Source: Pseudomonas fluorescens (GTDB lineage Bacteria; Pseudomonadota; Gammaproteobacteria; Pseudomonadales; Pseudomonadaceae). Taken from it: a DNA stretch of 64,000 nucleotides. Each line of letters opens with the position of its first letter. Within the stretch, counting starts at the first letter, position 1. Positions 1 through 64,000 of this stretch are shown one piece after another. The stretch covers positions 4,402,001 to 4,466,000 of the forward strand of contig NZ_CP008896.1 in the NCBI RefSeq assembly GCF_000730425.1, written 5' to 3'. The position numbers and the translations under genes were made by a program. The notes beneath the pieces were generated by a model. That model searched no databases and was not told the DNA's origin. It saw nothing but the letters and a program-made list of their open reading frames with translations.

Positions 1-1512
1 GAATTGCGCGAGCTTGGCGGCCAGGTCGTGTTCTTGTGGTGCTTGCAGGATGATCTGGCCGTCGACTTCGCTGAAATCCTTGCCCAGCTTGCGGAACACG
101 CCCGCTACACGGGTATAGGCATACAGCAGGTACGGCGCGGTGTTGCCTTCGAAGTTGAGCATCAGCTCGAAGTTGAAGCTGTAGTCGCTGGTACGGTGCT
201 TGGACAGGTCGGCGTATTTCACCGCACCGATCCCCACCACCCGGGCGATATTGCGCAGGTCGGCTTCGGCCAACTCCGGGTTTTTTTCCTTCACCAGGTT
301 GTAGGCACGTTCCTGGGCTTCGTTCAACAGGTCGATCAGCTTCACGGTGCCGCCGTCGCGGGTCTTGAACGGACGGCCATCGGCGCCGTTCATGGTGCCG
401 AAGCCCATATGCTCCATGTGCATCGGATGGGTAACGAACCCGGCACGACGTGCCACCTCGAACACTTGCTGGAAGTGCAGGGCCTGGCGCTGGTCGACGA
501 AATACAGGGCACGATCGGCTTTCAGTACGCCGCTGCGGTAGCGCACGGCCGCCAGGTCGGTGGTGGCATACAGATAGCCGCCGTCAGCCTTGACGATGAT
601 CACGGGCAGCGGCTCGCCGTCGGCGGTCTTGAATTCGTCGAGGAACACGCACTGGGCGCCGTTGCTCTCAACCAGCAGGCCCTTGGCCTTGAGGTCGTTG
701 ACCACATTGATCAGGTCGTCGTTGTAGGCACTTTCGCCCATGACGTCGGCCATGGTCAGCTTGACGTTCAGCAACTCATAGATTTTCTGGCAGTGGGACA
801 GGGAAATATCGCGAAAGCGTGCCCACAGCTCCAGGCATTCCTTGTCGCCGGCCTGCAGCTTGACCACCAGGCCACGGGCGCGGTTGGCGAACTCCTCGGA
901 CTCGTCAAAGCGCTTTTTGGCGGCGCGGTAGAAGTTTTCCAGGTCCGACAGCTCATTGCTGGTGATTGGGTTCTCTTGCAGGTACGCCATCAACATGCCG
1001 AACTGGGTGCCCCAGTCGCCCACGTGGTTCTGGCGGATCACGGTGTCGCCGAGAAACTCCAGGACCCGCGCCACGCCGTCGCCAATGATGGTCGAGCGCA
1101 GGTGGCCGACGTGCATTTCCTTGGCCAGGTTGGGTGCCGACAGGTCGATGGCCACACGCTGCACGGGGCCGGCCTTGCGCACGCCGATCCTGGCGTCGGC
1201 CAGGGCTGCGTCCAGGCGCGAAGCCAGGGCCTGGGTGTTCTGGAAAATATTGATAAAGCCGGGGCCGGCGATTTCGGCCTTGCTGACCTGTGGGTCGGCC
1301 GGCAGTGCAGCAATGATTTTCTCCGCGAGGTCACGGGGTTTCATGCCGGCTGGCTTGGCCAGCATCATCGCGATGTTGCTGGCGAAGTCGCCGTGGGTCT
1401 TGTCTCGAGAGTTTTCCACCTGGATCGCCGGCGTCAGGCCTTCAGGCAACACACCTTCGTTGACGAGTTGGGTGAGGGCTTGTTGGATCAACTGGCGAAT
1501 TGTGTCTTTCAT
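1..1512 (-). CDS. argS: Arginyl-tRNA synthetase, 3' end cut by window
   Basis: Class I aminoacyl-tRNA synthetase that charges tRNA-Arg in the cytoplasm. The visible 504 codons start at an ATG (MKDTIRQL) and show the N-terminal additional domain, then the class I ATP-binding signature as HVGH following SAPNLAKEM, then DWGTQFGML, all typical of ArgS. The family is usually about 580 residues, so roughly the last 75 residues (the end of the anticodon-binding domain) lie outside the window. It is downstream of priA on the same strand, separated by a REP doublet, so the two are probably transcribed separately or only weakly coupled. No frameshift is visible. Confidence 0.97.
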
Positions 1513-1639
1513 GGTGTTCTCTTTCGACCGCAAGCGGCGGCGCGCAATGCGCAGGTGGAAAAACTGGACATTATCCGGTGCGAGGGCGGGCTTGCCAACC
1601 ATTCAGACCGGTTGGCGGACCTGCGGGCCCACATTCCCT

Positions 1640-1722
1640 TGTAGGAGCCGGCTTGCCGGCGATAGTGGCCTCAAGTGCAGCAGGGAGTCCGGGGGCCTCA
1701 TCGCCGGCAAGCTGGCTCCTAC
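1640..1722. repeat. REP doublet (inverted pair)
   Basis: Two copies of a GTAGGAGCCGGCTTGCCGG-like motif face each other about 35 bp apart, the second reading as its reverse complement. This is the arrangement of REP doublets (REPINs) known from P. fluorescens. It lies between the priA stop and the argS start, where its hairpins may affect read-through from priA into argS. Confidence 0.85.
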
Positions 1723-1735
1723 ATTGGGAGGTGCG

Positions 1736-3970
1736 TCAGTACAAATCGACCGGATCGACATCCAACGACCATCGCACCTGCCGTCCGCTGGGCATTTGCT
1801 CCAGAGCAAGTAACCAGCTACTTAATAGCCGATGCAGCGGTGCACGAGCGGTGGCTTGCAAGAGTAGCTGCGCGCGATAACGTCCGGCGCGGCGTTCCAT
1901 CGGTGCTGGCACCGGGCCCAGCAACTCGATGCCGCTCAGACCCAGTTCACCGAGCAAACGTTCAGCCACGCTGCAGGCCTCATCCAGAAAACCTTCGGCC
2001 TGCCCCGGTTTATGGGCCTCGGCGCGCAACAGCGCCAGGTGCGCAAAGGGTGGCAGGCCGGCTGCGCGACGTTCGCTCAAGGCCTGTTCGGCGAAGGCAA
2101 AATAGCCTTGTTCTGTCAGTTGAATCAGCAATGGATGGTCGGCCAGGTGGGTCTGGATGATCACTCGGCCAGGCTCCTCGGCACGCCCGGCGCGGCCAGC
2201 AACCTGCACGATCAACTGCGCCATGCGTTCGCTGGCGCGAAAGTCGCCGGAGAACAGCCCGCCGTCGGCATCCAGGATCGAGACCAGGGTCACACGTGGA
2301 AAGTGGTGCCCTTTGGCAAGCATTTGCGTGCCTACCAAAATGCACGGCTGGCCTTTCTGGATGGTGGCGAACAGTTGGTTCATGGCGTCCTTGCGCGACG
2401 TACTGTCGCGGTCTACGCGCAGTACCGGGAAGTCCGGGAACAGAATCCCCAGGCGCTCCTCGGCGCGTTCGGTGCCCGCGCCTACTGGCCGCAGGTCGAC
2501 TTTGCCGCACTGCGGGCAATGACGCGGGACCCGCTCCACATGGCCGCAGTGATGGCAGCGCAATTCGGCGGAGCGCTGGTGCACGGTCATCCGCGCATCG
2601 CAGCGGTTGCACTCGGACATCCAGCCACAGTCGTGGCACAGCAGTGTCGGCGCAAAGCCCCGGCGATTGAGGAACACCAGCACTTGCTGGCCGGCCGCCA
2701 GGGTCTGGCCGATGGCCTGTTGCATCGGCCCGGAAATGCCGCTGTCGAGTGGGCGACTTTTTACATCCAGGCGCAGGAAGCGCGGTTGTTTGGCCCCGCC
2801 CGCCCGTTCGTTCAGGCGCAGCAGGCCGTAGCGTCCGGTGTACGCGTTATGCAGGCTTTCCAGGGAGGGCGTGGCCGAGCCCAGCACAATCGGAATGTTT
2901 TCCTGGCGTGCGCGCACCAGGGCCAGGTCGCGGGCGTGGTAGCGCAGGCCTTCCTGCTGTTTGTAGGAGCCGTCGTGTTCTTCGTCGATGATGATCAGGC
3001 CGGGGTTTTTCATCGGCGTGAACAGGGCCGAGCGGGTACCGATAATAATGTCGGCCTCGCCGTCCCGGGCGGCCAGCCAGGATTCCAGGCGCTCGCGGTC
3101 ATTGACGGCCGAATGCACCAGGGCGATCCGCGCATTGAAGCGTTGTTCGAAGCGCGCCAGGGTCTGGGGGCCGAGGTTAATCTCGGGGATCAGCACCAGG
3201 GCCTGCTTGCCGGCTTCCAGGGTTTCGCGGATCAATTGCAAATAGACTTCGGTCTTGCCGCTGCCGGTGACGCCGGCCAGCAGGAATGCGTGGAAGCTGT
3301 CGGCGCTGGCGCTGATGGCCTCGAACGCGGCGCGCTGTTCCGGGTTCAGCGGCAGCTCCGGTTGGGCCAGCCAGTGTTCATGGCGCTCGCCGGGGGCGTG
3401 GCGGCGGATTTCCACCTGCACCAGGTCCTTGGCCAGCAGCAGGTCGAGGCTGTCCTTGCTCAACATCAGTTTGCTCAGCAGTGGGTGAGCAACGCCATGG
3501 GGGTGCTGCGCCAGTGTGGCCAGGACCTCGCGCTGGCGTGGGGCGCGGGCGATACGTGGGTCGTCCAGGCGTGCACCGGGCGTTATCGACCAGAAGCGCT
3601 CCTGGCGGGTCTCGGCCAGCTCGCCCTGGCGCAACAGCACCGGCAATGCCCAGCTCAACGTATCGCCCAGGCTGTGCTGGTAATACTGGGAAGTCCACAG
3701 GCACAGCTTGAACAGCGACGCCGGCAGCGGCGGCGTGGCGTCCAGGATGGCCAGGGCCGGCTTGAGCTTTTCTGGTGGCACTTCGCTATGATCCGCCACT
3801 TCGATCAGGATCCCGATCATCTCCCGTCGGCCGAACGGCACGCGTACGCGCATCCCCGGCTGCAACTGCGACCGCACCACGCCCGCGGGTGCCCGATAGT
3901 CGAACAGGCGGCGCAGGGGCGAGGGCAGGGCGAGGCGCAAAATGGCGTCGGGCACGCGGGAGGTTCTCAT
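1736..3970 (-). CDS. priA: Primosomal protein N' (replication restart helicase PriA)
   Basis: Superfamily 2 3'-5' DNA helicase that recognises abandoned forks and starts replisome reloading. The protein is 744 residues, close to the family length. It has the N-terminal 3'BD region (RLFDYRAPAG), Walker A GVTGSGKTEVY, the DEEH Walker B box, GSATPSLES (motif III), and the paired zinc-binding cysteines (CHDCGWMSECNRCD, then CHHCGH and CPQCG), followed by the C-terminal helicase lobe with QVAGRAGR. The start is an ATG. It diverges from rpmE, and the roughly 190 bp between them carries the rpmE promoter. No anomaly is seen. Confidence 0.97.
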   Translation of the reverse strand: MRTSRVPDAILRLALPSPLRRLFDYRAPAGVVRSQLQPGMRVRVPFGRREMIGILIEVADHSEVPPEKLKPALAILDATPPLPASLFKLCLWTSQYYQHSLGDTLSWALPVLLRQGELAETRQERFWSITPGARLDDPRIARAPRQREVLATLAQHPHGVAHPLLSKLMLSKDSLDLLLAKDLVQVEIRRHAPGERHEHWLAQPELPLNPEQRAAFEAISASADSFHAFLLAGVTGSGKTEVYLQLIRETLEAGKQALVLIPEINLGPQTLARFEQRFNARIALVHSAVNDRERLESWLAARDGEADIIIGTRSALFTPMKNPGLIIIDEEHDGSYKQQEGLRYHARDLALVRARQENIPIVLGSATPSLESLHNAYTGRYGLLRLNERAGGAKQPRFLRLDVKSRPLDSGISGPMQQAIGQTLAAGQQVLVFLNRRGFAPTLLCHDCGWMSECNRCDARMTVHQRSAELRCHHCGHVERVPRHCPQCGKVDLRPVGAGTERAEERLGILFPDFPVLRVDRDSTSRKDAMNQLFATIQKGQPCILVGTQMLAKGHHFPRVTLVSILDADGGLFSGDFRASERMAQLIVQVAGRAGRAEEPGRVIIQTHLADHPLLIQLTEQGYFAFAEQALSERRAAGLPPFAHLALLRAEAHKPGQAEGFLDEACSVAERLLGELGLSGIELLGPVPAPMERRAGRYRAQLLLQATARAPLHRLLSSWLLALEQMPSGRQVRWSLDVDPVDLY

Positions 3971-4059
3971 ATGGCAGGCGGTGAAGAAGGGCGCGAGCCT
4001 AGCAGACCCGCAGGGGAGTGTCCTGCCACAGTTTCTGATGAAAGGGGGTACGGCGGCGC

Positions 4060-4087
4060 TTGCGTGATTAAAAAGCTCTGGTAGAAT
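4060..4087 (+). promoter_or_regulatory. Probable sigma-70 promoter of rpmE
   Basis: TTGCGT at 4060-4065 and TAGAAT at 4082-4087 are separated by 16 bp, about 70 bp before the rpmE start in the priA/rpmE divergent gap. The -10 box is good and the -35 box is fair. No experimental start site is known here. Confidence 0.55.
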
Positions 4088-4157
4088 CCGCGGCCTAATT
4101 ACGTGCGGTATTCGACAATAGTGTCGAGTGGCGGCACGCTAGCCTGAGGAAGACACC

Positions 4158-4388
4158 ATGAAAGCCGATATCCATCCAGCGTACGAAACCATCCAAGTTA
4201 CTTGCAGCTGCGGCAACAAGTTCGAAACCCGTTCGAACCTGTGCAAGCCACTGGGTACTGACGTATGCAACGAGTGCCACCCGTTCTACACCGGTAAGCA
4301 GAAGACTCTGGATACTGGCGGCCGTGTACAGCGCTTCGCAGACCGTTTCGGTGCTTTCGGCAAGAAAGCTCCAGCTGCTGCAGAGTAA
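4158..4388 (+). CDS. rpmE: 50S ribosomal protein L31, zinc-binding form
   Basis: Small protein of the ribosome large subunit (76 residues). It carries the four zinc-ligand cysteines of the C+ form of L31: Cys16 and Cys18 in TCSCGNKF, and Cys37 and Cys40 in [13 protein letters not shown]+ paralogues act as a zinc store and are replaced by a zinc-free form during zinc starvation in many bacteria; no second L31 is in this window. It diverges from priA and is followed after 14 bp by the thermonuclease gene. An intrinsic terminator lies just inside that next gene. Confidence 0.98.
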
Positions 4389-4402
4389 GGTTCAAGAGCC
4401 TG

Positions 4403-5209
4403 ATGGGCTTTTACCTGCTGATAAGAAAGGCGTCCCTTGTGGGCGCCTTTTTTGTGCCCGCGATTTGGCTGTCGACTGCCCAGGCCGAGGTGTTTTGCCC
4501 TGCGCCAACTACCGTCGGCACCTTCGAGGTGCAGCGCGTGGTGGATGGCGATACCGTCCGTCTCAAGGACGGTCGCAGCGTGCGGATGATTGGTGTCAAT
4601 GCCCCGGAGACCGGCAAGAAAGGCCGCCCGGACGAGCCATTCGCCGTGGCTGCGCGCCAACGCCTGCAAGGGTTGGTGGATGCCAGTGGTGGTCGGGTCG
4701 GGGTGGTGCCGGGTCGTGAGGGCAAGGACCGTTACGGGCGGACCCTGGCCCATCTTTATGGGGCAAACGGCGCGAACCTTGAGGCCCAGTTGCTCGCCGA
4801 GGGGCTCGGGTTCCTGGTGGCAGTGGTGCCCAATGTCGATCTGGTCGCCTGCCAGCAAGCCGCCGAGCGCAGTGCGCGGGCGGCAAGACTGGGCCTGTGG
4901 CGCCAGTCACCGGTACAGAAAGCCACGCAAATCCAGCGGTCGGGCTTTGCCGTGGTCAGTGGCCGCGTAAGCAAGGTGGAGCGCAATCGTGGCGGGATCT
5001 GGATCGAATTGCAGGATTCCCTGGTATTACGGGTTGCACCCAATCTTGTCGGGCAATTCGATAACGCCCTGCTCAAGCGCCTGCAAGGCCAGGATATCGA
5101 GGCCCGTGGCTGGGTGCTGGACCGCTCCCGGCGTGGGGGGTTGAAAAGTGGCCAGGCACGCTGGCTGCTCCCGTTGACCGATCCCGGCATGCTGCAAATG
5201 GCACAATAA
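4403..5209 (+). CDS. Secreted thermonuclease-family (SNase-like) nuclease
   Basis: 268-residue protein with an N-terminal signal peptide (charged IRK, hydrophobic LVGAFFVPAIWL, cleavage after AQA) and an SNase fold. Signatures seen are VVDGDTV at about residues 47-53, IGVNAPET at about 63-70, and KDRYGRTLAHL further on, matching the calcium-binding and catalytic parts of staphylococcal nuclease. It probably hydrolyses nucleic acids in the periplasm or outside the cell. The C-terminal about 90 residues are less typical. The ATG start has an AAGAG upstream and gives the only complete signal peptide. The start codons sit on a terminator-like hairpin (4426-4453), so expression may depend on read-through from rpmE. 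Confidence 0.85.
   Translation: MGFYLLIRKASLVGAFFVPAIWLSTAQAEVFCPAPTTVGTFEVQRVVDGDTVRLKDGRSVRMIGVNAPETGKKGRPDEPFAVAARQRLQGLVDASGGRVGVVPGREGKDRYGRTLAHLYGANGANLEAQLLAEGLGFLVAVVPNVDLVACQQAAERSARAARLGLWRQSPVQKATQIQRSGFAVVSGRVSKVERNRGGIWIELQDSLVLRVAPNLVGQFDNALLKRLQGQDIEARGWVLDRSRRGGLKSGQARWLLPLTDPGMLQMAQ
4426..4453 (+). terminator. Intrinsic terminator overlapping the thermonuclease 5' end
   Basis: The left arm AAAGGCGTCCC, a TTGT loop and the right arm GGGCGCCTTT form a stem with one bulged T, followed by a run of T. It fits as the rpmE terminator, but it lies inside codons 8-17 of the next gene. Confidence 0.75.
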
Positions 5210-5392
5210 GAAAAAATTGTAGACATTTTTTCTGTCGATTGTGAACAGTTGCAGGCCTTGTATCCCGTGGCTCTTGGCCGAAAGTCGTAGGGTAGGGCCC
5301 TTGACACCTGTGACTGCTCAGTCTTGTAGGGACTTTGCGAGGCGAGTATCCTCGGCGATCCGTCGTCCAACAGTAAAAAGCGGAATGCCGAT

Positions 5393-6661
5393 ATGTCTGA
5401 TTTGAAAACTGCCGCTCTCGAATATCATGCCCATCCTCGTCCAGGAAAGCTGAGTGTCGAGCTCACCAAAGCCACTGCTACCGCACGCGACCTGTCGCTG
5501 GCGTACAGCCCCGGTGTAGCCGAGCCCGTGCGTGAAATCGCCCGCGATCCTGAACTGGCCTACAAATACACCGGCAAGGGCAATCTGGTTGCAGTGATTT
5601 CTGATGGCACCGCAATTCTCGGCCTGGGTAACCTCGGCCCATTGGCTTCCAAGCCAGTGATGGAAGGCAAGGGGGTACTGTTCAAGCGCTTTGCCGGCAT
5701 CGACGTATTCGACATCGAAGTCGACTCCGAAAGCCCACAAGCCTTCATCGACACCGTCAAGCGCATCTCCATCACCTTCGGTGGCATCAACCTGGAAGAC
5801 ATTAAGGCACCTGAGTGCTTCGAGATCGAAAAGGCCCTGATCGAACAGTGCGACATCCCGGTATTCCACGATGACCAGCACGGCACTGCGATCGTGACCG
5901 CCGCTGGCATGATCAACGCCCTGGAAATCGCTGGCAAAACCCTGTCCGACGCGAAGATCGTCTGCCTGGGCGCTGGTGCTGCCGCCATCTCGTGCATGAA
6001 GCTGATCGTGAGCATGGGCGCCCGTCTTGAAAACATCTACATGGTCGACAGCAAGGGCGTGATCCAGTCCGAGCGTACCGACCTGAACCAGTACAAGGCG
6101 ATGTTTGCCCATCCGTCCTCCAAGCGCACCCTGGCTGACGCGCTTGACGGTGCTGACGTGTTCGTCGGCCTGTCCGGCCCGAACCTGCTGAGCGCCGAAG
6201 GCCTGAAGTCCATGGCGGCCAACCCGATCGTGTTCGCCTGCTCGAACCCCGATCCGGAAATCGCCCCGGAACTGGCTCACAGCACCCGTAACGACGTGAT
6301 CATGGCCACTGGCCGTTCGGATTACCCGAACCAGGTCAACAACGTACTGGGCTTCCCGTTCATCTTCCGTGGCGCCCTGGACGTTCGTGCCAAGCGCATC
6401 AACGAAGAGATGAAAGTGGCCGCTGCCAACGCCCTGCGTGAACTGGCCAAGCTGCCAGTGCCACAGGACGTTTGCGACGCCTACGGTGGTGCCAAGCTGG
6501 AGTTCGGCCGTGAGTACATCATCCCCAAACCTATGGACAAGCGCCTGATCACCGTGATCTCCGATGCCGTGGCCAAGGCCGCCATCGAGACAGGTGTTGC
6601 TACCCTGCCGTATCCGAAAAACTACCCGCTCAAAAGCGTGGATGATGTGTTCAACGGCTAA
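5393..6661 (+). CDS. Malic enzyme (short form, no phosphotransacetylase domain)
   Basis: Oxidative decarboxylation of malate to pyruvate, producing NAD(P)H. The 422-residue protein begins with an N-terminal malic domain (LAYSPGVAEP, KGNLVAVISDGTA, with the metal-binding stretch IPVFHDDQHGTA) and ends with an NAD(P)-binding domain containing GAGAAAISC. E. coli MaeB is about 760 residues because of a fused C-terminal phosphotransacetylase-like domain. That domain is absent here, as is usual for pseudomonad enzymes of this length. Coenzyme choice cannot be fixed from the sequence. A possible TTGACA at 5301 lies upstream, and a strong terminator follows the stop. Confidence 0.93.
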   Translation: MSDLKTAALEYHAHPRPGKLSVELTKATATARDLSLAYSPGVAEPVREIARDPELAYKYTGKGNLVAVISDGTAILGLGNLGPLASKPVMEGKGVLFKRFAGIDVFDIEVDSESPQAFIDTVKRISITFGGINLEDIKAPECFEIEKALIEQCDIPVFHDDQHGTAIVTAAGMINALEIAGKTLSDAKIVCLGAGAAAISCMKLIVSMGARLENIYMVDSKGVIQSERTDLNQYKAMFAHPSSKRTLADALDGADVFVGLSGPNLLSAEGLKSMAANPIVFACSNPDPEIAPELAHSTRNDVIMATGRSDYPNQVNNVLGFPFIFRGALDVRAKRINEEMKVAAANALRELAKLPVPQDVCDAYGGAKLEFGREYIIPKPMDKRLITVISDAVAKAAIETGVATLPYPKNYPLKSVDDVFNG

Positions 6662-6680
6662 GCCGTTGTAGCGCACCAAC

Positions 6681-6715
6681 AAAAAGCCCCGGCTCTTGCG
6701 AGTCGGGGCTTTTTT
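6681..6715 (+). terminator. Intrinsic terminator after malic enzyme
   Basis: AAAAAGCCCCGGCTC and GAGTCGGGGCTTTTT pair with one G-T wobble around a TTGC loop and end in a T run. The A run on the other side allows some function for convergent transcription from the PBP1A gene as well. A half REP motif (GTGGGAGCGGGCT) follows at about 6737. Confidence 0.92.
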
Positions 6716-6757
6716 GTGGCTGCACACATAACTCCTTGTGGGAGCGGGCTGTGTTCA

Positions 6758-9202
6758 TCAGAACAGGTCGATCGGCGCCGATTCATCCGCCGGTAGCGGG
6801 CTACCCGGTGCCACACCATTGCCCAGCTCATTCATCGACGGCGGCGTGTCTTCGCTCTTGAACAGTTCAAAGTACGCATTCGGTGTGCCGGGTGCGGCGG
6901 CGCGGCCACTGATCGGGTCGATGCGTAGGCTGAGGATGCCTTCCGGCTCGGCCTGGGTGTGGGCTGGCTTGTCCTTGAGGGCGCCGCCCATGTAGCTCAT
7001 CCAGATCGGCAGCGCGACGGTGCCGCCGTATTCGCGGCGACCGAGGCTTTCCGGCTGGTCGTAGCCCGTCCAGACAGTGGTGATGTAGTCGGCGTTGTAG
7101 CCGGAGAACCACGCATCCTTGGATTCGTTGGTGGTGCCGGTCTTGCCTGCCAGGTCCGTGCGGCCCAAGGCCAGGGCACGGCGGCCGGTGCCGCGCTTGA
7201 TCACGTCCTGCAGCATGCTGGTGAGGATGTAGGTGGTACGCCCGTCAACCACGCGCTCTGCCACTGCCGGGGTTGGTGGGGCAGTTGCCGCATCGGTAGG
7301 TGCGGCACCAGGTGCCGGCTCGATGGTGATACCGCCGTTGGCGGGGGCGGCCAGGCCATCGCTGGCGGCGACGGTGTTGGGCACGCTCGGCGGGTTGGCG
7401 ACGAACAGTGTGTCACCGTTGCGGCTCTCGATCTTGTCGATCAGGTACGGCGTGACCTTGTAGCCGCCGTTGGCGAACACGCTCCAGCCGGTGGCGATTT
7501 CCATTGGCGTGAGGGTCGCGGTGCCCAGGGCCAGGGACAGGTTTGGCGGCAGGTCCTGCTTGTTGAAGCCGAAGCGGGTCATGTAGTCGATGGTCTTGCC
7601 CACGCCCATCGCCTGCAGCAAGCGGATCGACACCAGGTTGCGCGACTTGTACAGCGCCTCGCGCACGCGGATCGGGCCGAGGAAGGTGTTGGTGTCGTTC
7701 TTCGGGCGCCAGACCTTGTCCAGGTACTCGTCGACAAACACGATAGGCGCATCGTTGACCAGGCTGGCGGCGGTGTAGCCGTTATCCAGCGCGGCGCTGT
7801 AGACGAATGGCTTGAAGCTGGAGCCCGGCTGGCGCTTGGCCTGGGTGGCGCGGTTGTAGTTGCTCTGCTCGAAGGCGAAACCACCGACCAGGGCGCGGAT
7901 CGCACCGTTCTGCGGGTCCAGGGAGACCAGTGCGCCCTGGGCGACCGGGACCTGGCTGAATTTCAGGCTGTCGTCCTTCTGGCGCTGCACGCGGATCAGG
8001 TCGCCGACCTGAGCCACATCCGACGGCTGCTTGGGCATCGGCCCCATGCTGTTGGTATTCAGGAAGGGGCGGGCCCATTTCATGCTGTCCCACGGCACAT
8101 GCTCTTCACCGCTGCGGGTCAGGACTTGCACGCCATCTTTTTTCACCTGGGTGACGATGGCCGGATCCAGGCCACTGATGGAGCGCTGCTTGCCCAGTTC
8201 GACGGTCCAGGCGCTCAGGGTCTTGCCCGGCAGGCGCGATTCCGGCCCGCGATAACCATGGCGCTGGTCGTAGGTGATCAGGCCTTCATGCACCGCGTGG
8301 TTGGCGATTTCCTGCAAATTGCTCGGAATGGTCGTCGTGACGCGGAAACCTTCGGTGTAGGCGTCGCTGCCGTAGCGGCCAACCATTTCGGCGCGGGCCA
8401 TCTCGGCGATATAGGGTGCGCTGACTTCTGGCGTCGGCACGTGGTAGCTGGCGTTCAGCGGTTCGGCCACTGCCGCTTCATAGGCGTTCTGGTCAATCTT
8501 GCCCAGCTTGTACATCCGCCCCAGGATCCAGTCGCGACGCTCCTTGCTGCGGGCCGGGTTGGCCAGCGGGTTGAAGCGCGAAGGCGCCTTGGGCAGGCCG
8601 GCAATCATTGCCATTTGTGCCAGGCTGGCATCGCGAATCGACTTGCCGTAGTACACCTGGGACGCCGCCTCGATCCCGTAGGCACGGTTGCCCAGGTAGA
8701 TCTTGTTGACGTACAGCTCAAGGATTTCATCCTTGGTCAGTTGGCGTTCGATCTGCAGCGCCAGGAGGATTTCCGTGGCCTTGCGCGAGAAGCTGCGTTC
8801 GCTGGTCAGGAAGAAGTTCTTCGCTACCTGCATGGTGATGGTGCTGCCACCCGATTGGATGTGTCCGCTTTTTACCAACTGCGTGGCCGCACGCACCAGG
8901 CTGCTGGGGTCCACGCCGTAGTGGTTGGCAAAGTTATCGTCTTCGGCTGACAGCAGGGCATTGATGAAATTGGGTGGGATGTCGGCGAAACGGATCGGGG
9001 TACGGCGCATTTCGCCAAACTCCGCGATCAGCTTTTCATCGCTGCTGTAGACCCGCAAAGGAATCTGCAACTGGATACTTCTCAGGGCCTCTACCGAGGG
9101 CAATCCCGGGCTAAGGTAGAGATAGGCGCCGCTGAACACGAGCAGCAGCCCGCAAACGATAGCGACGAAGGAGTATCCGAGAAACTTCAGCAGACGAATC
9201 AA
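6758..9202 (-). CDS. mrcA: Penicillin-binding protein 1A (bifunctional murein synthase)
   Basis: Class A PBP that polymerises glycan strands and cross-links peptides in the periplasm, anchored by one N-terminal membrane helix (about residues 10-30). The GT51 domain shows the catalytic Glu in AEDDNF (Glu87) and GGSTITMQ. An OB-like insert follows. The transpeptidase has the SxxK nucleophile in GSSFKPF (Ser461), SRN, and KTGTTN. At 814 residues it has the normal length of PBP1A. The start codon is TTG; no ATG nearby gives a complete anchor. A proline/alanine-rich insert (APTDAATAPPTPA) lies between the SRN and KTG motifs. It diverges from the pil operon, as ponA/mrcA does in P. aeruginosa. Confidence 0.95.
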   Translation of the reverse strand: MIRLLKFLGYSFVAIVCGLLLVFSGAYLYLSPGLPSVEALRSIQLQIPLRVYSSDEKLIAEFGEMRRTPIRFADIPPNFINALLSAEDDNFANHYGVDPSSLVRAATQLVKSGHIQSGGSTITMQVAKNFFLTSERSFSRKATEILLALQIERQLTKDEILELYVNKIYLGNRAYGIEAASQVYYGKSIRDASLAQMAMIAGLPKAPSRFNPLANPARSKERRDWILGRMYKLGKIDQNAYEAAVAEPLNASYHVPTPEVSAPYIAEMARAEMVGRYGSDAYTEGFRVTTTIPSNLQEIANHAVHEGLITYDQRHGYRGPESRLPGKTLSAWTVELGKQRSISGLDPAIVTQVKKDGVQVLTRSGEEHVPWDSMKWARPFLNTNSMGPMPKQPSDVAQVGDLIRVQRQKDDSLKFSQVPVAQGALVSLDPQNGAIRALVGGFAFEQSNYNRATQAKRQPGSSFKPFVYSAALDNGYTAASLVNDAPIVFVDEYLDKVWRPKNDTNTFLGPIRVREALYKSRNLVSIRLLQAMGVGKTIDYMTRFGFNKQDLPPNLSLALGTATLTPMEIATGWSVFANGGYKVTPYLIDKIESRNGDTLFVANPPSVPNTVAASDGLAAPANGGITIEPAPGAAPTDAATAPPTPAVAERVVDGRTTYILTSMLQDVIKRGTGRRALALGRTDLAGKTGTTNESKDAWFSGYNADYITTVWTGYDQPESLGRREYGGTVALPIWMSYMGGALKDKPAHTQAEPEGILSLRIDPISGRAAAPGTPNAYFELFKSEDTPPSMNELGNGVAPGSPLPADESAPIDLF

Positions 9203-9419
9203 GGCTTTTGGATTTCCAGAGAAAAGAATGAGTTAAGTGTCGGGATAGGCATGACTAAGGTTGTATCGACCCGACCTGCAGATAAAAAGCGGGAAAAAAC
9301 GCTGGGCATTAAAGCATTTTTCGCCTCGGGGCGTCATGGGCGCCGCTCAACCGAGCCGACCGAATGCATCAACCCCAGAACTGGCCAGCCCTGAGACAGG
9401 CAAAGCTTTAGGGAGTTTT

Positions 9420-10073
9420 ATGAAAAAGGGATTTTTCAGGCGAAAAGCCGATACCGTACTGGGTGTGGATATCCAGGACAGCGGCGTGAAGATAGTGGAG
9501 CTGGCCCGCGCCGGCGATGGCTATGCCATGCGTGCGTATGCGAGCCAGCCTTTGCCGGGTCATGCGGTGATCGACAGTAGTATCGTTGATCTGGAGGTTG
9601 TCGCGCAGACCCTTTCCAAGGCATTGTTCCGTGCACAGACCCAGGTCACCCATGCGGCCGTTGCCGTGGCGGGGCCTTCGGTGATCAGCCGGGTGATTGC
9701 GCTGGAGGCAGGGCTTGAGGCCGATGAGATGGAGCAGCGCTTGCGCTGCGAAGCTGACCAGTACGTTCCTTATCCGCTGGATGAGGTAGCCATTGATTTT
9801 CAGGTCCAGGGCCCATCGGGTCGTGAACCCGGTTATGTTGATGTGCTGCTTGTGGCGTGCCTCAAGGAGCAGGTGGAAGCGCGTGAGGCGGTATTGGCCA
9901 TGTCTGGCCTGGTTGCGCGAGTGGTGGATGTAGAGGCGTTTGCCTTGGCGCGGGTGACCGATCAGGTGGTCGCTCGCATAGCGCCGGGGAATGGTATCAA
10001 TAGTGCACAATGGGCTGCCGATGCCCAGGGATTGCGTGTCGCCTGCGGTTTGGCCCTCAGGAGTTTCGATTGA
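9420..10073 (+). CDS. pilM: PilM-like type IV pilus assembly protein with large internal deletion
   Basis: First gene of pilMNOPQ. PilM is a cytoplasmic actin-like protein that binds the PilN N-terminus. The start chosen is the ATG giving MKKGFFRRK, just before the conserved VLGVDIQDSGVKIVEL phosphate-1 region. The first about 170 residues (up to VDVEAFAL) and the last about 28 residues (ending ACGLALRSFD) match PilM well. The protein is only 217 residues against about 354 for the family. The missing part is central: the phosphate-2 loop and adenosine-binding half of the actin fold. The reading frame stays open and overlaps pilN by one base, so this is an in-frame deletion rather than a frameshift. 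It probably cannot bind ATP and may be non-functional. Confidence 0.85.
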   Translation: MKKGFFRRKADTVLGVDIQDSGVKIVELARAGDGYAMRAYASQPLPGHAVIDSSIVDLEVVAQTLSKALFRAQTQVTHAAVAVAGPSVISRVIALEAGLEADEMEQRLRCEADQYVPYPLDEVAIDFQVQGPSGREPGYVDVLLVACLKEQVEAREAVLAMSGLVARVVDVEAFALARVTDQVVARIAPGNGINSAQWAADAQGLRVACGLALRSFD

Positions 10074-10624
10074 TGACAAGAATCAACCTTTTGCCCTGGC
10101 GTGAAGAACGGGCGGAGCGCCGTCGCAAGTTTTTCCTGATTTTTCTGTTGGTGATCACCACGATTGCATTGGCCGCCGTATGGCTGGCTGATCGGGTCAT
10201 CGATCGCGCGATTGATCGACAAGTGGCCCGTAACAACCATTTGAGCAAGCAAGTCACCATCTTGGATTCGCGCATCAAGACCATCGACGATTTGCGCGAA
10301 CAGCGCCAGCAACTGATGGAGCGGATGAAGGTGGTCGAAGATCTCCAGGGCCATCGCGCGGCAGGCCAGGAGCTGTTCGAGCAGTTGGCCCGTGCGGTGC
10401 CGGATGGCGTCCGGTTGCATGAGGTCAGCGTCAGCGGCACCTTGGTGGAGGTCACCGGCACGGCGGTGTCCAGCGACGATGTCGCCCGGTTGATGCGTAG
10501 CCTGGAGGCTTCCAGCACGCTACGCGCGCCCAACCTGCGCCATGTCCGGGCCGAGGAGGATGGTGCGGGCAGCGCCTTCCAGTTGATGGTGGATCATGGG
10601 GAGCGCCAGGAGATGCAGCGGTGA
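10073..10624 (+). CDS. pilN: Type IV pilus inner-membrane assembly protein PilN
   Basis: Bitopic inner-membrane protein of the pilus alignment complex (183 residues). It begins with the cytoplasmic MTRINLLPWRE motif, which docks into a groove of PilM. A single transmembrane helix (about residues 20-40) and a coiled-coil periplasmic stretch (about 45-85) precede the ferredoxin-like fold. The PilM-binding motif is intact even though PilM is truncated. Its ATG overlaps the pilM stop (TGATG), which implies translational coupling. It overlaps pilO in turn. Confidence 0.93.
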   Translation: MTRINLLPWREERAERRRKFFLIFLLVITTIALAAVWLADRVIDRAIDRQVARNNHLSKQVTILDSRIKTIDDLREQRQQLMERMKVVEDLQGHRAAGQELFEQLARAVPDGVRLHEVSVSGTLVEVTGTAVSSDDVARLMRSLEASSTLRAPNLRHVRAEEDGAGSAFQLMVDHGERQEMQR

Positions 10625-11241
10625 GTCTATCGTCCAGCCTGTCAGGGCTGGCACTCCCGCAACTCTCCATGCTGTACCGCAACATCGCTCACTGGCCCTT
10701 GGCTGGCAGGCTGCTGGTGGGCGCCGCGCTTGCCTTGCTGGTGCTAGTGGCAGGGGATGCTGTGTACCTGGGCGGTGCCCGCGAGGCCTTGCAGCGTCAG
10801 GAAGCGGGAGAAATAACACTGCGCCAGCAGTTTGCCGCAAAGGCCCGGCAAGCCGCCCAGCATGACAGGGTGGTGCGCGAGCTTGAGACCCTGCGTATCG
10901 CCTTCACCGAACAGTTGCGCCAAATGCCGACGCTGATGCAAATGCCTGGCCTGCTGGAAGACTTCGCCCGTCTGGGGCACGCCAGTGGGGTGTTGGTCGA
11001 TCAGCTCAGTGTGCTGGACGAGCAGGTGCAGCCGGTGTTCGTCGAGCGGCCGATGCAGCTCAAGCTGCTGGGCACTTACCATGACCTTCTGGCGTTCATT
11101 CATGGCGTGGCTGGGTTGTCGCATATCGTTACCCTGCATGACTTTATCATTCGCCCTGTTGACTCCCAGGGTGGTGCATTGCTGAGCCTGACGATGCTTG
11201 CCAAGACCTACCGGTACAGCAACCCGGGAGCCTTGCCATGA
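10621..11241 (+). CDS. pilO: Type IV pilus inner-membrane assembly protein PilO
   Basis: 206-residue partner of PilN in the periplasmic alignment complex. One transmembrane helix (about residues 35-55, LLVGAALALLVLVAG) is followed by a coiled coil and the PilO fold (LPTLMQMPGLLEDFARLGHASGV-like core). The start is GTG, overlapping the pilN TGA as GTGA, so translation is coupled. Length agrees with P. aeruginosa PilO. Confidence 0.92.
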   Translation: MSLSSSLSGLALPQLSMLYRNIAHWPLAGRLLVGAALALLVLVAGDAVYLGGAREALQRQEAGEITLRQQFAAKARQAAQHDRVVRELETLRIAFTEQLRQMPTLMQMPGLLEDFARLGHASGVLVDQLSVLDEQVQPVFVERPMQLKLLGTYHDLLAFIHGVAGLSHIVTLHDFIIRPVDSQGGALLSLTMLAKTYRYSNPGALP

Positions 11242-11753
11242 GCCGCCTCAAGGTCATGGGTTTGAGCCTGGTCTTGCTTGCTGGATGCGAGAATGACCCG
11301 CAGTTGCAGGTGTTGAATGACGAGTTGCAAGCGATTCGCCAGCAGGCAGTGCCTCTTGCTCACGAAGCGCCGGCAGTCATGCCAGGGCCAAGGTTTTTCT
11401 CCAGCGCGCCACCCCTGCGTGATCCTTTTCAGCCCCCGGACCCGCCTGCCGTTCGTGCCGCCGGCAAGCCCGGACCCGCGCCGGACTTCGACCGCCCCCG
11501 GCAGTTTCTCGAAGGGTTTGCCGTCGATCAGTTCCAGATGGTCGGCACCCTTTCACTGGGCGCGCAGACCTTTGCCCTGCTGCGTGGCGTCGCAGGTGTT
11601 CATCGCCTGGCGGTGGGGGATTACCTGGGGACCGATCATGGGCGCGTCGTGGCGATCCACGAGGGGCGGTTGGAGCTGGTCGAGCTTTTTCCCGATGGTG
11701 AGGGTGCTTGGCTTGAGCGCCCGCGCACTCTGGTGTTGAACGTGAATTCATAA
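11238..11753 (+). CDS. pilP: Type IV pilus assembly lipoprotein PilP
   Basis: 171-residue lipoprotein linking the PilN/PilO complex to the secretin. The signal ends in a lipobox LLAGC (Cys at about residue 17), then a proline-rich linker with RDPFQPP, then the C-terminal beta domain (FQMVGTLSLGAQTFALLR, LAVGDYLG) that contacts the N0 domain of PilQ. It overlaps the pilO stop by four bases (ATGA). No anomaly is seen. Confidence 0.92.
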   Translation: MSRLKVMGLSLVLLAGCENDPQLQVLNDELQAIRQQAVPLAHEAPAVMPGPRFFSSAPPLRDPFQPPDPPAVRAAGKPGPAPDFDRPRQFLEGFAVDQFQMVGTLSLGAQTFALLRGVAGVHRLAVGDYLGTDHGRVVAIHEGRLELVELFPDGEGAWLERPRTLVLNVNS

Positions 11754-11765
11754 CGGAAGCAAAAA

Positions 11766-13154
11766 ATGAAAAGGATTATTTCGTCCTTCGGTGTGGCGCT
11801 ATGGATAGCGTTCACGGCACCGATGACTGAGGCTGTGCCCAAGAGAATCGACCTGATTCAGTTGCCACCTCCCGGTGCTTCGCCTCTGGGCAATGGGCGT
11901 GGCTCCTTTGACGGTGACAGGTTGTCCCTCAATTTCCAGGACATCGAGGTCCGCGCAGTACTGCAGCAGATTGCCGATGTGGCCGGCCTCAACCTGGTGG
12001 CCGGCGATGATGTGCAGGGCTCGATTACCTTGCGCCTCAAGGATGTGCCCTGGGATCAAGCCCTGGATCTGGTGCTGCAGGCCAAGGGCCTCGATCAACG
12101 CGTGACGGCCAATGTGCTGCTGGTGGCGCCGGCCGAGGAACTGGCCGCGCGCGAGCGGCTGGCCCTGGAATCACGCAAGTTGATGACCGAACTGGCGCCG
12201 CTGCGGCGGGAGCTGTTGCAAGTCAATTACGCCAGGGCGGCCGAGTTGGCCAAACTGTTCCAGTCGGTGGGCGGGTCTGAGGGGGTGGCTGATGAGCGTG
12301 GTTCGGTGACGGTAGATGACCGGACCAACAACATCATCGCCTACCAGACGGGGGAGCGTTTGGAAGAGTTGCGGCGCATCGTCAACCAACTGGATGTCCC
12401 GGTACGCCAGGTGATGATCGAGGCACGAATAGTCGAAGCCAATGTCGACTATGACAAAAGCGTAGGGGTGCGCTGGGGCGGGTTGCTGCGGAATAAAGGC
12501 AATTGGAGTGGTGGTGGCGTCGACAACAGCCCGTCAGGTGAGGGCGAGTCGCCCGATAGCTCGCCGTTCGTTGACCTGGGGGTCGTTAACGCAAGCTCTG
12601 GCCTGGGTATCGCGTTTGTTACCGATAACGTGTTGCTGGACCTGGAACTCACGGCCATGGAAAAAGGCGGCAATGGTGAAGTGATCTCCCAGCCCAAGGT
12701 GGTGACCTCCGACAAGGAGACGGCGCGGATTCTCAAGGGCACTGAGATTCCTTACCAGGAAGCCACGTCCGAAGGGGCGACTTCGGTTTCGTTCAAGGAA
12801 GCCTCGCTTTCCTTGGAAGTGACGCCACAAATCACTCCGGATGGCCAGGTCATCATGGAGGTCCGGGTGACCAAGGATGAGCCGGACTACCTGAACAAAC
12901 TCAACGATGTGCCGCCTATCAAGAAGAATGAGGTCAACGCCAAGGTCCAGGTCAAGGACGGCGAGACCATCGTCCTCGGTGGGGTTTTCTCCAAAAACCA
13001 AAGCAAGGTGGTAGATAAAGTGCCATTTTTGGGCGATGTGCCGTATCTTGGCCGCCTTTTCCGGCGTGATGTCGTGGCCCAAAGAAAATCCGAGCTGCTG
13101 GTATTCCTGACTCCGCGTATTATGAATAACCAGGCGATTGCTGTGAGTCGTTGA
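11766..13154 (+). CDS. pilQ: Short PilQ-type secretin
   Basis: Outer-membrane secretin through which pili pass. After a signal peptide (to about residue 23) it has an STN/N0 domain ([25 protein letters not shown], about 50-100), an N1/KH domain (about 150-210, VDDRTNNII), and the secretin core (about 220-460) with the family signature [15 protein letters not shown]. At 462 residues it is much shorter than P. aeruginosa PilQ (about 710), because the N-terminal AMIN domains that bind peptidoglycan are absent. The reading frame is intact. Taken with the deleted PilM, this raises doubt about a working pilus. An unrelated secretin role is less likely given the pilMNOP context. Confidence 0.88.
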
Positions 13155-13158
13155 TTCT

Positions 13159-13677
13159 GTGCGAAATTTGATTCTTGTAGGGCCGATGGGGGCTGGAAAA
13201 AGCACCATCGGCCGTTTGCTGGCCAAAGAGCTGCGCCTGCCATTCAAAGACTCCGATAAGGAAATTGAATTGCGCACGGGCGCCAATATCCCGTGGATCT
13301 TCGATAAGGAAGGCGAACTGGGCTTTCGCGACCGCGAACAGGCGATGATTGCCGAGTTGTGCGGCTGCGATGGCGTGGTATTGGCCACCGGCGGCGGCGC
13401 GGTGATGCGTGAGGAAAACCGGCGGGCGCTGCATGCCGGCGGCCGAGTGGTGTATTTGCATGCATCGGTCGAGCAGCAAGTCGGGCGTACCGCTCGCGAT
13501 CGCAATCGGCCATTGCTGCGCACTGCCAATCCGGAGAAAACCTTGCGCGATTTGCTGACGCTACGCGATCCGCTTTATCGGGAAATCGCCGACCTGGTGG
13601 TGGAAACCGATGAGCGGCCACCGCGCATGGTCGTAATCGACATTCTTGAACGCTTGCAGCAGTTGCCGCCCCGTTAA
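13159..13677 (+). CDS. aroK: Shikimate kinase
   Basis: Phosphorylates shikimate in chorismate synthesis. The 172-residue protein shows a P-loop GPMGAGKST (about residues 8-16), the shikimate-binding DSDKEIE and GELGFRDRE stretches, the TGGGAVMR motif, and the lid arginine region DRNRPLL. The start is GTG, four bases after the pilQ stop, so it is expressed with the pil operon, as in other pseudomonads. aroB follows after about 150 bp with no other recognisable gene between them. Confidence 0.96.
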
Positions 13678-13824
13678 AGCCTGGGCCGAAATGCGCTATT
13701 CTCGGCAGCGCGTCACAGCCGTCCGAGTTGTGGCGTAGAGCCATCATGCAGCGTCCGATCTCGACGATGCCGACAACGTTAATACACGGCAGGACGCCTG
13801 CTTCTATCTTCAGCGCGGGGACAC

Positions 13825-14925
13825 ATGCAGACACTTAAGGTCGATCTTGGCGAGCGTAGCTACCCGATCCATATCGGTGAAGGTTTGTTGGACCAGCCCA
13901 AGTTGCTCGCACCGCATATTGCCGGGCGACAAGTGGCAATCATCTCCAACGAGACAGTGGCGCCGCTGTACCTTGAGCGTCTGAGCCGCAGCCTTGCGGC
14001 GTATTCGGTGATCTCGGTGATTCTTCCCGACGGCGAAGCCTTCAAGAACTGGGAAACCCTGCAACGGATCTTTGACGGGCTGCTCACCGCGCGCCACGAC
14101 CGGCGTACCACGGTGATAGCCCTTGGTGGCGGCGTGATCGGCGATATGGCTGGGTTTGCGGCGGCCTGTTACCAGCGAGGCGTGGACTTTATCCAGGTGC
14201 CGACCACGTTGCTGTCCCAGGTCGATTCGTCGGTGGGCGGCAAGACCGGCATCAACCATCCCCTGGGCAAGAACATGGTCGGTGCGTTCTACCAGCCCAA
14301 TGCCGTGCTGATCGATACCGCGACGCTCAATACCTTGCCACCCCGCGAGTTGTCGGCGGGTCTGGCGGAGGTTATCAAGTACGGGTTGATCTGCGATGAG
14401 CCGTTCCTGGCCTGGCTTGAAGAACACGTCGATGCCTTGCGCAACCTGGACCAGGTGGCGCTGACCGAGGCGATCTCCCGCTCCTGCGCGGCCAAGGCAC
14501 TGGTGGTCAACGCCGACGAGCGTGAGTCTGGCGTGCGCGCCACCTTGAACCTGGGCCACACCTTTGGCCATGCGATTGAAACCCATATGGGCTATGGTGT
14601 CTGGTTGCATGGGGAGGCCGTGGCGGCTGGCACAGTAATGGCGTTGGAGATGTCGCAACGCCTGGGCTGGATCAGTGTCCAAGAGCGTGACCGCGGTATT
14701 CGCCTGTTCCAGCGCGCCGGGTTGCCGGTCATTCCTCCTGAGGAAATGACCGAGGCTGATTTCCTCGAACATATGGCGATAGACAAGAAAGTGATCGATG
14801 GTCGTTTGCGTCTGGTGCTGTTGCGCCGAATGGGCGAAGCGGTAGTGACCGACGATTATCCGAAAGAGATTCTACAGGCCACGCTGGGAGCGGATTACCG
14901 CGCCCTGGCCCAGCTGAAAGGTTAA
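13825..14925 (+). CDS. aroB: 3-dehydroquinate synthase
   Basis: Converts DAHP to 3-dehydroquinate, the second step of the shikimate pathway, using NAD+ and zinc. The 366-residue protein carries [16 protein letters not shown] (nucleotide binding), [29 protein letters not shown], and the metal-ligand stretch [11 protein letters not shown]. Length is normal. It is followed after ten bases by the DamX-like gene, the usual aroK-aroB-damX order of gammaproteobacteria. Confidence 0.97.
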
Positions 14926-14935
14926 CCAGATCCCG

Positions 14936-16510
14936 ATGACTAGTTTGCATGCCGACGAGGCGTTCCTCGGCCATTACCAGTTGAGCCATGACCCTTTTGC
15001 GCCACGGGTCCCAGGTTTCAAGTTTTTCCCAGCGCAGCGCAAGCCGGTGTTGGGGCAGTTGCACCACCTGGCGCGCTACAGCCAGTTGCTATTGGTGGTC
15101 ACAGGCCCTTTGGGCAGCGGCAAGACGCTGTTGCGCCAGGCTCTGGTGGCCAGTACCAACAAGCAATCGGTGCAGAGCGTGGTGGTTTCCGCCCGTGGTG
15201 CCGGTGATGCGGCGGGTGTGTTGCGCCAGGTTGCCCAGGCGCTGGACGTGGCCAATGCCGAGCCGACTGCAATTCTCAAGCAAGTGGTGCAACTGGGCCT
15301 GACCGGCCAGGAAGTCTACCTGCTGGTGGACGATGCCGAGCAGCTCGACGAGTCCGCCCTGGAAGCGTTGCTGGCCCTGGCGGCGGGTACGCCGGAAGGT
15401 CGTCCCCATGTGTTCCTGTTTGGTGAGGCGTCGCTGATTGCCGATCTGGAGCAGCTCAGTGGCGAGCAAGAGCTGTTCCATGTCATCGAATTGCAGCCCT
15501 ACGAAGAAGAGGAAACCCGCGAGTATCTGGCTCAGCGCCTTGAAGGTGCCGGCCAGGGTATCGAACTTTTCTCCGCCCAGCAGATCTCTGATATTCACGA
15601 AAGCTCCGACGGCTGGCCTGGCACCATCAACCAGGTGGCCCGGGATGCGATGATCGAAGCCATGATTGCCAGCCGTTCAGCGGTTAAGCGTCCAAAGATG
15701 GGGTTCACCATGCCGAAGAAACACGTACTGGCGATTTCTGCTGTTGTCGTGGTTGCCGTTGCCGCCGCCTGGTTGATTCCTGGCCGCAGCAAGGCACCGA
15801 CCGCGCCAGGCGCGCCTACCGAGCAGGCGCAACTGCCACTGGGCAAGCCCACCACCAATGGCGCGCCTGCCGTTGAGTTCGCCGGTTCCGGCCAGCCTAC
15901 CAACCTGCCGATGGTCGGCCAGCCGGTCATGCGTGGTCCGTTGGCAGAAGAAGCGGGCGCGATCTCCGAAGGCGACGACGGTGTGCCGGTAGAAGGCTCC
16001 AGCGCTACGCCACCCACCGTTACCACCGTGGCCCCGCCTCCCGGCGCAACTGCCAGCCCGGCGCCTGTGCCTGCGGCCAGGCCGACGCCTGCCCCGACCC
16101 AGGTCGCCACCGCCAAACCAGCCCCGGCGCCAGTGGTCAAGCCGACGCCAGCGCCTGCGGCCAAGCCAGCACCCGCCGCCAAGCCTGCTGAAAAGCCGGT
16201 GACTGTGGCCAAAGCCGCTGCCGGCAGCGGCTGGTACACCAGCCAGCCGGCCAAGAACTACGTAGTGCAGATCCTCGGCACCAGCTCCGAAGCCAACGCT
16301 CAGGCGTTCGTCAAAGAGCAGGGTGGCGAGTACCGTTATTTCAAGAAAGTGCTCAACGGCAAGCCTCTCTACGTGATCACCTACGGCAGTTTCCCGAGCC
16401 GCGCGGCAGCCGATTCCGCGATCAAGGCCTTGCCAGCGAAGGTTCAGGCTGGTAAACCTTGGCCTCGCACTGTTGCCAGCGTTCAACAAGAACTCGCAAC
16501 AACTCGCTGA
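14936..16510 (+). CDS. DamX-like AAA ATPase / SPOR-domain membrane protein
   Basis: 524-residue protein with three parts. Residues 1-about 250 form an ExeA/AAA-type ATPase: Walker A GPLGSGKT (about 58-65) and LLVDDAEQLD as Walker B. A single membrane helix follows at about residues 263-283. A long Ala/Pro-rich periplasmic linker then leads to a C-terminal SPOR domain (about 430-510; NYVVQILGTSSEANAQ, LYVITYGSFPSR) that binds denuded glycan at the septum. The order matches the aroB-damX arrangement of enterobacteria, where DamX is a cell-division protein; E. coli DamX lacks the ATPase part. A septal role is therefore inferred, and the use of the ATPase is unknown. Confidence 0.85.
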   Translation: MTSLHADEAFLGHYQLSHDPFAPRVPGFKFFPAQRKPVLGQLHHLARYSQLLLVVTGPLGSGKTLLRQALVASTNKQSVQSVVVSARGAGDAAGVLRQVAQALDVANAEPTAILKQVVQLGLTGQEVYLLVDDAEQLDESALEALLALAAGTPEGRPHVFLFGEASLIADLEQLSGEQELFHVIELQPYEEEETREYLAQRLEGAGQGIELFSAQQISDIHESSDGWPGTINQVARDAMIEAMIASRSAVKRPKMGFTMPKKHVLAISAVVVVAVAAAWLIPGRSKAPTAPGAPTEQAQLPLGKPTTNGAPAVEFAGSGQPTNLPMVGQPVMRGPLAEEAGAISEGDDGVPVEGSSATPPTVTTVAPPPGATASPAPVPAARPTPAPTQVATAKPAPAPVVKPTPAPAAKPAPAAKPAEKPVTVAKAAAGSGWYTSQPAKNYVVQILGTSSEANAQAFVKEQGGEYRYFKKVLNGKPLYVITYGSFPSRAAADSAIKALPAKVQAGKPWPRTVASVQQELATTR

Positions 16511-16860
16511 AGATCCGGCGACCTTACCCAGGTCGCCCTCCCAGCACCTCAAAAAAACGACAACAGCGTGCAGCCCTGAAGGCCGCGCGCTTTGTGGTGT
16601 CTGCGTCACGGTAGCTTTTGAGTCGTAGCGGTCAAAATTAAAAAAGTTTTGACTAGCACAGCATATCGCTTTAAACCTTTCATAAATGCGACATAGATTT
16701 GCGACAGTTCGTCGCCAAATTTGTGGGCGTCTGTGTCGGTGTGTACAATGACCTCCCTTTTGCCCCTGCTAAGCCGGCGTACGTTCGGCGCGGAAGGTAA
16801 CTGGTTGAATTGAAAAGAAATTTGCCTCGGAATAAGAGGCAGCCTGGTGAGAAAGTGTCT
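16511..16860. other. 350-bp intergenic region before gltB
   Basis: No protein-coding gene is convincing here. It holds a GGCGACC/GGTCGCC hairpin at 16517-16537 without a T run, an A/T-rich stretch with a weak promoter-like pair (TTGACT 16649, TAAACC 16672), and a better promoter at 16721-16749. The last about 110 bp would be the gltB leader. Confidence 0.6.
16721..16749 (+). promoter_or_regulatory. Probable sigma-70 promoter of gltBD
   Basis: TTGTGG at 16721-16726 and TACAAT at 16744-16749 with 17-bp spacing, about 110 bp upstream of the gltB start. It is the best -35/-10 pair in this gap. Regulator sites (for example for NtrC or Lrp) cannot be assigned by eye. Confidence 0.5.
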
Positions 16861-19800
16861 ATGAAAGCAGGTCTGTACCAACCCGATGAATTCAAGGATA
16901 ACTGTGGTTTCGGCCTGATCGCCCATATGCAGGGCGAACCCAGTCATACCCTTCTGCAAACGGCCATCGAGGCCCTGACCTGCATGACCCACCGTGGTGG
17001 GATCAACGCCGACGGCAAGACCGGTGACGGTTGTGGCTTGCTGATTCAAAAGCCCGACCTGTTCCTGCGCGCTGTCGCCAAGGAAGCCTTCGGCGCCGAT
17101 TTGCCCAAGCAATACGCGGTGGGCATGGTGTTCTTCAATCAGGACCCGGTCAAAGCCGAGGCCGCTCGCGAGAACATGAACCGCGAGATCCTCGCCGCCG
17201 GCCTGCAACTCGTCGGCTGGCGCAAAGTGCCGATCGACACCAGCGTGCTCGGCCGCCTGGCCCATGAGCGTCTGCCGCAGATCGAGCAAGTGTTTATCGC
17301 CGGCGACGGCCTGAGCGACCAGGACATGGCGATCAAGCTGTTCACCTCCCGTCGTCGCTCGTCCGTGGCCAACGCCCTGGACACCGACCACTACATCTGC
17401 AGCTTTTCCCACAAGACCATCATTTATAAAGGCCTGATGATGCCGGCGGACTTGACCGCCTTCTATCCAGACCTGAGCGATGAGCGCCTGCAAACCGCGA
17501 TCTGCGTGTTCCACCAGCGCTTCTCCACCAACACCCTGCCGAAATGGCCGCTGGCCCAGCCATTCCGCTTCCTCGCCCACAACGGCGAGATCAACACCAT
17601 CACCGGCAACCGCAACTGGGCCGTGGCCCGTCGCACCAAGTTCGCCAACGACCTGATGGACCTCGAAGAACTCGGCCCGCTGGTCAACCGCGTGGGTTCC
17701 GACTCCTCGAGCATGGACAACATGCTGGAACTGATGGTCACCGGCGGCATCGACCTTTTCCGTGGCGTGCGCATGATCATTCCGCCAGCGTGGCAGAACG
17801 TCGAGACCATGGACCCCGACCTGCGGGCGTTCTATGAGTACAACTCGATGCACATGGAACCGTGGGACGGCCCGGCTGGCGTGGTCATGACCGATGGTCG
17901 CTACGCGGTGTGCCTGCTCGACCGTAACGGCCTGCGCCCGGCGCGCTGGGTCACCACCACCAACGGCTTCATCACCCTGGCGTCGGAAGTCGGCGTGTGG
18001 AACTACCAGCCGCAGGACGTGATTGCCAAAGGCCGGGTCGGCCCTGGCCAGATCCTCGCCGTGGACACCGAAACCGGGCAGATCCTCGACACCGATGCCA
18101 TCGACAACCGCCTGAAGTCGCGACACCCGTACAAGCAGTGGCTGCGCAAGAACGCCCTGCGTATCCAGGCGACCATGGAAGACAACGATCACGGTTCGGC
18201 GTTCTATGACGTCGACCAGCTCAAGCAGTACATGAAGATGTACCAGGTCACGTTCGAGGAGCGCGACCAGGTGCTGCGCCCGCTCGGCGAGCAAGGCTAC
18301 GAGGCTGTCGGCTCCATGGGCGACGATACGCCGATGGCCGTGCTGTCCCAGCGCGTGCGCACGCCGTACGACTATTTCCGCCAGCAGTTCGCCCAGGTGA
18401 CCAACCCACCTATCGACCCGCTGCGTGAAGCCATCGTCATGTCCCTGGAAGTGTGCCTCGGTGCCGAGCGCAACATCTTCCAGGAGTCGCCTGAGCACGC
18501 TTCGCGCGTGATCCTCAGCTCGCCGGTGATTTCCCCGGCCAAGTGGCGCTCGTTGATGACCCTGGAGCGTCCAGGCTTCGACCGCCAGATCATCGACCTG
18601 AACTACGACGAGAGCCTCGGCCTGGAAGCCGCGGTGCGTAACGTCGCTGATCAGGCTGAAGAAGCCGTGCGTGCCGGTCGCACCCAGATCGTGCTGACCG
18701 ACCGCCATATCGCCCCGGGCAAGCTGCCGATCCACGCGTCCCTGGCGACCGGTGCGGTACACCACCGCCTGACCGAAAAAGGCCTGCGCTGCGACTCCAA
18801 CATCCTCGTCGAAACCGCCACCGCTCGCGACCCGCATCACTTCGCCGTACTGATCGGTTTCGGTGCCTCGGCGGTGTACCCGTTCCTGGCCTACGAAGTG
18901 CTGGGTGACCTGATCCGTACCGGTGAAGTGCTGGGCGACCTCTACGAGGTGTTCAAGAACTACCGCAAAGGCATCACCAAGGGCCTGCTGAAGATCCTGT
19001 CGAAGATGGGCATCTCCACCGTCACGTCGTACCGCGGCGCACAGTTGTTCGAGGCCATCGGCCTGTCGGAAGAAGTCTGCGAGCTGAGCTTCCGTGGCGT
19101 GCCGAGCCGTATCAAGGGCGCGCGTTTCGTCGACATCGAAGCCGAGCAGAAAGCCCTGGCAGCCGAAGCCTGGAGCGCACGCAAGCCGATCCAGCAAGGT
19201 GGCCTGCTCAAGTTCGTGCACGGTGGCGAATACCACGCCTACAACCCGGACGTGGTCAACACCCTGCAAGCTGCTGTGCAACAGGGCGACTACGCCAAGT
19301 TCAAGGAATACACCGCGCTGGTGGATAACCGCCCGGTGTCGATGATCCGTGACCTGTTCCGGGTGAAGACCCTGGACACGCCGATGGACATCGCCCAAGT
19401 CGAGCCGCTGGAGTCGATCCTCAAGCGCTTCGACTCCGCCGGTATTTCCCTGGGCGCCTTGTCCCCCGAGGCCCACGAAGCCCTGGCCGAAGCCATGAAC
19501 CGCCTGGGTGCGCGTTCCAACTCCGGCGAAGGTGGGGAAGACCCGGCGCGCTACGGCACCATCAAAAGCTCGAAAATCAAGCAGGTTGCGACCGGTCGTT
19601 TCGGTGTGACCCCGGAATACCTGGTCAACGCCGAAGTGCTGCAGATCAAGGTGGCCCAGGGTGCCAAGCCCGGTGAGGGCGGCCAGCTGCCGGGCGGCAA
19701 GGTCAATGGTCTGATCGCCAAGCTGCGTTACGCAGTGCCGGGCGTCACGCTGATTTCGCCTCCGCCGCACCACGACATCTACTCGATCGAAGACTTGTCG

Positions 19801-21306
19801 CAGCTGATTTTCGACTTGAAACAAGTCAACCCGCAGGCGCTGGTCTCGGTGAAGCTGGTAGCAGAAGCCGGCGTGGGCACCATTGCCGCTGGCGTGGCCA
19901 AGGCCTATGCCGACCTGATCACCATCTCCGGCTACGACGGCGGCACCGGCGCTTCGCCGCTGACCTCCATCAAGTACGCCGGCGCACCGTGGGAACTCGG
20001 CCTGGCCGAAACCCACCAGACCCTGCGCGGCAACGACCTGCGCGGCAAGGTCCGGGTGCAGACCGACGGCGGCCTGAAAACCGGCCTCGACGTGATCAAG
20101 GCCGCGATCCTCGGCGCCGAAAGCTTCGGCTTCGGGACTGCGCCAATGATCGCCCTGGGCTGCAAATACCTGCGCATCTGCCACTTGAACAACTGCGCCA
20201 CCGGCGTCGCCACTCAGAACGAGAAGCTGCGCAAGGATCACTACATCGGCACCGTCGACATGGTGGTGAATTTCTTCACCTACGTCGCCATCGAGACCCG
20301 TGAGTGGCTGGCCAAGCTGGGCGTGCGTTCCCTCGAAGAGCTGATCGGTCGCACCGACCTGTTGGAAATCCTCGAAGGCCAGACCGCCAAGCAACATCAC
20401 CTGGACCTCACGCCGCTGCTGGGCAGCGATCACATTCCGGCCGACAAACCGCAGTTCTGCGGCGTCGAGCGTAACCCGCCCTTCGACAAAGGCCTGCTGG
20501 CCGAGAAGATGGTGGAAATCGCCGGTTCGTCGATCAATGACGCCAGCGGTGGCGAATTCGCCCTGGATATCTGCAACTGCGACCGTTCCATCGGCGCGCG
20601 GATCTCCGGCGAAATCGCGCGCAAGCACGGCAACCAGGGCATGGCGAAAGCGCCGATCACCTTCCGCTTCAAGGGCACTGCGGGCCAGAGCTTCGGCGTG
20701 TGGAACGCCGGCGGCCTACACATGTACCTCGAAGGCGACGCCAACGACTACGTGGGCAAGGGCATGACCGGCGGCAAGCTGGTGATCGTTCCGCCAGCGG
20801 GCAGCATCTACAAGACCCAGGACAGCGCCATCATCGGCAACACCTGCTTGTACGGCGCCACCGGTGGCAAGCTGTTCGCCGCCGGCACTGCCGGTGAGCG
20901 TTTCGCCGTGCGTAACTCCGGGGCCCACACCGTGGTGGAAGGCACGGGCGATCACTGCTGCGAGTACATGACCGGGGGCTTTGTCGCGGTACTGGGCAAG
21001 ACCGGTTACAACTTCGGTTCGGGCATGACCGGCGGTTTCGCCTACGTGCTCGACCAGGACAACACCTTCGTCGACAAGGTCAACCACGAGTTGGTCGAGA
21101 TCCAGCGGATCAGCGGCGAAGCCATGGAGTCCTACCGGAACCACTTGCAGCACGTGCTGGACGAGTACGTCGAGGAAACCGGCAGCGAATGGGGCCGTAA
21201 CCTCGCCGAGAACCTCGATGATTACCTGCGTCGTTTCTGGCTGGTCAAGCCCAAGGCTGCCAACCTGAAATCGTTGCTTTCCAGCATCCGTGCCAACCCG
21301 CAGTGA
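16861..21306 (+). CDS. gltB: Glutamate synthase (NADPH) large subunit
   Basis: Catalyses transfer of the glutamine amide to 2-oxoglutarate in ammonia assimilation. The ATG used gives [14 protein letters not shown] followed by Cys15, the expected N-terminal nucleophile after removal of a 14-residue propeptide; an upstream in-frame ATG at 16810 would only lengthen the propeptide. Domains in order are Ntn-type glutaminase (from Cys15, MTHRGG), central domain, FMN-binding synthase domain ([22 protein letters not shown]), 3Fe-4S ligands Cys1101, Cys1107 and Cys1112, and the C-terminal GXGXG beta-helix. It has 1481 residues, normal length. gltD follows after 32 bp. Confidence 0.97.
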
Positions 21307-21329
21307 TATGCGCCTGAACAGTTTGATGA

Positions 21330-22757
<1,428 letters not shown>

Positions 22758-22788
22758 TACGGGTCCCTAGCTGGAATGGGATCAAAAA

Positions 22789-22878
22789 TGTGGGAGCGGG
22801 CTTGCTCGCGAATGCGCTGTATCAGTCACTAAATATGTCGACTGAGCCACCGTATTCGCGAGCAAGCCCGCTCCCACA
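22789..22878. repeat. REP doublet (inverted pair)
   Basis: TGTGGGAGCGGGCTTGCTCG and its reverse complement face each other about 40 bp apart in the gltD-hemE gap. This GCGGGCTTGCTCGCG class differs from the GCCGGCTTGCCGGC class seen at 1640 and 45185. Confidence 0.9.
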
Positions 22879-23000
22879 TTTGTTTTGCGACGCTCTCATG
22901 TCCGCGACAAATTGACCCGATAGACAAAAGGCTGACCTGCAACCGTGCCTTTTGCGTCCGGCTCTGAGAAAATGCCCGCACTTTTTTTGCGGATGCCGAC

Positions 23001-24068
23001 ATGACTGCCCTCAAGAACGACCGTTTCCTTCGTGCCCTGCTCAAGCAACCTGTAGACGTCACCCCCGTGTGGATGATGCGTCAAGCCGGCCGCTACCTGC
23101 CGGAATACCGCGCCAGCCGCGCCAACGCGGGCGATTTCATGAGCCTGTGCATGAATCCTGCGTTCGCCTGCGAAGTCACGATGCAGCCGCTGGACCGCTA
23201 TCCACAACTGGATGCGGCCATTCTCTTCTCCGATATCCTGACCATCCCCGATGCCATGGGCCAGGGCCTGTACTTTGAAACCGGCGAAGGCCCACGCTTC
23301 AGGAAAGTGGTCAGCACCCTGGCCGATATCGAAGCCCTGCCGATCCCTGATCCACACAAAGACCTTGGCTACGTGATGGACGCGGTCAGCACCATTCGCC
23401 GTGAACTCAATGGCCGCGTACCGCTGATCGGCTTCTCCGGCAGCCCGTGGACCCTGGCCACCTACATGGTCGAAGGCGGTTCGTCGAAAGACTTCCGCAA
23501 GACCAAGGCTATGCTCTACGACAACCCGCAAGCCATGCACCTGCTGCTGGACAAGCTGGCGCAGTCGGTCATTTCCTACCTCAACGGCCAGATCATGGCC
23601 GGCGCGCAAGCGGTGCAGATCTTCGACACCTGGGGTGGCAACCTGTCGGCGGCGGCGTACCAGGAATTTTCCCTGGCCTACATGCGCAAAATCGTCAGCG
23701 GCCTGATCCGCGAACACGAAGGCCGTCAAGTGCCCGTGATCATGTTCACCAAGGGCGGCGGCCTGTGGCTGGAAAGCATTGCCGACGCCGGTGCCGATGC
23801 ACTGGGCCTGGACTGGACGTGCGACCTGGGCGAAGCCCGTCGCCGCGTCGGCAACCAAGTGGCCCTGCAAGGCAACATGGACCCGACCGTGCTCTACGCC
23901 AAGCCGCAAGCGATCCGCACTGAAGTGGGCCGCATCCTCGCCAGCTACGGCAAGGGCAGCGGCCACGTATTCAACCTCGGCCACGGCATCACCCCGGAAG
24001 TGAACCCGGAGCATGCGGGCGCGTTCCTGCGTGCAGTGCATGAGCTGTCGGCGCAGTATCACGAATAA
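23001..24068 (+). CDS. hemE: Uroporphyrinogen decarboxylase
   Basis: Decarboxylates the four acetate side chains of uroporphyrinogen III to give coproporphyrinogen III in heme synthesis. The 355-residue protein carries the first family signature [16 protein letters not shown] at about residues 22-37, the substrate-binding [35 protein letters not shown], and the C-terminal [11 protein letters not shown]. Length and start ([10 protein letters not shown]) are standard. It is monocistronic, between two REP doublets of the same class. Confidence 0.98.
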
Positions 24069-24081
24069 CACGCAAAATACA

Positions 24082-24170
24082 TGTGGGAGCGGGCTTGCTC
24101 GCGAATGCGGAGTGTCAGTTCATACATTCATGACTGATACAGCGCATTCGCGAGCAAGCCCGCTCCCACA
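24082..24170. repeat. REP doublet (inverted pair)
   Basis: Same class and geometry as the doublet upstream of hemE: GTGGGAGCGGGCTTGCTCGC and its reverse complement about 40 bp apart. It lies between the convergent hemE and MFS genes, where its stem-loops could stop transcription from both sides. Confidence 0.9.
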
Positions 24171-24187
24171 TTTGAAGCAACACCGTA

Positions 24188-25462
24188 TCAGGTATTTCCG
24201 TTCCCCAACGGCGCCAGCTTCGCCAGCCTCAACGCCACCAGCAGCGCAACGATCAGCAGCGTGACGATAAACCCGCCAATCCCGTTCCACCCCGCGTAAT
24301 GCCAGAAAACCCCACCGGCGGTCCCGGCAATACTCGACCCCGCGTAATAGCTGAACAAGTACAACGATGAAGCCTGGCCCTTGGCTTTCAGGGCGCGGCG
24401 GCCAATCCAGCTGCTGGCCACCGAGTGGGCGCCGAAGAAGCCGAAGGTGAAGATCAGCATACCGATGATGATCAGTACCAGCGGGCTGAATAGCGTCAGG
24501 GTGATGCCGGCGAGCATCAGCACGATCGTGGCCCACAGCATGCGGCGGCGGCCCAGGCGGTCGGCCAGCGAGCCGATCTTTGCCGAGCTGTAGATACCCG
24601 ACAGGTACACCACCGACAACAAACCCACCACCGCCTGGCTCAGGTCGTAGGGGGCGGCCAGCAAGCGGTAGCCGATGTAGTTGAACAGCGTGACGAAGGC
24701 CCCCATCAGCACGAAGGCTTCGAGGAACAACCAGGGCAGGCCGGCATCCTTGAAGTGCATGACAAAACCGTTGAGCAGGTTGCGCGGCTTGAGACTGCTG
24801 GAGCGGAAGTTGCGCGACTCGGGGAGGATTTTCCAGAACACCGTTGCGGCAGCCAATGCCAGTGCGCCGATGATCAGCATTGCTGTGTGCCAGCTGACGA
24901 AATCGATCAACACGCCGGTGAGAAGACGCCCGCTCATGCCGCCAATCGCATTGCCGCCGATATACAGGCCCATGGCCAGGCCGATGTGCTGCGGGTGGAT
25001 CTCCTCGCTGAGGTAGGTCATGGCCACGGCCGCCAAACCACTGAGAGACAGGCCCAGCAGTGCGCGCATCCACAGGATGCCTTCCCAGGTGGGCATCAGG
25101 CCACTGGCGATGGTGCAGAGCGCCGCGCAGAACAACGAGGTCACCATCACCGGCTTGCGTCCCAGGCGATCGGAAATCGGCCCGGTGATCAGCAGGCCAA
25201 ACGCGAGCATTGCGGTGGAGACGGAGAGGATCAGGCTGCTTTGCGCGGCATTGATGGAAAACTCGTGGGACAGCGCCGGCATCATCGGCTGTACGCAATA
25301 CAGCAGGGCAAAGGTGGCAAAGCCGCCGGAAAACAGGGCCAGCACCGTACGCATAAACATCGGTGTGCCTTTTTCGATGTACACATCGTTGAGCTGCGCC
25401 ACCACCTCATCCAGGGCGGTGGGCGGACGTTCTTGGGCAAGTGGAGCGACAGCAGCTTTCAC
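24188..25462 (-). CDS. Major facilitator superfamily transporter
   Basis: Inner-membrane secondary transporter of 424 residues with about 12 hydrophobic helices. The MFS motif A is visible twice, as GPISDRLGRKP after helix 2 and GSLADRLGRRR after helix 8. The pattern resembles the YnfM/AraJ type of drug-like exporters, but the substrate is unknown. The start chosen is GTG (VKAAVAPLAQE), because a GAGG ribosome binding site lies about seven bases upstream; a further upstream ATG at 25501 has no such site. It is divergent from a LysR regulator, which suggests control by that regulator. Confidence 0.88.
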   Translation of the reverse strand: MKAAVAPLAQERPPTALDEVVAQLNDVYIEKGTPMFMRTVLALFSGGFATFALLYCVQPMMPALSHEFSINAAQSSLILSVSTAMLAFGLLITGPISDRLGRKPVMVTSLFCAALCTIASGLMPTWEGILWMRALLGLSLSGLAAVAMTYLSEEIHPQHIGLAMGLYIGGNAIGGMSGRLLTGVLIDFVSWHTAMLIIGALALAAATVFWKILPESRNFRSSSLKPRNLLNGFVMHFKDAGLPWLFLEAFVLMGAFVTLFNYIGYRLLAAPYDLSQAVVGLLSVVYLSGIYSSAKIGSLADRLGRRRMLWATIVLMLAGITLTLFSPLVLIIIGMLIFTFGFFGAHSVASSWIGRRALKAKGQASSLYLFSYYAGSSIAGTAGGVFWHYAGWNGIGGFIVTLLIVALLVALRLAKLAPLGNGNT

Positions 25463-25586
25463 GCGGGACCTCGGGAAGCAAAGGCAGCCAGGACAGGCCA
25501 TGCAAAAAAGAATATAGCTGGCTAATGATTCTTTCCAATATATTGTTCGACCTGTTTGATAGCTTTTGCGACCTAATGAGGTTTTT

Positions 25587-26480
25587 ATGGAATTGCGCCA
25601 TTTGCGCTACTTCATTGCCGTGGCTGAAGAGCTGCATTTCGGTCGGGCCGCCCAGGTCTTGGGCATCTCCCAGCCACCCCTGAGCCAGCAGATTCAGACA
25701 TTGGAGCAGCACGTGGGCGCGCGTCTGTTTGAACGTACCAACCGTCGGGTCCAATTGAGTGAAGCGGGGCGATTGTTCCTGCATGAGGCACGGCTGGTGC
25801 TGGCCCAGGTCGACAAGGCCGCCGATGTGGCGCGTCGTGCGCAATTGGGTGAATTGGGCGAGCTGAAGATCGGCTTCACCTCTTCGGCGCCGTTTAACTC
25901 CAGCATCCCACAGGCGATTTTCGCTTTTCGCCAGGCCTTCCCGGCGGTGCATCTGAACCTGCAGGAAATGAGCAGTACCGAAGTGGCAGGTGCGCTGGTG
26001 GATGAGTCGATCCAGGTCGGCTTGATGCGCCCGCTGCCGTTGCCGGATTCGCTGAGTGTCGTGGAGTTGATGCGTGAGCCCCTGGTGGCGGTGCTCAGTG
26101 CCGGCCATCCATTGGCACAAGGCAGCGAGCGGGGTTTGTACCTCGCACAGTTGGCTGACGAGCCTTTTGTATTTTTCCCACGGGCCTATGGCAGCGGCTT
26201 GTACGCCCAGTTGCTCAGCCTGGCCCGTGACGCCGGCTTCAGCCCGCACTTCGCCCAGGAGGCCGGCGAGGCCATGACCATCATCGGCCTGGTGGCAGCG
26301 GGGTTGGGGGTGTCGGTGTTGCCGGCGTCGTACCAGCGCATCCGCATCGACGGCGTGGTCTACCGCACCTTGCTCGACCCGGAGGCGGTGACGGCGGTAT
26401 GGCTGGTACAGCGCAAGGACCAGCAGTCGCCGATGGCCAGGGCGTTTGTCGAGCTGTTGACGCGCAAGGCGTTGGTGTAG
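25587..26480 (+). CDS. LysR-family transcriptional regulator
   Basis: 297-residue LysR protein. The N-terminal winged HTH (about residues 1-60) has the family pattern FGRAAQVLGISQPPLSQQI and ARLFERTNRRVQLSEAG, followed by a linker helix and a type 2 periplasmic-binding-protein effector domain. The ATG used follows TGAGGT, a good ribosome binding site; an earlier in-frame ATG at 25566 has none. It is divergent from the MFS transporter across 124 bp, the classic layout for autoregulation and control of the neighbour. The effector cannot be read from the sequence. It converges with the APE locus and may or may not act on it. Confidence 0.92.
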   Translation: MELRHLRYFIAVAEELHFGRAAQVLGISQPPLSQQIQTLEQHVGARLFERTNRRVQLSEAGRLFLHEARLVLAQVDKAADVARRAQLGELGELKIGFTSSAPFNSSIPQAIFAFRQAFPAVHLNLQEMSSTEVAGALVDESIQVGLMRPLPLPDSLSVVELMREPLVAVLSAGHPLAQGSERGLYLAQLADEPFVFFPRAYGSGLYAQLLSLARDAGFSPHFAQEAGEAMTIIGLVAAGLGVSVLPASYQRIRIDGVVYRTLLDPEAVTAVWLVQRKDQQSPMARAFVELLTRKALV

Positions 26481-26490
26481 TGCTGTGGGA

Positions 26491-26513
26491 GCCGCCTCGC
26501 CCTGTGAGGCGGC
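26491..26513. terminator. GC-rich hairpin between convergent genes
   Basis: GCCGCCTC and GAGGCGGC pair around a 7-base loop, preceded by GTGGGA and followed by GATGAT, so it is probably a REP-derived single hairpin. It lies between the LysR stop and the end of the APE operon. There is no T run, so termination is only inferred. Confidence 0.45.
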
Positions 26514-26598
26514 GATGATGGCGGCACAGGCGGTAAAAATGTCACCTGGTACGTTGTTATTGCAGCTTCGCAGGGTGACGCGCGGCCTCAGGGTATTT

Positions 26599-27048
26599 TC
26601 AGTTCTGCTTCGACGTCCCCGTCTCCTTGAACAACTGCGCCGCCGTGCCCGCTTGCGCCGCGCCGCTTGCGCGCAGCCCGGCCATGATGTCGCGATCGAG
26701 CATGCTCACCCAGCGGTTGTAGTTGCGATGAATCTTGCCGTCCTTGTAGCCCAGTTCCTGGCTGTCGCGGTAGGTGATGGCGTAGTGGGTGCCGGTGTAG
26801 CGGATGTCGATTTCGGCGTAGTAGCGGTTGCGCACGTTGATCTGGGCCTGGATCAGGCGTGGGTCGGCGCGTTGCACGCTCCAGTTGCGCTTGTCCAGGG
26901 CGGTGAGGATGGCCTGTTTCATTTTTTCTTCGCTGACCTGCTCGCTGGCAGCCAGCGCATGCTGGGTGTTGAGCACCGGCTTGCTGGTACAGCCGGCAAC
27001 GGCCAGCAGGGTCAGGGCGATGAGGGTGGCGCGTAGCAACGAAGACAT
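26599..27048 (-). CDS. Lipoprotein of unknown function, last gene of the APE operon
   Basis: 149-residue predicted lipoprotein: MSSLLRATLIALTLLAVAGC gives a signal peptide and lipobox with Cys20. The mature part is about 130 residues with YYAEIDIRYTG and HYAITYRDS, resembling small periplasmic lipoproteins. I do not recognise a defined function. The start is chosen for its GGAGAG site; an earlier in-frame ATG (27066) would spoil the signal peptide. It begins 27 bp after the stop of the downstream ketosynthase of the APE locus on the same strand, so it is probably cotranscribed and may help place the pigment in the outer membrane. Confidence 0.8.
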   Translation of the reverse strand: MSSLLRATLIALTLLAVAGCTSKPVLNTQHALAASEQVSEEKMKQAILTALDKRNWSVQRADPRLIQAQINVRNRYYAEIDIRYTGTHYAITYRDSQELGYKDGKIHRNYNRWVSMLDRDIMAGLRASGAAQAGTAAQLFKETGTSKQN

Positions 27049-27075
27049 TCCGTTCTCTCCAGTCAAATAAAAGGC

Positions 27076-28302
27076 TTACTGCCAGCGGCGAAAGATCAGC
27101 GACGTGTTGACGCCGCCAAAGGCAAAGTTGTTGTTCATCACGTAGTCGTTGTGCATCTGGCGGAACTCGCCGCGCAGGTAGTCCAGTTCGCCGCAGCGCG
27201 GGTCGACTTGATCGAGGTTGAAGGTCGGTACGTACTGGTCGCGGTTCATCATCTCGATGCTGAACCACGACTCCAGGGCCCCGCAGGCACCCAGGGTATG
27301 GCCCAGGAAACTCTTCTGCGAGCTGATGGGCATGCGGCTGCCGAACAGGCTGCTGGTGGCCAGGGTTTCGGCAATGTCGCCTTGTTCGGTGGCGGTGCCG
27401 TGGCCGTTCACGTAGCCGATGGCATCCGGCGTCAGGCCGGCATCTTCCAGGGCCAGTTCCATGGCCCGGCGCATGGTGACCTGCTCGGGACGGGTGGTGT
27501 GCTGGCCGTCAGCGTTGCTGCCAAAGCCGACGATCTCGGCATGGATGTGCGCGCCACGGGCCAGGGCGTGTTCCAGCTCCTCAAGTACCAGCATGCCGCC
27601 GCCTTCGCCGATCACCAGGCCGTCGCGGCCGCTGTCGTAGGGGCGCGGGCTGGTCTGCGGGGCGTCGTTTTTCAGGCTGGTGGCGTAGAGCGCGTCAAAT
27701 ACCATGGCTTCGGTGGGGCACAGTTCTTCGGCTCCGCCGGCGAGCATCAGTGGCAGGCGGCCGAACTTGATCGCTTCATAGGCATAGCCGATGCCCTGGC
27801 TGCCGCTGGTGCATGCGCTGGATGTGGGGATCAGGCGCCCGGTGAGGCCAAAGAAAATGCTGATATTGGCCGCCGTGGTGTGCGGCATCATGCGCACATA
27901 GGAGTTGGCGTTCAGGCCCTCGGCCACCGAGTTGAGCAGCATATTGCCGAAGGCCTTGATCTCGTCGGTACTGCCGGTAGATGAGCCGCAGGCCACCCCC
28001 ATGCGCCCATCCTTGATCGACGCATCGCCCAGCAGGCCGGCGTCCTGTAGCGCCTGTTCCGCGGCCCACACGGCCAGGCGCGAGACCCGGCCCATGCTGC
28101 GCAGTTGCTTGCGGGTCCAGTGGGCCGGCACCACAAAATCGTCGATCGGCCCGGCCAAGCGGGTGTTCAGTTCGCTGAAGCGGTCCCACTCATCCATGCG
28201 CCGGATGCCGCTGCGCTGGGCGCGGAAGCTGGCGACGATGGTGTCCCAATCGCAGCCCAGGGAGGTCATGCCGGCCATGCCGGTGACTACCACACGTTTC
28301 AT
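27076..28302 (-). CDS. apeR: APE beta-ketoacyl-ACP synthase (ApeR-like)
   Basis: Condensing enzyme of the FabF type, 408 residues. The Cys-His-His triad is complete: Cys164 in SSACTSGS, His301 in NGHGTATEQ, and His335 in GHTLGACG. It should carry out Claisen condensations with malonyl-ACP; in APE systems this KS is thought to serve chain initiation. The ATG used overlaps the ketoreductase stop (TGATG), implying coupling; an earlier GTG at 28308 is possible. It is the fourth gene of the KS-DH-KR-KS block typical of APE clusters. Confidence 0.9.
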   Translation of the reverse strand: MKRVVVTGMAGMTSLGCDWDTIVASFRAQRSGIRRMDEWDRFSELNTRLAGPIDDFVVPAHWTRKQLRSMGRVSRLAVWAAEQALQDAGLLGDASIKDGRMGVACGSSTGSTDEIKAFGNMLLNSVAEGLNANSYVRMMPHTTAANISIFFGLTGRLIPTSSACTSGSQGIGYAYEAIKFGRLPLMLAGGAEELCPTEAMVFDALYATSLKNDAPQTSPRPYDSGRDGLVIGEGGGMLVLEELEHALARGAHIHAEIVGFGSNADGQHTTRPEQVTMRRAMELALEDAGLTPDAIGYVNGHGTATEQGDIAETLATSSLFGSRMPISSQKSFLGHTLGACGALESWFSIEMMNRDQYVPTFNLDQVDPRCGELDYLRGEFRQMHNDYVMNNNFAFGGVNTSLIFRRWQ

Positions 28303-29030
28303 CAGCACAGGCCCCCGTTCACGGCCAGCACCTGGCGGGTGATGTAGCCGGCCTCGGCCGACATCAGGAAGTTCACCGCACTGGCGACCTCTTCGGGAGT
28401 GCCCATGCGCTGGGCGGGGATCATCTTCATCAGTTCTTCCACCGGCACGTTCTCGTCGAGCATCGCGGTGTCGATCAGGCCGGGGGCCACGCAGTTGACG
28501 GTGATCTTGCGCTTGCCCAGCTCAATGGCCAGGGCCTTGGCCGCACCGATCAAGCCGGCCTTGGACGCGCTGTAGTTGACCTGGCCACGATTGCCGATCA
28601 GCCCCGAGACCGAGGTAATGCACACAATGCGCCCGGCCGCGCGGCGTCGGATCATCGGCATCATCACTGGGTGCAGCACGTTGTAGAAACCATCGAGATT
28701 GGTGCGCATCACCTCATCCCAGTCATCCTCCGAGAGCGCCGGGAACGCGCCATCGCGGGTCAGCCCGGCGTTCAGCACCACGCCGTAATAGGCGCCGTGG
28801 GCTTGCACGTCGGCCTCAAGGATTTGCTTGCAGGTGGCACGGTCTGCCACATCGAACTGCAGCACCCGGGCCTTGCGTCCCAGGGCCTGGATTTCAATCT
28901 GTACGGCATCCGCTTCGGCACGGCCATTGCGGCAATGCAGCACGATGTCATGGCCGGCCTGGGCCAGGCGCAAGGCAATAGCGCGGCCGATACCCCGGCT
29001 GGAGCCGGTGACCAGTACGGATTCAGTCAT
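28302..29030 (-). CDS. apeQ: APE 3-ketoacyl-ACP reductase (ApeQ-like, FabG family)
   Basis: Short-chain dehydrogenase of 242 residues that reduces the beta-keto group after each condensation using NADPH. It has the cofactor motif TGSSRGIGRA (about residues 8-17), NAG at about 87-89, the catalytic Ser in ITSVSG, Tyr and Lys in YSASKAG, and PGLIDT. Its start lies eight bases inside the end of the dehydratase gene. Length is normal for FabG. Confidence 0.92.
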   Translation of the reverse strand: MTESVLVTGSSRGIGRAIALRLAQAGHDIVLHCRNGRAEADAVQIEIQALGRKARVLQFDVADRATCKQILEADVQAHGAYYGVVLNAGLTRDGAFPALSEDDWDEVMRTNLDGFYNVLHPVMMPMIRRRAAGRIVCITSVSGLIGNRGQVNYSASKAGLIGAAKALAIELGKRKITVNCVAPGLIDTAMLDENVPVEELMKMIPAQRMGTPEEVASAVNFLMSAEAGYITRQVLAVNGGLC

Positions 29031-29487
29031 GACGCGTGTCCTTCGATTCAGCTAAATAGTTGGCCGCCTGGGGCGGTCGAAATACGTTCAGGCGCGCGCT
29101 GGCCTGGATCCCGTTGCCGGTCAGGTGGCATTCGAACACACCCATGCCGTTGTCGTCTTCCAGGGAGCGCAGGCCGTGGATGGTCAGCTCGGTGCCGACG
29201 GGAAAGTGCTCGACGTTGCACTCAAACTTACGGGTGCCCAGCAGGAACCCCAACGCCACCGCTTCGCCGTTCTGGCGTGCACGGCAGCCCGCATAGGCAG
29301 CGACGCTTTGCGCCATCAGCTCGACGCCGACCCAGGCCGGCAGGCTGCCGTCAGGGCGGTTGAACAGGCCGCCGGGCCTGACGGTGACGCGAGTGCGGAT
29401 CTGCTCTTGATCGAACGCCAGCACCTGGTCGATCAGGATCATGTCCCCGGCGTGGGGCAGCAGTTCGGCGAGTGGCCAATCGATCAT
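29023..29487 (-). CDS. apeP: APE 3-hydroxyacyl-ACP dehydratase (ApeP-like, hotdog fold)
   Basis: 154-residue single-hotdog protein. LLPHAGDMILID near the N-terminus and PAWVGVELMAQSVAAYAG in the centre match the ApeP/FabA-like dehydratases of APE clusters, with His12 and Glu56-region residues as likely catalytic pair. It should remove water to form the new double bond of the polyene. Known APE systems use a dehydratase heterodimer, and the likely partner is the C-terminal domain of the fused ligase gene at 39840. Overlaps with both neighbours indicate coupled translation. Confidence 0.88.
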   Translation of the reverse strand: MIDWPLAELLPHAGDMILIDQVLAFDQEQIRTRVTVRPGGLFNRPDGSLPAWVGVELMAQSVAAYAGCRARQNGEAVALGFLLGTRKFECNVEHFPVGTELTIHGLRSLEDDNGMGVFECHLTGNGIQASARLNVFRPPQAANYLAESKDTRHD

Positions 29488-30650
29488 GGGGCGTCTCCGA
29501 TAATCAGGCTGACGTTATTGCCGCCGAAGGCAAACGAATTGCTCATCAGGTAGCGTTTTTCCAGGGGATCGCCGACCTTCGCCCAGTGCAGGGCAGGCAG
29601 CACCGGGTCGGCTTGACCGTCCCAGATATGCGGCGCCAGCGTGCCCTCGCTCAGGCTCAGCCAGCAGAACGCGGCTTCCAGCGCCCCGGCGGCGCCAAGG
29701 GTATGGCCGGTCAGCGGCTTGGTCGAGGAGCAGGCTACGCCCGCGGGAAACAGGGTGGCTACGGCCAGGCTTTCCATGGCGTCGTTATGCGGGGTCGCGG
29801 TGCCGTGCAGGTTCAGGTAGCCGATCTGCGCCGGGGCCAACTTTGCACTGGCCAGGGCCTTGCTCATTGCCTGCAGCGCACCTTTGCCGGTGGGCTCCGG
29901 CGCGGAGATATGGTGCGCATCGCAACTGGCGCCGCTGCCCAGCAAGGCGATGGGCGCCGGGCTCCTGCTCATCAGGAACAGCACCGCCGCTTCACCAATA
30001 TTGATGCCATTGCGGTTCACCGAAAACGGGTTGCAGCGTTCGGCAGACACCGCTTCCAGGGAGGTAAAGCCATTGAGGGTCAACTTGCACAGGCTATCGA
30101 CCCCGCCACACAGCACCGCATCGCACAGGCCCAGGTCCAGCAGGCGGCGTGCGCTCATCATTGCGCGGGCGCTGGAGGTGCAGGCGGTGGAAATCACATA
30201 GGCCGGGCCGCTCAGTTGCAGCCAGTCGGCGAGGAAGTTGGCCGGGGCGCCGAGTTCCTGTTGCCGGTAGTCGTAATCCTCGGGGAACTGCCCTTCGCGC
30301 AGGTAGTGGGCGATGCCGCGGCTGGCTTCATCGATGCCCGAGGTGCTGGTGCCCAGCACCACCGCGATGCGTGACGCGCCAAAGGTCTGGATCGCTTGGC
30401 GGATCGGGCCTTCTATCTGTAACGCAGCCTCCAGCAGCAACTGGTTATTGCGACTGTTCTGTTGTGCCAGGTGCGGCGGCAGCGGTGCCAGTTCACCGAG
30501 CACGCTGCCCACCGGCACTCTGCGCTCAGGCACCCAGCCGCGCTCGGCGCGCATGCCGGAGCAATCCCCGGCAAACAGGTTGCGCCGTACTTCGTCCTGG
30601 CCACGGCCCAGGGCGCAGATGACCCCCAGGGCATTGAGGTAGGCAGTCAT
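29484..30650 (-). CDS. apeO: APE beta-ketoacyl-ACP synthase (ApeO-like)
   Basis: Ketosynthase of 388 residues with an intact triad: Cys157 in STACTSS, His282 in LHGTATPHND, and His316 in GHTLGAAG. In characterised APE systems ApeO pairs with the truncated KS-like ApeC as a KS/chain-length-factor pair for elongation; the ApeC-like partner is the first gene of this operon (43348-44067). Its ATG overlaps the DUF3261 lipoprotein stop by four bases, and it overlaps the dehydratase gene downstream by four bases. Confidence 0.9.
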   Translation of the reverse strand: MTAYLNALGVICALGRGQDEVRRNLFAGDCSGMRAERGWVPERRVPVGSVLGELAPLPPHLAQQNSRNNQLLLEAALQIEGPIRQAIQTFGASRIAVVLGTSTSGIDEASRGIAHYLREGQFPEDYDYRQQELGAPANFLADWLQLSGPAYVISTACTSSARAMMSARRLLDLGLCDAVLCGGVDSLCKLTLNGFTSLEAVSAERCNPFSVNRNGINIGEAAVLFLMSRSPAPIALLGSGASCDAHHISAPEPTGKGALQAMSKALASAKLAPAQIGYLNLHGTATPHNDAMESLAVATLFPAGVACSSTKPLTGHTLGAAGALEAAFCWLSLSEGTLAPHIWDGQADPVLPALHWAKVGDPLEKRYLMSNSFAFGGNNVSLIIGDAP

Positions 30651-31129
30651 GGGCTGCTCTCAAGCGCGCTGACGCGATAGTTCAGGTGCTGGCCGGGCAT
30701 GCCCACGCTAAAGCTCAACGGCGCGCGATAGAGCACTTGCCAATGTGGCTTGAGCACCCGCACACCATCGTATTCGCGGGCTTGGGGATAGTTGCCGCGC
30801 ACCTCGGCGGCAGGCGTCAGGGCAAACAGCAGCGCGGCAAACAATTCACGGGCCTGGGGATTGGGCGGCAGCAGGCCATCCGCCTGCCAGGTGCCGGCCA
30901 CCAGCTTTTGTCGGGCCTGGGGAATGCCCAGTGGATCCATCAGCGACCAGCGAATGGCCCGACCTTCGCGCTGGATCACCAGCAACCAGTCCTGGCGCTG
31001 GCCATCCTGCTCGCGCTCGATATGCAATTGCAGGGGCAAGGCCAGGCTTGGTGTATGCACCGGCAGCGGTGGCTGGCTGGCGCAGGCAGCGAGCAGCAGC
31101 AGGCTGGCGATCAGCAACGCGCGGATCAT
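30647..31129 (-). CDS. apeN: DUF3261-type lipoprotein (ApeN-like)
   Basis: 160-residue lipoprotein with signal MIRALLIASLLLLAAC and lipobox LAAC (Cys16). The mature part has QDWLLVIQREGRAIRW and SLMDPLGIPQARQKL, typical of the DUF3261 proteins that occur in APE clusters and are of unknown mechanism. A role in LolA/MMPL-linked transport of the pigment lipid to the outer membrane is inferred from context only. It overlaps both neighbours by four bases. Confidence 0.8.
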   Translation of the reverse strand: MIRALLIASLLLLAACASQPPLPVHTPSLALPLQLHIEREQDGQRQDWLLVIQREGRAIRWSLMDPLGIPQARQKLVAGTWQADGLLPPNPQARELFAALLFALTPAAEVRGNYPQAREYDGVRVLKPHWQVLYRAPLSFSVGMPGQHLNYRVSALESSP

Positions 31130-31875
31130 GCTGCCGGGCCTGTAAGTGGCTTGCGCGCGACCACATTCACCAAGGTCTCTTCACGCTCGCCAAACGGCTT
31201 GGGCTGGCGCAGGCCCCAGCGCTCCAGCAGGCCGAAGTCAACCGAGCGGCTCCACCACAGGTAGGGGTAGGACACATTCTGCGGGCCGAACTCGAAACCC
31301 TGGTCGCGGACCATTTCCAGGTACTCGGCGGCGCTCTTTTGCACATGCATCGGGTGACGGAACAGCCAGCGAATCACCCAGGTATCGATATAGGCTTCGG
31401 TGGACTCGGCAAACAGCAGGTAGCCACCCGGCTTGAGCACCCGATAGAACTCGGTGAGTGCCCGTTGCTGCTCCACCAGGTGGTGGAAAGTCTGGTGACA
31501 GAACAGGATGTCGACGCTCTCGTCGGCCACGTCGAGGGTTGCACAATCGCTGCCGATCAGCTCGATATCAATGCCCTGGCGCGCGGCTTCGGCACGGCTC
31601 AGGTCAAGGCTGTGCGGGTCGGCGTCAAGGCCGATCAGGCGTGCGGGGGCGAACACCTGTTGCAGATAGCGAAACGACTTGCCCTGGCCGCAGCCGGCAT
31701 CCAGCAGTACTGGCGCCTGGGGCAACGGCTCGCTGAACAGGCCACGCAGGTCGTTGATCGCCACGCGCAGCACATGATGTTGCCAGGTATGGCTGCGCAG
31801 GAACCAGAAGCCGAACTTGGTCTCTTCGACGTAATTTTTGCTCAAGTATTCTTTTTGCACAGACGGACTGCTCAT
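31126..31875 (-). CDS. apeB: Class I SAM-dependent methyltransferase
   Basis: 249-residue methyltransferase. SAM motif I is LLDAGCGQGKSF (about residues 56-67), acidic motif II is LIGLDAD, and FRVLKPGGYLLFAES-like motifs follow. It probably O- or C-methylates the aryl head group, as aryl polyenes commonly carry methoxy or methyl groups; which atom is modified is not visible. It overlaps the flavin enzyme gene by four bases (ATGA) and the lipoprotein gene by four. In E. coli the methyltransferase gene lies at the other end of the cluster, so its place here is different. Confidence 0.83.
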   Translation of the reverse strand: MSSPSVQKEYLSKNYVEETKFGFWFLRSHTWQHHVLRVAINDLRGLFSEPLPQAPVLLDAGCGQGKSFRYLQQVFAPARLIGLDADPHSLDLSRAEAARQGIDIELIGSDCATLDVADESVDILFCHQTFHHLVEQQRALTEFYRVLKPGGYLLFAESTEAYIDTWVIRWLFRHPMHVQKSAAEYLEMVRDQGFEFGPQNVSYPYLWWSRSVDFGLLERWGLRQPKPFGEREETLVNVVARKPLTGPAA

Positions 31876-33119
31876 ACGTTATCCCCGGCACAGATTTGCG
31901 AGAGCATCCGCAAGCGGCGCTTGGGTTCGCTGACAAAGGGGTTGCGCTCGTCCCAGGCATAACCGGCGAGGATCGAGCTGATCATGCGGCGGATTTGCGG
32001 CGAGCTGCCAGGGTGGTAGATCACATCCTGGAACGTGCCGGCGTACCAGCCTTCGACATAGCAGCGGAAGGTGTCGACCCCGCGCTTGAGCGGCTCGGCG
32101 AACTCGGTCTGCCAGTCCACGCTTTCGCCCTTGAGCTGGCGGTGCAAGAGGCCGGCGGCCATGCTGGCCGAACGCATGGCGATGGTCACACCAGAGGAGA
32201 ATACCGGGTCGAGGAACTCTGCCGCGTTGCCCAGCAGCGCAAAGCCTGGGCCATGCAAGGTGGTGACGTTGGCCGAGTAGCCGCCGATGGCCCGTGCCGG
32301 GGTATCCCAGACCGCGTTCGCCAGGACGTTGGACAGGCTCGGGGTTTGCTCGATAAAACCGCGCAGGCAGGCATCGAGATCCCCATCGCAACCGGCAAAA
32401 TGTTCCTTGGCCGCGACCACGCCCACCGAACAGCGCCCGTTGCTGAACGGGATGGTCCAGAACCAGATATCGCGCTGGGTCGGGTGGGTGGTAATGAGGA
32501 TTTTGCTGCGGTCGAAGCCCGGGTGTTCGATGCGGTCTTCGACATGGGTGAACACCGCCTGGCGCACCGGGAAGTTCGACGGCGCTTCAAGGTTCAGCAG
32601 GCGCGGCAACACGCGACCGTAGCCACTGGCGTCGAGGACGAAACCGGCCTTGATGTGGTATTCGCGGCCATTCTCGCGGCGCACGTGCAGGTAGCGGTGG
32701 CCTGCGGCGAAATCCACGCCGACCAGGGTCTGGCCGTAACGGATCTCCACGCCTTGCAACGCGGCCTGATCGGCCAGCAACTTGTCGAAATCGGCGCGCT
32801 GGACCTGGAAGGTCGTGGGCTTGCCATCGCTGAAGGTGTCGCCGAAATCGAAGGCACTGTAGCGCTCGCCCCAGGCAAATGCGGCACCGGTTTTCAGCTG
32901 GAAGCCGGCGGCGTTGACCGCCTCAAGCATGCCGGCCTCTTCGATAAAGTCGATGCAGTGGGACAGCAGGCTCTCGCCGATGGAAAAACGCGGGAAGTGC
33001 TCGCGTTCGATGATCAACACATCATGCCCGTTACGCTTGAGCAACGCGGCCGCAATGGCGCCGGATGGACCGGCACCGATCACCACGACCTGGCGACGTT
33101 CCATTTCAACTGTGGGCAC
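31872..33119 (-). CDS. FAD-dependent enzyme with flavin halogenase signatures
   Basis: 415-residue flavoprotein. GAGPSGA at about residues 15-21 binds FAD; GES at 48-50 and LGNAAEFLDPVFSSG match the halogenase/monooxygenase family. It has the halogenase-type WxWxIP motif (Trp219, Trp221, Pro224) and a lysine in LKTGAAFAW (Lys76), the position of the catalytic lysine in phenolic and tryptophan halogenases. It may halogenate, or otherwise oxidise, the aryl head group; xanthomonadins are brominated by comparison. The start is GTG (MPTVEMERRQ) because a perfect AAGGAG lies five bases before it; ATG at 33104 is the alternative. It overlaps the methyltransferase. Confidence 0.82.
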   Translation of the reverse strand: MPTVEMERRQVVVIGAGPSGAIAAALLKRNGHDVLIIEREHFPRFSIGESLLSHCIDFIEEAGMLEAVNAAGFQLKTGAAFAWGERYSAFDFGDTFSDGKPTTFQVQRADFDKLLADQAALQGVEIRYGQTLVGVDFAAGHRYLHVRRENGREYHIKAGFVLDASGYGRVLPRLLNLEAPSNFPVRQAVFTHVEDRIEHPGFDRSKILITTHPTQRDIWFWTIPFSNGRCSVGVVAAKEHFAGCDGDLDACLRGFIEQTPSLSNVLANAVWDTPARAIGGYSANVTTLHGPGFALLGNAAEFLDPVFSSGVTIAMRSASMAAGLLHRQLKGESVDWQTEFAEPLKRGVDTFRCYVEGWYAGTFQDVIYHPGSSPQIRRMISSILAGYAWDERNPFVSEPKRRLRMLSQICAGDNV

Positions 33120-33176
33120 TGTGGCTCCTTGCCGGGTTGGCGATTATCACATTCAACTCAAAACAATCAGTGGGCG

Positions 33177-35495
33177 TCATGGCGCATGTTCCTGGCGGCC
33201 GGCCCATGGCGCCAGCATAAAGCTGAAGGCCAGGCCCAGGCTGACCGACAGGCCGAAGTTACTCACCGCCGGCGTGCTGGAGACCGCCAGCAGGCCAAAC
33301 GACAGCCAGGTGGTGACAGCCGCCAGCAATGTCCCCAGCAGACTGACCGCGGCGCCGCCGATCTGTTCGCGCATGAGGATCGCATAATCGACGCTGATGG
33401 CCGTCACCAGCAGCAGGCCGAACAGGCTGAACAGGGTCAGCGGTTGCCCCAGCCAGCCGAGGCTGGCCAGGCTGCACAGGGCGGCCAGCAGTGGCAGGGC
33501 GACAATGCGCAACGCGCCACCCAGGCCAAAGGGCAGGACCAGCAGCAAGACGATCAGTACACAGGACAATAATTTCAATTCGGCGGCGCTGACCTGGGTC
33601 GCGGCAAAGACCTGGTTCAAGTCGCCAAGGCGATCCACCAGTTGCACGCCAGGCAGGTCCAAGGCCTGGATACGCAGCAGCGCCGGGTTGTTCAAGCCTT
33701 GCAGGCTGACCATCGCTGCCACGCCGCCGTCGACATTGCCCAGCCATAACAGGCGCCAGGGCTCGGCCAGCGGGCCGGCGAGGGCCGTATCGATATCTTC
33801 GGTGGGCAGCGCCTGCAACTGCGCCAGCTCCGCTTGCAGGGCGCTGGCGGGGATGCCAAGGTCCAGCAGCGGTTGCCACAGCGCCGGCAATTGCTTCAGG
33901 GCCTCGCGCACTTGCTGCTGTTCGCCGGGAGTGCTGAGCAATTGATTGAGCGCCAGGTAACCCTGGAGTTTGTCCATATGCACCAGTTGATCCAGGCGCT
34001 GGCTCAGCGCCGCCTGGCGTTCCAGCAACTGCTGTTGATTGTCCGCACGCACCAGGAAGAACTGACTGGTGGGCTGATAGCCGGTAATGCGCGCAATGGC
34101 CTGGGCTTCCTGGAGCAATTGCGCGGGTGCGCCGATCCACTGGCGAATATCGTTCTTGCTGTTCAACTGCCACAGGCCACCGGCGCAGAACAGCAGGGCC
34201 AGCACCAGCAGTGCCTGGCTTGGCAGGCGCTTTTGCAGCGACTCGCGCACCCCCAGCAAAAACTCGGCAACCCGCAGCGGCCATTGTGCCGGGCGCAGGT
34301 CCATGCCGTTGAGCAGCGCCGGCAACAGGCACACCGCTGACAAATAGGCGCCCACCAGGCCGGCGGCGGAGAATACGGCGATCTGGGTCAGCGCCGGGAA
34401 CGGCGTCCAGGCCAGGGCCAGGTAGCCGATGCAACTGGTCGCCAGGCTCAGGCTCAGGCCTGGCAGGGTCAGGCGCAGGGCCGGCCAACTGCGCCAGGGT
34501 TGCAGGCTCCAGCTTTTGGACAGGTAGTGCAGCGGGTAGTCGACCGCCACACCGATGAGGCTTGCGCCCAGCACCAGGGTCATCACATGCATATGACCAA
34601 ACAGCGCCACGCAAGCGGTTGCGCCAAACAGCATGCCCACCAGCACCGGGACAAAGGCCAGCAACACGCGCCAACGGCGGAATACCAGCAGCAACAGCAA
34701 CAGAATGCCCACGGTTGCGCCGCCGCCGACCCAGGTCATCTCGCGGCTGGCCTGTTGTTGACCGTTGGCCGCGTACAGCAGGCCGCTGGCGGCGAGCAGT
34801 TGCACGCCGTGCTCGCTGGCCCGGTCGCGGCTGGCTTGCAGCAGGTCGGCGACGTGCAGCGGCAGTTTCATGTCAAAGGCATTGCCCAGGGTCCGCGCAC
34901 GCAGCAGTACCCAGCTTTTACCGTCGGCATCGGCGATCAACGCACCGCTGCCGATATCCAACTGCACCGCGCCGTGTTGCGGCTGGCTGTTCTGGATACG
35001 CCCGGTCAGGCCCAGCCAATCGTCCTGGCTCGGTACCAGGCTGAAGCCGGTAAAGGGGTCGAACAGGGCCTGCACCCGTTGCGCGATAAATGCCTCGGGT
35101 TCGCCGATCAACTGTTCGCGGTCCTTGGCCGACAGCATGGCCAGGCGCCCTTGCAGCAATTGCTGGCGCAGGGCTGGCAGGTCGGCCTGCAGGGTCCAGG
35201 TGACCTTTTCAAACAGGCCGCTGGCCTGCCACTGCTCGCCGAGTTGTTGGGCCATATTCAGGGCTTGCTGGCGTTCGGCATGCCCCACCAGCACCAGCAT
35301 CTCGCGGTTCAGCGGCTCTTGCATGCGTTGCTCGGCCGCCAGCTCCAGCGCATCCGGGGTGTTGCCCGGCACCAGTTCCATGAGGTTGGCCGACAGCGGC
35401 GCGCCCTGGCGCCATTGCCAGCCGGCCAGGGCCAGCACGGCCACCAGCAGGATCAGGAACAGGCGCGGCAACCAACGCTCACTGGGCAAAGTCAT
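33177..35495 (-). CDS. apeM: MMPL/RND-type exporter (ApeM-like)
   Basis: 772-residue inner-membrane protein with an RND-like layout: helix 1 (about 11-28), a large periplasmic loop (about 30-250), five clustered helices (about 255-400), a second helix (about 420-440), a second loop, and five C-terminal helices (about 620-755). It is close to the predicted exporters of APE and xanthomonadin clusters, and would lift the pigment lipid from the inner membrane to the LolA-like carrier. It overlaps the LolA-like gene by 17 bases. MMPL lipid exporters are the best-known relatives. Confidence 0.87.
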   Translation of the reverse strand: MTLPSERWLPRLFLILLVAVLALAGWQWRQGAPLSANLMELVPGNTPDALELAAEQRMQEPLNREMLVLVGHAERQQALNMAQQLGEQWQASGLFEKVTWTLQADLPALRQQLLQGRLAMLSAKDREQLIGEPEAFIAQRVQALFDPFTGFSLVPSQDDWLGLTGRIQNSQPQHGAVQLDIGSGALIADADGKSWVLLRARTLGNAFDMKLPLHVADLLQASRDRASEHGVQLLAASGLLYAANGQQQASREMTWVGGGATVGILLLLLLVFRRWRVLLAFVPVLVGMLFGATACVALFGHMHVMTLVLGASLIGVAVDYPLHYLSKSWSLQPWRSWPALRLTLPGLSLSLATSCIGYLALAWTPFPALTQIAVFSAAGLVGAYLSAVCLLPALLNGMDLRPAQWPLRVAEFLLGVRESLQKRLPSQALLVLALLFCAGGLWQLNSKNDIRQWIGAPAQLLQEAQAIARITGYQPTSQFFLVRADNQQQLLERQAALSQRLDQLVHMDKLQGYLALNQLLSTPGEQQQVREALKQLPALWQPLLDLGIPASALQAELAQLQALPTEDIDTALAGPLAEPWRLLWLGNVDGGVAAMVSLQGLNNPALLRIQALDLPGVQLVDRLGDLNQVFAATQVSAAELKLLSCVLIVLLLVLPFGLGGALRIVALPLLAALCSLASLGWLGQPLTLFSLFGLLLVTAISVDYAILMREQIGGAAVSLLGTLLAAVTTWLSFGLLAVSSTPAVSNFGLSVSLGLAFSFMLAPWAGRQEHAP

Positions 35496-36162
35496 GTTGC
35501 TCCGCGGCGCTCAAGGGTTGTGTGCCGGTACTGTCTTGCATGCGCAGCAGGGTGCTGTCGCCCTGGGTTTCCCGCAGTTCGATGGTGTGTACCAACTCGC
35601 TGCCGTCGATGTTGATCTGGGTGAACACTTGCTTGAGCAGTAGCGAGCGCGGGATCAGCGTGAGTTTCCAGGCCTTGGCCTCGCCTTGCAGGTGCAGCTC
35701 GAAGTCGCGTTGCAAGCCACTGCTGTCGCCTTGCAGCACGGCAAGGAACAAGCGGTTCTGCTGGGCCCCGGCGCTTTTGTTCGGCAGGGGTTGCCAGCCG
35801 TTGGCATCGCGGCGGGCAATGCCTTGGGCGTTGATGCGGTAGTCCTGTTGCAGCGGGGTCTTCAGCAGCCAGAGCAGGCCGTGGTCCTTGGCCAGGACGA
35901 AGGTGCCTTTGCTGGTCAGCGGCTGGGGCAGGGCGCGCAGGTGTTTCTCCTGGATGAAGTTGCCGTGGATCACGCTGGGCTTGGCCAGTTGATCGCTCAG
36001 TTGTTGCAGGTCGAAGGCATAAGCCCCAAAGCTCAAAAACAACCCAACTCCTGTAGGCGCGAGCTTGCTCGCGAAAAACTTGAGAGCGCCGCGCAGTGCC
36101 AGGTGGCCCGGGTTATCGTTGACGGCCATCGCCGGCAAGCCGGCTCCTCCCGGGGTCAGCAT
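35479..36162 (-). CDS. apeL: LolA-like outer-membrane lipid carrier with REP-derived N-terminus
   Basis: Periplasmic LolA-fold protein (mature part from about FDLQQLSDQL) with GNFIQEKHLRALPQPLTSKG, a form seen in APE clusters, where it would carry the product across the periplasm. The ATG used overlaps the thioesterase stop by seven bases (ATGCTGA), so translation is coupled. Unusually, codons 4-36 run straight through an inverted REP pair (36052-36149), and the signal region (ALKFFASKLAPTG, GLFLSFGAYA) is partly encoded by REP sequence. The frame stays open and a usable signal peptide remains, so function may survive. The shortest alternative start, a TTG after AGGAG at about 36041, leaves too short a signal. 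Confidence 0.78.
   Translation of the reverse strand: MLTPGGAGLPAMAVNDNPGHLALRGALKFFASKLAPTGVGLFLSFGAYAFDLQQLSDQLAKPSVIHGNFIQEKHLRALPQPLTSKGTFVLAKDHGLLWLLKTPLQQDYRINAQGIARRDANGWQPLPNKSAGAQQNRLFLAVLQGDSSGLQRDFELHLQGEAKAWKLTLIPRSLLLKQVFTQINIDGSELVHTIELRETQGDSTLLRMQDSTGTQPLSAAEQHDFAQ
36052..36149. repeat. REP pair inside a coding region
   Basis: GTAGGCGCGAGCTTGCTCGC and, inverted 46 bp away, GCCATCGCCGGCAAGCCGG. One arm is of each REP class found elsewhere in the window. It lies inside the 5' codons of the LolA-like gene rather than between genes. Confidence 0.82.
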
Positions 36163-36584
36163 TTCAAGGCCCTTTCGACAGCGCTGGTGAAGGCTGTGGG
36201 CGAGGCCAGTTGCATCTCGCGGCTGGCGATTTCGACGGCCACTTGCACGGTGCTGGCGCGGGTCAGGCGTTCGCCGCTGGCAAGGTCGGTGATCAGGTAG
36301 TTGACCTTCAAGCGGTTCTCCCACTCCACCAGGCTGGCGCGCACATTGAGGGTCTGGCCAAAGGTGGCGCCACGCACGTAGCGCAGTTGCAGGTCGATCA
36401 CCGGCCACGCATAGCCGGATTCGAGCATCGCCGTGTAGTTGTGGCCGAGTTTGTCCAGCAGCGCGCAGCGGGCGATTTCCAGGTATTTCACGTAGTGGCC
36501 GTGCCAGACCACGTTCATCGTGTCGATGTCGAAGAAGGGCACGAGGATTTCAGTGTCGCAATGCAACACACCGGGGCTACGCAT
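36156..36584 (-). CDS. apeK: Acyl-CoA/ACP thioesterase, 4HBT family (ApeK-like)
   Basis: 142-residue hotdog thioesterase. The YbgC/4-hydroxybenzoyl-CoA thioesterase signature FDIDTMNVVWHGHYVKYLE is at about residues 18-36, with the catalytic Asp in the FDID part. It may release stalled or finished chains from the ACP. It overlaps the ammonia-lyase gene by eight bases and the LolA-like gene by seven. Confidence 0.87.
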   Translation of the reverse strand: MRSPGVLHCDTEILVPFFDIDTMNVVWHGHYVKYLEIARCALLDKLGHNYTAMLESGYAWPVIDLQLRYVRGATFGQTLNVRASLVEWENRLKVNYLITDLASGERLTRASTVQVAVEIASREMQLASPTAFTSAVERALKC

Positions 36585-38121
36585 GCAGCCTCCAGTGTTG
36601 CGCGGCGATGCGTTGCAGGCACAGGCGCAGTTCGCCTTCCAGGGCGCGGTCTTCGATCACTGGCGCAAAGTCCTTGGCCAGCTCGATGTGCATCGCGGCC
36701 AGGGCCGGTGGCAGCGGCCGTGCATCCTTGGCCTGGGCGCGCAGCCACACGCCCTGGTTGGCGGCGAGCAAGGTGGCGGCGGCGACCTGTTCGGTCAGCT
36801 CCAGCACGCGGATAGCATCGCGGGCGGCGATGGTACCCATGCTGACCTTGTCCTGGTTGTGGCACTCGGTGGAGCGCGAAAACACGCTGGCCGGCATGGT
36901 GTTTTTCAAGGCTTCGGCAGTCCAGGCGCTGGTGCCGATCTGCACGGCCTTGAAGCCGTGGTTGATCATCGCGCGATCCGCCGGGGCGCCCGACAGGTTG
37001 CTTGGCAAACCGTGGTTGTAGCGCTCATCGACCAGCAGCGCCAGTTGCCGGTCGAGCAGGTCGGCGACGTTGGCCACCAGGTTCTTCAGGCTGTCCATGG
37101 CGAAGGCGATATGCCCGCCGTAGAAGTGCCCGCCGTGCAGTACACGTTCGGCCTCGGCATCGATGATCGGGTTGTCGTTGGCGCTGTTGAGCTCGACTTC
37201 GATAAACGAACGCAGCCAGTTCAGGCTGTCGGCCAGCACACCGAGGACGTGGGGCGCGCAGCGTAGCGAGTAGCGATCCTGCAGGCGGTGCAAGGGTGCG
37301 GTCGGGGCGTCGATGGCCAGGTCCTTGCGCAGCCAGGCTGCAACCTGCATCTGCCCGGGGTGCGGCTTGGCGGCGAACAGGCGCTCGTCAAAGTGTTCCG
37401 GGTTACCTTGCAGCGCCACCACGTTCAACGCGCTAATGCGCGTGGCCAGTTGCAGCAGGTAGTCGGCGCGGGCGAAGGCCAGGCAGGCCAGGCCGGTCAT
37501 CACCGCGGTGCCGTTCATCAAGGCCAGGGCTTCCTTGGGCCGCAGCACCAGCGGGGTCCAGCCCAGTTCGCGGTGTACATCGCCAGCCTGGCGGCGCTCG
37601 CCCCGAAACAGCACTTCACGCTCGCCGGACAAGGTGGCGGCCACGTACGACAACGGCGTCAGATCGCCGCTGGCGCCCACCGAGCCTTCTTCCGGGATCA
37701 GCGGCAGAATGTCGTGTTCAAGGAATGCCTGCAGGCGTTCCAACAGTTCAACCCGCACCCCGGACACGCCATGGCACAGCGACTGCAAGCGCGCCGCCAG
37801 CACCGCACGGGTGGCCTGGGCGTCGAGCAACTTGCCCAGGCCACAGCCGTGAAAGGTGTACAGGTGACGCGGCAATGCCTCGACATGCTGCAACGGCACT
37901 GCCACCACGCACGAGTCGCCGTAGCCGGTGGTCACGCCGTAGATCACGCCTTCCTTGTCCAGCAGCGAATCGAGGAACTGCGCGCCCTTGGCGATGCGCT
38001 GGCGATACCCGGCATCGTCTTGCAGGCGGGTGGGCGCCTGGCGGTTGGCCAGGGCCAGCACGTCTTCGATGCGCAATGGGAGTTCGCCGAAGGTTACCGG
38101 CTCAAGCAGATGCGTCGTCAT
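36577..38121 (-). CDS. Aromatic amino acid ammonia-lyase (HAL/TAL/PAL family)
   Basis: 514-residue MIO-type lyase, normal length. The Ala150-Ser151-Gly152 triad (GSVGASGDLTPLSY) forms the methylidene-imidazolone cofactor, and Tyr61 in YGVTTGYGDS is the catalytic tyrosine. The selectivity pair is Phe90-His91 (LYTFHGCGLG), not the Ser-His of histidine ammonia-lyases, so histidine is unlikely to be the substrate. Tyrosine or phenylalanine would give coumarate or cinnamate, a starter for the fused AMP-ligase. The start is MTTHLLEP, overlapping the acyltransferase gene by 20 bases. The homology label histidine ammonia-lyase would be misleading here. Confidence 0.88.
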   Translation of the reverse strand: MTTHLLEPVTFGELPLRIEDVLALANRQAPTRLQDDAGYRQRIAKGAQFLDSLLDKEGVIYGVTTGYGDSCVVAVPLQHVEALPRHLYTFHGCGLGKLLDAQATRAVLAARLQSLCHGVSGVRVELLERLQAFLEHDILPLIPEEGSVGASGDLTPLSYVAATLSGEREVLFRGERRQAGDVHRELGWTPLVLRPKEALALMNGTAVMTGLACLAFARADYLLQLATRISALNVVALQGNPEHFDERLFAAKPHPGQMQVAAWLRKDLAIDAPTAPLHRLQDRYSLRCAPHVLGVLADSLNWLRSFIEVELNSANDNPIIDAEAERVLHGGHFYGGHIAFAMDSLKNLVANVADLLDRQLALLVDERYNHGLPSNLSGAPADRAMINHGFKAVQIGTSAWTAEALKNTMPASVFSRSTECHNQDKVSMGTIAARDAIRVLELTEQVAAATLLAANQGVWLRAQAKDARPLPPALAAMHIELAKDFAPVIEDRALEGELRLCLQRIAAQHWRLHA

Positions 38122-39040
38122 CGGTCTTCCAGAAAGGGTAAAAGTTGAACCATTGTTGGGGCGCCTGCAGGCAGAACTGGCCCAGGCGCTCGGCGTAGCG
38201 GGCGGCCCAGTGGGCAATCACCTGCTGGCGGTCGCTGCGTTTCCATTCGATCAGTTGGGCGAAGGGCTCGATGATCAGCCGGTAGCGCCCCTGGTGCTTG
38301 AGGCACATCAGCAGGTTGACCGGGCACTTGAGCAGGCCGGCCAGCAGCCATGGACCCTGGGGGAAGGCGGCGCTGTGGCCGAGAAAATCCACGCGCACCG
38401 TGCGCCCGCCATGCAGGGGGATGCGGTCGCCGGCAATCGCCAGCCATTCGCCGTCGTCCAGGCGCTGGCTGAGCAGCAGCATCACCGCCGGGTCCAGCTC
38501 GCTGACCTGGATCAGTCGCAGGTTGCTCGCCCCGGCTTCGCCCAGCAGGCGGTTGAACTGTTCGGCGTGCTTGGTGTGCACCAGCACATTCATGGTGACT
38601 TGCTCGCCCAGCTCGGCGAGGGCGCGGCACACTTCCAGGTTGCCCAGGTGCGCGCCCACCAGCATCTGCCCGCGCTCGCTGCGCAGTTGCCCACGCAGTT
38701 GGGCCGGGTCGATGATCTCGATCTGCTCCAGGCGCAGCTTGCCGTTCCACACGTCGAGCTTGTCCAGCAAGGCGTCGGCGAAGGCCATGAACTGGCTGAA
38801 GACCCGGCGGTGGCTGGGGCGAAGCTCGCCACGCCCGCTCCACTCGGCCAGGCGCTGCTGGTATTGCCAGATACTTTGGCGCGCGGCACGGCCAAACAGG
38901 AAAAAGTACAGGACGATGCCATACAGCAGTGGACTCAGCACCCGGCGCCCGAGGACTTTGGCGGCAAACGCGGTGAGTTTCATCAGCCAGAAACTGCCGC
39001 GCTCCTGGCGGTCGGCCCAGTGCCGGGTGGTCTCGCTCAT
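38102..39040 (-). CDS. LpxL/HtrB-like lipid acyltransferase (ApeJ C-terminal counterpart)
   Basis: 312-residue protein of the LpxL/lauroyl acyltransferase family. A hydrophobic segment (about residues 35-55) precedes GAHLGNLEVCRAL, where His of HxxxE-like HLGNLE is the expected catalytic motif, then AGDRIPLHGG and the C-terminal CLKHQGRYRL and QWFNFYPFW. It may acylate the sugar or glycerol carrier that anchors the polyene. Its ATG overlaps the glycosyltransferase stop (ATGA). In E. coli these two activities are one fused protein, ApeJ, as I recall; here they are separate genes. Confidence 0.83.
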   Translation of the reverse strand: MSETTRHWADRQERGSFWLMKLTAFAAKVLGRRVLSPLLYGIVLYFFLFGRAARQSIWQYQQRLAEWSGRGELRPSHRRVFSQFMAFADALLDKLDVWNGKLRLEQIEIIDPAQLRGQLRSERGQMLVGAHLGNLEVCRALAELGEQVTMNVLVHTKHAEQFNRLLGEAGASNLRLIQVSELDPAVMLLLSQRLDDGEWLAIAGDRIPLHGGRTVRVDFLGHSAAFPQGPWLLAGLLKCPVNLLMCLKHQGRYRLIIEPFAQLIEWKRSDRQQVIAHWAARYAERLGQFCLQAPQQWFNFYPFWKTDDDASA

Positions 39041-39771
39041 GCCTGCCACCGTCGCCAGAGGATCAGCGGCGCACGCAGCAACATGCCGAAAAACAGCCGG
39101 GTGTGCATGGATGAAATCAGCACATTGTCGTGGACCAGGCGAAAGTGCGACAGGCCATCGGCCGGGTAGTGCACCTTGGTCGGCAGCCAGCGCATCGGCT
39201 GGTTGCGCCACGACAGGCGCACGAGGATGTCGGAGTCGAAATCCATGCGCTTGCCGATCCGCGCCGAGTCCATCAAAGCCAGCACCGGTGCCAGGGGGTA
39301 GAGGCGAAAGCCACACATCGAATCGCGGATCTGCAGCGACAGGCTGTTGATCCATACCCAGACGTGGGTCAGGTAGCGCGCATAGAGGCGGCCCTTGGGC
39401 ACGCTGTCATCGTATTCGGGGTAGCCGCAGATCACGGCGTCGGGATGGGCGCGCGAGGCGTCGAGAAACAGCGCGACTTCGCGCAGGTCGTGCTGGCCAT
39501 CGGCGTCCACTTGCAGGGCATGGGTGAAACCCAGGCGCGCGGCTTCGCGAAAACCTGCCATGACCGCTGCGCCCTTGCCTTGGTTGATGGGCAGGCTTAG
39601 CAGCGACACATTGTCCAGGCTGGCCAGTTGCGCCAGCACGGCGGCACAGGCCGGGCTGCTGCCATCGTCTACCAGCAGGCAGGGCAGGCCGCGCTCCAGC
39701 AGGCTACGCACCACAGTGGGCACGGCGGCTTCGTGGTTGTAGACCGGGATCAGGGCGCAGGGGTTATGCAT
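39037..39771 (-). CDS. Family 2 glycosyltransferase (ApeJ N-terminal counterpart)
   Basis: 244-residue GT-A fold enzyme of dolichyl-phosphate-mannose-synthase-like type. ALIPVYNHEAAV starts the fold, VDDGSS binds nucleotide, VDADGQHD is the metal-binding DxD region, and the C-terminal part ends in a possible membrane-associated helix (MLLRAPLILWRRW). It would add a sugar to the pigment or its lipid carrier. The start is chosen at MHNPCALIP; upstream in-frame codons run through a half REP. It overlaps the acyltransferase by four bases. Confidence 0.86.
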   Translation of the reverse strand: MHNPCALIPVYNHEAAVPTVVRSLLERGLPCLLVDDGSSPACAAVLAQLASLDNVSLLSLPINQGKGAAVMAGFREAARLGFTHALQVDADGQHDLREVALFLDASRAHPDAVICGYPEYDDSVPKGRLYARYLTHVWVWINSLSLQIRDSMCGFRLYPLAPVLALMDSARIGKRMDFDSDILVRLSWRNQPMRWLPTKVHYPADGLSHFRLVHDNVLISSMHTRLFFGMLLRAPLILWRRWQA

Positions 39772-39798
39772 GGTCGGGCTTCCCTGTGAGACCGAGCG

Positions 39799-39827
39799 GC
39801 CTGCATCGCAGGCAAGCCAGCTCCCAC
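39799..39827. repeat. Half REP element
   Basis: A GCCTGC/GCAGGC hairpin followed by AAGCCAGCTCCCAC, one arm of a REP element, in the 68-bp gap between the fused ligase and glycosyltransferase genes. No inverted partner is visible. Confidence 0.6.
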
Positions 39828-39839
39828 CCTTCACCCAAC

Positions 39840-41510
39840 TTATGCATGGGAGTTCTCCAGCAGAATCCGCCCACTGGAACACGCCGCACTGTCATTGCGA
39901 TAAGCGAAATACAACTTGCCCCGCTCACGATCAAAACGCAGGTGCAGTTCGATTTCGTCCCCAGGGCGTATCAGTTGCTGGAACTTGAGCACTTCCATGC
40001 CGGCAAAGGCCGGCGGCAGGTCGAGCAGTTGCTGGCCCAGATTGAACGCCCATTCCACCTGCACCACCCCCGGCAACACCGGCGTGTGGGGGAAGTGGCC
40101 GCTGAAATAGGCCAGGTCCGGCGCAATGCTCAGTTGCAGGGTCCATTCGCCATTCGCCTCGACTTGCGCCAGCACGTGTGGCGCCTTGGGGCGTGGCGCC
40201 AGCAGCAGGGCTTCGATTGCGGCCTGGGGCAGTTTGCCCTGGGGGTTGAGCGGCAACTGCCGCAACAAGCGCCAGCGGCGGGGCAGGGCCAGGGCTTCGC
40301 AGTGTTGGCTCAGGTGTTGGCGCAGGGTTTGGGTGACGCTGCGTCGGCCTTGATTGCGCAAGGCGTGCAGGCCATCGCTGCTGAGCACCACCAGGGCCCC
40401 GAGGGAGGCGCGGTTTTCCTGGATCACCCCCAGACGTGCCTCGGCGACCCAGGCATGCTCCGCCAGGGCCTGTTCGAGCATCGGCAGGGAAATGCGCTTT
40501 TCTTCCAGCTTGACGATCCGATCCAGACGCCCGAGCAGTTCAAAGCGGCCGTCGGCGTGGATCCGGGCGGCGTCGGCAGTCTGCTCGACATGCCCGGCTG
40601 GCAGGTACGGCGAAGCAATGCGCAAGGCGCCGTCGGCATCCTGAGTCAGGCGTACACCGGCAAACGGCTGCCATGGCGTGTGGCCCTGGCGCCAGGCAAT
40701 GCCGCCGGTTTCCGAGCTGCCGAGGATCTCGGTCGGCCACTGTTGCAGGCGTCGGTGCAGGCTGTCGGCGGCGTCGGCGGGCAGCGCGCCACCGGAAGAG
40801 AACACGCGCTTGACCGTACTCAACGCCAGCCAGTCGAGGTTGTCGCCCATGCGTTTGAGCAGGGCCGGGCTGGTCACCCAGGCGAAATGCGGGTGCTGGC
40901 GGCTGACGCGCTGCAAGTCTTCGGGAAACGGCAGTTGCTGGCGCACAAAACCGCGCCCGGCGCACAGCGGCCACAACACGCGAAACAGCAGGCCATAGAT
41001 ATGCTGGGTGGCGACGCTGCCGATGATGCACGCCTGGCCCAGGTCGGCGCCCCACAGGGCTTCCAGGGCCTGCACCTCGTTGGCCAGCTGGCGCAGGGTT
41101 TTGTCGATGCGCTTGGGCTCGCCGCTGGAGCCGGAGGTACACAGGCTCAGTTGGCAGGTGTCCAGGTCGAGGGCTGCGGCAGCGAGCGGCGGTTGGTAGA
41201 GCGTATCCAGGTCGCCCGTTTCGGTCAGCCAGGCATCAACCGCAGTGGCCCAGCGTTGACGGGTCTGGGGTTGCAGGTCGGCGGGCAGCAACACACTGAC
41301 CCCGGCACGCCAGGCACCGAGCAGGGCAATCGCCAGCTCGCCGGCGTCGTTCAGGTGCACGGCCAGGCGCCGGATGCCACGGGCTTGCAGCCCGGCCGCG
41401 AGGCTCAGGGCCCGTTCGCACAGCTGTGCGTGGTTCATCACAGGTTCAGTGGTGACCGAACGCAGCTCCACAGGCTCAAGCAACAGATGCTCAAGATTGA
41501 CCCAATTCAT
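39840..41510 (-). CDS. Fused acyl-ACP synthetase and hotdog dehydratase (ApeH-ApeI)
   Basis: 556 residues with two domains. The N-terminal about 430 residues are an AMP-forming ligase: A3 [11 protein letters not shown]5 SSETGG, A8 [14 protein letters not shown], and A10 LNPQGKLP with the catalytic Lys. The last about 120 residues are a FabZ-like dehydratase with [17 protein letters not shown], where the His of GHFP is catalytic. The ligase would load the aryl starter onto an ACP, and the dehydratase would pair with the ApeP-like enzyme. In E. coli these are separate apeH and apeI genes. There is no stop or frame change between domains. The ATG overlaps the membrane protein stop (ATGA). Confidence 0.9.
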
Positions 41511-42052
41511 ACGCGGCCTCGAACCCTTTGTCGTATCAGCCATTCCACGGCAAACAACAACCCCATCAGCCCATAGGCGATCAGGCCGTTGTACAACGTC
41601 CACCAGCTCAGTGGTGCCCACAGGGTGAGCGCGGCGGCGAGCAGGCCGTTACACAAGAAAAACACACTCCATACCACCGTGACCTGGCGTGTGTACGCAA
41701 TGGCCTGTTCAGGCAAGTGCGGGTCGCTCAGGCGCGCCAGGCGCTCGACCATCGGCGGGCCGTATTTCAGGCTCAGGCCGAACAGCGCCAGCATCAGGAG
41801 GCTGACCAGGCTCGGGTACCAGCGCAGCCATTGCGGGTTGTCGAACCAGGCCAGTAGCAGGCAAAACACAATCGCAACCGTGGCCATCCAGGCGTTGCCG
41901 GGGCGCCGTGCGCCGGTCAGCGCGCGCAGCAGCCAGAGGCTGGCCAGCAGCAGGCCGAATTGCCACGGTGCGAAGTGCTCCGTGCCGTAATACACCGCAA
42001 ACGGATACAGCAGCCCTACCAGCAACAGGCCAAGGCCGATCAGCCGGCTCAT
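41507..42052 (-). CDS. apeG: COG4648-type membrane protein (ApeG-like)
   Basis: 181-residue integral membrane protein with about five hydrophobic segments (roughly residues 3-20, 30-45, 58-72, 83-97, 125-175). Similar proteins are found in APE and xanthomonadin clusters and have no known biochemical role. FLCNGLLAAALT and the charged loop ending ERLARLSDPHLP are typical. It overlaps both the second ACP and the fused ligase gene by four bases, so it is translationally coupled to them. Confidence 0.8.
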   Translation of the reverse strand: MSRLIGLGLLLVGLLYPFAVYYGTEHFAPWQFGLLLASLWLLRALTGARRPGNAWMATVAIVFCLLLAWFDNPQWLRWYPSLVSLLMLALFGLSLKYGPPMVERLARLSDPHLPEQAIAYTRQVTVVWSVFFLCNGLLAAALTLWAPLSWWTLYNGLIAYGLMGLLFAVEWLIRQRVRGRV

Positions 42053-42303
42053 GCGGCCGGTTGGACCAGGCGGTAGACCGCCTCGACCACGTCATTGACC
42101 GTACGCACGGCCTTGAACTCTTCGGCGGCGATTTTCTTGCCGGTCTGACGCTTGATATGGTCGATCAGGTCCACCGCATCAATGCTGTCGATTTCCAGGT
42201 CCTGGTACAGGTTGGCGTCGAGGGTGACCCGCGCCGGCTCCAGTTCAAACAGTTCCACCAGGGCGTCGCGCAGGGTGTTGAAGATATCGTCACGAGTTTG
42301 CAT
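42049..42303 (-). CDS. apeF: Acyl carrier protein (ApeF-like)
   Basis: 84-residue ACP. The phosphopantetheine attachment serine lies in the DSI motif of LEIDSIDAVDL (about Ser39). Four helices and an acidic surface are expected. Together with the neighbouring ACP it would hold the growing aryl polyene chain. It overlaps the membrane protein gene by four bases and follows the other ACP after nine. Confidence 0.93.
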   Translation of the reverse strand: MQTRDDIFNTLRDALVELFELEPARVTLDANLYQDLEIDSIDAVDLIDHIKRQTGKKIAAEEFKAVRTVNDVVEAVYRLVQPAA

Positions 42304-42312
42304 GGTCGGGTC

Positions 42313-42582
42313 TCAAGCTGCCTGTCTGGCCGTGACGAATGCCGCGAGGCTGGCCACGTTGATAAAGTGATTGCGGGTGTCCTTGGCGTCGGCATCGATC
42401 TTGATACCGTACTTTTTCTGGATCGCCAGGCCCAACTCCAGGGCGTCTACCGAATCCAGGCCCAGGCCTTCGCCGAACAGGGTTTGCTCGCTGCCGATGT
42501 CGCAGGCGTCGATGTCTTCCAGGCCCAGGGCCTCGATGATCAGGGTTTTGATGTCGTGCTCAAGGCTGTTTGGGTTGCTCAT
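42313..42582 (-). CDS. apeE: Acyl carrier protein (ApeE-like)
   Basis: 89-residue ACP. The attachment serine lies in GLDSVDALELG (about Ser45). It is a phosphopantetheine-binding family member with an N-terminal SNPNSLEHDIKTLI helix. It begins inside the end of the acyltransferase gene (overlap 23 bases). Having two ACPs with different surroundings (DSV and DSI) suggests separate jobs, such as starter loading and elongation, but this is inference. Confidence 0.92.
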   Translation of the reverse strand: MSNPNSLEHDIKTLIIEALGLEDIDACDIGSEQTLFGEGLGLDSVDALELGLAIQKKYGIKIDADAKDTRNHFINVASLAAFVTARQAA

Positions 42583-43372
42583 CTTCGGCGAGCTCCTTAA
42601 TGAAATAGTGATGCAGGTAATCGTTGAGCTTGCGTGAGGCCTGGGGTGCGGGCCCTTGTGAGGCAAACACCTGTGGGTCTATATCGGCACCCACCTGCAA
42701 ACTGAAGTGAAAGCGGCGGTGGGGGATGCGATACCAGGGCTCGGCCTTGGTCAGCGTGGTCGGGCTGACCTTGAGCACCACGGGGGTAACGAGTGTCGCA
42801 CCGCGCAGGGCGATGGCGGCGGCCCCTCGATGGAAGGCCGGCGCCGCGCCTGGCACGGTGCGGGTGCCTTCGGGAAAGATAATCAGGGTCTGGCCGCCCT
42901 GCAGGGCGCCGGCGGCGGCATCGAGCATGTCGATGCTGCCGTCATTGCTGATATAGCCGGCATCGCTCACCGGGCCACGGGTGAAGGGGTTCTGCCACAG
43001 GCTTTGCTTGACCACGCAATTGGCCTGGGGCACCAGGCCGATCAGCACCACCACGTCTATCAGCGATGGGTGGTTGGCGATGATCATCTGCCCGGGGCGC
43101 CCGAGTTTTTCGGCACCTTCGATGCTGTAGGTCAGGATGCCGGCGCGGTACATCAGGTTAATAAAGAACCAGAACAACCGCCCAACGGTCAGGCGCGCAC
43201 GGCGCTGGTGCTGACGCCCATCCCCGGGCAGGCAACTGAGCAGCGGAAACACCAGCAGGCGCAGGCACAAGCCGCCCAGGCCGAACAGCACGAAGCTGGC
43301 CGCCGTGGCGAACAGGCGCCAGTAGTAGGCGTCCCTGGGCTTGTCGGTCAGTGTTTGCGTTGCCAGTTCCAT
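42560..43372 (-). CDS. apeD: PlsC-like acyltransferase (ApeD-like)
   Basis: 270-residue membrane-bound acyltransferase of the 1-acyl-glycerol-3-phosphate type. The NHPSLIDVVVL (NHxxxxD) and FPEGTRTVPG boxes are both present, with a hydrophobic N-terminal segment (about residues 18-50). It may transfer the finished polyene acyl chain to a lipid acceptor. The ATG used overlaps the upstream gene by 25 bases and follows GGAAGA; an earlier start would extend through unrelated sequence. Confidence 0.86.
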   Translation of the reverse strand: MELATQTLTDKPRDAYYWRLFATAASFVLFGLGGLCLRLLVFPLLSCLPGDGRQHQRRARLTVGRLFWFFINLMYRAGILTYSIEGAEKLGRPGQMIIANHPSLIDVVVLIGLVPQANCVVKQSLWQNPFTRGPVSDAGYISNDGSIDMLDAAAGALQGGQTLIIFPEGTRTVPGAAPAFHRGAAAIALRGATLVTPVVLKVSPTTLTKAEPWYRIPHRRFHFSLQVGADIDPQVFASQGPAPQASRKLNDYLHHYFIKELAEDEQPKQP

Positions 43373-44067
43373 ACTCGGTTCTTCCAGGCATGTTGGCAGG
43401 CACCCTGCTCGGTGAGCAGGGTACGCAGCAGGTTCAGGGCGTGGGGCCACTGTGTGTCGGTGGGTTGGACAGCCGCGGTATGCAGCGCCAGTTGCCATTC
43501 GTCGCCTGGGGTCAGCAGCAGGCCCAGGGCATAGGGAAACGGCACGTCGTCGATCCAGCGCGCGTAGGCGTGGGGAGGCTGTTCTTCGGCAATCACCAGC
43601 AGTACGGCCGGCGCGCCTTCGTTGAGCAGGGCCGCAGCCTCCAGCATGCCATGCTCCAGGCCGTCGCCCGCTGCCGCCAGGGCCGTCATTTCGCTGGTTT
43701 CATTGCGCAGGATCGACCACAGGCCAATCACCGCGTTGTGTACCGAGAGGCTGAACTGGGTCGGCGACAGGGGCTGGTCCGTGGCCAGGTCGCTGAGAAT
43801 AGCCAGGGTGCGCGGGGTTTCTCCATGGCGCGAGACAAACACCAGCGGCAGGTCCTGCAAGCCTTCGGCCAGGGGCCAGCCGACGCTGAAGGCCATCCGG
43901 GCCAGGCGGCTCAGGCGCCGGCGCTGCATGGCCGGCAGGAACGACACATCGGGTGCGGCATCGCTTTGGGCCAGCAACACCGGGGCCTGGCACCAGTCGC
44001 GCCAGGCATCCACGCTGTCGAGCCCAGGGGCCCAGGCGCGCCATTGGGCGATGTTGAAGTTGATCAC
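43348..44067 (-). CDS. apeC: Truncated ketosynthase-like protein (ApeC-like chain-length factor)
   Basis: First gene of the APE operon. The 239-residue protein matches only the N-terminal half of beta-ketoacyl synthases (FSLSVHNAVIGLWSI, LAAAGDGLEHGMLEA) and shows no Cys-His-His triad. In APE systems ApeC is a factor that pairs with the ketosynthase ApeO. The start used is GTG giving MINFNIAQWRAWAPG, the usual N-terminus of this family as I recall it, with GGGA about ten bases upstream; an ATG at 44130 would add 21 residues without a clear ribosome binding site. Confidence 0.82.
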   Translation of the reverse strand: MINFNIAQWRAWAPGLDSVDAWRDWCQAPVLLAQSDAAPDVSFLPAMQRRRLSRLARMAFSVGWPLAEGLQDLPLVFVSRHGETPRTLAILSDLATDQPLSPTQFSLSVHNAVIGLWSILRNETSEMTALAAAGDGLEHGMLEAAALLNEGAPAVLLVIAEEQPPHAYARWIDDVPFPYALGLLLTPGDEWQLALHTAAVQPTDTQWPHALNLLRTLLTEQGACQHAWKNRVWNWQRKH

Positions 44068-44413
44068 TGAGAAGATTTCCCGCCCCTGCGGGCTTCCTTG
44101 TGCTGCAAATTGCCCATGAAACCGGGACATGGCGCGATGGCCGAGTGGCGCGCATTATCCCGGTGCGGTGGGGTTCTAGCAAACTTTGGTAAAGAATTGT
44201 TCACGAGATATTACAAAATCGGCGAAAAGAATCATCGATTGTCCGCCAATGCCTACAGGGGCCGGTGTCAGGCAACTCTTTATTGGTTGGCGTAATACGA
44301 GATAGTTAGGCGGGATCGGTCTTCAGGTGCTGCAGTACAAGCTTGATCAAGGTAGCGAGCGGGCGCTTTTGCCCTCTACACTCGGGCATTCATTGATACA
44401 CGGAGGTTTTTCC
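44068..44413. other. 346-bp divergent promoter region of the APE operon and parA-like gene
   Basis: No coding gene is convincing here. The centre (about 44180-44240) is A/T-rich, unlike its surroundings, as expected of promoters for both directions. A possible plus-strand pair is TTGGTA 44186-44191 and TATTAC 44209-44214 with 17 bp between; the complement of the latter gives TAATAT for the APE direction, but no good -35 box goes with it. GGAGG just before 44414 is the ribosome binding site of the ParA-like gene. Confidence 0.5.
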
Positions 44414-45184
44414 ATGCGGCGCGTGGTGTTCAATCAAAAAGGTGGCGTTGGCAAATCCAGCATCGCCTGCAACCTGGCGGCGGTCAGCGCCAGCGAAGGC
44501 TATCGAACCCTGTTGGTGGACCTCGATGCACAGGCCAACTCGACCCAGTACCTGACGGGGCTGACGGGTGACGATATTCCCATGGGCATTGCCGATTTCT
44601 TCAAGCAGACCCTGTCATCCGGGCCGTTTTCGAAGAAAAACCAGGTGGATATCTACGAAACCCCGTTCGACAACCTGCACGTCATCACCGCCACCGCAGA
44701 GTTGGCGGACCTGCAGCCCAAGCTTGAGGCCAAGCACAAGATCAACAAGCTGCGAAAGCTGCTCGATGAGCTGGGCGAGGATTACGACCGGATTTACCTG
44801 GATACACCGCCGGCCCTGAATTTTTATGCGGTTTCCGCGCTGATCGCTGCTGATCGTGTGTTGATCCCGTTCGATTGCGACAGCTTTTCGCGCCAGGCAC
44901 TGTACGGCCTGCTGGCGGAAATCGAAGAGCTCAAGGACGACCATAACGAAGGCCTTGAAGTGGAAGGCATTGTGGTCAACCAGTTCCAGGCCCGGGCGAG
45001 CCTGCCACAGCAGATGCTTGACGAGTTGATTGCCGAAGGCCTGCCGGTGCTGCCGGTGTACCTGGCCAGCTCGGTACGCATGCGCGAATCCCACCAGGAA
45101 AGCAAACCGCTGATCCACCTGGACCCGCGCCACAAGCTGACCCGACAGTTCGTGGAACTGCATAACCTGCTGGAAAACAGCTGA
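44414..45184 (+). CDS. ParA-family ATPase
   Basis: 256-residue ParA/MinD-like ATPase. The deviant Walker A KGGVGKSS starts at about residue 9, motif A' is LLVDLDAQANS, and Walker B is IYLDTPPA. There is no N-terminal HTH, so it resembles chromosomal small ParA-type proteins. No parB or parS-like site is adjacent, so it is an orphan and may position a cargo other than DNA. The ATG used follows GGAGG by seven bases. A REP doublet follows the stop. Its link to the APE locus is only divergent orientation. Confidence 0.88.
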   Translation: MRRVVFNQKGGVGKSSIACNLAAVSASEGYRTLLVDLDAQANSTQYLTGLTGDDIPMGIADFFKQTLSSGPFSKKNQVDIYETPFDNLHVITATAELADLQPKLEAKHKINKLRKLLDELGEDYDRIYLDTPPALNFYAVSALIAADRVLIPFDCDSFSRQALYGLLAEIEELKDDHNEGLEVEGIVVNQFQARASLPQQMLDELIAEGLPVLPVYLASSVRMRESHQESKPLIHLDPRHKLTRQFVELHNLLENS

Positions 45185-45268
45185 TGCAGGAGCCGGCTTG
45201 CCGGCGATGGCGGCCGCAAGACCAGTGCAAGGCTCACGGGTCTCATTGCTGGCAAGCCAGCTCCTACA
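45185..45268. repeat. REP doublet (inverted pair)
   Basis: GCAGGAGCCGGCTTGCCGGC and the inverted GCTGGCAAGCCAGCTCCTAC arm about 35 bp away, of the same class as the pair at 1640, between the convergent ParA-like and trxC genes. Confidence 0.85.
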
Positions 45269-45277
45269 GTGAGGGAG

Positions 45278-45712
45278 TCATATTCCTTGGCTGCGCAACC
45301 AGCTCATCAACTGCGGCAAAGGAAACGCCCCGCTCTGGCGCGCCACTTCCCGGCCATTCTTGAACAGGATCAGGCTGGGAATCGAGCGAATCCCCAGTTG
45401 CGCCGAAAGCTGCTGGTTGGCTTCGCTGTCGAGCTTGGCCAGGCGGCACTTGCCGGCCAACTGCCCGGCTGCTTGTTCAAACACCGGTGCGAACGACTTG
45501 CACGGTCCGCACCACTCGGCCCATACGTCCACCAGTAGTGGCAAATCGCCTTTGATTTGGCTGGAATAAGCGCCCTGGTTCAATTCAAACGGTTTGCTCA
45601 GCAATACCGGCTGTTTGCAGCGCCCGCACTTCGGGGTATCACCCAGGCGTTCGTGGGGGATGCGGTTCAGGCCGTTGCAGTGTGGGCAAGGAATTACAAG
45701 AGAGTCGGACAT
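45278..45712 (-). CDS. trxC: Thioredoxin 2 (zinc-ribbon thioredoxin)
   Basis: 144-residue cytoplasmic thioredoxin with an N-terminal zinc ribbon (Cys9, Cys12, Cys29, Cys32; CPHC and CGRC) followed by the thioredoxin fold with the active site WCGPC (Cys68, Cys71) and the cis-proline SIPSL. This is the TrxC layout, often responsive to oxidative stress in gammaproteobacteria. The start is MSDSLVIPC with GGAG upstream. It is downstream of selO on the same strand. Confidence 0.95.
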   Translation of the reverse strand: MSDSLVIPCPHCNGLNRIPHERLGDTPKCGRCKQPVLLSKPFELNQGAYSSQIKGDLPLLVDVWAEWCGPCKSFAPVFEQAAGQLAGKCRLAKLDSEANQQLSAQLGIRSIPSLILFKNGREVARQSGAFPLPQLMSWLRSQGI

Positions 45713-45787
45713 CGCGGGCTCCGTTGGTGAGGTTGCCAATGGCTCCTAATTGGAGCCGTTGCCCAGACTTATCAAGGATCAGTGCTC

Positions 45788-47299
<1,512 letters not shown>

Positions 47300-50200
47300 T
47301 TAGTCGAGTTTGGCCGGCGGCGTGGGTTGCGGCGAGCCGTCGTTGGCCGGCTTGCTCAGGGGTTCGATTTCCACCAGTTTGTATTCCTGGCCATGCAGGT
47401 TCTTCAGGTAAACCTCCATCTGCCGGAACGAAATGTTGATGCTCTGCTTCTTGAACTCACGGTTGATGAAGCGGTTGACCTCATCGAGCACCGGGTTGCG
47501 GTCGCCCAGGTCGCGCACATGCATGCGCAATTCGTGGTCGAGGGTGCTTTCGCCGAAGTTGAGGAAGTACACGTGGGGTTCCGGGTCTTTCAGTACCCGA
47601 GGGTTATCCCTGGCGGCCTTGAGCAGCAATTCCTTCACCAGGTCCAGGTCGGAGCCGTAGTCCACGCCGAGCTTGAGGGTGACCCGGGTGATGGTGTCGG
47701 TCAGCGACCAGTTGATCAACTGCCCGGTGATGAAGGTTTTGTTCGGGACAATGATGTCCTTGCGGTCGAAGTCAGTAATGGTGGTGGCACGGATGCGGAT
47801 CTTGCTCACCGTGCCGGACAGGTTGCCGATGGTAATGGTGTCGCCGATCCGCACCGGGCGCTCGAACAGGATCATGATGCCGGAGATGAAGTTGGCGAAG
47901 ATCTCCTGCATGCCGAAACCCAGGCCCACCGACAGCGCGGCCACCAGCCACTGCAACTTGTCCCAGCTCACCCCGAGGGTCGACAGGGTCGTTACAAAAC
48001 CCACACCGGCGATCACATACGACAGCAGCGTGGTAGTGGCGTAGGCGCTGCCCTGGGCCAGGTCCAGTTTCGACAGCACCAGCACTTCCAGCAGGCCTGG
48101 CAGGTTGCGCGCCAGGGCAAAGGTGATACCGATGATGATCAGTGCGCCCAGCATGTCGCCGATACTGATGGGCACCATGCTGATGTTGGCGCCGGTGCCG
48201 CTGGTGTATTCGTAGAGGGTGATGTTGTCCAGGTAGGAAAATACCGAGATCAAGTCCGACCAGACCCAGTACAGCGCCGCGATAAAGCCGCCGAGCAAGG
48301 CCAGGCGAATCAGGCGCATGGATTGTTCGTTGACCTGCTCGATATCCAGGGTCGGTTCTTCGATCACCACTTCGCCGTCACCGGCTTCCTTGGCCGCCTG
48401 GCGCTTGGCCAGCGCCCGGGAATAGGCCAGGCGCCGTGCGGCAACGCCCAGGCCACGGACGAAGGTGGCTTCGATCACCAGCCAGAACATCAGCAGGTAC
48501 AGGGTGTTGATCAGGCGGTCGCTGAGTTTGAGCGCGGTGTAGTAATAGCCAAAACACACCGCGATAAACAGCGCGATGGGCAGCGCGGTAAACGCCACGC
48601 CGACGACTTTGCGAAACAGCGAGGCTTTTTCATGGGTCGGGCTGTTGAGCAGCAGGCGGCTGAGCAGCCAAGCCATCAGCCCATAGCAGGTGAGGACCAC
48701 GGCGATACCCAGCACATCATCGGCCAGGGCTGCCGGTTGATGCTCGGCGATGGACACCACGGCCACCAGCGCCAGCACCACCAGCCCCAGTTTGCGGACC
48801 CAGCCCTGGAGGAATTCGACCTGGGGTTTTTCCCAGCGGAAATGCAATTCGGCCACGCCGCCCGGCGCCAGGATGCGATAGGCGGTGTAGAACACCAGCC
48901 ACGCCTGTGCGATCTGCACCAGGGCCATGCCCAGGTTGGCGTTCTGCCCGCGTGCGTCGATTTGCAGGGCGTAGCCGCACAGCGCCAGGCCGAGGGTCAC
49001 GGGCAAGGCCAGCAGGATATTCACCAGGATCGCGACCGGGGTATGCCACTGGCTGTCACGTTTGAAGTGACCGATATCCAGATGGATTTTTTTCAGGCGC
49101 TCGTAGAGGCTGTTGCGCCGCCACAGCAGCGCGCCGATCAAGAGCAGCAGGGGCAGGAACAGCAGCGGGCGCTGGGCCAGGCCGTCGTACAGTTCGCTGA
49201 GGCTGGAGGCCCAGGGCAGGGTATCGACCTGTTTGCCCAGGCGGGTGGGCACGCTTTCCAGCCATTCGACATCCAGCGGTTTGTTGCTGGGGATCCAGAA
49301 CATTTGCTCGTCGAGCGTCGCGCGCAGGCTGGCGGCGGTGCTGAGCAGTTGCTTCTGGTTCAGTTGCAGGGTGATGGACTCATTGAGCAGCGCGCTCAAC
49401 TCCCGGCTCAGGCGTTCGAGCAGGTCGCTGCGGGTCACCGCCAGTTCCAGCAGGGTACGGCGCAGCTGTGGCGTGACCTGGTCTTCAGGCTGGTTCGCCA
49501 GCAGGTTGTCGACGTAGGTGCTCGGTGAACTGATCAGTTCGCGTTGCTGGTTGACCTCGAACTGGTACAGGCGAATGTTGGCAATATCGTCCGCCAGGTC
49601 GCGGTCGACCTTCAGGCGCGGCAAGGCCTGTTTCTGCTTGTAGAGGATCTTCGACAGCAACAGGCTGCCCTTGAGCACGTTGATCTGCTCGTCCAGGGCC
49701 GAGTCGCTCTGGGTCACGTTGTCCAGCAGTTGTTTGGTTTGCAGGTTCTGCTGGGTCAGTTCATTGAGGCGGTCAGTGCTTTTGAGCAGGTAGTCGGAGA
49801 GTTTCAGGTTGGCCGCGCTTTCCGTGGCCAGCAGGCTGCTGCCGCCGGCCTTTTGGGCTTCGATGGACTGCTGGGTCACGGTTTCCTGGGACTGGGCCAG
49901 GCGTTTCTGGTTGATCAGGGTTTGCAGGTCCTGGATTTCCTGCTCCAGGCGCGCGGTTTTTTCCACCGCCAGGTCATGCTGGCTGTTGCCCAGGTCTTGC
50001 AACTGGCTGTTGCCCGCCAGTTCCTGGCGGCGCAACGGGATCAAGGCATTGAGCGCTGCCAGTTCGGCATTCAGCAGGTTGCGCTGGTCGCCATTGAGCG
50101 GTTTGCCATTGTCCTTGCCGGCCTTGAGGATGCCGTTGATCTGCTGGATGCGCGTCTGGCTGTTGCTGATTTCGGTCTGGGCGCGCTCGGGGCGGGTCTG

Positions 50201-50638
50201 GGCGGCAATGCTCAGGCTGTTGGCGTCGGCCAGTTCCTTTTGCAGGTCACCTTGCTGGGTGGTGCGTTGCACCAGCAGTTGTTCGAGCTGCGGCACCGGC
50301 AGGCTGGCGTAGCGTTGGGCGACCGGGACGACCTTGCTGGCCTTGAGCCGGGCCAGTTCACGGGCGTTTTCCGTGGTCTGGCGTGGCGCATCCTGCAATT
50401 GGCGCTTGAGATCGCTCAGGCGCTGCTCGTAATCCTGTTTGTTACCCAGCAATGTCAGGGTCTGCTGCAATACGTTTTGCAGCGCCTTCATGTCGGCGTC
50501 GGGCAGTTTGCGGTCCGGCAGCTTGTCCAGGGTCTGTTGCACGCTCTCGACGCTGGGTGGGTCGGCGGCGAACACTGGGCTGACGCAGAGACTCAGGCCC
50601 AGCAGGGCGGTGGCTAAAAAGGTGCGCAGGATTGTCAT
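47300..50638 (-). CDS. mscK: Large mechanosensitive channel, MscK/KefA type
   Basis: 1112-residue channel with a signal peptide (cleavage after VFA in SPVFAAD), a long coiled-coil periplasmic domain (about 30-480), eleven or so membrane helices, and a C-terminal MscS core: GLGFGMQEIFANFISG as pore helix and RPVRIGDTITIG plus NKTFITGQLINW in the beta domain. It opens under membrane tension, with ion modulation in E. coli MscK. The start used is MTILRTFLAT because it begins the signal peptide; an upstream ATG at 50692 has no such logic. It lies between nhaP2 and selO. Confidence 0.93.
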   Translation of the reverse strand: MTILRTFLATALLGLSLCVSPVFAADPPSVESVQQTLDKLPDRKLPDADMKALQNVLQQTLTLLGNKQDYEQRLSDLKRQLQDAPRQTTENARELARLKASKVVPVAQRYASLPVPQLEQLLVQRTTQQGDLQKELADANSLSIAAQTRPERAQTEISNSQTRIQQINGILKAGKDNGKPLNGDQRNLLNAELAALNALIPLRRQELAGNSQLQDLGNSQHDLAVEKTARLEQEIQDLQTLINQKRLAQSQETVTQQSIEAQKAGGSSLLATESAANLKLSDYLLKSTDRLNELTQQNLQTKQLLDNVTQSDSALDEQINVLKGSLLLSKILYKQKQALPRLKVDRDLADDIANIRLYQFEVNQQRELISSPSTYVDNLLANQPEDQVTPQLRRTLLELAVTRSDLLERLSRELSALLNESITLQLNQKQLLSTAASLRATLDEQMFWIPSNKPLDVEWLESVPTRLGKQVDTLPWASSLSELYDGLAQRPLLFLPLLLLIGALLWRRNSLYERLKKIHLDIGHFKRDSQWHTPVAILVNILLALPVTLGLALCGYALQIDARGQNANLGMALVQIAQAWLVFYTAYRILAPGGVAELHFRWEKPQVEFLQGWVRKLGLVVLALVAVVSIAEHQPAALADDVLGIAVVLTCYGLMAWLLSRLLLNSPTHEKASLFRKVVGVAFTALPIALFIAVCFGYYYTALKLSDRLINTLYLLMFWLVIEATFVRGLGVAARRLAYSRALAKRQAAKEAGDGEVVIEEPTLDIEQVNEQSMRLIRLALLGGFIAALYWVWSDLISVFSYLDNITLYEYTSGTGANISMVPISIGDMLGALIIIGITFALARNLPGLLEVLVLSKLDLAQGSAYATTTLLSYVIAGVGFVTTLSTLGVSWDKLQWLVAALSVGLGFGMQEIFANFISGIMILFERPVRIGDTITIGNLSGTVSKIRIRATTITDFDRKDIIVPNKTFITGQLINWSLTDTITRVTLKLGVDYGSDLDLVKELLLKAARDNPRVLKDPEPHVYFLNFGESTLDHELRMHVRDLGDRNPVLDEVNRFINREFKKQSINISFRQMEVYLKNLHGQEYKLVEIEPLSKPANDGSPQPTPPAKLD

Positions 50639-50708
50639 AGAGACCGGTCGAACAAGGTGAAGAATAGGGGGCGCGCTGATGGCCAATGGCACGCCGTCGC
50701 CCCGCAGT

Positions 50709-52451
50709 TTAGAGGAAGAGTCCGGGGGCCGGGCGACTTCCTTCGGGGAATCTGACGCCGACTTTGCCGATCTTGTTCCCGTCCATCACGGCGACGGTCC
50801 AAATGGTGTTGTTCCACTCCACCTGGTCGCCGACAACCGGCGCGCCGCCGACTTTCTGGGTGATGAACTGGCCCAGGGGCATGTCCGGGTCGATGCCGTC
50901 GAGCTTGAGCCCGTACAGCGCCGACACCGCGCCCAGCTGGGCGTCGCCTTCGAGTACGAAGTCGCCGAAGAAGCGCAGGTCCAGGCCCCGTTGCGGCGCC
51001 TGGCTGAACAGCTTGCCCAGGGCCGCGAGGTTGTGTTCATGGCCGATCACGCACAGCAAATCATCGGCTTCCAGCACCGTGCTACCCGACGGATGGAGCA
51101 GCTGCTGGCCGCGAAAGAGTGCGGCAATCCGCGTGCCTTCGGGCATTTTCAGCTCGCGCAGGGCGGCGCCGATACACCATTTTTCGGCGCCCAGGCGGTA
51201 GACGAACAGCTCCCACTCGCTGGTGACGTGCACTTCCAGGGCGGCCCGGGATATGGGGGCAGGCTCGGGCGGTACCGTCACTTTCAGCAACTTGGCGACC
51301 CACGGCAGGCTGGTACCCTGCACCAGCAACGACACCAGCACGATAAAGAACGCCAGGTTGAAATACAGCTGGGCGTGGGGCAGGCCGGCCATCAGCGGGA
51401 ACACCGCAAGAATGATCGGTACCGCACCGCGCAGGCCGACCCAGGCGATAAACACTTTTTCGCGGCCATGGAACGCCTTGAACGGCAACAGGCCAACCGC
51501 CACTGACAGTGGCCGCGCAAACAGGATCATCCACAGCGCCAGGCCCAGGGCCGGCAGGGCGATGGGCAGCAGGTCGTGGGGCGTGACCAGCAGCCCCAGC
51601 ACCAGGAACATACCGATCTGTGCCAGCCAGGCCATGCCGTCGAGCATGTGCAGGATGCCGTGGCGGCTGCGCACCGGACGGTTGCCGATCACCAGGCCGC
51701 ACAGGTACACGGCGAGGAAGCCGCTGCCGTGCAGGGCGTTGGTCAGGGCGAAGACGAACAGGCCACCGGCGATCACCAGGATCGGGTACAGGCCGTTGGC
51801 CAGGTTGATCCGGTTGACCAGTTGCAACATCAACCAGCCACCGCCCAGGCCGATAACGCCGCCAATGCCGAATTCGCGGATCAGTTGGGTCAACAGGCTC
51901 CAGTGCAGGCCGGTCTGGCCGCTGGCGAGCATGTCGATCAGGGTCACGGTGAGAAACACCGCCATGGGATCGTTACTGCCGGATTCGATCTCCAGGCTGG
52001 CGCTGACCCGTTCGTTCAGGCCCTTGCCCCCCAGCAGCGAGAACACGGCGGCGGCATCGGTGGAACCGACAATGGCGCCGATCAGCAGGCCCTGGATGAG
52101 GTTGAGGTCAAACAGCCAGGCCGCCGCCATCCCGGTGAGGCCGGTGGTTATCAATACCCCCACGGTCGCCAGCGACAGGGCTGGCCACAGTGCCACGCGA
52201 AAGCTCGCGACCCGGGTACGCAAGCCGCCATCGAGCAGGATCACGGCCAAGGCCAGGTTGCCCACCAGGTACGCGGTCGGGTAGTTATCGAAAATGATCC
52301 CGCCGCCATCGACGCCGGCGATCATGCCCACGGCCAGGATGATCACCAGGATCGGGATGCCCAGGCGGGATGAAAGAGAACTCACCAGAATGCTCGCACT
52401 TACCAGCAACGCGCCGATCAAGAACAGGCTGTTGATGGTCGTCGCATTCAA
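50709..52451 (-). CDS. nhaP2: K+/H+ antiporter NhaP2-type (CPA1 family)
   Basis: Cation/proton antiporter of 580 residues, close to E. coli NhaP2. Some 12-13 membrane helices hold the ion-binding motifs [13 protein letters not shown] and [13 protein letters not shown] (Asp pair), then a TrkA-C domain (about 395-480, [13 protein letters not shown]) and a C-terminal CorC/HlyC-type domain. It exports potassium in exchange for protons. The start is TTG giving [13 protein letters not shown], as in the E. coli protein, with GGAG eight bases upstream; an upstream ATG would add 30 unrelated residues. It is probably transcribed ahead of mscK, which fits a shared role in osmotic and ion stress. Confidence 0.93.
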
Positions 52452-52582
52452 AGGCAGTACTCCGGAAATAAGGCGAGGCGCAAGCTGACCATGCAGCCTG
52501 CGTGCCAGCGATTCTAACCTGTGCAATTGCTGCACTGTCAAAAAGCTTTTCAGGTTTACACAGAACCAATGTGAGGTGTCTG

Positions 52583-54208
52583 TTAGAGGCGGAACCTGCC
52601 CACCATCCCATTCAAGTCCACCGCCAGGCGCGACAACTCGCTGCTGGCCGCGCTGGTCTGGCTGGCACCCGTGGCCGATTGCACCGACAAGTCGCGGATG
52701 TTCACCAGGTTGCGGTCCACTTCCCGAGCTACTTGCGCCTGTTCTTCTGCGGCGCTGGCGATCACCAGGTTGCGCTCGTTGATCTCGATAACTGCGCTGT
52801 TGATGGTATCCAGGGACATCCCGGCGCCTTTGGCGATATTGAGTGTCGACTCGGCGCGCTCGGTGCTGTTGCGCATCGAGTCCACGGCCTGTTCGGTGCC
52901 GGCCTGGATACTGCCGATCATCCGCTCGATTTCACTGGTCGACTGCTGGGTGCGATGGGCCAGGGCCCGCACTTCATCGGCCACCACGGCAAACCCGCGC
53001 CCGGCTTCCCCGGCGCGCGCGGCTTCGATGGCGGCGTTCAGTGCCAGCAGGTTGGTCTGGTCGGCCAGGCCGCGAATCACGTCCAGCACCTTGCCGATAT
53101 CCCGCGACTCTTCGGCCAGGTTGCCGATCAGGGTAGCGGTGCCCTGCACATCGGCGCTCATGCGTTCGATGGCGCTGACGGTTTCCTGCACCAGGTCGCG
53201 GCCATCGCCCGCCGAGGCCGTGGCGTTTTTCGAGGCTTCGGAGGTGCTGACCGCATTGCGCGCGACTTCTTCGACGGCACTGGTCATCTCGTTGACGGCG
53301 GTGGCCGCCTGCTCGATCTCGTTGTTCTGCTGGGTCAGGCCACGGGCGCTTTCGTCGGTGACGGCATTCAACTCTTCGGCCGCCGAGGCCAGTTGGGTGG
53401 CGGAGCCGGAAATGCGCTGCAGGGTGTCGCGCAACTTCTCCTGCATTTTGTTCATCGCGCGCAACAGGCGGCCGGCTTCGTCATCGCCATCGACTTTGAT
53501 CGGCTGGGTCAGGTTGCCTTCGGCAATGTTCTCGGCGGCGCCCAGGGCCTGGGCGATGGGCAGGGTGATGCTGCGGGTCAGCAGCCAGGCAAACAGCACG
53601 GTCAGCGCCGTGGCCAGCACCAGCAGGGCCACCACCAGGTCAAAGGCCGAGTCGTATTGATCGGCGGCTTTCTGGTTGCTGTCGTTGGCCATCGAATTGT
53701 TGATGTCCAGCAAGCGTGTCAGGACCGCGTTGACCGCCTCGGAGTTGCTCAGCAGTTCGGTGTTGAGCAAGGTGCGCAGCTCTTCGATCTGGTTGTTGCG
53801 CGACAGGCTCTTCATCCGCTCTTCGATCTGCCGGTATTGGCCCAGCAGGCGCACATAATCGTCGTAGGCCGAGCGTTCCTCGGGGCTGTCGATCAGCTTT
53901 TCATACACGCTCTGGGCGGCACGAATCTGTTGGTTGCGCAGCTCGAAGGCTTCCAGGGTCTTTTGTTGTACCTGTGGCTCGCGGTTGGTCAGCAAGCGGT
54001 AGGACAGCACCCGCAGGCGCAGGGTCAATTGGGTGAAATCGTCCAGTGCGCGAATACTCGGCACGCTGCGCAGGGTGATGTTTTCGGTGGCACCACGGAT
54101 TTTGCTCATCTGGTTCAGCGCAAAAATACCGAGAAACAACATCAGCGCACCAATGCACGCGAAGCCGAGAAACGCGCGCGGCGCGATATTCATATTACGA
54201 AGAGACAT
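52583..54208 (-). CDS. Methyl-accepting chemotaxis protein
   Basis: 541-residue chemoreceptor. N-terminal membrane helix (about residues 12-30), periplasmic four-helix-bundle sensor domain (about 35-190; [17 protein letters not shown]), second membrane helix (about 190-210), HAMP domain (about 212-265; [17 protein letters not shown]), and a cytoplasmic signalling hairpin. The kinase-contact tip is [41 protein letters not shown] with the invariant EAARAGE stretch. The C-terminus has no CheR-docking pentapeptide. The ligand is unknown. The start has AGGA upstream; Met6 is an alternative. It is divergent from the TIGR02449/zapA pair. Confidence 0.93.
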
Positions 54209-54482
54209 GCAATGGTCCTGGGAGAGGCGCGATCCGTGCGGCGTTGAGGCGGGCTAAGCATGACCTATCGGACGTACGACTAAAGTCTTGAGGGGCTGCG
54301 CGCTTTTGTCGCACCCTGTGCCGATTGGAATGGATTCAGGAACCAGATGGCGTAAATGCAGTCACTAAGGCTCCACAGCGTGGCCTGACCCATGAAATCA
54401 GGGCTGCGCGCCAGGTATCCCTGGCTTCCACGGTGAATTTTCTTTATCGTCACCGCCCCTTGAAAAAGCCCGAGAATTCAAA

Positions 54483-54713
54483 ATGTTAGAAACATCCCTC
54501 AGCCAACTGGAACAACTGGTCAGTGACCTGGTGCAGCAGAATCAAGAACTTTTGGGCACCAACGAATCCCTCAAGGCGGAACTGGCCCGTGCCAAGGATG
54601 AAAACGACAGCCTGCAACTGAACCTGATGGAACAGGAAGAAAAGCAGGGCGCCACCGCCGCCCGTATCCAGGCGTTGGTTGAGCGTGTGAGCGCAGGTCC
54701 TGTCAGCGCATGA
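54483..54713 (+). CDS. Small coiled-coil protein, TIGR02449/ZapB-like
   Basis: 76-residue protein that is nearly all coiled coil (LSQLEQLVSDLVQQNQELLG, then ELARAKDENDSLQLNL). It belongs to the TIGR02449 family that sits beside zapA in pseudomonads and resembles ZapB, a divisome coiled-coil partner of ZapA. It overlaps zapA by four bases (ATGA), so the two are translated together. Function is inferred from this pairing. Confidence 0.85.
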   Translation: MLETSLSQLEQLVSDLVQQNQELLGTNESLKAELARAKDENDSLQLNLMEQEEKQGATAARIQALVERVSAGPVSA

Positions 54714-55003
54714 ATGAAGGGATAAAGGTCGTTTCGATTCTCGGTGAGGATTACTCGATCAAGGCACCGGATGGCGAAGACAACACCCTGCTCAAAGCCG
54801 TGACCCTGCTCAAGGCGTCCCTGGCCACCACCAAGCAGAAGTACCCGACCTTGATCGGTGACAAGCTGCTGGTGCTGGCGGCGCTGAACCTGTGCGCCGA
54901 GCAGATCGACATGCAACAGCGTCACCAGCAGGAACTCGACCGTTACCAAGAGCAAGTCAGCGCCACGGTCGACGTGATTTCCAAGGCCATCGGCCAACCT
55001 TGA
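54710..55003 (+). CDS. zapA: Cell division protein ZapA
   Basis: 97-residue ZapA, which cross-links FtsZ filaments at the division site. VVSILGEDYSIKAPDGED forms the N-terminal globular part and the rest is a coiled coil (NLCAEQIDMQQRHQQELDRY). In many gammaproteobacteria zapA is followed by the 6S RNA gene and a 5-formyltetrahydrofolate cyclo-ligase. Here it is followed only by a hairpin and a convergent acyl-CoA dehydrogenase gene, so the usual neighbourhood is missing. Confidence 0.93.
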   Translation: MNEGIKVVSILGEDYSIKAPDGEDNTLLKAVTLLKASLATTKQKYPTLIGDKLLVLAALNLCAEQIDMQQRHQQELDRYQEQVSATVDVISKAIGQP

Positions 55004-55007
55004 CGAT

Positions 55008-55035
55008 GTGTAGGCGCCGGTAAGCCGGCCCCTAC
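55008..55035. terminator. Hairpin between convergent zapA and acyl-CoA dehydrogenase genes
   Basis: TGTAGGCGCCGG, loop TAAG, CCGGCCCCTACA: a 12-bp stem with one C-C mismatch. REP-like in sequence but closed as a single hairpin. A two-way terminator role is inferred from the convergent position; there is no T run. Confidence 0.55.
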
Positions 55036-55043
55036 AGGGGGAG

Positions 55044-56846
55044 TCAGAACCATTCATCCTGCATGGCCAGGCACGTATCGTCCCGTGTTTCCAGGATCGA
55101 CAATGCATGATGGCAGCCCGGCACTTCCCAGGTCAGGAAGTACCGGGCCGCTTGCAGCTTGCCTTTATAGAAGGCCGTATCCGTCGCATTGCCCCTGGCC
55201 AAGCCTTCTTCGGCGCGAATTGCCTGCTCCAGCCAGCGCCAGCCAATCACCGTATGCCCAAACACTTTCAGGTACAGCGCCGAGTTCGCCAGGCTGCTGT
55301 TGACCTTGCCTTGGGCGAGATCCGTCAACAGTCCCAGGGTCACGCTTTGCAGGCGTGCCACCAGGTGTTCCAGCGGCTCGCGCAATGCCGTGAGTGACGG
55401 ATGCTCCTGGGCCCGTGCGCCGGTCTCGGCGATCAGGCGGATCAGTTGCTTCAAGCCCGCGCCGCCATTTTGCGCGAGCTTGCGCCCCAGCAGGTCCAGG
55501 GACTGGATGCCATGGGTGCCTTCATGGATCGGGTTCAGACGGTTGTCGCGATAGTACTGCTCCACCGGGTACTCGCGGGTGTAGCCGTGGCCGCCGAGAA
55601 TCTGGATCGCCAGTTCGTTGGCCTTCAGGCAGAACTGCGAGGGCCAGGACTTGACGATCGGGGTCAGCAGGTCGAGCAATTCATGGGCCTGTCTGCGCCC
55701 GGTTTCGCTGTCCAGGGTGGTGGTGTCATCGAACAGCCGCGCGGCATACAGGCCCAAGTCGAAGGCGCCTTCTACATAGGCTTTTTGTGTGAGCAGCATG
55801 CGCTTGATATCGGCGTGCTGGATGATCGACACCGGTGCGGTGTTCGGGTCCTTGCTGTCGGGCAGGCGGCCTTGCGGGCGTTCCCGGGCGTATTCCAGGG
55901 AATACAGGTAACCGGCGTAGCCCAGCATCACCGCGCCCATGCCGACCCCAATCCGCGCCTCGTTCATCATTTGGAACATGCAGGCCAGGCCCTGGTGCGG
56001 CTTGCCCACCAGATAGCCAACACACTCGCCGTTATCGCCGAAATTCAGCGCGGTGGAGGTGGTGCCGCGCCAGCCCATCTTGTGGAATAGCCCGGCCAGC
56101 AGCACATCATTGCGCCGGCCCAGGCTGCCGTCATCGTTGACCAGGAACTTGGGCACGATAAACAGCGAAATACCCTTCACCCCAGCGGGCGCGTCTGGCA
56201 GTTTGGCCAGGACCATATGCACGATATTTTCCGACAGCGGGTGGTCGCCACCGGAGATAAAAATCTTGTTGCCCTTGAGCCGGTAGGTACCGTCCGCCGC
56301 CGGTTCGGCGCGGGTGCGGATATCCGATAGCGATGAGCCGGCATGGGGTTCGGTCAAGGCCATGGTGCCGAAGAACCGGCCTTCGATCATCGGTTGCAGG
56401 AAACGCTGCTTCTGCTCCTCGGTGCCAAAACTCTCGATCAGATTGGCCGCCCCCATGGTCAGGAACGGGTACGAGGTGGACGCCGCATTGGCTGACTGAA
56501 AGTGCGCAAAACAGGCCTGGGACAGCAGCGTCGGCAGTTGCATGCCGCCGGCTTCGAAACTGCGGGCGGCATTGAGAAAGCCTGCTTCGAGGAACGCGTC
56601 CACGGCAGGTTTTACTTCCGGGATCAGGATCGCCTGGCCGTCTTCGTAGCGCGGTTCGTTCTCGTCGCCCTTGCGGTTGTGCGGGGCGAAGTACTTCTCG
56701 GCAATGCTGCGCGCAGTGCCGATGGCGGCATCGAAAGTTTCGCGATTGTGTTCGGCAAACCGCTCGCGCTGGGTCAGGCCCTCGGCATCGAGGACTTCAT
56801 ACAGCTCGAAAGCCAGATTGCGGGAACTGAGGAGCGTCTCGGACAT
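55044..56846 (-). CDS. Acyl-CoA dehydrogenase (long, DmdC/FadE-like)
   Basis: 600-residue flavoprotein that oxidises acyl-CoA to enoyl-CoA. FAD and substrate motifs are FGTMALTEPHAGSSLSDI (about 155-175), MGWRGTTST, and YTREYPVEQYYRDNRLNPIHEGTHGIQ, where Glu of HEGT is the usual base in this subfamily. An extra C-terminal domain (about 480-600) places it with the DmdC-like group, several copies of which are common in pseudomonads as general fatty acyl-CoA dehydrogenases. The exact substrate is not readable. It is monocistronic and convergent with zapA. Confidence 0.92.
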   Translation of the reverse strand: MSETLLSSRNLAFELYEVLDAEGLTQRERFAEHNRETFDAAIGTARSIAEKYFAPHNRKGDENEPRYEDGQAILIPEVKPAVDAFLEAGFLNAARSFEAGGMQLPTLLSQACFAHFQSANAASTSYPFLTMGAANLIESFGTEEQKQRFLQPMIEGRFFGTMALTEPHAGSSLSDIRTRAEPAADGTYRLKGNKIFISGGDHPLSENIVHMVLAKLPDAPAGVKGISLFIVPKFLVNDDGSLGRRNDVLLAGLFHKMGWRGTTSTALNFGDNGECVGYLVGKPHQGLACMFQMMNEARIGVGMGAVMLGYAGYLYSLEYARERPQGRLPDSKDPNTAPVSIIQHADIKRMLLTQKAYVEGAFDLGLYAARLFDDTTTLDSETGRRQAHELLDLLTPIVKSWPSQFCLKANELAIQILGGHGYTREYPVEQYYRDNRLNPIHEGTHGIQSLDLLGRKLAQNGGAGLKQLIRLIAETGARAQEHPSLTALREPLEHLVARLQSVTLGLLTDLAQGKVNSSLANSALYLKVFGHTVIGWRWLEQAIRAEEGLARGNATDTAFYKGKLQAARYFLTWEVPGCHHALSILETRDDTCLAMQDEWF

Positions 56847-56963
56847 GGCGGCTTACCTATGTGGGAATAGGCCGCAGTCTAAGTGCGCAAATAGAGGTTC
56901 GATAGCAAGATTGATCTGAGTGATGCAGCAGCAAAACACAGCGTGAAGGTATGGTGCGGTCAA

Positions 56964-57052
56964 TGTAGGAGCTGGCTTGCCAGCGATGGCGATGTATCAG
57001 TCACCACCTGGGTGGCTGGTCGACCGCTATCGCTGGCAAGCCAGCTCCTACA
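56964..57052. repeat. REP doublet (inverted pair)
   Basis: TGTAGGAGCTGGCTTGCCAG and its reverse complement about 45 bp apart, in the gap between the acyl-CoA dehydrogenase start and the putA terminator. A third sub-variant of the motif (GCTGGCTTGCCAGC). Confidence 0.88.
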
Positions 57053-57080
57053 GTTATCCGGTGTAGGCAGCCTTAATGCA

Positions 57081-57107
57081 GTGGGGCACCCATTGCGGGT
57101 GCCCCAC
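57081..57107. terminator. Hairpin after putA
   Basis: GTGGGGCACCC and GGGTGCCCCAC form a perfect 11-bp stem with an ATTGC loop just past the putA stop. T residues follow on the plus strand and only a weak T run exists in the putA direction, so it is a likely putA terminator of moderate strength. Confidence 0.7.
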
Positions 57108-57118
57108 TTTGGCATTGA

Positions 57119-60100
57119 TCAGCCGATGGTCATCAAGCTGGCATTGCCCCCCGCCGCAGCGGTGTTGACGCTCAGCGCGCGCTCGATCACCAGGCGCTCC
57201 AACGCGATGTTGGTTTCGCCCGAAGACAAGCCGTTGACCCCGACAATCGCGCCGCTACGCTGGGCCACTTGCTGGCAAACCCCGCGCAGTTGGTCGGAAT
57301 CGCCATGGTGCAGGACCGCATCGAAGATCACTTCGTCCTTGGTCCAGTCGGCCACGCGCTGGATCTTCGCCTGAACTTCCTTCGGCAGCCGTGGGAACAG
57401 CGCTTTGGTCAGGTCAGATTCCGGCCACACCGCCGAGCTGCCTACGGCCAACACCGCCGCCAGCTGCGCGAGCAGGTCGCCTTCCACCTCGGCCAGGCAC
57501 AGTACGTGCTCGCGGGGCAGGATGGCGTAGCTGTTGCGCTCGCCGGTCGGGCCGGCCAGCAGGCGGGTGATGCCGCTTTGGGATTGTGCGGCGAACTGGC
57601 TGCACAGCACGCTCAGGTCGCTGAACTTATTGCTGTCGGCCCAGGTTTTCAGGGCAGTCAGCGGTTGGCTCATGGCTTCACGCAGGCGTACATCCGGGGC
57701 CGCCAGGGCATCACCACGCACGAAGGATTGCTCGATCGCATCGGTAGGACGGGTCGACAGCAAGCGGTACAGGTACAGCGGGCCACCGGCTTTCGGGCCG
57801 GTGCCCGACAAGCCTTCGCCGCCGAACGGCTGCACGCCGACCACGGCGCCGACGATGTTACGGTTGACGTAGACGTTACCGGCATGGACGTTGTCGATCA
57901 CCTTGGCGATGGTCTCGTCGATGCGGGTGTGTACGCCCAGGGTCAGGCCGTAGCCCGAAGCATTGATCTGGCCGATCAATTGGTCGATTTCCTTGCGCTT
58001 GTAGCGCACCACGTGCAGCACCGGGCCGAAGATCTCCCGTTGCAGCTCATCGAAGCTTTCCAACTCGATCAGGGTGGGCATCACGAAGGTGCCGCGCTTG
58101 ATTTCTTCGCTGTCGGCAATTGCCACCTGGTACACGGTGCGGCCTTTGTCGCGCATGGCCTGGATGTGTTTCTCGATACCTGCCTTGGCTTCGGCGTCGA
58201 TCACCGGGCCGATATCCACGGACAGGCGCTCCGGATTGCCCAGGCGGCATTCCGCCATGGCGCCCTTGAGCATTTCGATGACGCGGTCGGCCGAATCTTC
58301 CTGCAGGCACAGCACGCGCAGGGCCGAGCAACGCTGGCCGGCACTGTCGAAGGCCGAAGAGACGACGTCGATCACCACTTGCTCAGTCAGGGCCGAGGAG
58401 TCGACGATCATCGCGTTCTGCCCACCGGTCTCGGCGATCAACGGAATCGGGCGTCCCTGGGCATCCAGGCGACCGGCGACGTTGCGTTGCAGCAGGCGCG
58501 CCACTTCGGTGGAACCGGTGAACATCACGCCTTTGACGCGATCATCACCGACCAGGCGGGCACCAACGCTTTCGCCCTGGCCTGGCAGCAGTTGCAGCAC
58601 GCCTTGCGGAATACCGGCTTCCAGCAGCAGGCGCACGGCTTGTGCGGCGACCAGCGGGGTCTGTTCGGCCGGTTTGGCCAGGACCGGGTTACCGGCAGCC
58701 AGGGCGGCGGCGACTTGGCCGCTGAAAATCGCCAGCGGGAAGTTCCATGGGCTGATGCAGACCACCGGGCCCAGTGGGCGGTGGGCATCGTTGGTGAAAT
58801 CGTTGCGTGCCTGCACGGCGTAGTAGCGCAGGAAGTCCACGGCTTCACGCACTTCAGCGATGGCGTTGGCGAAGGTCTTGCCGGCTTCACGGGCCAGCAG
58901 GCCCATCAGTGGCTGGATCTCGCCTTCCATCAAGTCGGCGGCACGTTCCAGGATCGCGGCGCGTTCGGCCGGCGGAGTGGCCTGCCAGATCGGTGCCGCG
59001 TTGAGGGCGCACTGGATCGCGTTGTCGACGTCTTCGACGGTGGCTTCCTGGACATGGCCGACCACATCACGCAGGTCGGACGGGTTCAGCACCGGCGTCG
59101 CGGCTTCATTGCTCGACGCGCAGCCGAGCATCGGCGCGGCTTTCCAGTTGTTGTGCGCGGTGGCCAGCAAGGCGCAGGACAGCGAAGCCAGGCGATGTTC
59201 GTTGGCCAGGTCGATACCGGCCGAGTTGGCGCGCTCGCTGCCATACAGGTCACGCGGCAGCGGGATACGCGGGTGCGGCAGGCCGAAGCCGCCTTCCAGC
59301 GTCGCCATCTGCTCGATGCTGGCCACCGGATCGGCCACCAGTTCCTGGATCGAGATGGATTGGTCGGCGATACGGTTGACGAACGAGGTGTTGGCGCCGT
59401 TTTCCAGCAGGCGGCGCACCAGGTAGGCCAGCAGTGTTTCGTGGGTGCCGACTGGAGCGTACACGCGGCACGGACGGTTCAGCTTGCCTTCGGAAACTTT
59501 GCCTACAACCTGTTCGTACAGTGGTTCGCCCATGCCGTGCAGGCATTGGAACTCGTACTGGCCGGGGTAATAGTTCTGGCCAGCAATATGGTAGATGGCC
59601 GACAGAGTGTGGGCGTTGTGCGTGGCGAACTGCGGGTAGATGACTTCCGGTACCGACAGCAGCTTGCGTGCGCAGGCGATGTAGGAAACGTCGGTGTACA
59701 CCTTGCGGGTGTACACCGGGTAGCCTTCCAGGCCTTCGACCTGGGCGCGCTTGATTTCGCTGTCCCAGTACGCGCCTTTTACCAGGCGGATCATCAGGCG
59801 GTGACGGCTGCGGCGCGCCAGGTCGATCACGTAGTCGATCACGTACGGGCAGCGTTTCTGGTAGGCCTGGATCACGAAACCGATACCGTTCCAGCCGGTC
59901 AGTTGCGGCTCGAAGCATAGGCGTTCGAGCAGGTCCAGGGACAGTTCCAGGCGGTCGGCTTCTTCGGCATCGATGTTCAGGCCGATGTCATATTGCTTGG
60001 CCAGCAGGGTCAGGGACAGCAGGCGTGGGTACAACTCGTCCATCACGCGCTCGTACTGGGCGCGGCTGTAGCGAGGGTGCAGGGCCGACAGCTTGATGGA

Positions 60101-61072
60101 AATGCCCGGGCCTTCATAAATCCCACGGCCGTGGGAGGCTTTGCCGATGGAGTGAATGGCTTGTTCGTACGAGGCCAGGTATTTCTGCGCGTCGTGTTCA
60201 GTCAGCGCAGCTTCACCCAGCATGTCGTAGGAGTAGCGGAAGCCCTTGGCTTCGAACTTGCTCGCATTGGCCAGGGCCTCGGCAATGGTTTCGCCGGTGA
60301 CGAACTGCTCGCCCATCAGGCGCATGGCCATGTCGACGCCCTTGCGGATCATCGGCTCGCCGCTCTTGCCGATGATGCGGCTCAGGGACGAGGTCAGGCC
60401 GGCCTCGTTATGGGTGGCGACCAGTTTGCCGGTCAGCAGCAGGCCCCAGGTGGCGGCGTTGACGAACAGCGACGGGCTGTTGCCCAGGTGCGGCTGCCAG
60501 TTGCCGGTGCTGATCTTGTCGCGAATCAGTGCGTCACGGGTGCCCTTGTCGGGGATACGCAGCAGGGCTTCGGCCAGGCACATCAGCGCCACGCCTTCCT
60601 GGGACGACAGGGAAAACTCCTGCAGCAGGCCCTGGACGATACCGGCACGGCCACCGGCACTCTTCTGATTGCGCAGTTTTTCGGCAATCGAGGCGGCCAG
60701 CTTGTTGGTGGCTTCGGCCATTTGGGCCGGCAGGCGCGCCTGCTCGATCAGCATGGGCACCACTTCCGGCTCGGGGCGGCGGTAAGCGGCGGTGATCGAG
60801 GCGCGCAGCACCGATTGCGGCAGGATGCTTTCGGCAAATTCGAGGAAGCACTGGTGGGCGTGGTCGTTTTGCACCTCGCCGGCATCGTCTGCGTCCTTGA
60901 GGCCAGAGCCATTGAGTTCGGTCAGGGTTGCACCACCCTCCAGTTTCTCCAGGTAATTGAAAATTGCCTGCTTGATCAGCCAGTGCGGCGTGCGATCAAT
61001 GGAGGTCGCGGCGGCCTTCAGGCGTTCGCGGGTCGGGTCATCGAGTTTGACCCCAAGGGTGGTCGTAGCCAT
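57119..61072 (-). CDS. putA: Trifunctional PutA: proline dehydrogenase, P5C dehydrogenase and repressor
   Basis: 1317-residue membrane-associated enzyme that oxidises proline to glutamate and also represses the put genes. Residues 1-about 45 are a ribbon-helix-helix DNA-binding domain (ATTTLGVKLDDPTRERL). A dimerisation part leads to the FAD-dependent proline dehydrogenase barrel (about 250-570; RLVKGAYWDSEIKRAQ). The C-terminal aldehyde dehydrogenase (about 640-1130) has the catalytic Cys915 in DSAGQRCSALR. All three domains are intact. The start is chosen at the RHH domain, with AGGA upstream. It diverges from putP across 458 bp that carry five GTTGCA motifs, the sites that E. coli-type PutA binds. 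Confidence 0.96.
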   Translation of the reverse strand: MATTTLGVKLDDPTRERLKAAATSIDRTPHWLIKQAIFNYLEKLEGGATLTELNGSGLKDADDAGEVQNDHAHQCFLEFAESILPQSVLRASITAAYRRPEPEVVPMLIEQARLPAQMAEATNKLAASIAEKLRNQKSAGGRAGIVQGLLQEFSLSSQEGVALMCLAEALLRIPDKGTRDALIRDKISTGNWQPHLGNSPSLFVNAATWGLLLTGKLVATHNEAGLTSSLSRIIGKSGEPMIRKGVDMAMRLMGEQFVTGETIAEALANASKFEAKGFRYSYDMLGEAALTEHDAQKYLASYEQAIHSIGKASHGRGIYEGPGISIKLSALHPRYSRAQYERVMDELYPRLLSLTLLAKQYDIGLNIDAEEADRLELSLDLLERLCFEPQLTGWNGIGFVIQAYQKRCPYVIDYVIDLARRSRHRLMIRLVKGAYWDSEIKRAQVEGLEGYPVYTRKVYTDVSYIACARKLLSVPEVIYPQFATHNAHTLSAIYHIAGQNYYPGQYEFQCLHGMGEPLYEQVVGKVSEGKLNRPCRVYAPVGTHETLLAYLVRRLLENGANTSFVNRIADQSISIQELVADPVASIEQMATLEGGFGLPHPRIPLPRDLYGSERANSAGIDLANEHRLASLSCALLATAHNNWKAAPMLGCASSNEAATPVLNPSDLRDVVGHVQEATVEDVDNAIQCALNAAPIWQATPPAERAAILERAADLMEGEIQPLMGLLAREAGKTFANAIAEVREAVDFLRYYAVQARNDFTNDAHRPLGPVVCISPWNFPLAIFSGQVAAALAAGNPVLAKPAEQTPLVAAQAVRLLLEAGIPQGVLQLLPGQGESVGARLVGDDRVKGVMFTGSTEVARLLQRNVAGRLDAQGRPIPLIAETGGQNAMIVDSSALTEQVVIDVVSSAFDSAGQRCSALRVLCLQEDSADRVIEMLKGAMAECRLGNPERLSVDIGPVIDAEAKAGIEKHIQAMRDKGRTVYQVAIADSEEIKRGTFVMPTLIELESFDELQREIFGPVLHVVRYKRKEIDQLIGQINASGYGLTLGVHTRIDETIAKVIDNVHAGNVYVNRNIVGAVVGVQPFGGEGLSGTGPKAGGPLYLYRLLSTRPTDAIEQSFVRGDALAAPDVRLREAMSQPLTALKTWADSNKFSDLSVLCSQFAAQSQSGITRLLAGPTGERNSYAILPREHVLCLAEVEGDLLAQLAAVLAVGSSAVWPESDLTKALFPRLPKEVQAKIQRVADWTKDEVIFDAVLHHGDSDQLRGVCQQVAQRSGAIVGVNGLSSGETNIALERLVIERALSVNTAAAGGNASLMTIG

Positions 61073-61144
61073 ATTTTTATCCTCATGGGTGCCACTACTG
61101 CGTGGCATCAGCTGGCGGCAAGATTAGCTTTGCGCCGTAAGAGG

Positions 61145-61160
61145 TGCAACCGGGTGCAAC
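61145..61160. promoter_or_regulatory. Two putative PutA operators (GTTGCA sites 1 and 2)
   Basis: TGCAAC at 61145-61150 and at 61155-61160, ten base pairs apart, that is one helical turn, each inside GGTGCAACC. They are about 75-90 bp upstream of the putA start and match the PutA RHH consensus GTTGCA on the reverse strand. Confidence 0.8.
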
Positions 61161-61309
61161 CCATTTTCTTCATGAAATCCGCGCTGCTCGTCAGAAATCA
61201 TTTTCACTCGACGGAATCGGCTTGTTATTGGTGCATTTACTTCTGGATTTGGCTGTTCTTGCTCCGAAAAGGAGCAAAAAACCACCGTTTGCCGAAAAAC
61301 ACGCGCAGG

Positions 61310-61338
61310 TGCAACTAATTCTCACGAAACTGGTTGCA
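61310..61338. promoter_or_regulatory. Two putative PutA operators (sites 3 and 4)
   Basis: TGCAAC at 61310-61315 and GTTGCA at 61333-61338 face each other, 17 bp apart, within AGGTGCAAC and GGTTGCACC. They form an inverted pair in the middle of the putA-putP region. Confidence 0.8.
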
Positions 61339-61375
61339 CCTTATTTGCTTTGTTGAATAGCATTCGCGCCCAAGG

Positions 61376-61381
61376 TGCAAC
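61376..61381. promoter_or_regulatory. Putative PutA operator (site 5)
   Basis: TGCAAC within AGGTGCAACC, about 150 bp upstream of the putP start. A near match, CTGCAAGG, follows at 61385. The nearest site to putP, so the likeliest to act on it. Confidence 0.75.
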
Positions 61382-61530
61382 CATCTGCAAGGGTCGGTTC
61401 ATCGGCTGATGGCTTTCCTGGGGAAACGTCAGTCATAAATGCGCGGTACGCCGCTTCGTCTACAAACGACTCCTTTGTAGATGGGCTGACAGACCGCCGC
61501 TACATAAAAACAAAGCCAGGGCGTAACTCA

Positions 61531-63015
61531 ATGAGCGTAAGTAATCCAACCTTGATCACATTTGTGATCTACATCGCGGCAATGGTGCTGATCGGTCTCA
61601 TGGCCTATCGCTCCACCAATAACCTTTCCGATTACATCCTCGGTGGTCGCAGCCTCGGCAGCGTCGTCACTGCACTCTCGGCTGGCGCCTCGGATATGAG
61701 CGGCTGGTTGTTGATGGGCCTGCCAGGTGCCATCTACATGTCGGGCCTGTCGGAAAGCTGGATCGCCATCGGCCTGATCGTCGGTGCTTACCTGAACTGG
61801 CTGTTTGTGGCTGGCCGCCTGCGCGTGCAGACCGAACACAACGGCGACGCCCTGACCCTGCCGGACTACTTCTCCAGCCGCTTTGAAGACAAAAGCGGCC
61901 TGCTGCGGATTATCTCGGCCGTGGTGATCCTGGTGTTCTTTACCATCTACTGCGCTTCCGGCATTGTTGCCGGTGCCCGTCTGTTCGAAAGCACCTTCGG
62001 CATGTCCTACGGGACGGCGCTGTGGGCCGGTGCTGCGGCGACCATTGCCTACACCTTCATCGGTGGTTTCCTGGCAGTAAGCTGGACAGATACCGTACAA
62101 GCCACCCTGATGATCTTCGCGTTGATCCTCACGCCAATCATCGTGCTGCTGGCCACAGGCGGTGTCGATACCACGTTCCTGGCCATCGAAGCGAACGATC
62201 CCACCAACTTCGACATGCTGAAAAACACCACCTTCATCGGCATTATTTCGCTGATGGGCTGGGGCCTGGGCTACTTCGGCCAGCCGCATATCCTCGCGCG
62301 TTTCATGGCGGCGGATTCGGTCAAGTCGATTGCCAATGCACGTCGTATCTCCATGACCTGGATGATCCTGTGCCTGGGCGGCACCGTGGCTGTAGGCTTC
62401 TTCGGTATTGCCTACTTCTCGGCACACCCTGAAGTCGCCGGCCCCGTGACCGAAAACCCTGAGCGTGTGTTCATCGAACTGGCCAAGCTGCTCTTCAACC
62501 CATGGATCGCGGGCGTGCTGCTGTCGGCCATTCTGGCTGCCGTGATGAGCACCCTGAGCTGCCAGTTGCTGGTGTGTTCCAGCGCCCTGACCGAAGACTT
62601 CTACAAGGCTTTCCTGCGCAAGGGCGCGTCCCAGATTGAGCTGGTCTGGGTCGGCCGCATCATGGTGCTGGTGGTTGCGTTGATTGCTATCGCGATGGCC
62701 GCCAACCCGGAAAACCGTGTGCTGGGTCTGGTGAGCTACGCCTGGGCAGGCTTCGGTGCTGCGTTCGGCCCAGTGGTGCTGATCTCGGTACTGTGGAAAG
62801 GCATGACCCGTAACGGCGCACTGGCCGGTATTCTGGTCGGCGCGATCACTGTGATTGTGTGGAAGCACTTCGAGCTACTGGGTCTGTACGAAATCATTCC
62901 AGGCTTCCTGTTCGCCAGCCTGGCGATCTACTTCGTGAGCAAGATGGGCGCCCCGACTGCCGGCATGGTTGAACGCTTCACGGCTGCCGAGAAAGACTAC
63001 AACCTCAACAAGTGA
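61531..63015 (+). CDS. putP: Sodium/proline symporter PutP
   Basis: Inner-membrane symporter of the SSS family, 494 residues, with about 13 membrane helices. DYILGGRSLGSVVTALSAGASDMSGW holds the conserved Na+-binding segment near helix II, and GFLAVSWTDTVQA and FGQPHILARFMA are typical of PutP. It feeds proline to PutA, encoded divergently. The ATG used directly precedes the first helix; an upstream ATG at 61375 would add 52 residues crossing the operator region. A strong terminator follows the stop. Confidence 0.95.
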   Translation: MSVSNPTLITFVIYIAAMVLIGLMAYRSTNNLSDYILGGRSLGSVVTALSAGASDMSGWLLMGLPGAIYMSGLSESWIAIGLIVGAYLNWLFVAGRLRVQTEHNGDALTLPDYFSSRFEDKSGLLRIISAVVILVFFTIYCASGIVAGARLFESTFGMSYGTALWAGAAATIAYTFIGGFLAVSWTDTVQATLMIFALILTPIIVLLATGGVDTTFLAIEANDPTNFDMLKNTTFIGIISLMGWGLGYFGQPHILARFMAADSVKSIANARRISMTWMILCLGGTVAVGFFGIAYFSAHPEVAGPVTENPERVFIELAKLLFNPWIAGVLLSAILAAVMSTLSCQLLVCSSALTEDFYKAFLRKGASQIELVWVGRIMVLVVALIAIAMAANPENRVLGLVSYAWAGFGAAFGPVVLISVLWKGMTRNGALAGILVGAITVIVWKHFELLGLYEIIPGFLFASLAIYFVSKMGAPTAGMVERFTAAEKDYNLNK

Positions 63016-63050
63016 GGTGTTCATGTTGGCCTTGATGGCCAGGTGAACTG

Positions 63051-63090
63051 AAAAAAGGCCCGCATCCTTGGATGGCGGGCCTTTTTTTGC
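63051..63090 (+). terminator. Intrinsic terminator after putP
   Basis: A run of A, GGCCCGCATCC, a TT loop, GGATGGCGGGCC with one bulged G, and a run of seven T. The A run on the other side also allows termination of minus-strand transcripts. Confidence 0.92.
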
Positions 63091-63101
63091 CCAAAGTCTA
63101 T

Positions 63102-63263
63102 TTAGTCAAAGTCAGTGATGAGCAGCCCTGCCATACGGCTCATACCTGGAAGGCGCGAATGGCGGGCCCATGAGCGCCCCGACCTGCATGACGCCTTCAC
63201 AAGGTCGCGTAGTTTGTGCGCCAGCCCTACGCCGTGGTGCAGGGCGAGGGTGGCGTCTTTCAT
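63102..63263 (-). CDS. Possible small protein or gene remnant, 53 residues
   Basis: Open frame from an ATG (MKDATLALHHGVGLAHKLRDL) to TAA. A perfect AAGGAGGT ribosome binding sequence lies upstream but at 12 bases, slightly farther than ideal. The first about 24 residues look protein-like and possibly helical; the remainder is rich in Arg, Ser and Cys and looks degraded. I recognise no family. It ends against the putP terminator, which would also stop it. It may be the stump of a once longer gene. Confidence 0.35.
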   Translation of the reverse strand: MKDATLALHHGVGLAHKLRDLVKASCRSGRSWARHSRLPGMSRMAGLLITDFD

Positions 63264-63417
63264 GGTGCTGTTTTGACCTCCTTGGATTCCATGGGCTTCC
63301 CCGCATAACCCGCTAGACCGTTTTCGGTGCTGTTTGCGGCATCAGTACCGCCCGGCATGCAGCCCTGCACCTTTGCCTGCGTAAAAGGTAAACTTCGCGC
63401 CCTGCGCAGGAGCAACC

Positions 63418-64000
63418 ATGAATTATCGTCACGCCTTTCACGCCGGCAACCACGCCGATGTCTTCAAACACTTGACCTTGACCCGCCTCATCGCCCTGAT
63501 GTCGCGCAAGGAGCAGCCGTTTGCCTATCTCGACACCCACGCCGGGATCGGTCTGTACGACCTGCAAGGCGACCAGGCCAACCGCACCGGTGAGTACCTG
63601 GAAGGCATTGCCCGTTTGTGGGGCGAGGCGGACCTGCCGGCGCTGACCGCTGACTACATGCAGGTGCTGCACGAGATGAACCCGGATGGCCAGTTGCGCT
63701 ATTACCCAGGCTCGCCGGAGCTGGCGCGGCGCCTGACCCGGCCCCAGGACCGTGTGTTGCTCAACGAAAAACACCCGCAAGACGGCGTGCTGCTCAAGGA
63801 CAACATGAAGGGCGACCGCCGCGTGAAGGTGCATCTGGGAGAAGGCTGGCATGTGCCGCGGGCCTTGCTGCCCGTGCCGGAAAAGCGCGCCTTGATGCTG
63901 ATCGACCCGCCGTTCGAGAAACTCGACGAGATGCAGCGTTGCGCCGCCTCCCTCAAGGAAGCGGTGGGCCGCATGCGCCAGACGGTCGCGGCGATCTGGT
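63418..64000 (+). CDS. rlmJ: 23S rRNA (adenine-2030-N6)-methyltransferase, cut by window end
   Basis: SAM-dependent enzyme that methylates A2030 of 23S rRNA. The 194 complete codons in view begin MNYRHAFHAGNHADVFKHL, the family start, with AYLDTHAGIGLYDL as SAM motif I, a YYPGSPELA stretch, and the catalytic DPPF motif (LIDPPFEKL). CAGGAG lies seven bases before the ATG. The family is about 280 residues, so roughly the last 85 are outside the window. Confidence 0.94.
   Translation, partial: MNYRHAFHAGNHADVFKHLTLTRLIALMSRKEQPFAYLDTHAGIGLYDLQGDQANRTGEYLEGIARLWGEADLPALTADYMQVLHEMNPDGQLRYYPGSPELARRLTRPQDRVLLNEKHPQDGVLLKDNMKGDRRVKVHLGEGWHVPRALLPVPEKRALMLIDPPFEKLDEMQRCAASLKEAVGRMRQTVAAIW

Follow-up and report, generated by a model that had tools for sequence, protein, structure and literature searches.

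An aryl polyene locus of Pseudomonas fluorescens whose ammonia-lyase and flavoprotein genes follow the usual layout of the genus

The window, a stretch of 64,000 nucleotides from Pseudomonas fluorescens, contains at 26599-44067 an aryl polyene (APE) core together with genes for an aromatic ammonia-lyase, a flavoprotein with halogenase motifs, a methyltransferase and separate glycosyl- and acyltransferases, which raises the question of whether these additions specify a new pigment. Our computational comparison indicates that the locus is a pathway for a yellow, membrane-bound APE pigment that is largely ordinary, and that the extra enzymes are standard parts of the APE pathway in most sampled Pseudomonas species and in some related bacteria. 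As these enzymes belong to the usual Pseudomonas APE operon, they give no reason to set the locus apart as one for a new type of pigment. The main value of the analysis lies in correcting the supposed novelty of the extra enzymes.

Gene content and organization of the locus

Twenty closely packed genes form a single run on the minus strand (Table 1), the ends of which coincide exactly with 26599-44067, from the GTG start of ApeC at 44067 to the terminus of a lipoprotein gene at 26599. Based on their coordinates, neighboring genes within the run overlap or are separated by at most 68 bp. A promoter scan returned one promoter-like site, at 44182-44154 on the minus strand, where 0.2 were expected, and a terminator scan returned no terminator-like site at the operon 3' end. 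The 20 genes are probably expressed as a single transcript.

All of the genes named in a sequence-only reading of this DNA were backed by Pfam and BLAST, several of them weakly, with the MMPL and DUF3261 matches falling under the Pfam cut-off. Scores of 530 bits for the lyase (PF00221) and 88 bits for the flavoprotein (Trp_halogenase, PF04820) exclude chance by a wide margin. The run includes the components by which APE clusters are recognized, namely a CLF-type KS, elongating and priming KS, a KR, two dehydratases, two ACPs, a ligase, a thioesterase and LolA/MMPL export genes. Furthermore, matches in the E. coli APE locus, at 29-60% identity and with the gene order almost preserved, were obtained for 16 of these genes. 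The other four are the lyase, the flavoprotein, the methyltransferase and ApeN, the last of which gave no BLAST match to that locus. Taken together, Pfam, BLAST and the E. coli locus bear out the gene content and core order of an APE-type locus that the sequence-only reading had described.

Table 1. Genes of the aryl polyene locus, listed from the 5' end of the run, with the evidence for each assignment
Feature	Coordinates	Strand	Evidence
ApeC, chain-length-factor type beta-ketoacyl synthase, GTG start	43348..44067	-	Ketoacyl-synt_2 262 bits; position as E. coli
ApeD, lysophospholipid-type acyltransferase	42560..43372	-	PF01553
ApeE, acyl carrier protein	42313..42582	-	PF00550
ApeF, acyl carrier protein	42049..42303	-	PF00550
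ApeG, small membrane protein	41507..42052	-	Weak IspA/IspZ-like match; 47% over 69% vs E. coli locus
ApeH-ApeI fusion, aryl acid ligase and dehydratase	39840..41510	-	AMP-binding and ApeI-like domains, single frame
Family 2 glycosyltransferase, corresponding to first half of E. coli ApeJ	39037..39771	-	PF00535; 55% vs E. coli locus
LpxL-like acyltransferase, corresponding to second half of E. coli ApeJ	38102..39040	-	PF03279; 35% vs E. coli locus
Aromatic amino acid ammonia-lyase, 514 aa, predicted tyrosine ammonia-lyase, ATG at 38121	36577..38121	-	PF00221 530 bits; ASG motif
ApeK, thioesterase	36156..36584	-	4HBT_2
ApeL, LolA-like carrier	35479..36129	-	PF03548/PF19574
ApeM, MMPL/RND-type exporter	33177..35495	-	PF03176 weak, under cut-off; 29% over 97% vs E. 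coli locus
Flavoprotein, FADH2-dependent halogenase kind	31872..33119	-	PF04820; 3nix then halogenases; sequence motifs
Class I SAM methyltransferase	31126..31875	-	Methyltransf_11
ApeN, DUF3261-like lipoprotein	30647..31129	-	PF11659 under cut-off; position as E. coli
ApeO, elongating ketosynthase	29484..30650	-	ketoacyl-synt domains; 49% vs E. coli locus
ApeP, dehydratase	29023..29487	-	PF22817 ApeP-like
ApeQ, ketoreductase	28302..29030	-	adh_short/KR; 60% vs E. coli locus
ApeR, priming ketosynthase	27076..28308	-	ketoacyl-synt domains; 55% vs E. coli locus
ApeA-like small lipoprotein, operon 3' end	26599..27066	-	Lipobox; 39% over 72% vs opening small gene of E. coli cluster

We consider the locus, with a probability of roughly 80%, to be a standard APE operon of A. 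fischeri-like (APE Vf) layout with a coumarate-starter pathway. In such a pathway, the lyase would convert L-tyrosine to p-coumarate, which ApeH would activate and load onto an ACP. ApeR would carry out priming, and extension with malonyl units by ApeO/ApeC together with ApeQ, ApeI and ApeP would yield a conjugated aryl polyene acid that ApeK is predicted to free. The flavoprotein and methyltransferase would modify the phenol ring, and ApeD, the glycosyltransferase and the LpxL-like acyltransferase may attach the product to lipid. Transport to the outer membrane, where the pigment would serve as an antioxidant, is assigned provisionally to ApeL, ApeM, ApeN and the ApeA-like lipoprotein. The core APE steps have been published for Xenorhabdus and E. 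coli, and protection against oxidative stress by APE has been published for E. coli.

Distribution of the lyase and flavoprotein genes

The ApeP marker was detected in 93 of 119 sampled Pseudomonas genomes. The lyase is encoded by 91 of these 93 genomes and missing from two, and the flavoprotein is encoded by 86 and missing from seven; at the cut-offs used, neither was detected in any of the 26 ApeP-negative Pseudomonas genomes. Across 185 genomes sampled class-wide, every genome with a close lyase (9/9, at least 59% identity, the window's own counted) has ApeP on the same contig within ~8 kb, and a close lyase is missing from 10 of the 19 genomes in which ApeP was matched. Two genomes (G086, G049) encode the flavoprotein beside ApeP with no lyase match at 1e-40, and three others (G094, G104, G063) encode the lyase and ApeP with no flavoprotein match at 1e-40. 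Lyase and flavoprotein were accordingly rejected as obligate partners, as there are genomes with one and without the other.

The arrangement of the genes was compared among 80 named Pseudomonas loci, which were chosen by lyase similarity as the top 80 of 574 and are for that reason biased to close relatives. All 80 show the detected genes in collinear order along a single strand. Because a single P. costantinii assembly contributes three loci of identical DNA (L007-L009), the number of distinct loci is 78. The 16 genes from ApeC to ApeQ, with the flavoprotein and methyltransferase excluded, are complete in 76 of these best 80 loci, and the remaining four (L018, L028, L040, L049) are truncated by contig ends. 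The module count left out L018, L028 and L040 because the contig stops before ApeN. At the DNA level, a search of 20,395 E. coli records found no lyase, a result that DNA divergence alone could explain, and a search with the KS-DH-KR-KS part gave matches in 5371 of 5426 genomes, a count that we set aside because many matches may be ordinary fatty acid genes. The view that the additions mark an unusual locus did not hold: they are the usual Pseudomonas layout, and annotations in Pseudoalteromonas and Acinetobacter show the same gene order.

Roles of the flavoprotein, methyltransferase and lyase

The flavoprotein carries GxGxxG, Lys76, WxWxIP and FxDPxFSSG, and we take this lysine to be the catalytic lysine of flavin-dependent halogenases. 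The catalytic lysine and WxWxIP are present in 78 of 78 Pseudomonas rows of the alignment, and the lysine, WxWxIP and FxDPxFSSG in 101 of 101 aligned sequences, a set gathered by flavoprotein similarity or as lyase neighbors. Passages of one paper name GxGxxG and WxWxIP as motifs of flavin-dependent halogenases (PMC4859513). We tentatively propose, while regarding it as open to considerable doubt, that most Pseudomonas have a working FADH2-dependent halogenase in the APE operon, which would yield chlorinated (or brominated), methylated, coumarate-derived aryl polyene lipids. The ring decoration would vary from species to species, since the flavoprotein gene and the methyltransferase gene would come and go as separate modules.

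There is a chance approaching even that the flavoprotein is instead a hydroxylase or a chain oxidase or dehydrogenase, which together with the methyltransferase may yield a hydroxylated or methoxylated head group. The closest solved structure to the flavoprotein, 3nix (362 bits), is named just flavoprotein/dehydrogenase, and the flavoprotein gene shares 4 bp (31872-31875) with the methyltransferase gene; in Caballeronia the two adjoin outside the core. However, the 13 solved sequences ranked after 3nix are named halogenases, save one named just ChlB4, and the halogenase motifs are kept throughout the 101 sequences described above. The flavoprotein also occurs without the methyltransferase, and the converse, which is why we rejected the two as an obligate pair. 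Each is separately a dispensable module, and species that naturally lack the flavoprotein or the methyltransferase are ready comparisons for the head-group question, with locus L006 representing those without the flavoprotein and L078 those without the methyltransferase. The methyltransferase was also considered as ApeB, an assignment rejected because BLASTP against E. coli ApeB gave no significant match. Our literature search found no paper pairing 'aryl polyene' with 'flavin-dependent halogenase', and the portions of text that it covered contained no head-group structure for any Pseudomonas APE.

The lyase belongs to the aromatic lyase family (PF00221) and keeps the MIO cofactor motif ASG. 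Its scores lie under each NCBIfam cut-off (BagA/FevW TAL, 408 of 1000 bits; HutH, 377 of 539; FlxA, 311 of 700), and family membership therefore does not assign a substrate. Selectivity site 1 reads Phe-His, compared with Ser-His in the two other lyase-family proteins of the genome and Phe-Leu in a cyanobacterial PAL, and site 2 reads NQDKVSMG, which is TAL/PAL-like, and not NQEDHVSM. The flexirubin lyase FlxA is described, in passages of PMC3992019, as having a HAL-like site 1 and a TAL/PAL-like site 2, tyrosine ammonia-lyase activity and ~1000-fold selectivity for tyrosine over phenylalanine. Tyrosine is probably the substrate of the lyase here as well. Judging from sequence, a role in histidine degradation is less likely because of the mid-operon place of the gene, its genus-wide tie to ApeP and the two other PF00221 proteins elsewhere in the genome, which are encoded side by side outside the cluster and of which only one has an intact ASG.

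We consider it unlikely that the lyase does not supply the starter, in which case the starter would be 4-hydroxybenzoate, like that of the E. coli pathway, and the lyase would serve another purpose or make cinnamate or urocanate. The E. coli cluster lacks a lyase and its pathway is predicted, in passages of PMC8253772, to start from 4-hydroxybenzoate; moreover, the ApeP-positive genomes without a close lyase and the HAL-like His at site 1 count against the lyase as starter enzyme. Weighing against this alternative are the mid-operon position of the lyase and its near-complete association with ApeP across Pseudomonas, the use of a lyase and a 4-coumarate ligase for the flexirubin starter (passages of PMC3992019), and the presence elsewhere in the genome of another lyase-family protein with ASG intact. 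A coumarate starter thus remains the preferred reading. The top NCBIfam match of the ApeH-ApeI fusion is a 4-coumarate ligase model, TIGR02372, far under its cut-off (93 of 335 bits).

Comparison with known polyene systems

The E. coli cluster (APE Ec, c1186-c1204) has neither lyase nor flavoprotein, whereas the Pseudomonas locus has both; in one E. coli strain, the annotation of the 18 cluster genes includes no lyase and no flavin enzyme. The glycosyltransferase and acyltransferase are fused as ApeJ in E. coli and split here, whereas ApeH and ApeI are separate in E. coli and fused here, and E. coli has a different methyltransferase, ApeB, near the cluster front. The features of the APE Ec subtype (no lyase, fused glycosyltransferase/acyltransferase, ApeB near the front) are thus not those of this locus. 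The earlier interpretation was correct that the lyase, flavoprotein, methyltransferase and split transferases set the locus apart from the E. coli type, but their combination is not special. Pseudoalteromonas sp. THAF3, Pseudoalteromonas sp. CF6-2 and Acinetobacter baumannii VB31459 have the same annotated order, including glycosyltransferase, acyltransferase, lyase, thioesterase, LolA, exporter and NAD(P)/FAD oxidoreductase, with identities of 60-62% for the lyase and 52-53% for the flavoprotein. The methyltransferase had no match within the cluster stretches examined in these strains, and ApeH and ApeI are separate in Pseudoalteromonas, unlike the fusion here.

A cluster of xanthomonadin or flexirubin type is highly improbable: xanthomonadin and arcuflavin clusters resemble the locus in having a halogenase-like gene (passages of PMC3691225 and PMC3949708), and flexirubin clusters in having an ammonia-lyase (passages of PMC3992019), but neither a XanB2-type chorismate-utilising domain nor darA/darB dialkylresorcinol genes were identified among the 20 genes, and published passages group the Pseudomonas clusters with APE Vf. 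The xanthomonadin cluster has its halogenase gene in common with the locus (passages of PMC3691225) and the XanB2 type of chorismate-utilising enzyme as its own feature (passages of PMC3949708); the word 'ammonia' is absent from the main text of both papers. The Chitinophaga pinensis flexirubin cluster (FlxA/FlxY) is described in passages of PMC3992019 as beginning its polyene with a lyase and a 4-coumarate ligase. Flexirubin itself is a dialkylresorcinol ester, and the lyase here falls under the cut-off of the FlxA model.

The closest counterpart is APE Vf of Aliivibrio fischeri, to which passages of PMC8719888, PMC5851621 and PMC8704066 liken Pseudomonas APE clusters, counting the ammonia lyase as characteristic. 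The subtype feature given in passages of PMC8719888 and PMC5851621, an ammonia lyase and acyl/glycosyltransferases inside the APE cluster, is present in the locus. By published descriptions, the cluster of A. fischeri ES114 (MIBiG BGC0000837) was expressed heterologously and combines ammonia lyase and acyl/glycosyltransferase genes with APE synthase genes, as here. Close identity in gene content to a solved cluster had been named beforehand as grounds for abandoning the idea of a distinct product, and, because the published passages match Pseudomonas clusters to APE Vf, such identity is largely found in the literature, with the likeness to A. fischeri being one of description.

Gene content and conservation of the cluster

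Within the single-contig genome of 6,064,456 bases, of which the window covers bases 4402001-4466000, the cluster comprises 20 same-direction genes that run along the minus strand from 44067 to 26599; most overlap by a few bases, and the largest gap is 68 bp. Pfam matches in the front half are a ketosynthase-like chain-length factor, an acyltransferase, two carrier proteins and a small membrane protein (weak match), and next come a ligase fused to an ApeI-like dehydratase, a glycosyltransferase 2, an LpxL-like acyltransferase, an aromatic ammonia-lyase, a thioesterase and LolA. These are followed by MMPL (sub-threshold), a Trp-halogenase-like flavoprotein, a methyltransferase and DUF3261 (sub-threshold), and then by a ketosynthase, the ApeP dehydratase, a ketoreductase and a further ketosynthase. 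No Pfam family matches the final gene, which is similar to the small first gene of the E. coli cluster. The Pfam results thus bear out the gene content that the sequence-only reading had claimed for an aryl polyene (APE)-type locus, with start codons refined. Next to the operon lies a divergent gene for a ParA-type ATPase (window 44327-45184), beyond which thioredoxin-2-like and SelO genes occupy the other strand.

Coordinates of features in the window, elsewhere in its genome and in locus L011
Feature	Coordinates	Strand or position	Remark
Aromatic ammonia-lyase, 514 aa	36577-38121	minus	revised, likelier start codon
LpxL-like acyltransferase	38102-39040	minus	revised, likelier start codon
Glycosyltransferase	39037-39771	minus	revised, likelier start codon
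Two adjacent PF00221 proteins	G000:C1:4355423-4358342 (window's own genome)	outside window, upstream	lyase-family match
Extra membrane-protein gene, ~386 aa	L011:15114-16286	between exporter and flavoprotein gene	no Pfam match

A search of named genomes with the lyase confirmed at least 574 relatives, and the best 80 of these, all from Pseudomonas and 89-98% identical, were used for locus counts. Among these best 80, the cluster genes found were collinear and on a single strand in 80/80, and the 16 genes ApeC-ApeQ (flavoprotein and methyltransferase excluded) were complete in 76, with the remaining 4 cut by contig ends. Where the fetched DNA extended far enough, ApeR was present in 26/26 loci and the 3' lipoprotein in 5/6. 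The 80 loci include L007, L008 and L009, which come from a single P. costantinii assembly and carry the cluster on three contigs in identical 21.6 kb stretches; this triple copy is probably an assembly duplication.

Locus-to-locus variation sits between the exporter and ApeN. Of the 77 loci covering this region, 76 have the flavoprotein, 69 the methyltransferase and 52 an additional membrane-protein gene with no Pfam match, located between exporter and flavoprotein gene; the window lacks this extra gene, and its pattern of flavoprotein plus methyltransferase without the extra gene occurs in 23. The locus of Pseudomonas sp. ATCC PTA-122608 (L006) lacks the flavoprotein, a gap of 24 bp separating its exporter match from its methyltransferase match (L006:15020-15044), which makes it a natural comparison strain for flavoprotein absence. 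In P. agarici (L078), the methyltransferase is missing apart from a 15-residue match (80%) to its end, located before ApeN (L078:16264-16308), which suggests that the gene was lost rather than primitively absent. The same locus has no match to the 3' lipoprotein, though there is room for one.

Distribution across the genus and class

We surveyed 119 genomes drawn evenly from the genus, using PF22817 for ApeP and E-value cut-offs of 1e-150 for the lyase and 1e-100 for the flavoprotein. ApeP was found in 93/119 genomes, the lyase in 91 and the flavoprotein in 86, with every lyase and flavoprotein genome among the 93 that are ApeP-positive; at these cut-offs, neither enzyme was found in any of the 26 ApeP-negative genomes. 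Both the gene content and its conservation are directly observed. The sequence-only reading had suggested that the additions point to a product that may differ from the E. coli and xanthomonadin types, but the loci and the genome counts together reveal a gene set and order that are common in Pseudomonas. We conclude that the locus is ordinary, the usual Pseudomonas form of an already known pigment cluster.

Across the class, ApeP matches occurred in 19/185 genomes, 16 of them above the family cut-off. A lyase of at least 59% identity was present in 9/185, each time with ApeP on the same contig within ~8 kb, and the other 10 ApeP-positive genomes contained no close lyase. Five of the nine lyase genomes encode a flavoprotein of at least 48% identity in the same stretch, and in a sixth (G040) the relative found is at 34% and lies ~8 kb from the lyase; no flavoprotein was detected at 1e-40 in the lyase-bearing G094, G104 and G063. 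Conversely, the flavoprotein adjoins ApeP without a lyase match in G086 and G049, and in G149 it adjoins ApeP with a lyase-family match of only 33% at a distance of ~14 kb. The methyltransferase was found less often, in 3/185 genomes at 1e-30.

The lyase-and-flavoprotein order also occurs in named outsiders, namely Pseudoalteromonas sp. THAF3 and CF6-2 and one Acinetobacter baumannii record. In Caballeronia insecticola, flavoprotein and methyltransferase lie together on opposite strands ~2 kb outside the core (L107:23901-26008). Because histidine--tRNA ligase, der and bamB adjoin the APE cluster in L108 (CP035931.1), this 1.02 Mb record named a plasmid may be a chromosome piece filed as one.

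Predicted starter and ring chemistry

The lyase has an intact cofactor motif, GASGDL. Its residues at the published selectivity site 1 are Phe-His, compared with Ser-His in the genome's two other PF00221 proteins and Phe-Leu in the cyanobacterial PAL 2nyn; site 2 reads NQDKVSMG, compared with NQEDHVSM in one of those other proteins. Beyond what the FlxA study cited below states, the alignment columns taken as sites 1 and 2, and the meaning of their residues for substrate, follow common usage for this enzyme family. Phe-His is kept in 81/81 Pseudomonas rows (window plus 80 loci) and in the two Pseudoalteromonas records and the Acinetobacter one, and Caballeronia has Tyr-His. In that study, FlxA of C. 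pinensis resembled HAL at site 1 and TAL/PAL at site 2; it used tyrosine ~1000 times better than phenylalanine and gave no product from histidine (PMC3992019). Because FlxA is similarly mixed at these sites yet tyrosine-selective, tyrosine is our best guess for the substrate, and a tyrosine-derived starter is likely. The substrate stays a prediction because every NCBIfam model scored the window lyase under its cut-off. The two other PF00221 proteins, in one of which ASG was not seen in the alignment, are presumed to serve histidine breakdown.

The best solved relative of the flavoprotein is 3nix (362 bits, named flavoprotein/dehydrogenase), presumably the protein ChR43, followed by the halogenases 8zop, 3e1t and CmlS at 144-160 bits. 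ChR43, an oxidoreductase of Cytophaga hutchinsonii, is listed elsewhere as structurally similar to halogenases (PMC4859513). Among rows chosen by similarity or as lyase neighbours, the lysine, WxWxIP and FxDPxFSSG were kept in 78/78 from Pseudomonas, 12/12 closer outside relatives and 11/11 distant ones. By its sequence, the flavoprotein is a halogenase-type enzyme that may halogenate.

Comparison with published pigment clusters

According to published work, chlorination or methylation of the ring occurs in some flexirubins (PMC3992019), xanthomonadins have 0-2 bromines and a halogenase gene in their clusters (PMC3691225), and the arcuflavin cluster likewise lists a halogenase gene (PMC3949708). 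An E. coli study states, from heterologous expression, that every required gene is contained in the cluster of E. coli and in that of V. fischeri (PMC8253772). For Pseudomonas, a pan-genome study defines its APE clusters by reference to A. fischeri, and a P. donghuensis study likens 40% of its APE cluster genes to the V. fischeri cluster. Further reports describe APE clusters in 23 genomes in a survey of 37 Pseudomonas species, some called similar to APE Vf (PMC8704066), and several layouts in marine Pseudomonadaceae, both E. coli- and V. fischeri-like, with some hybrids containing resorcinol genes (PMC10165715).
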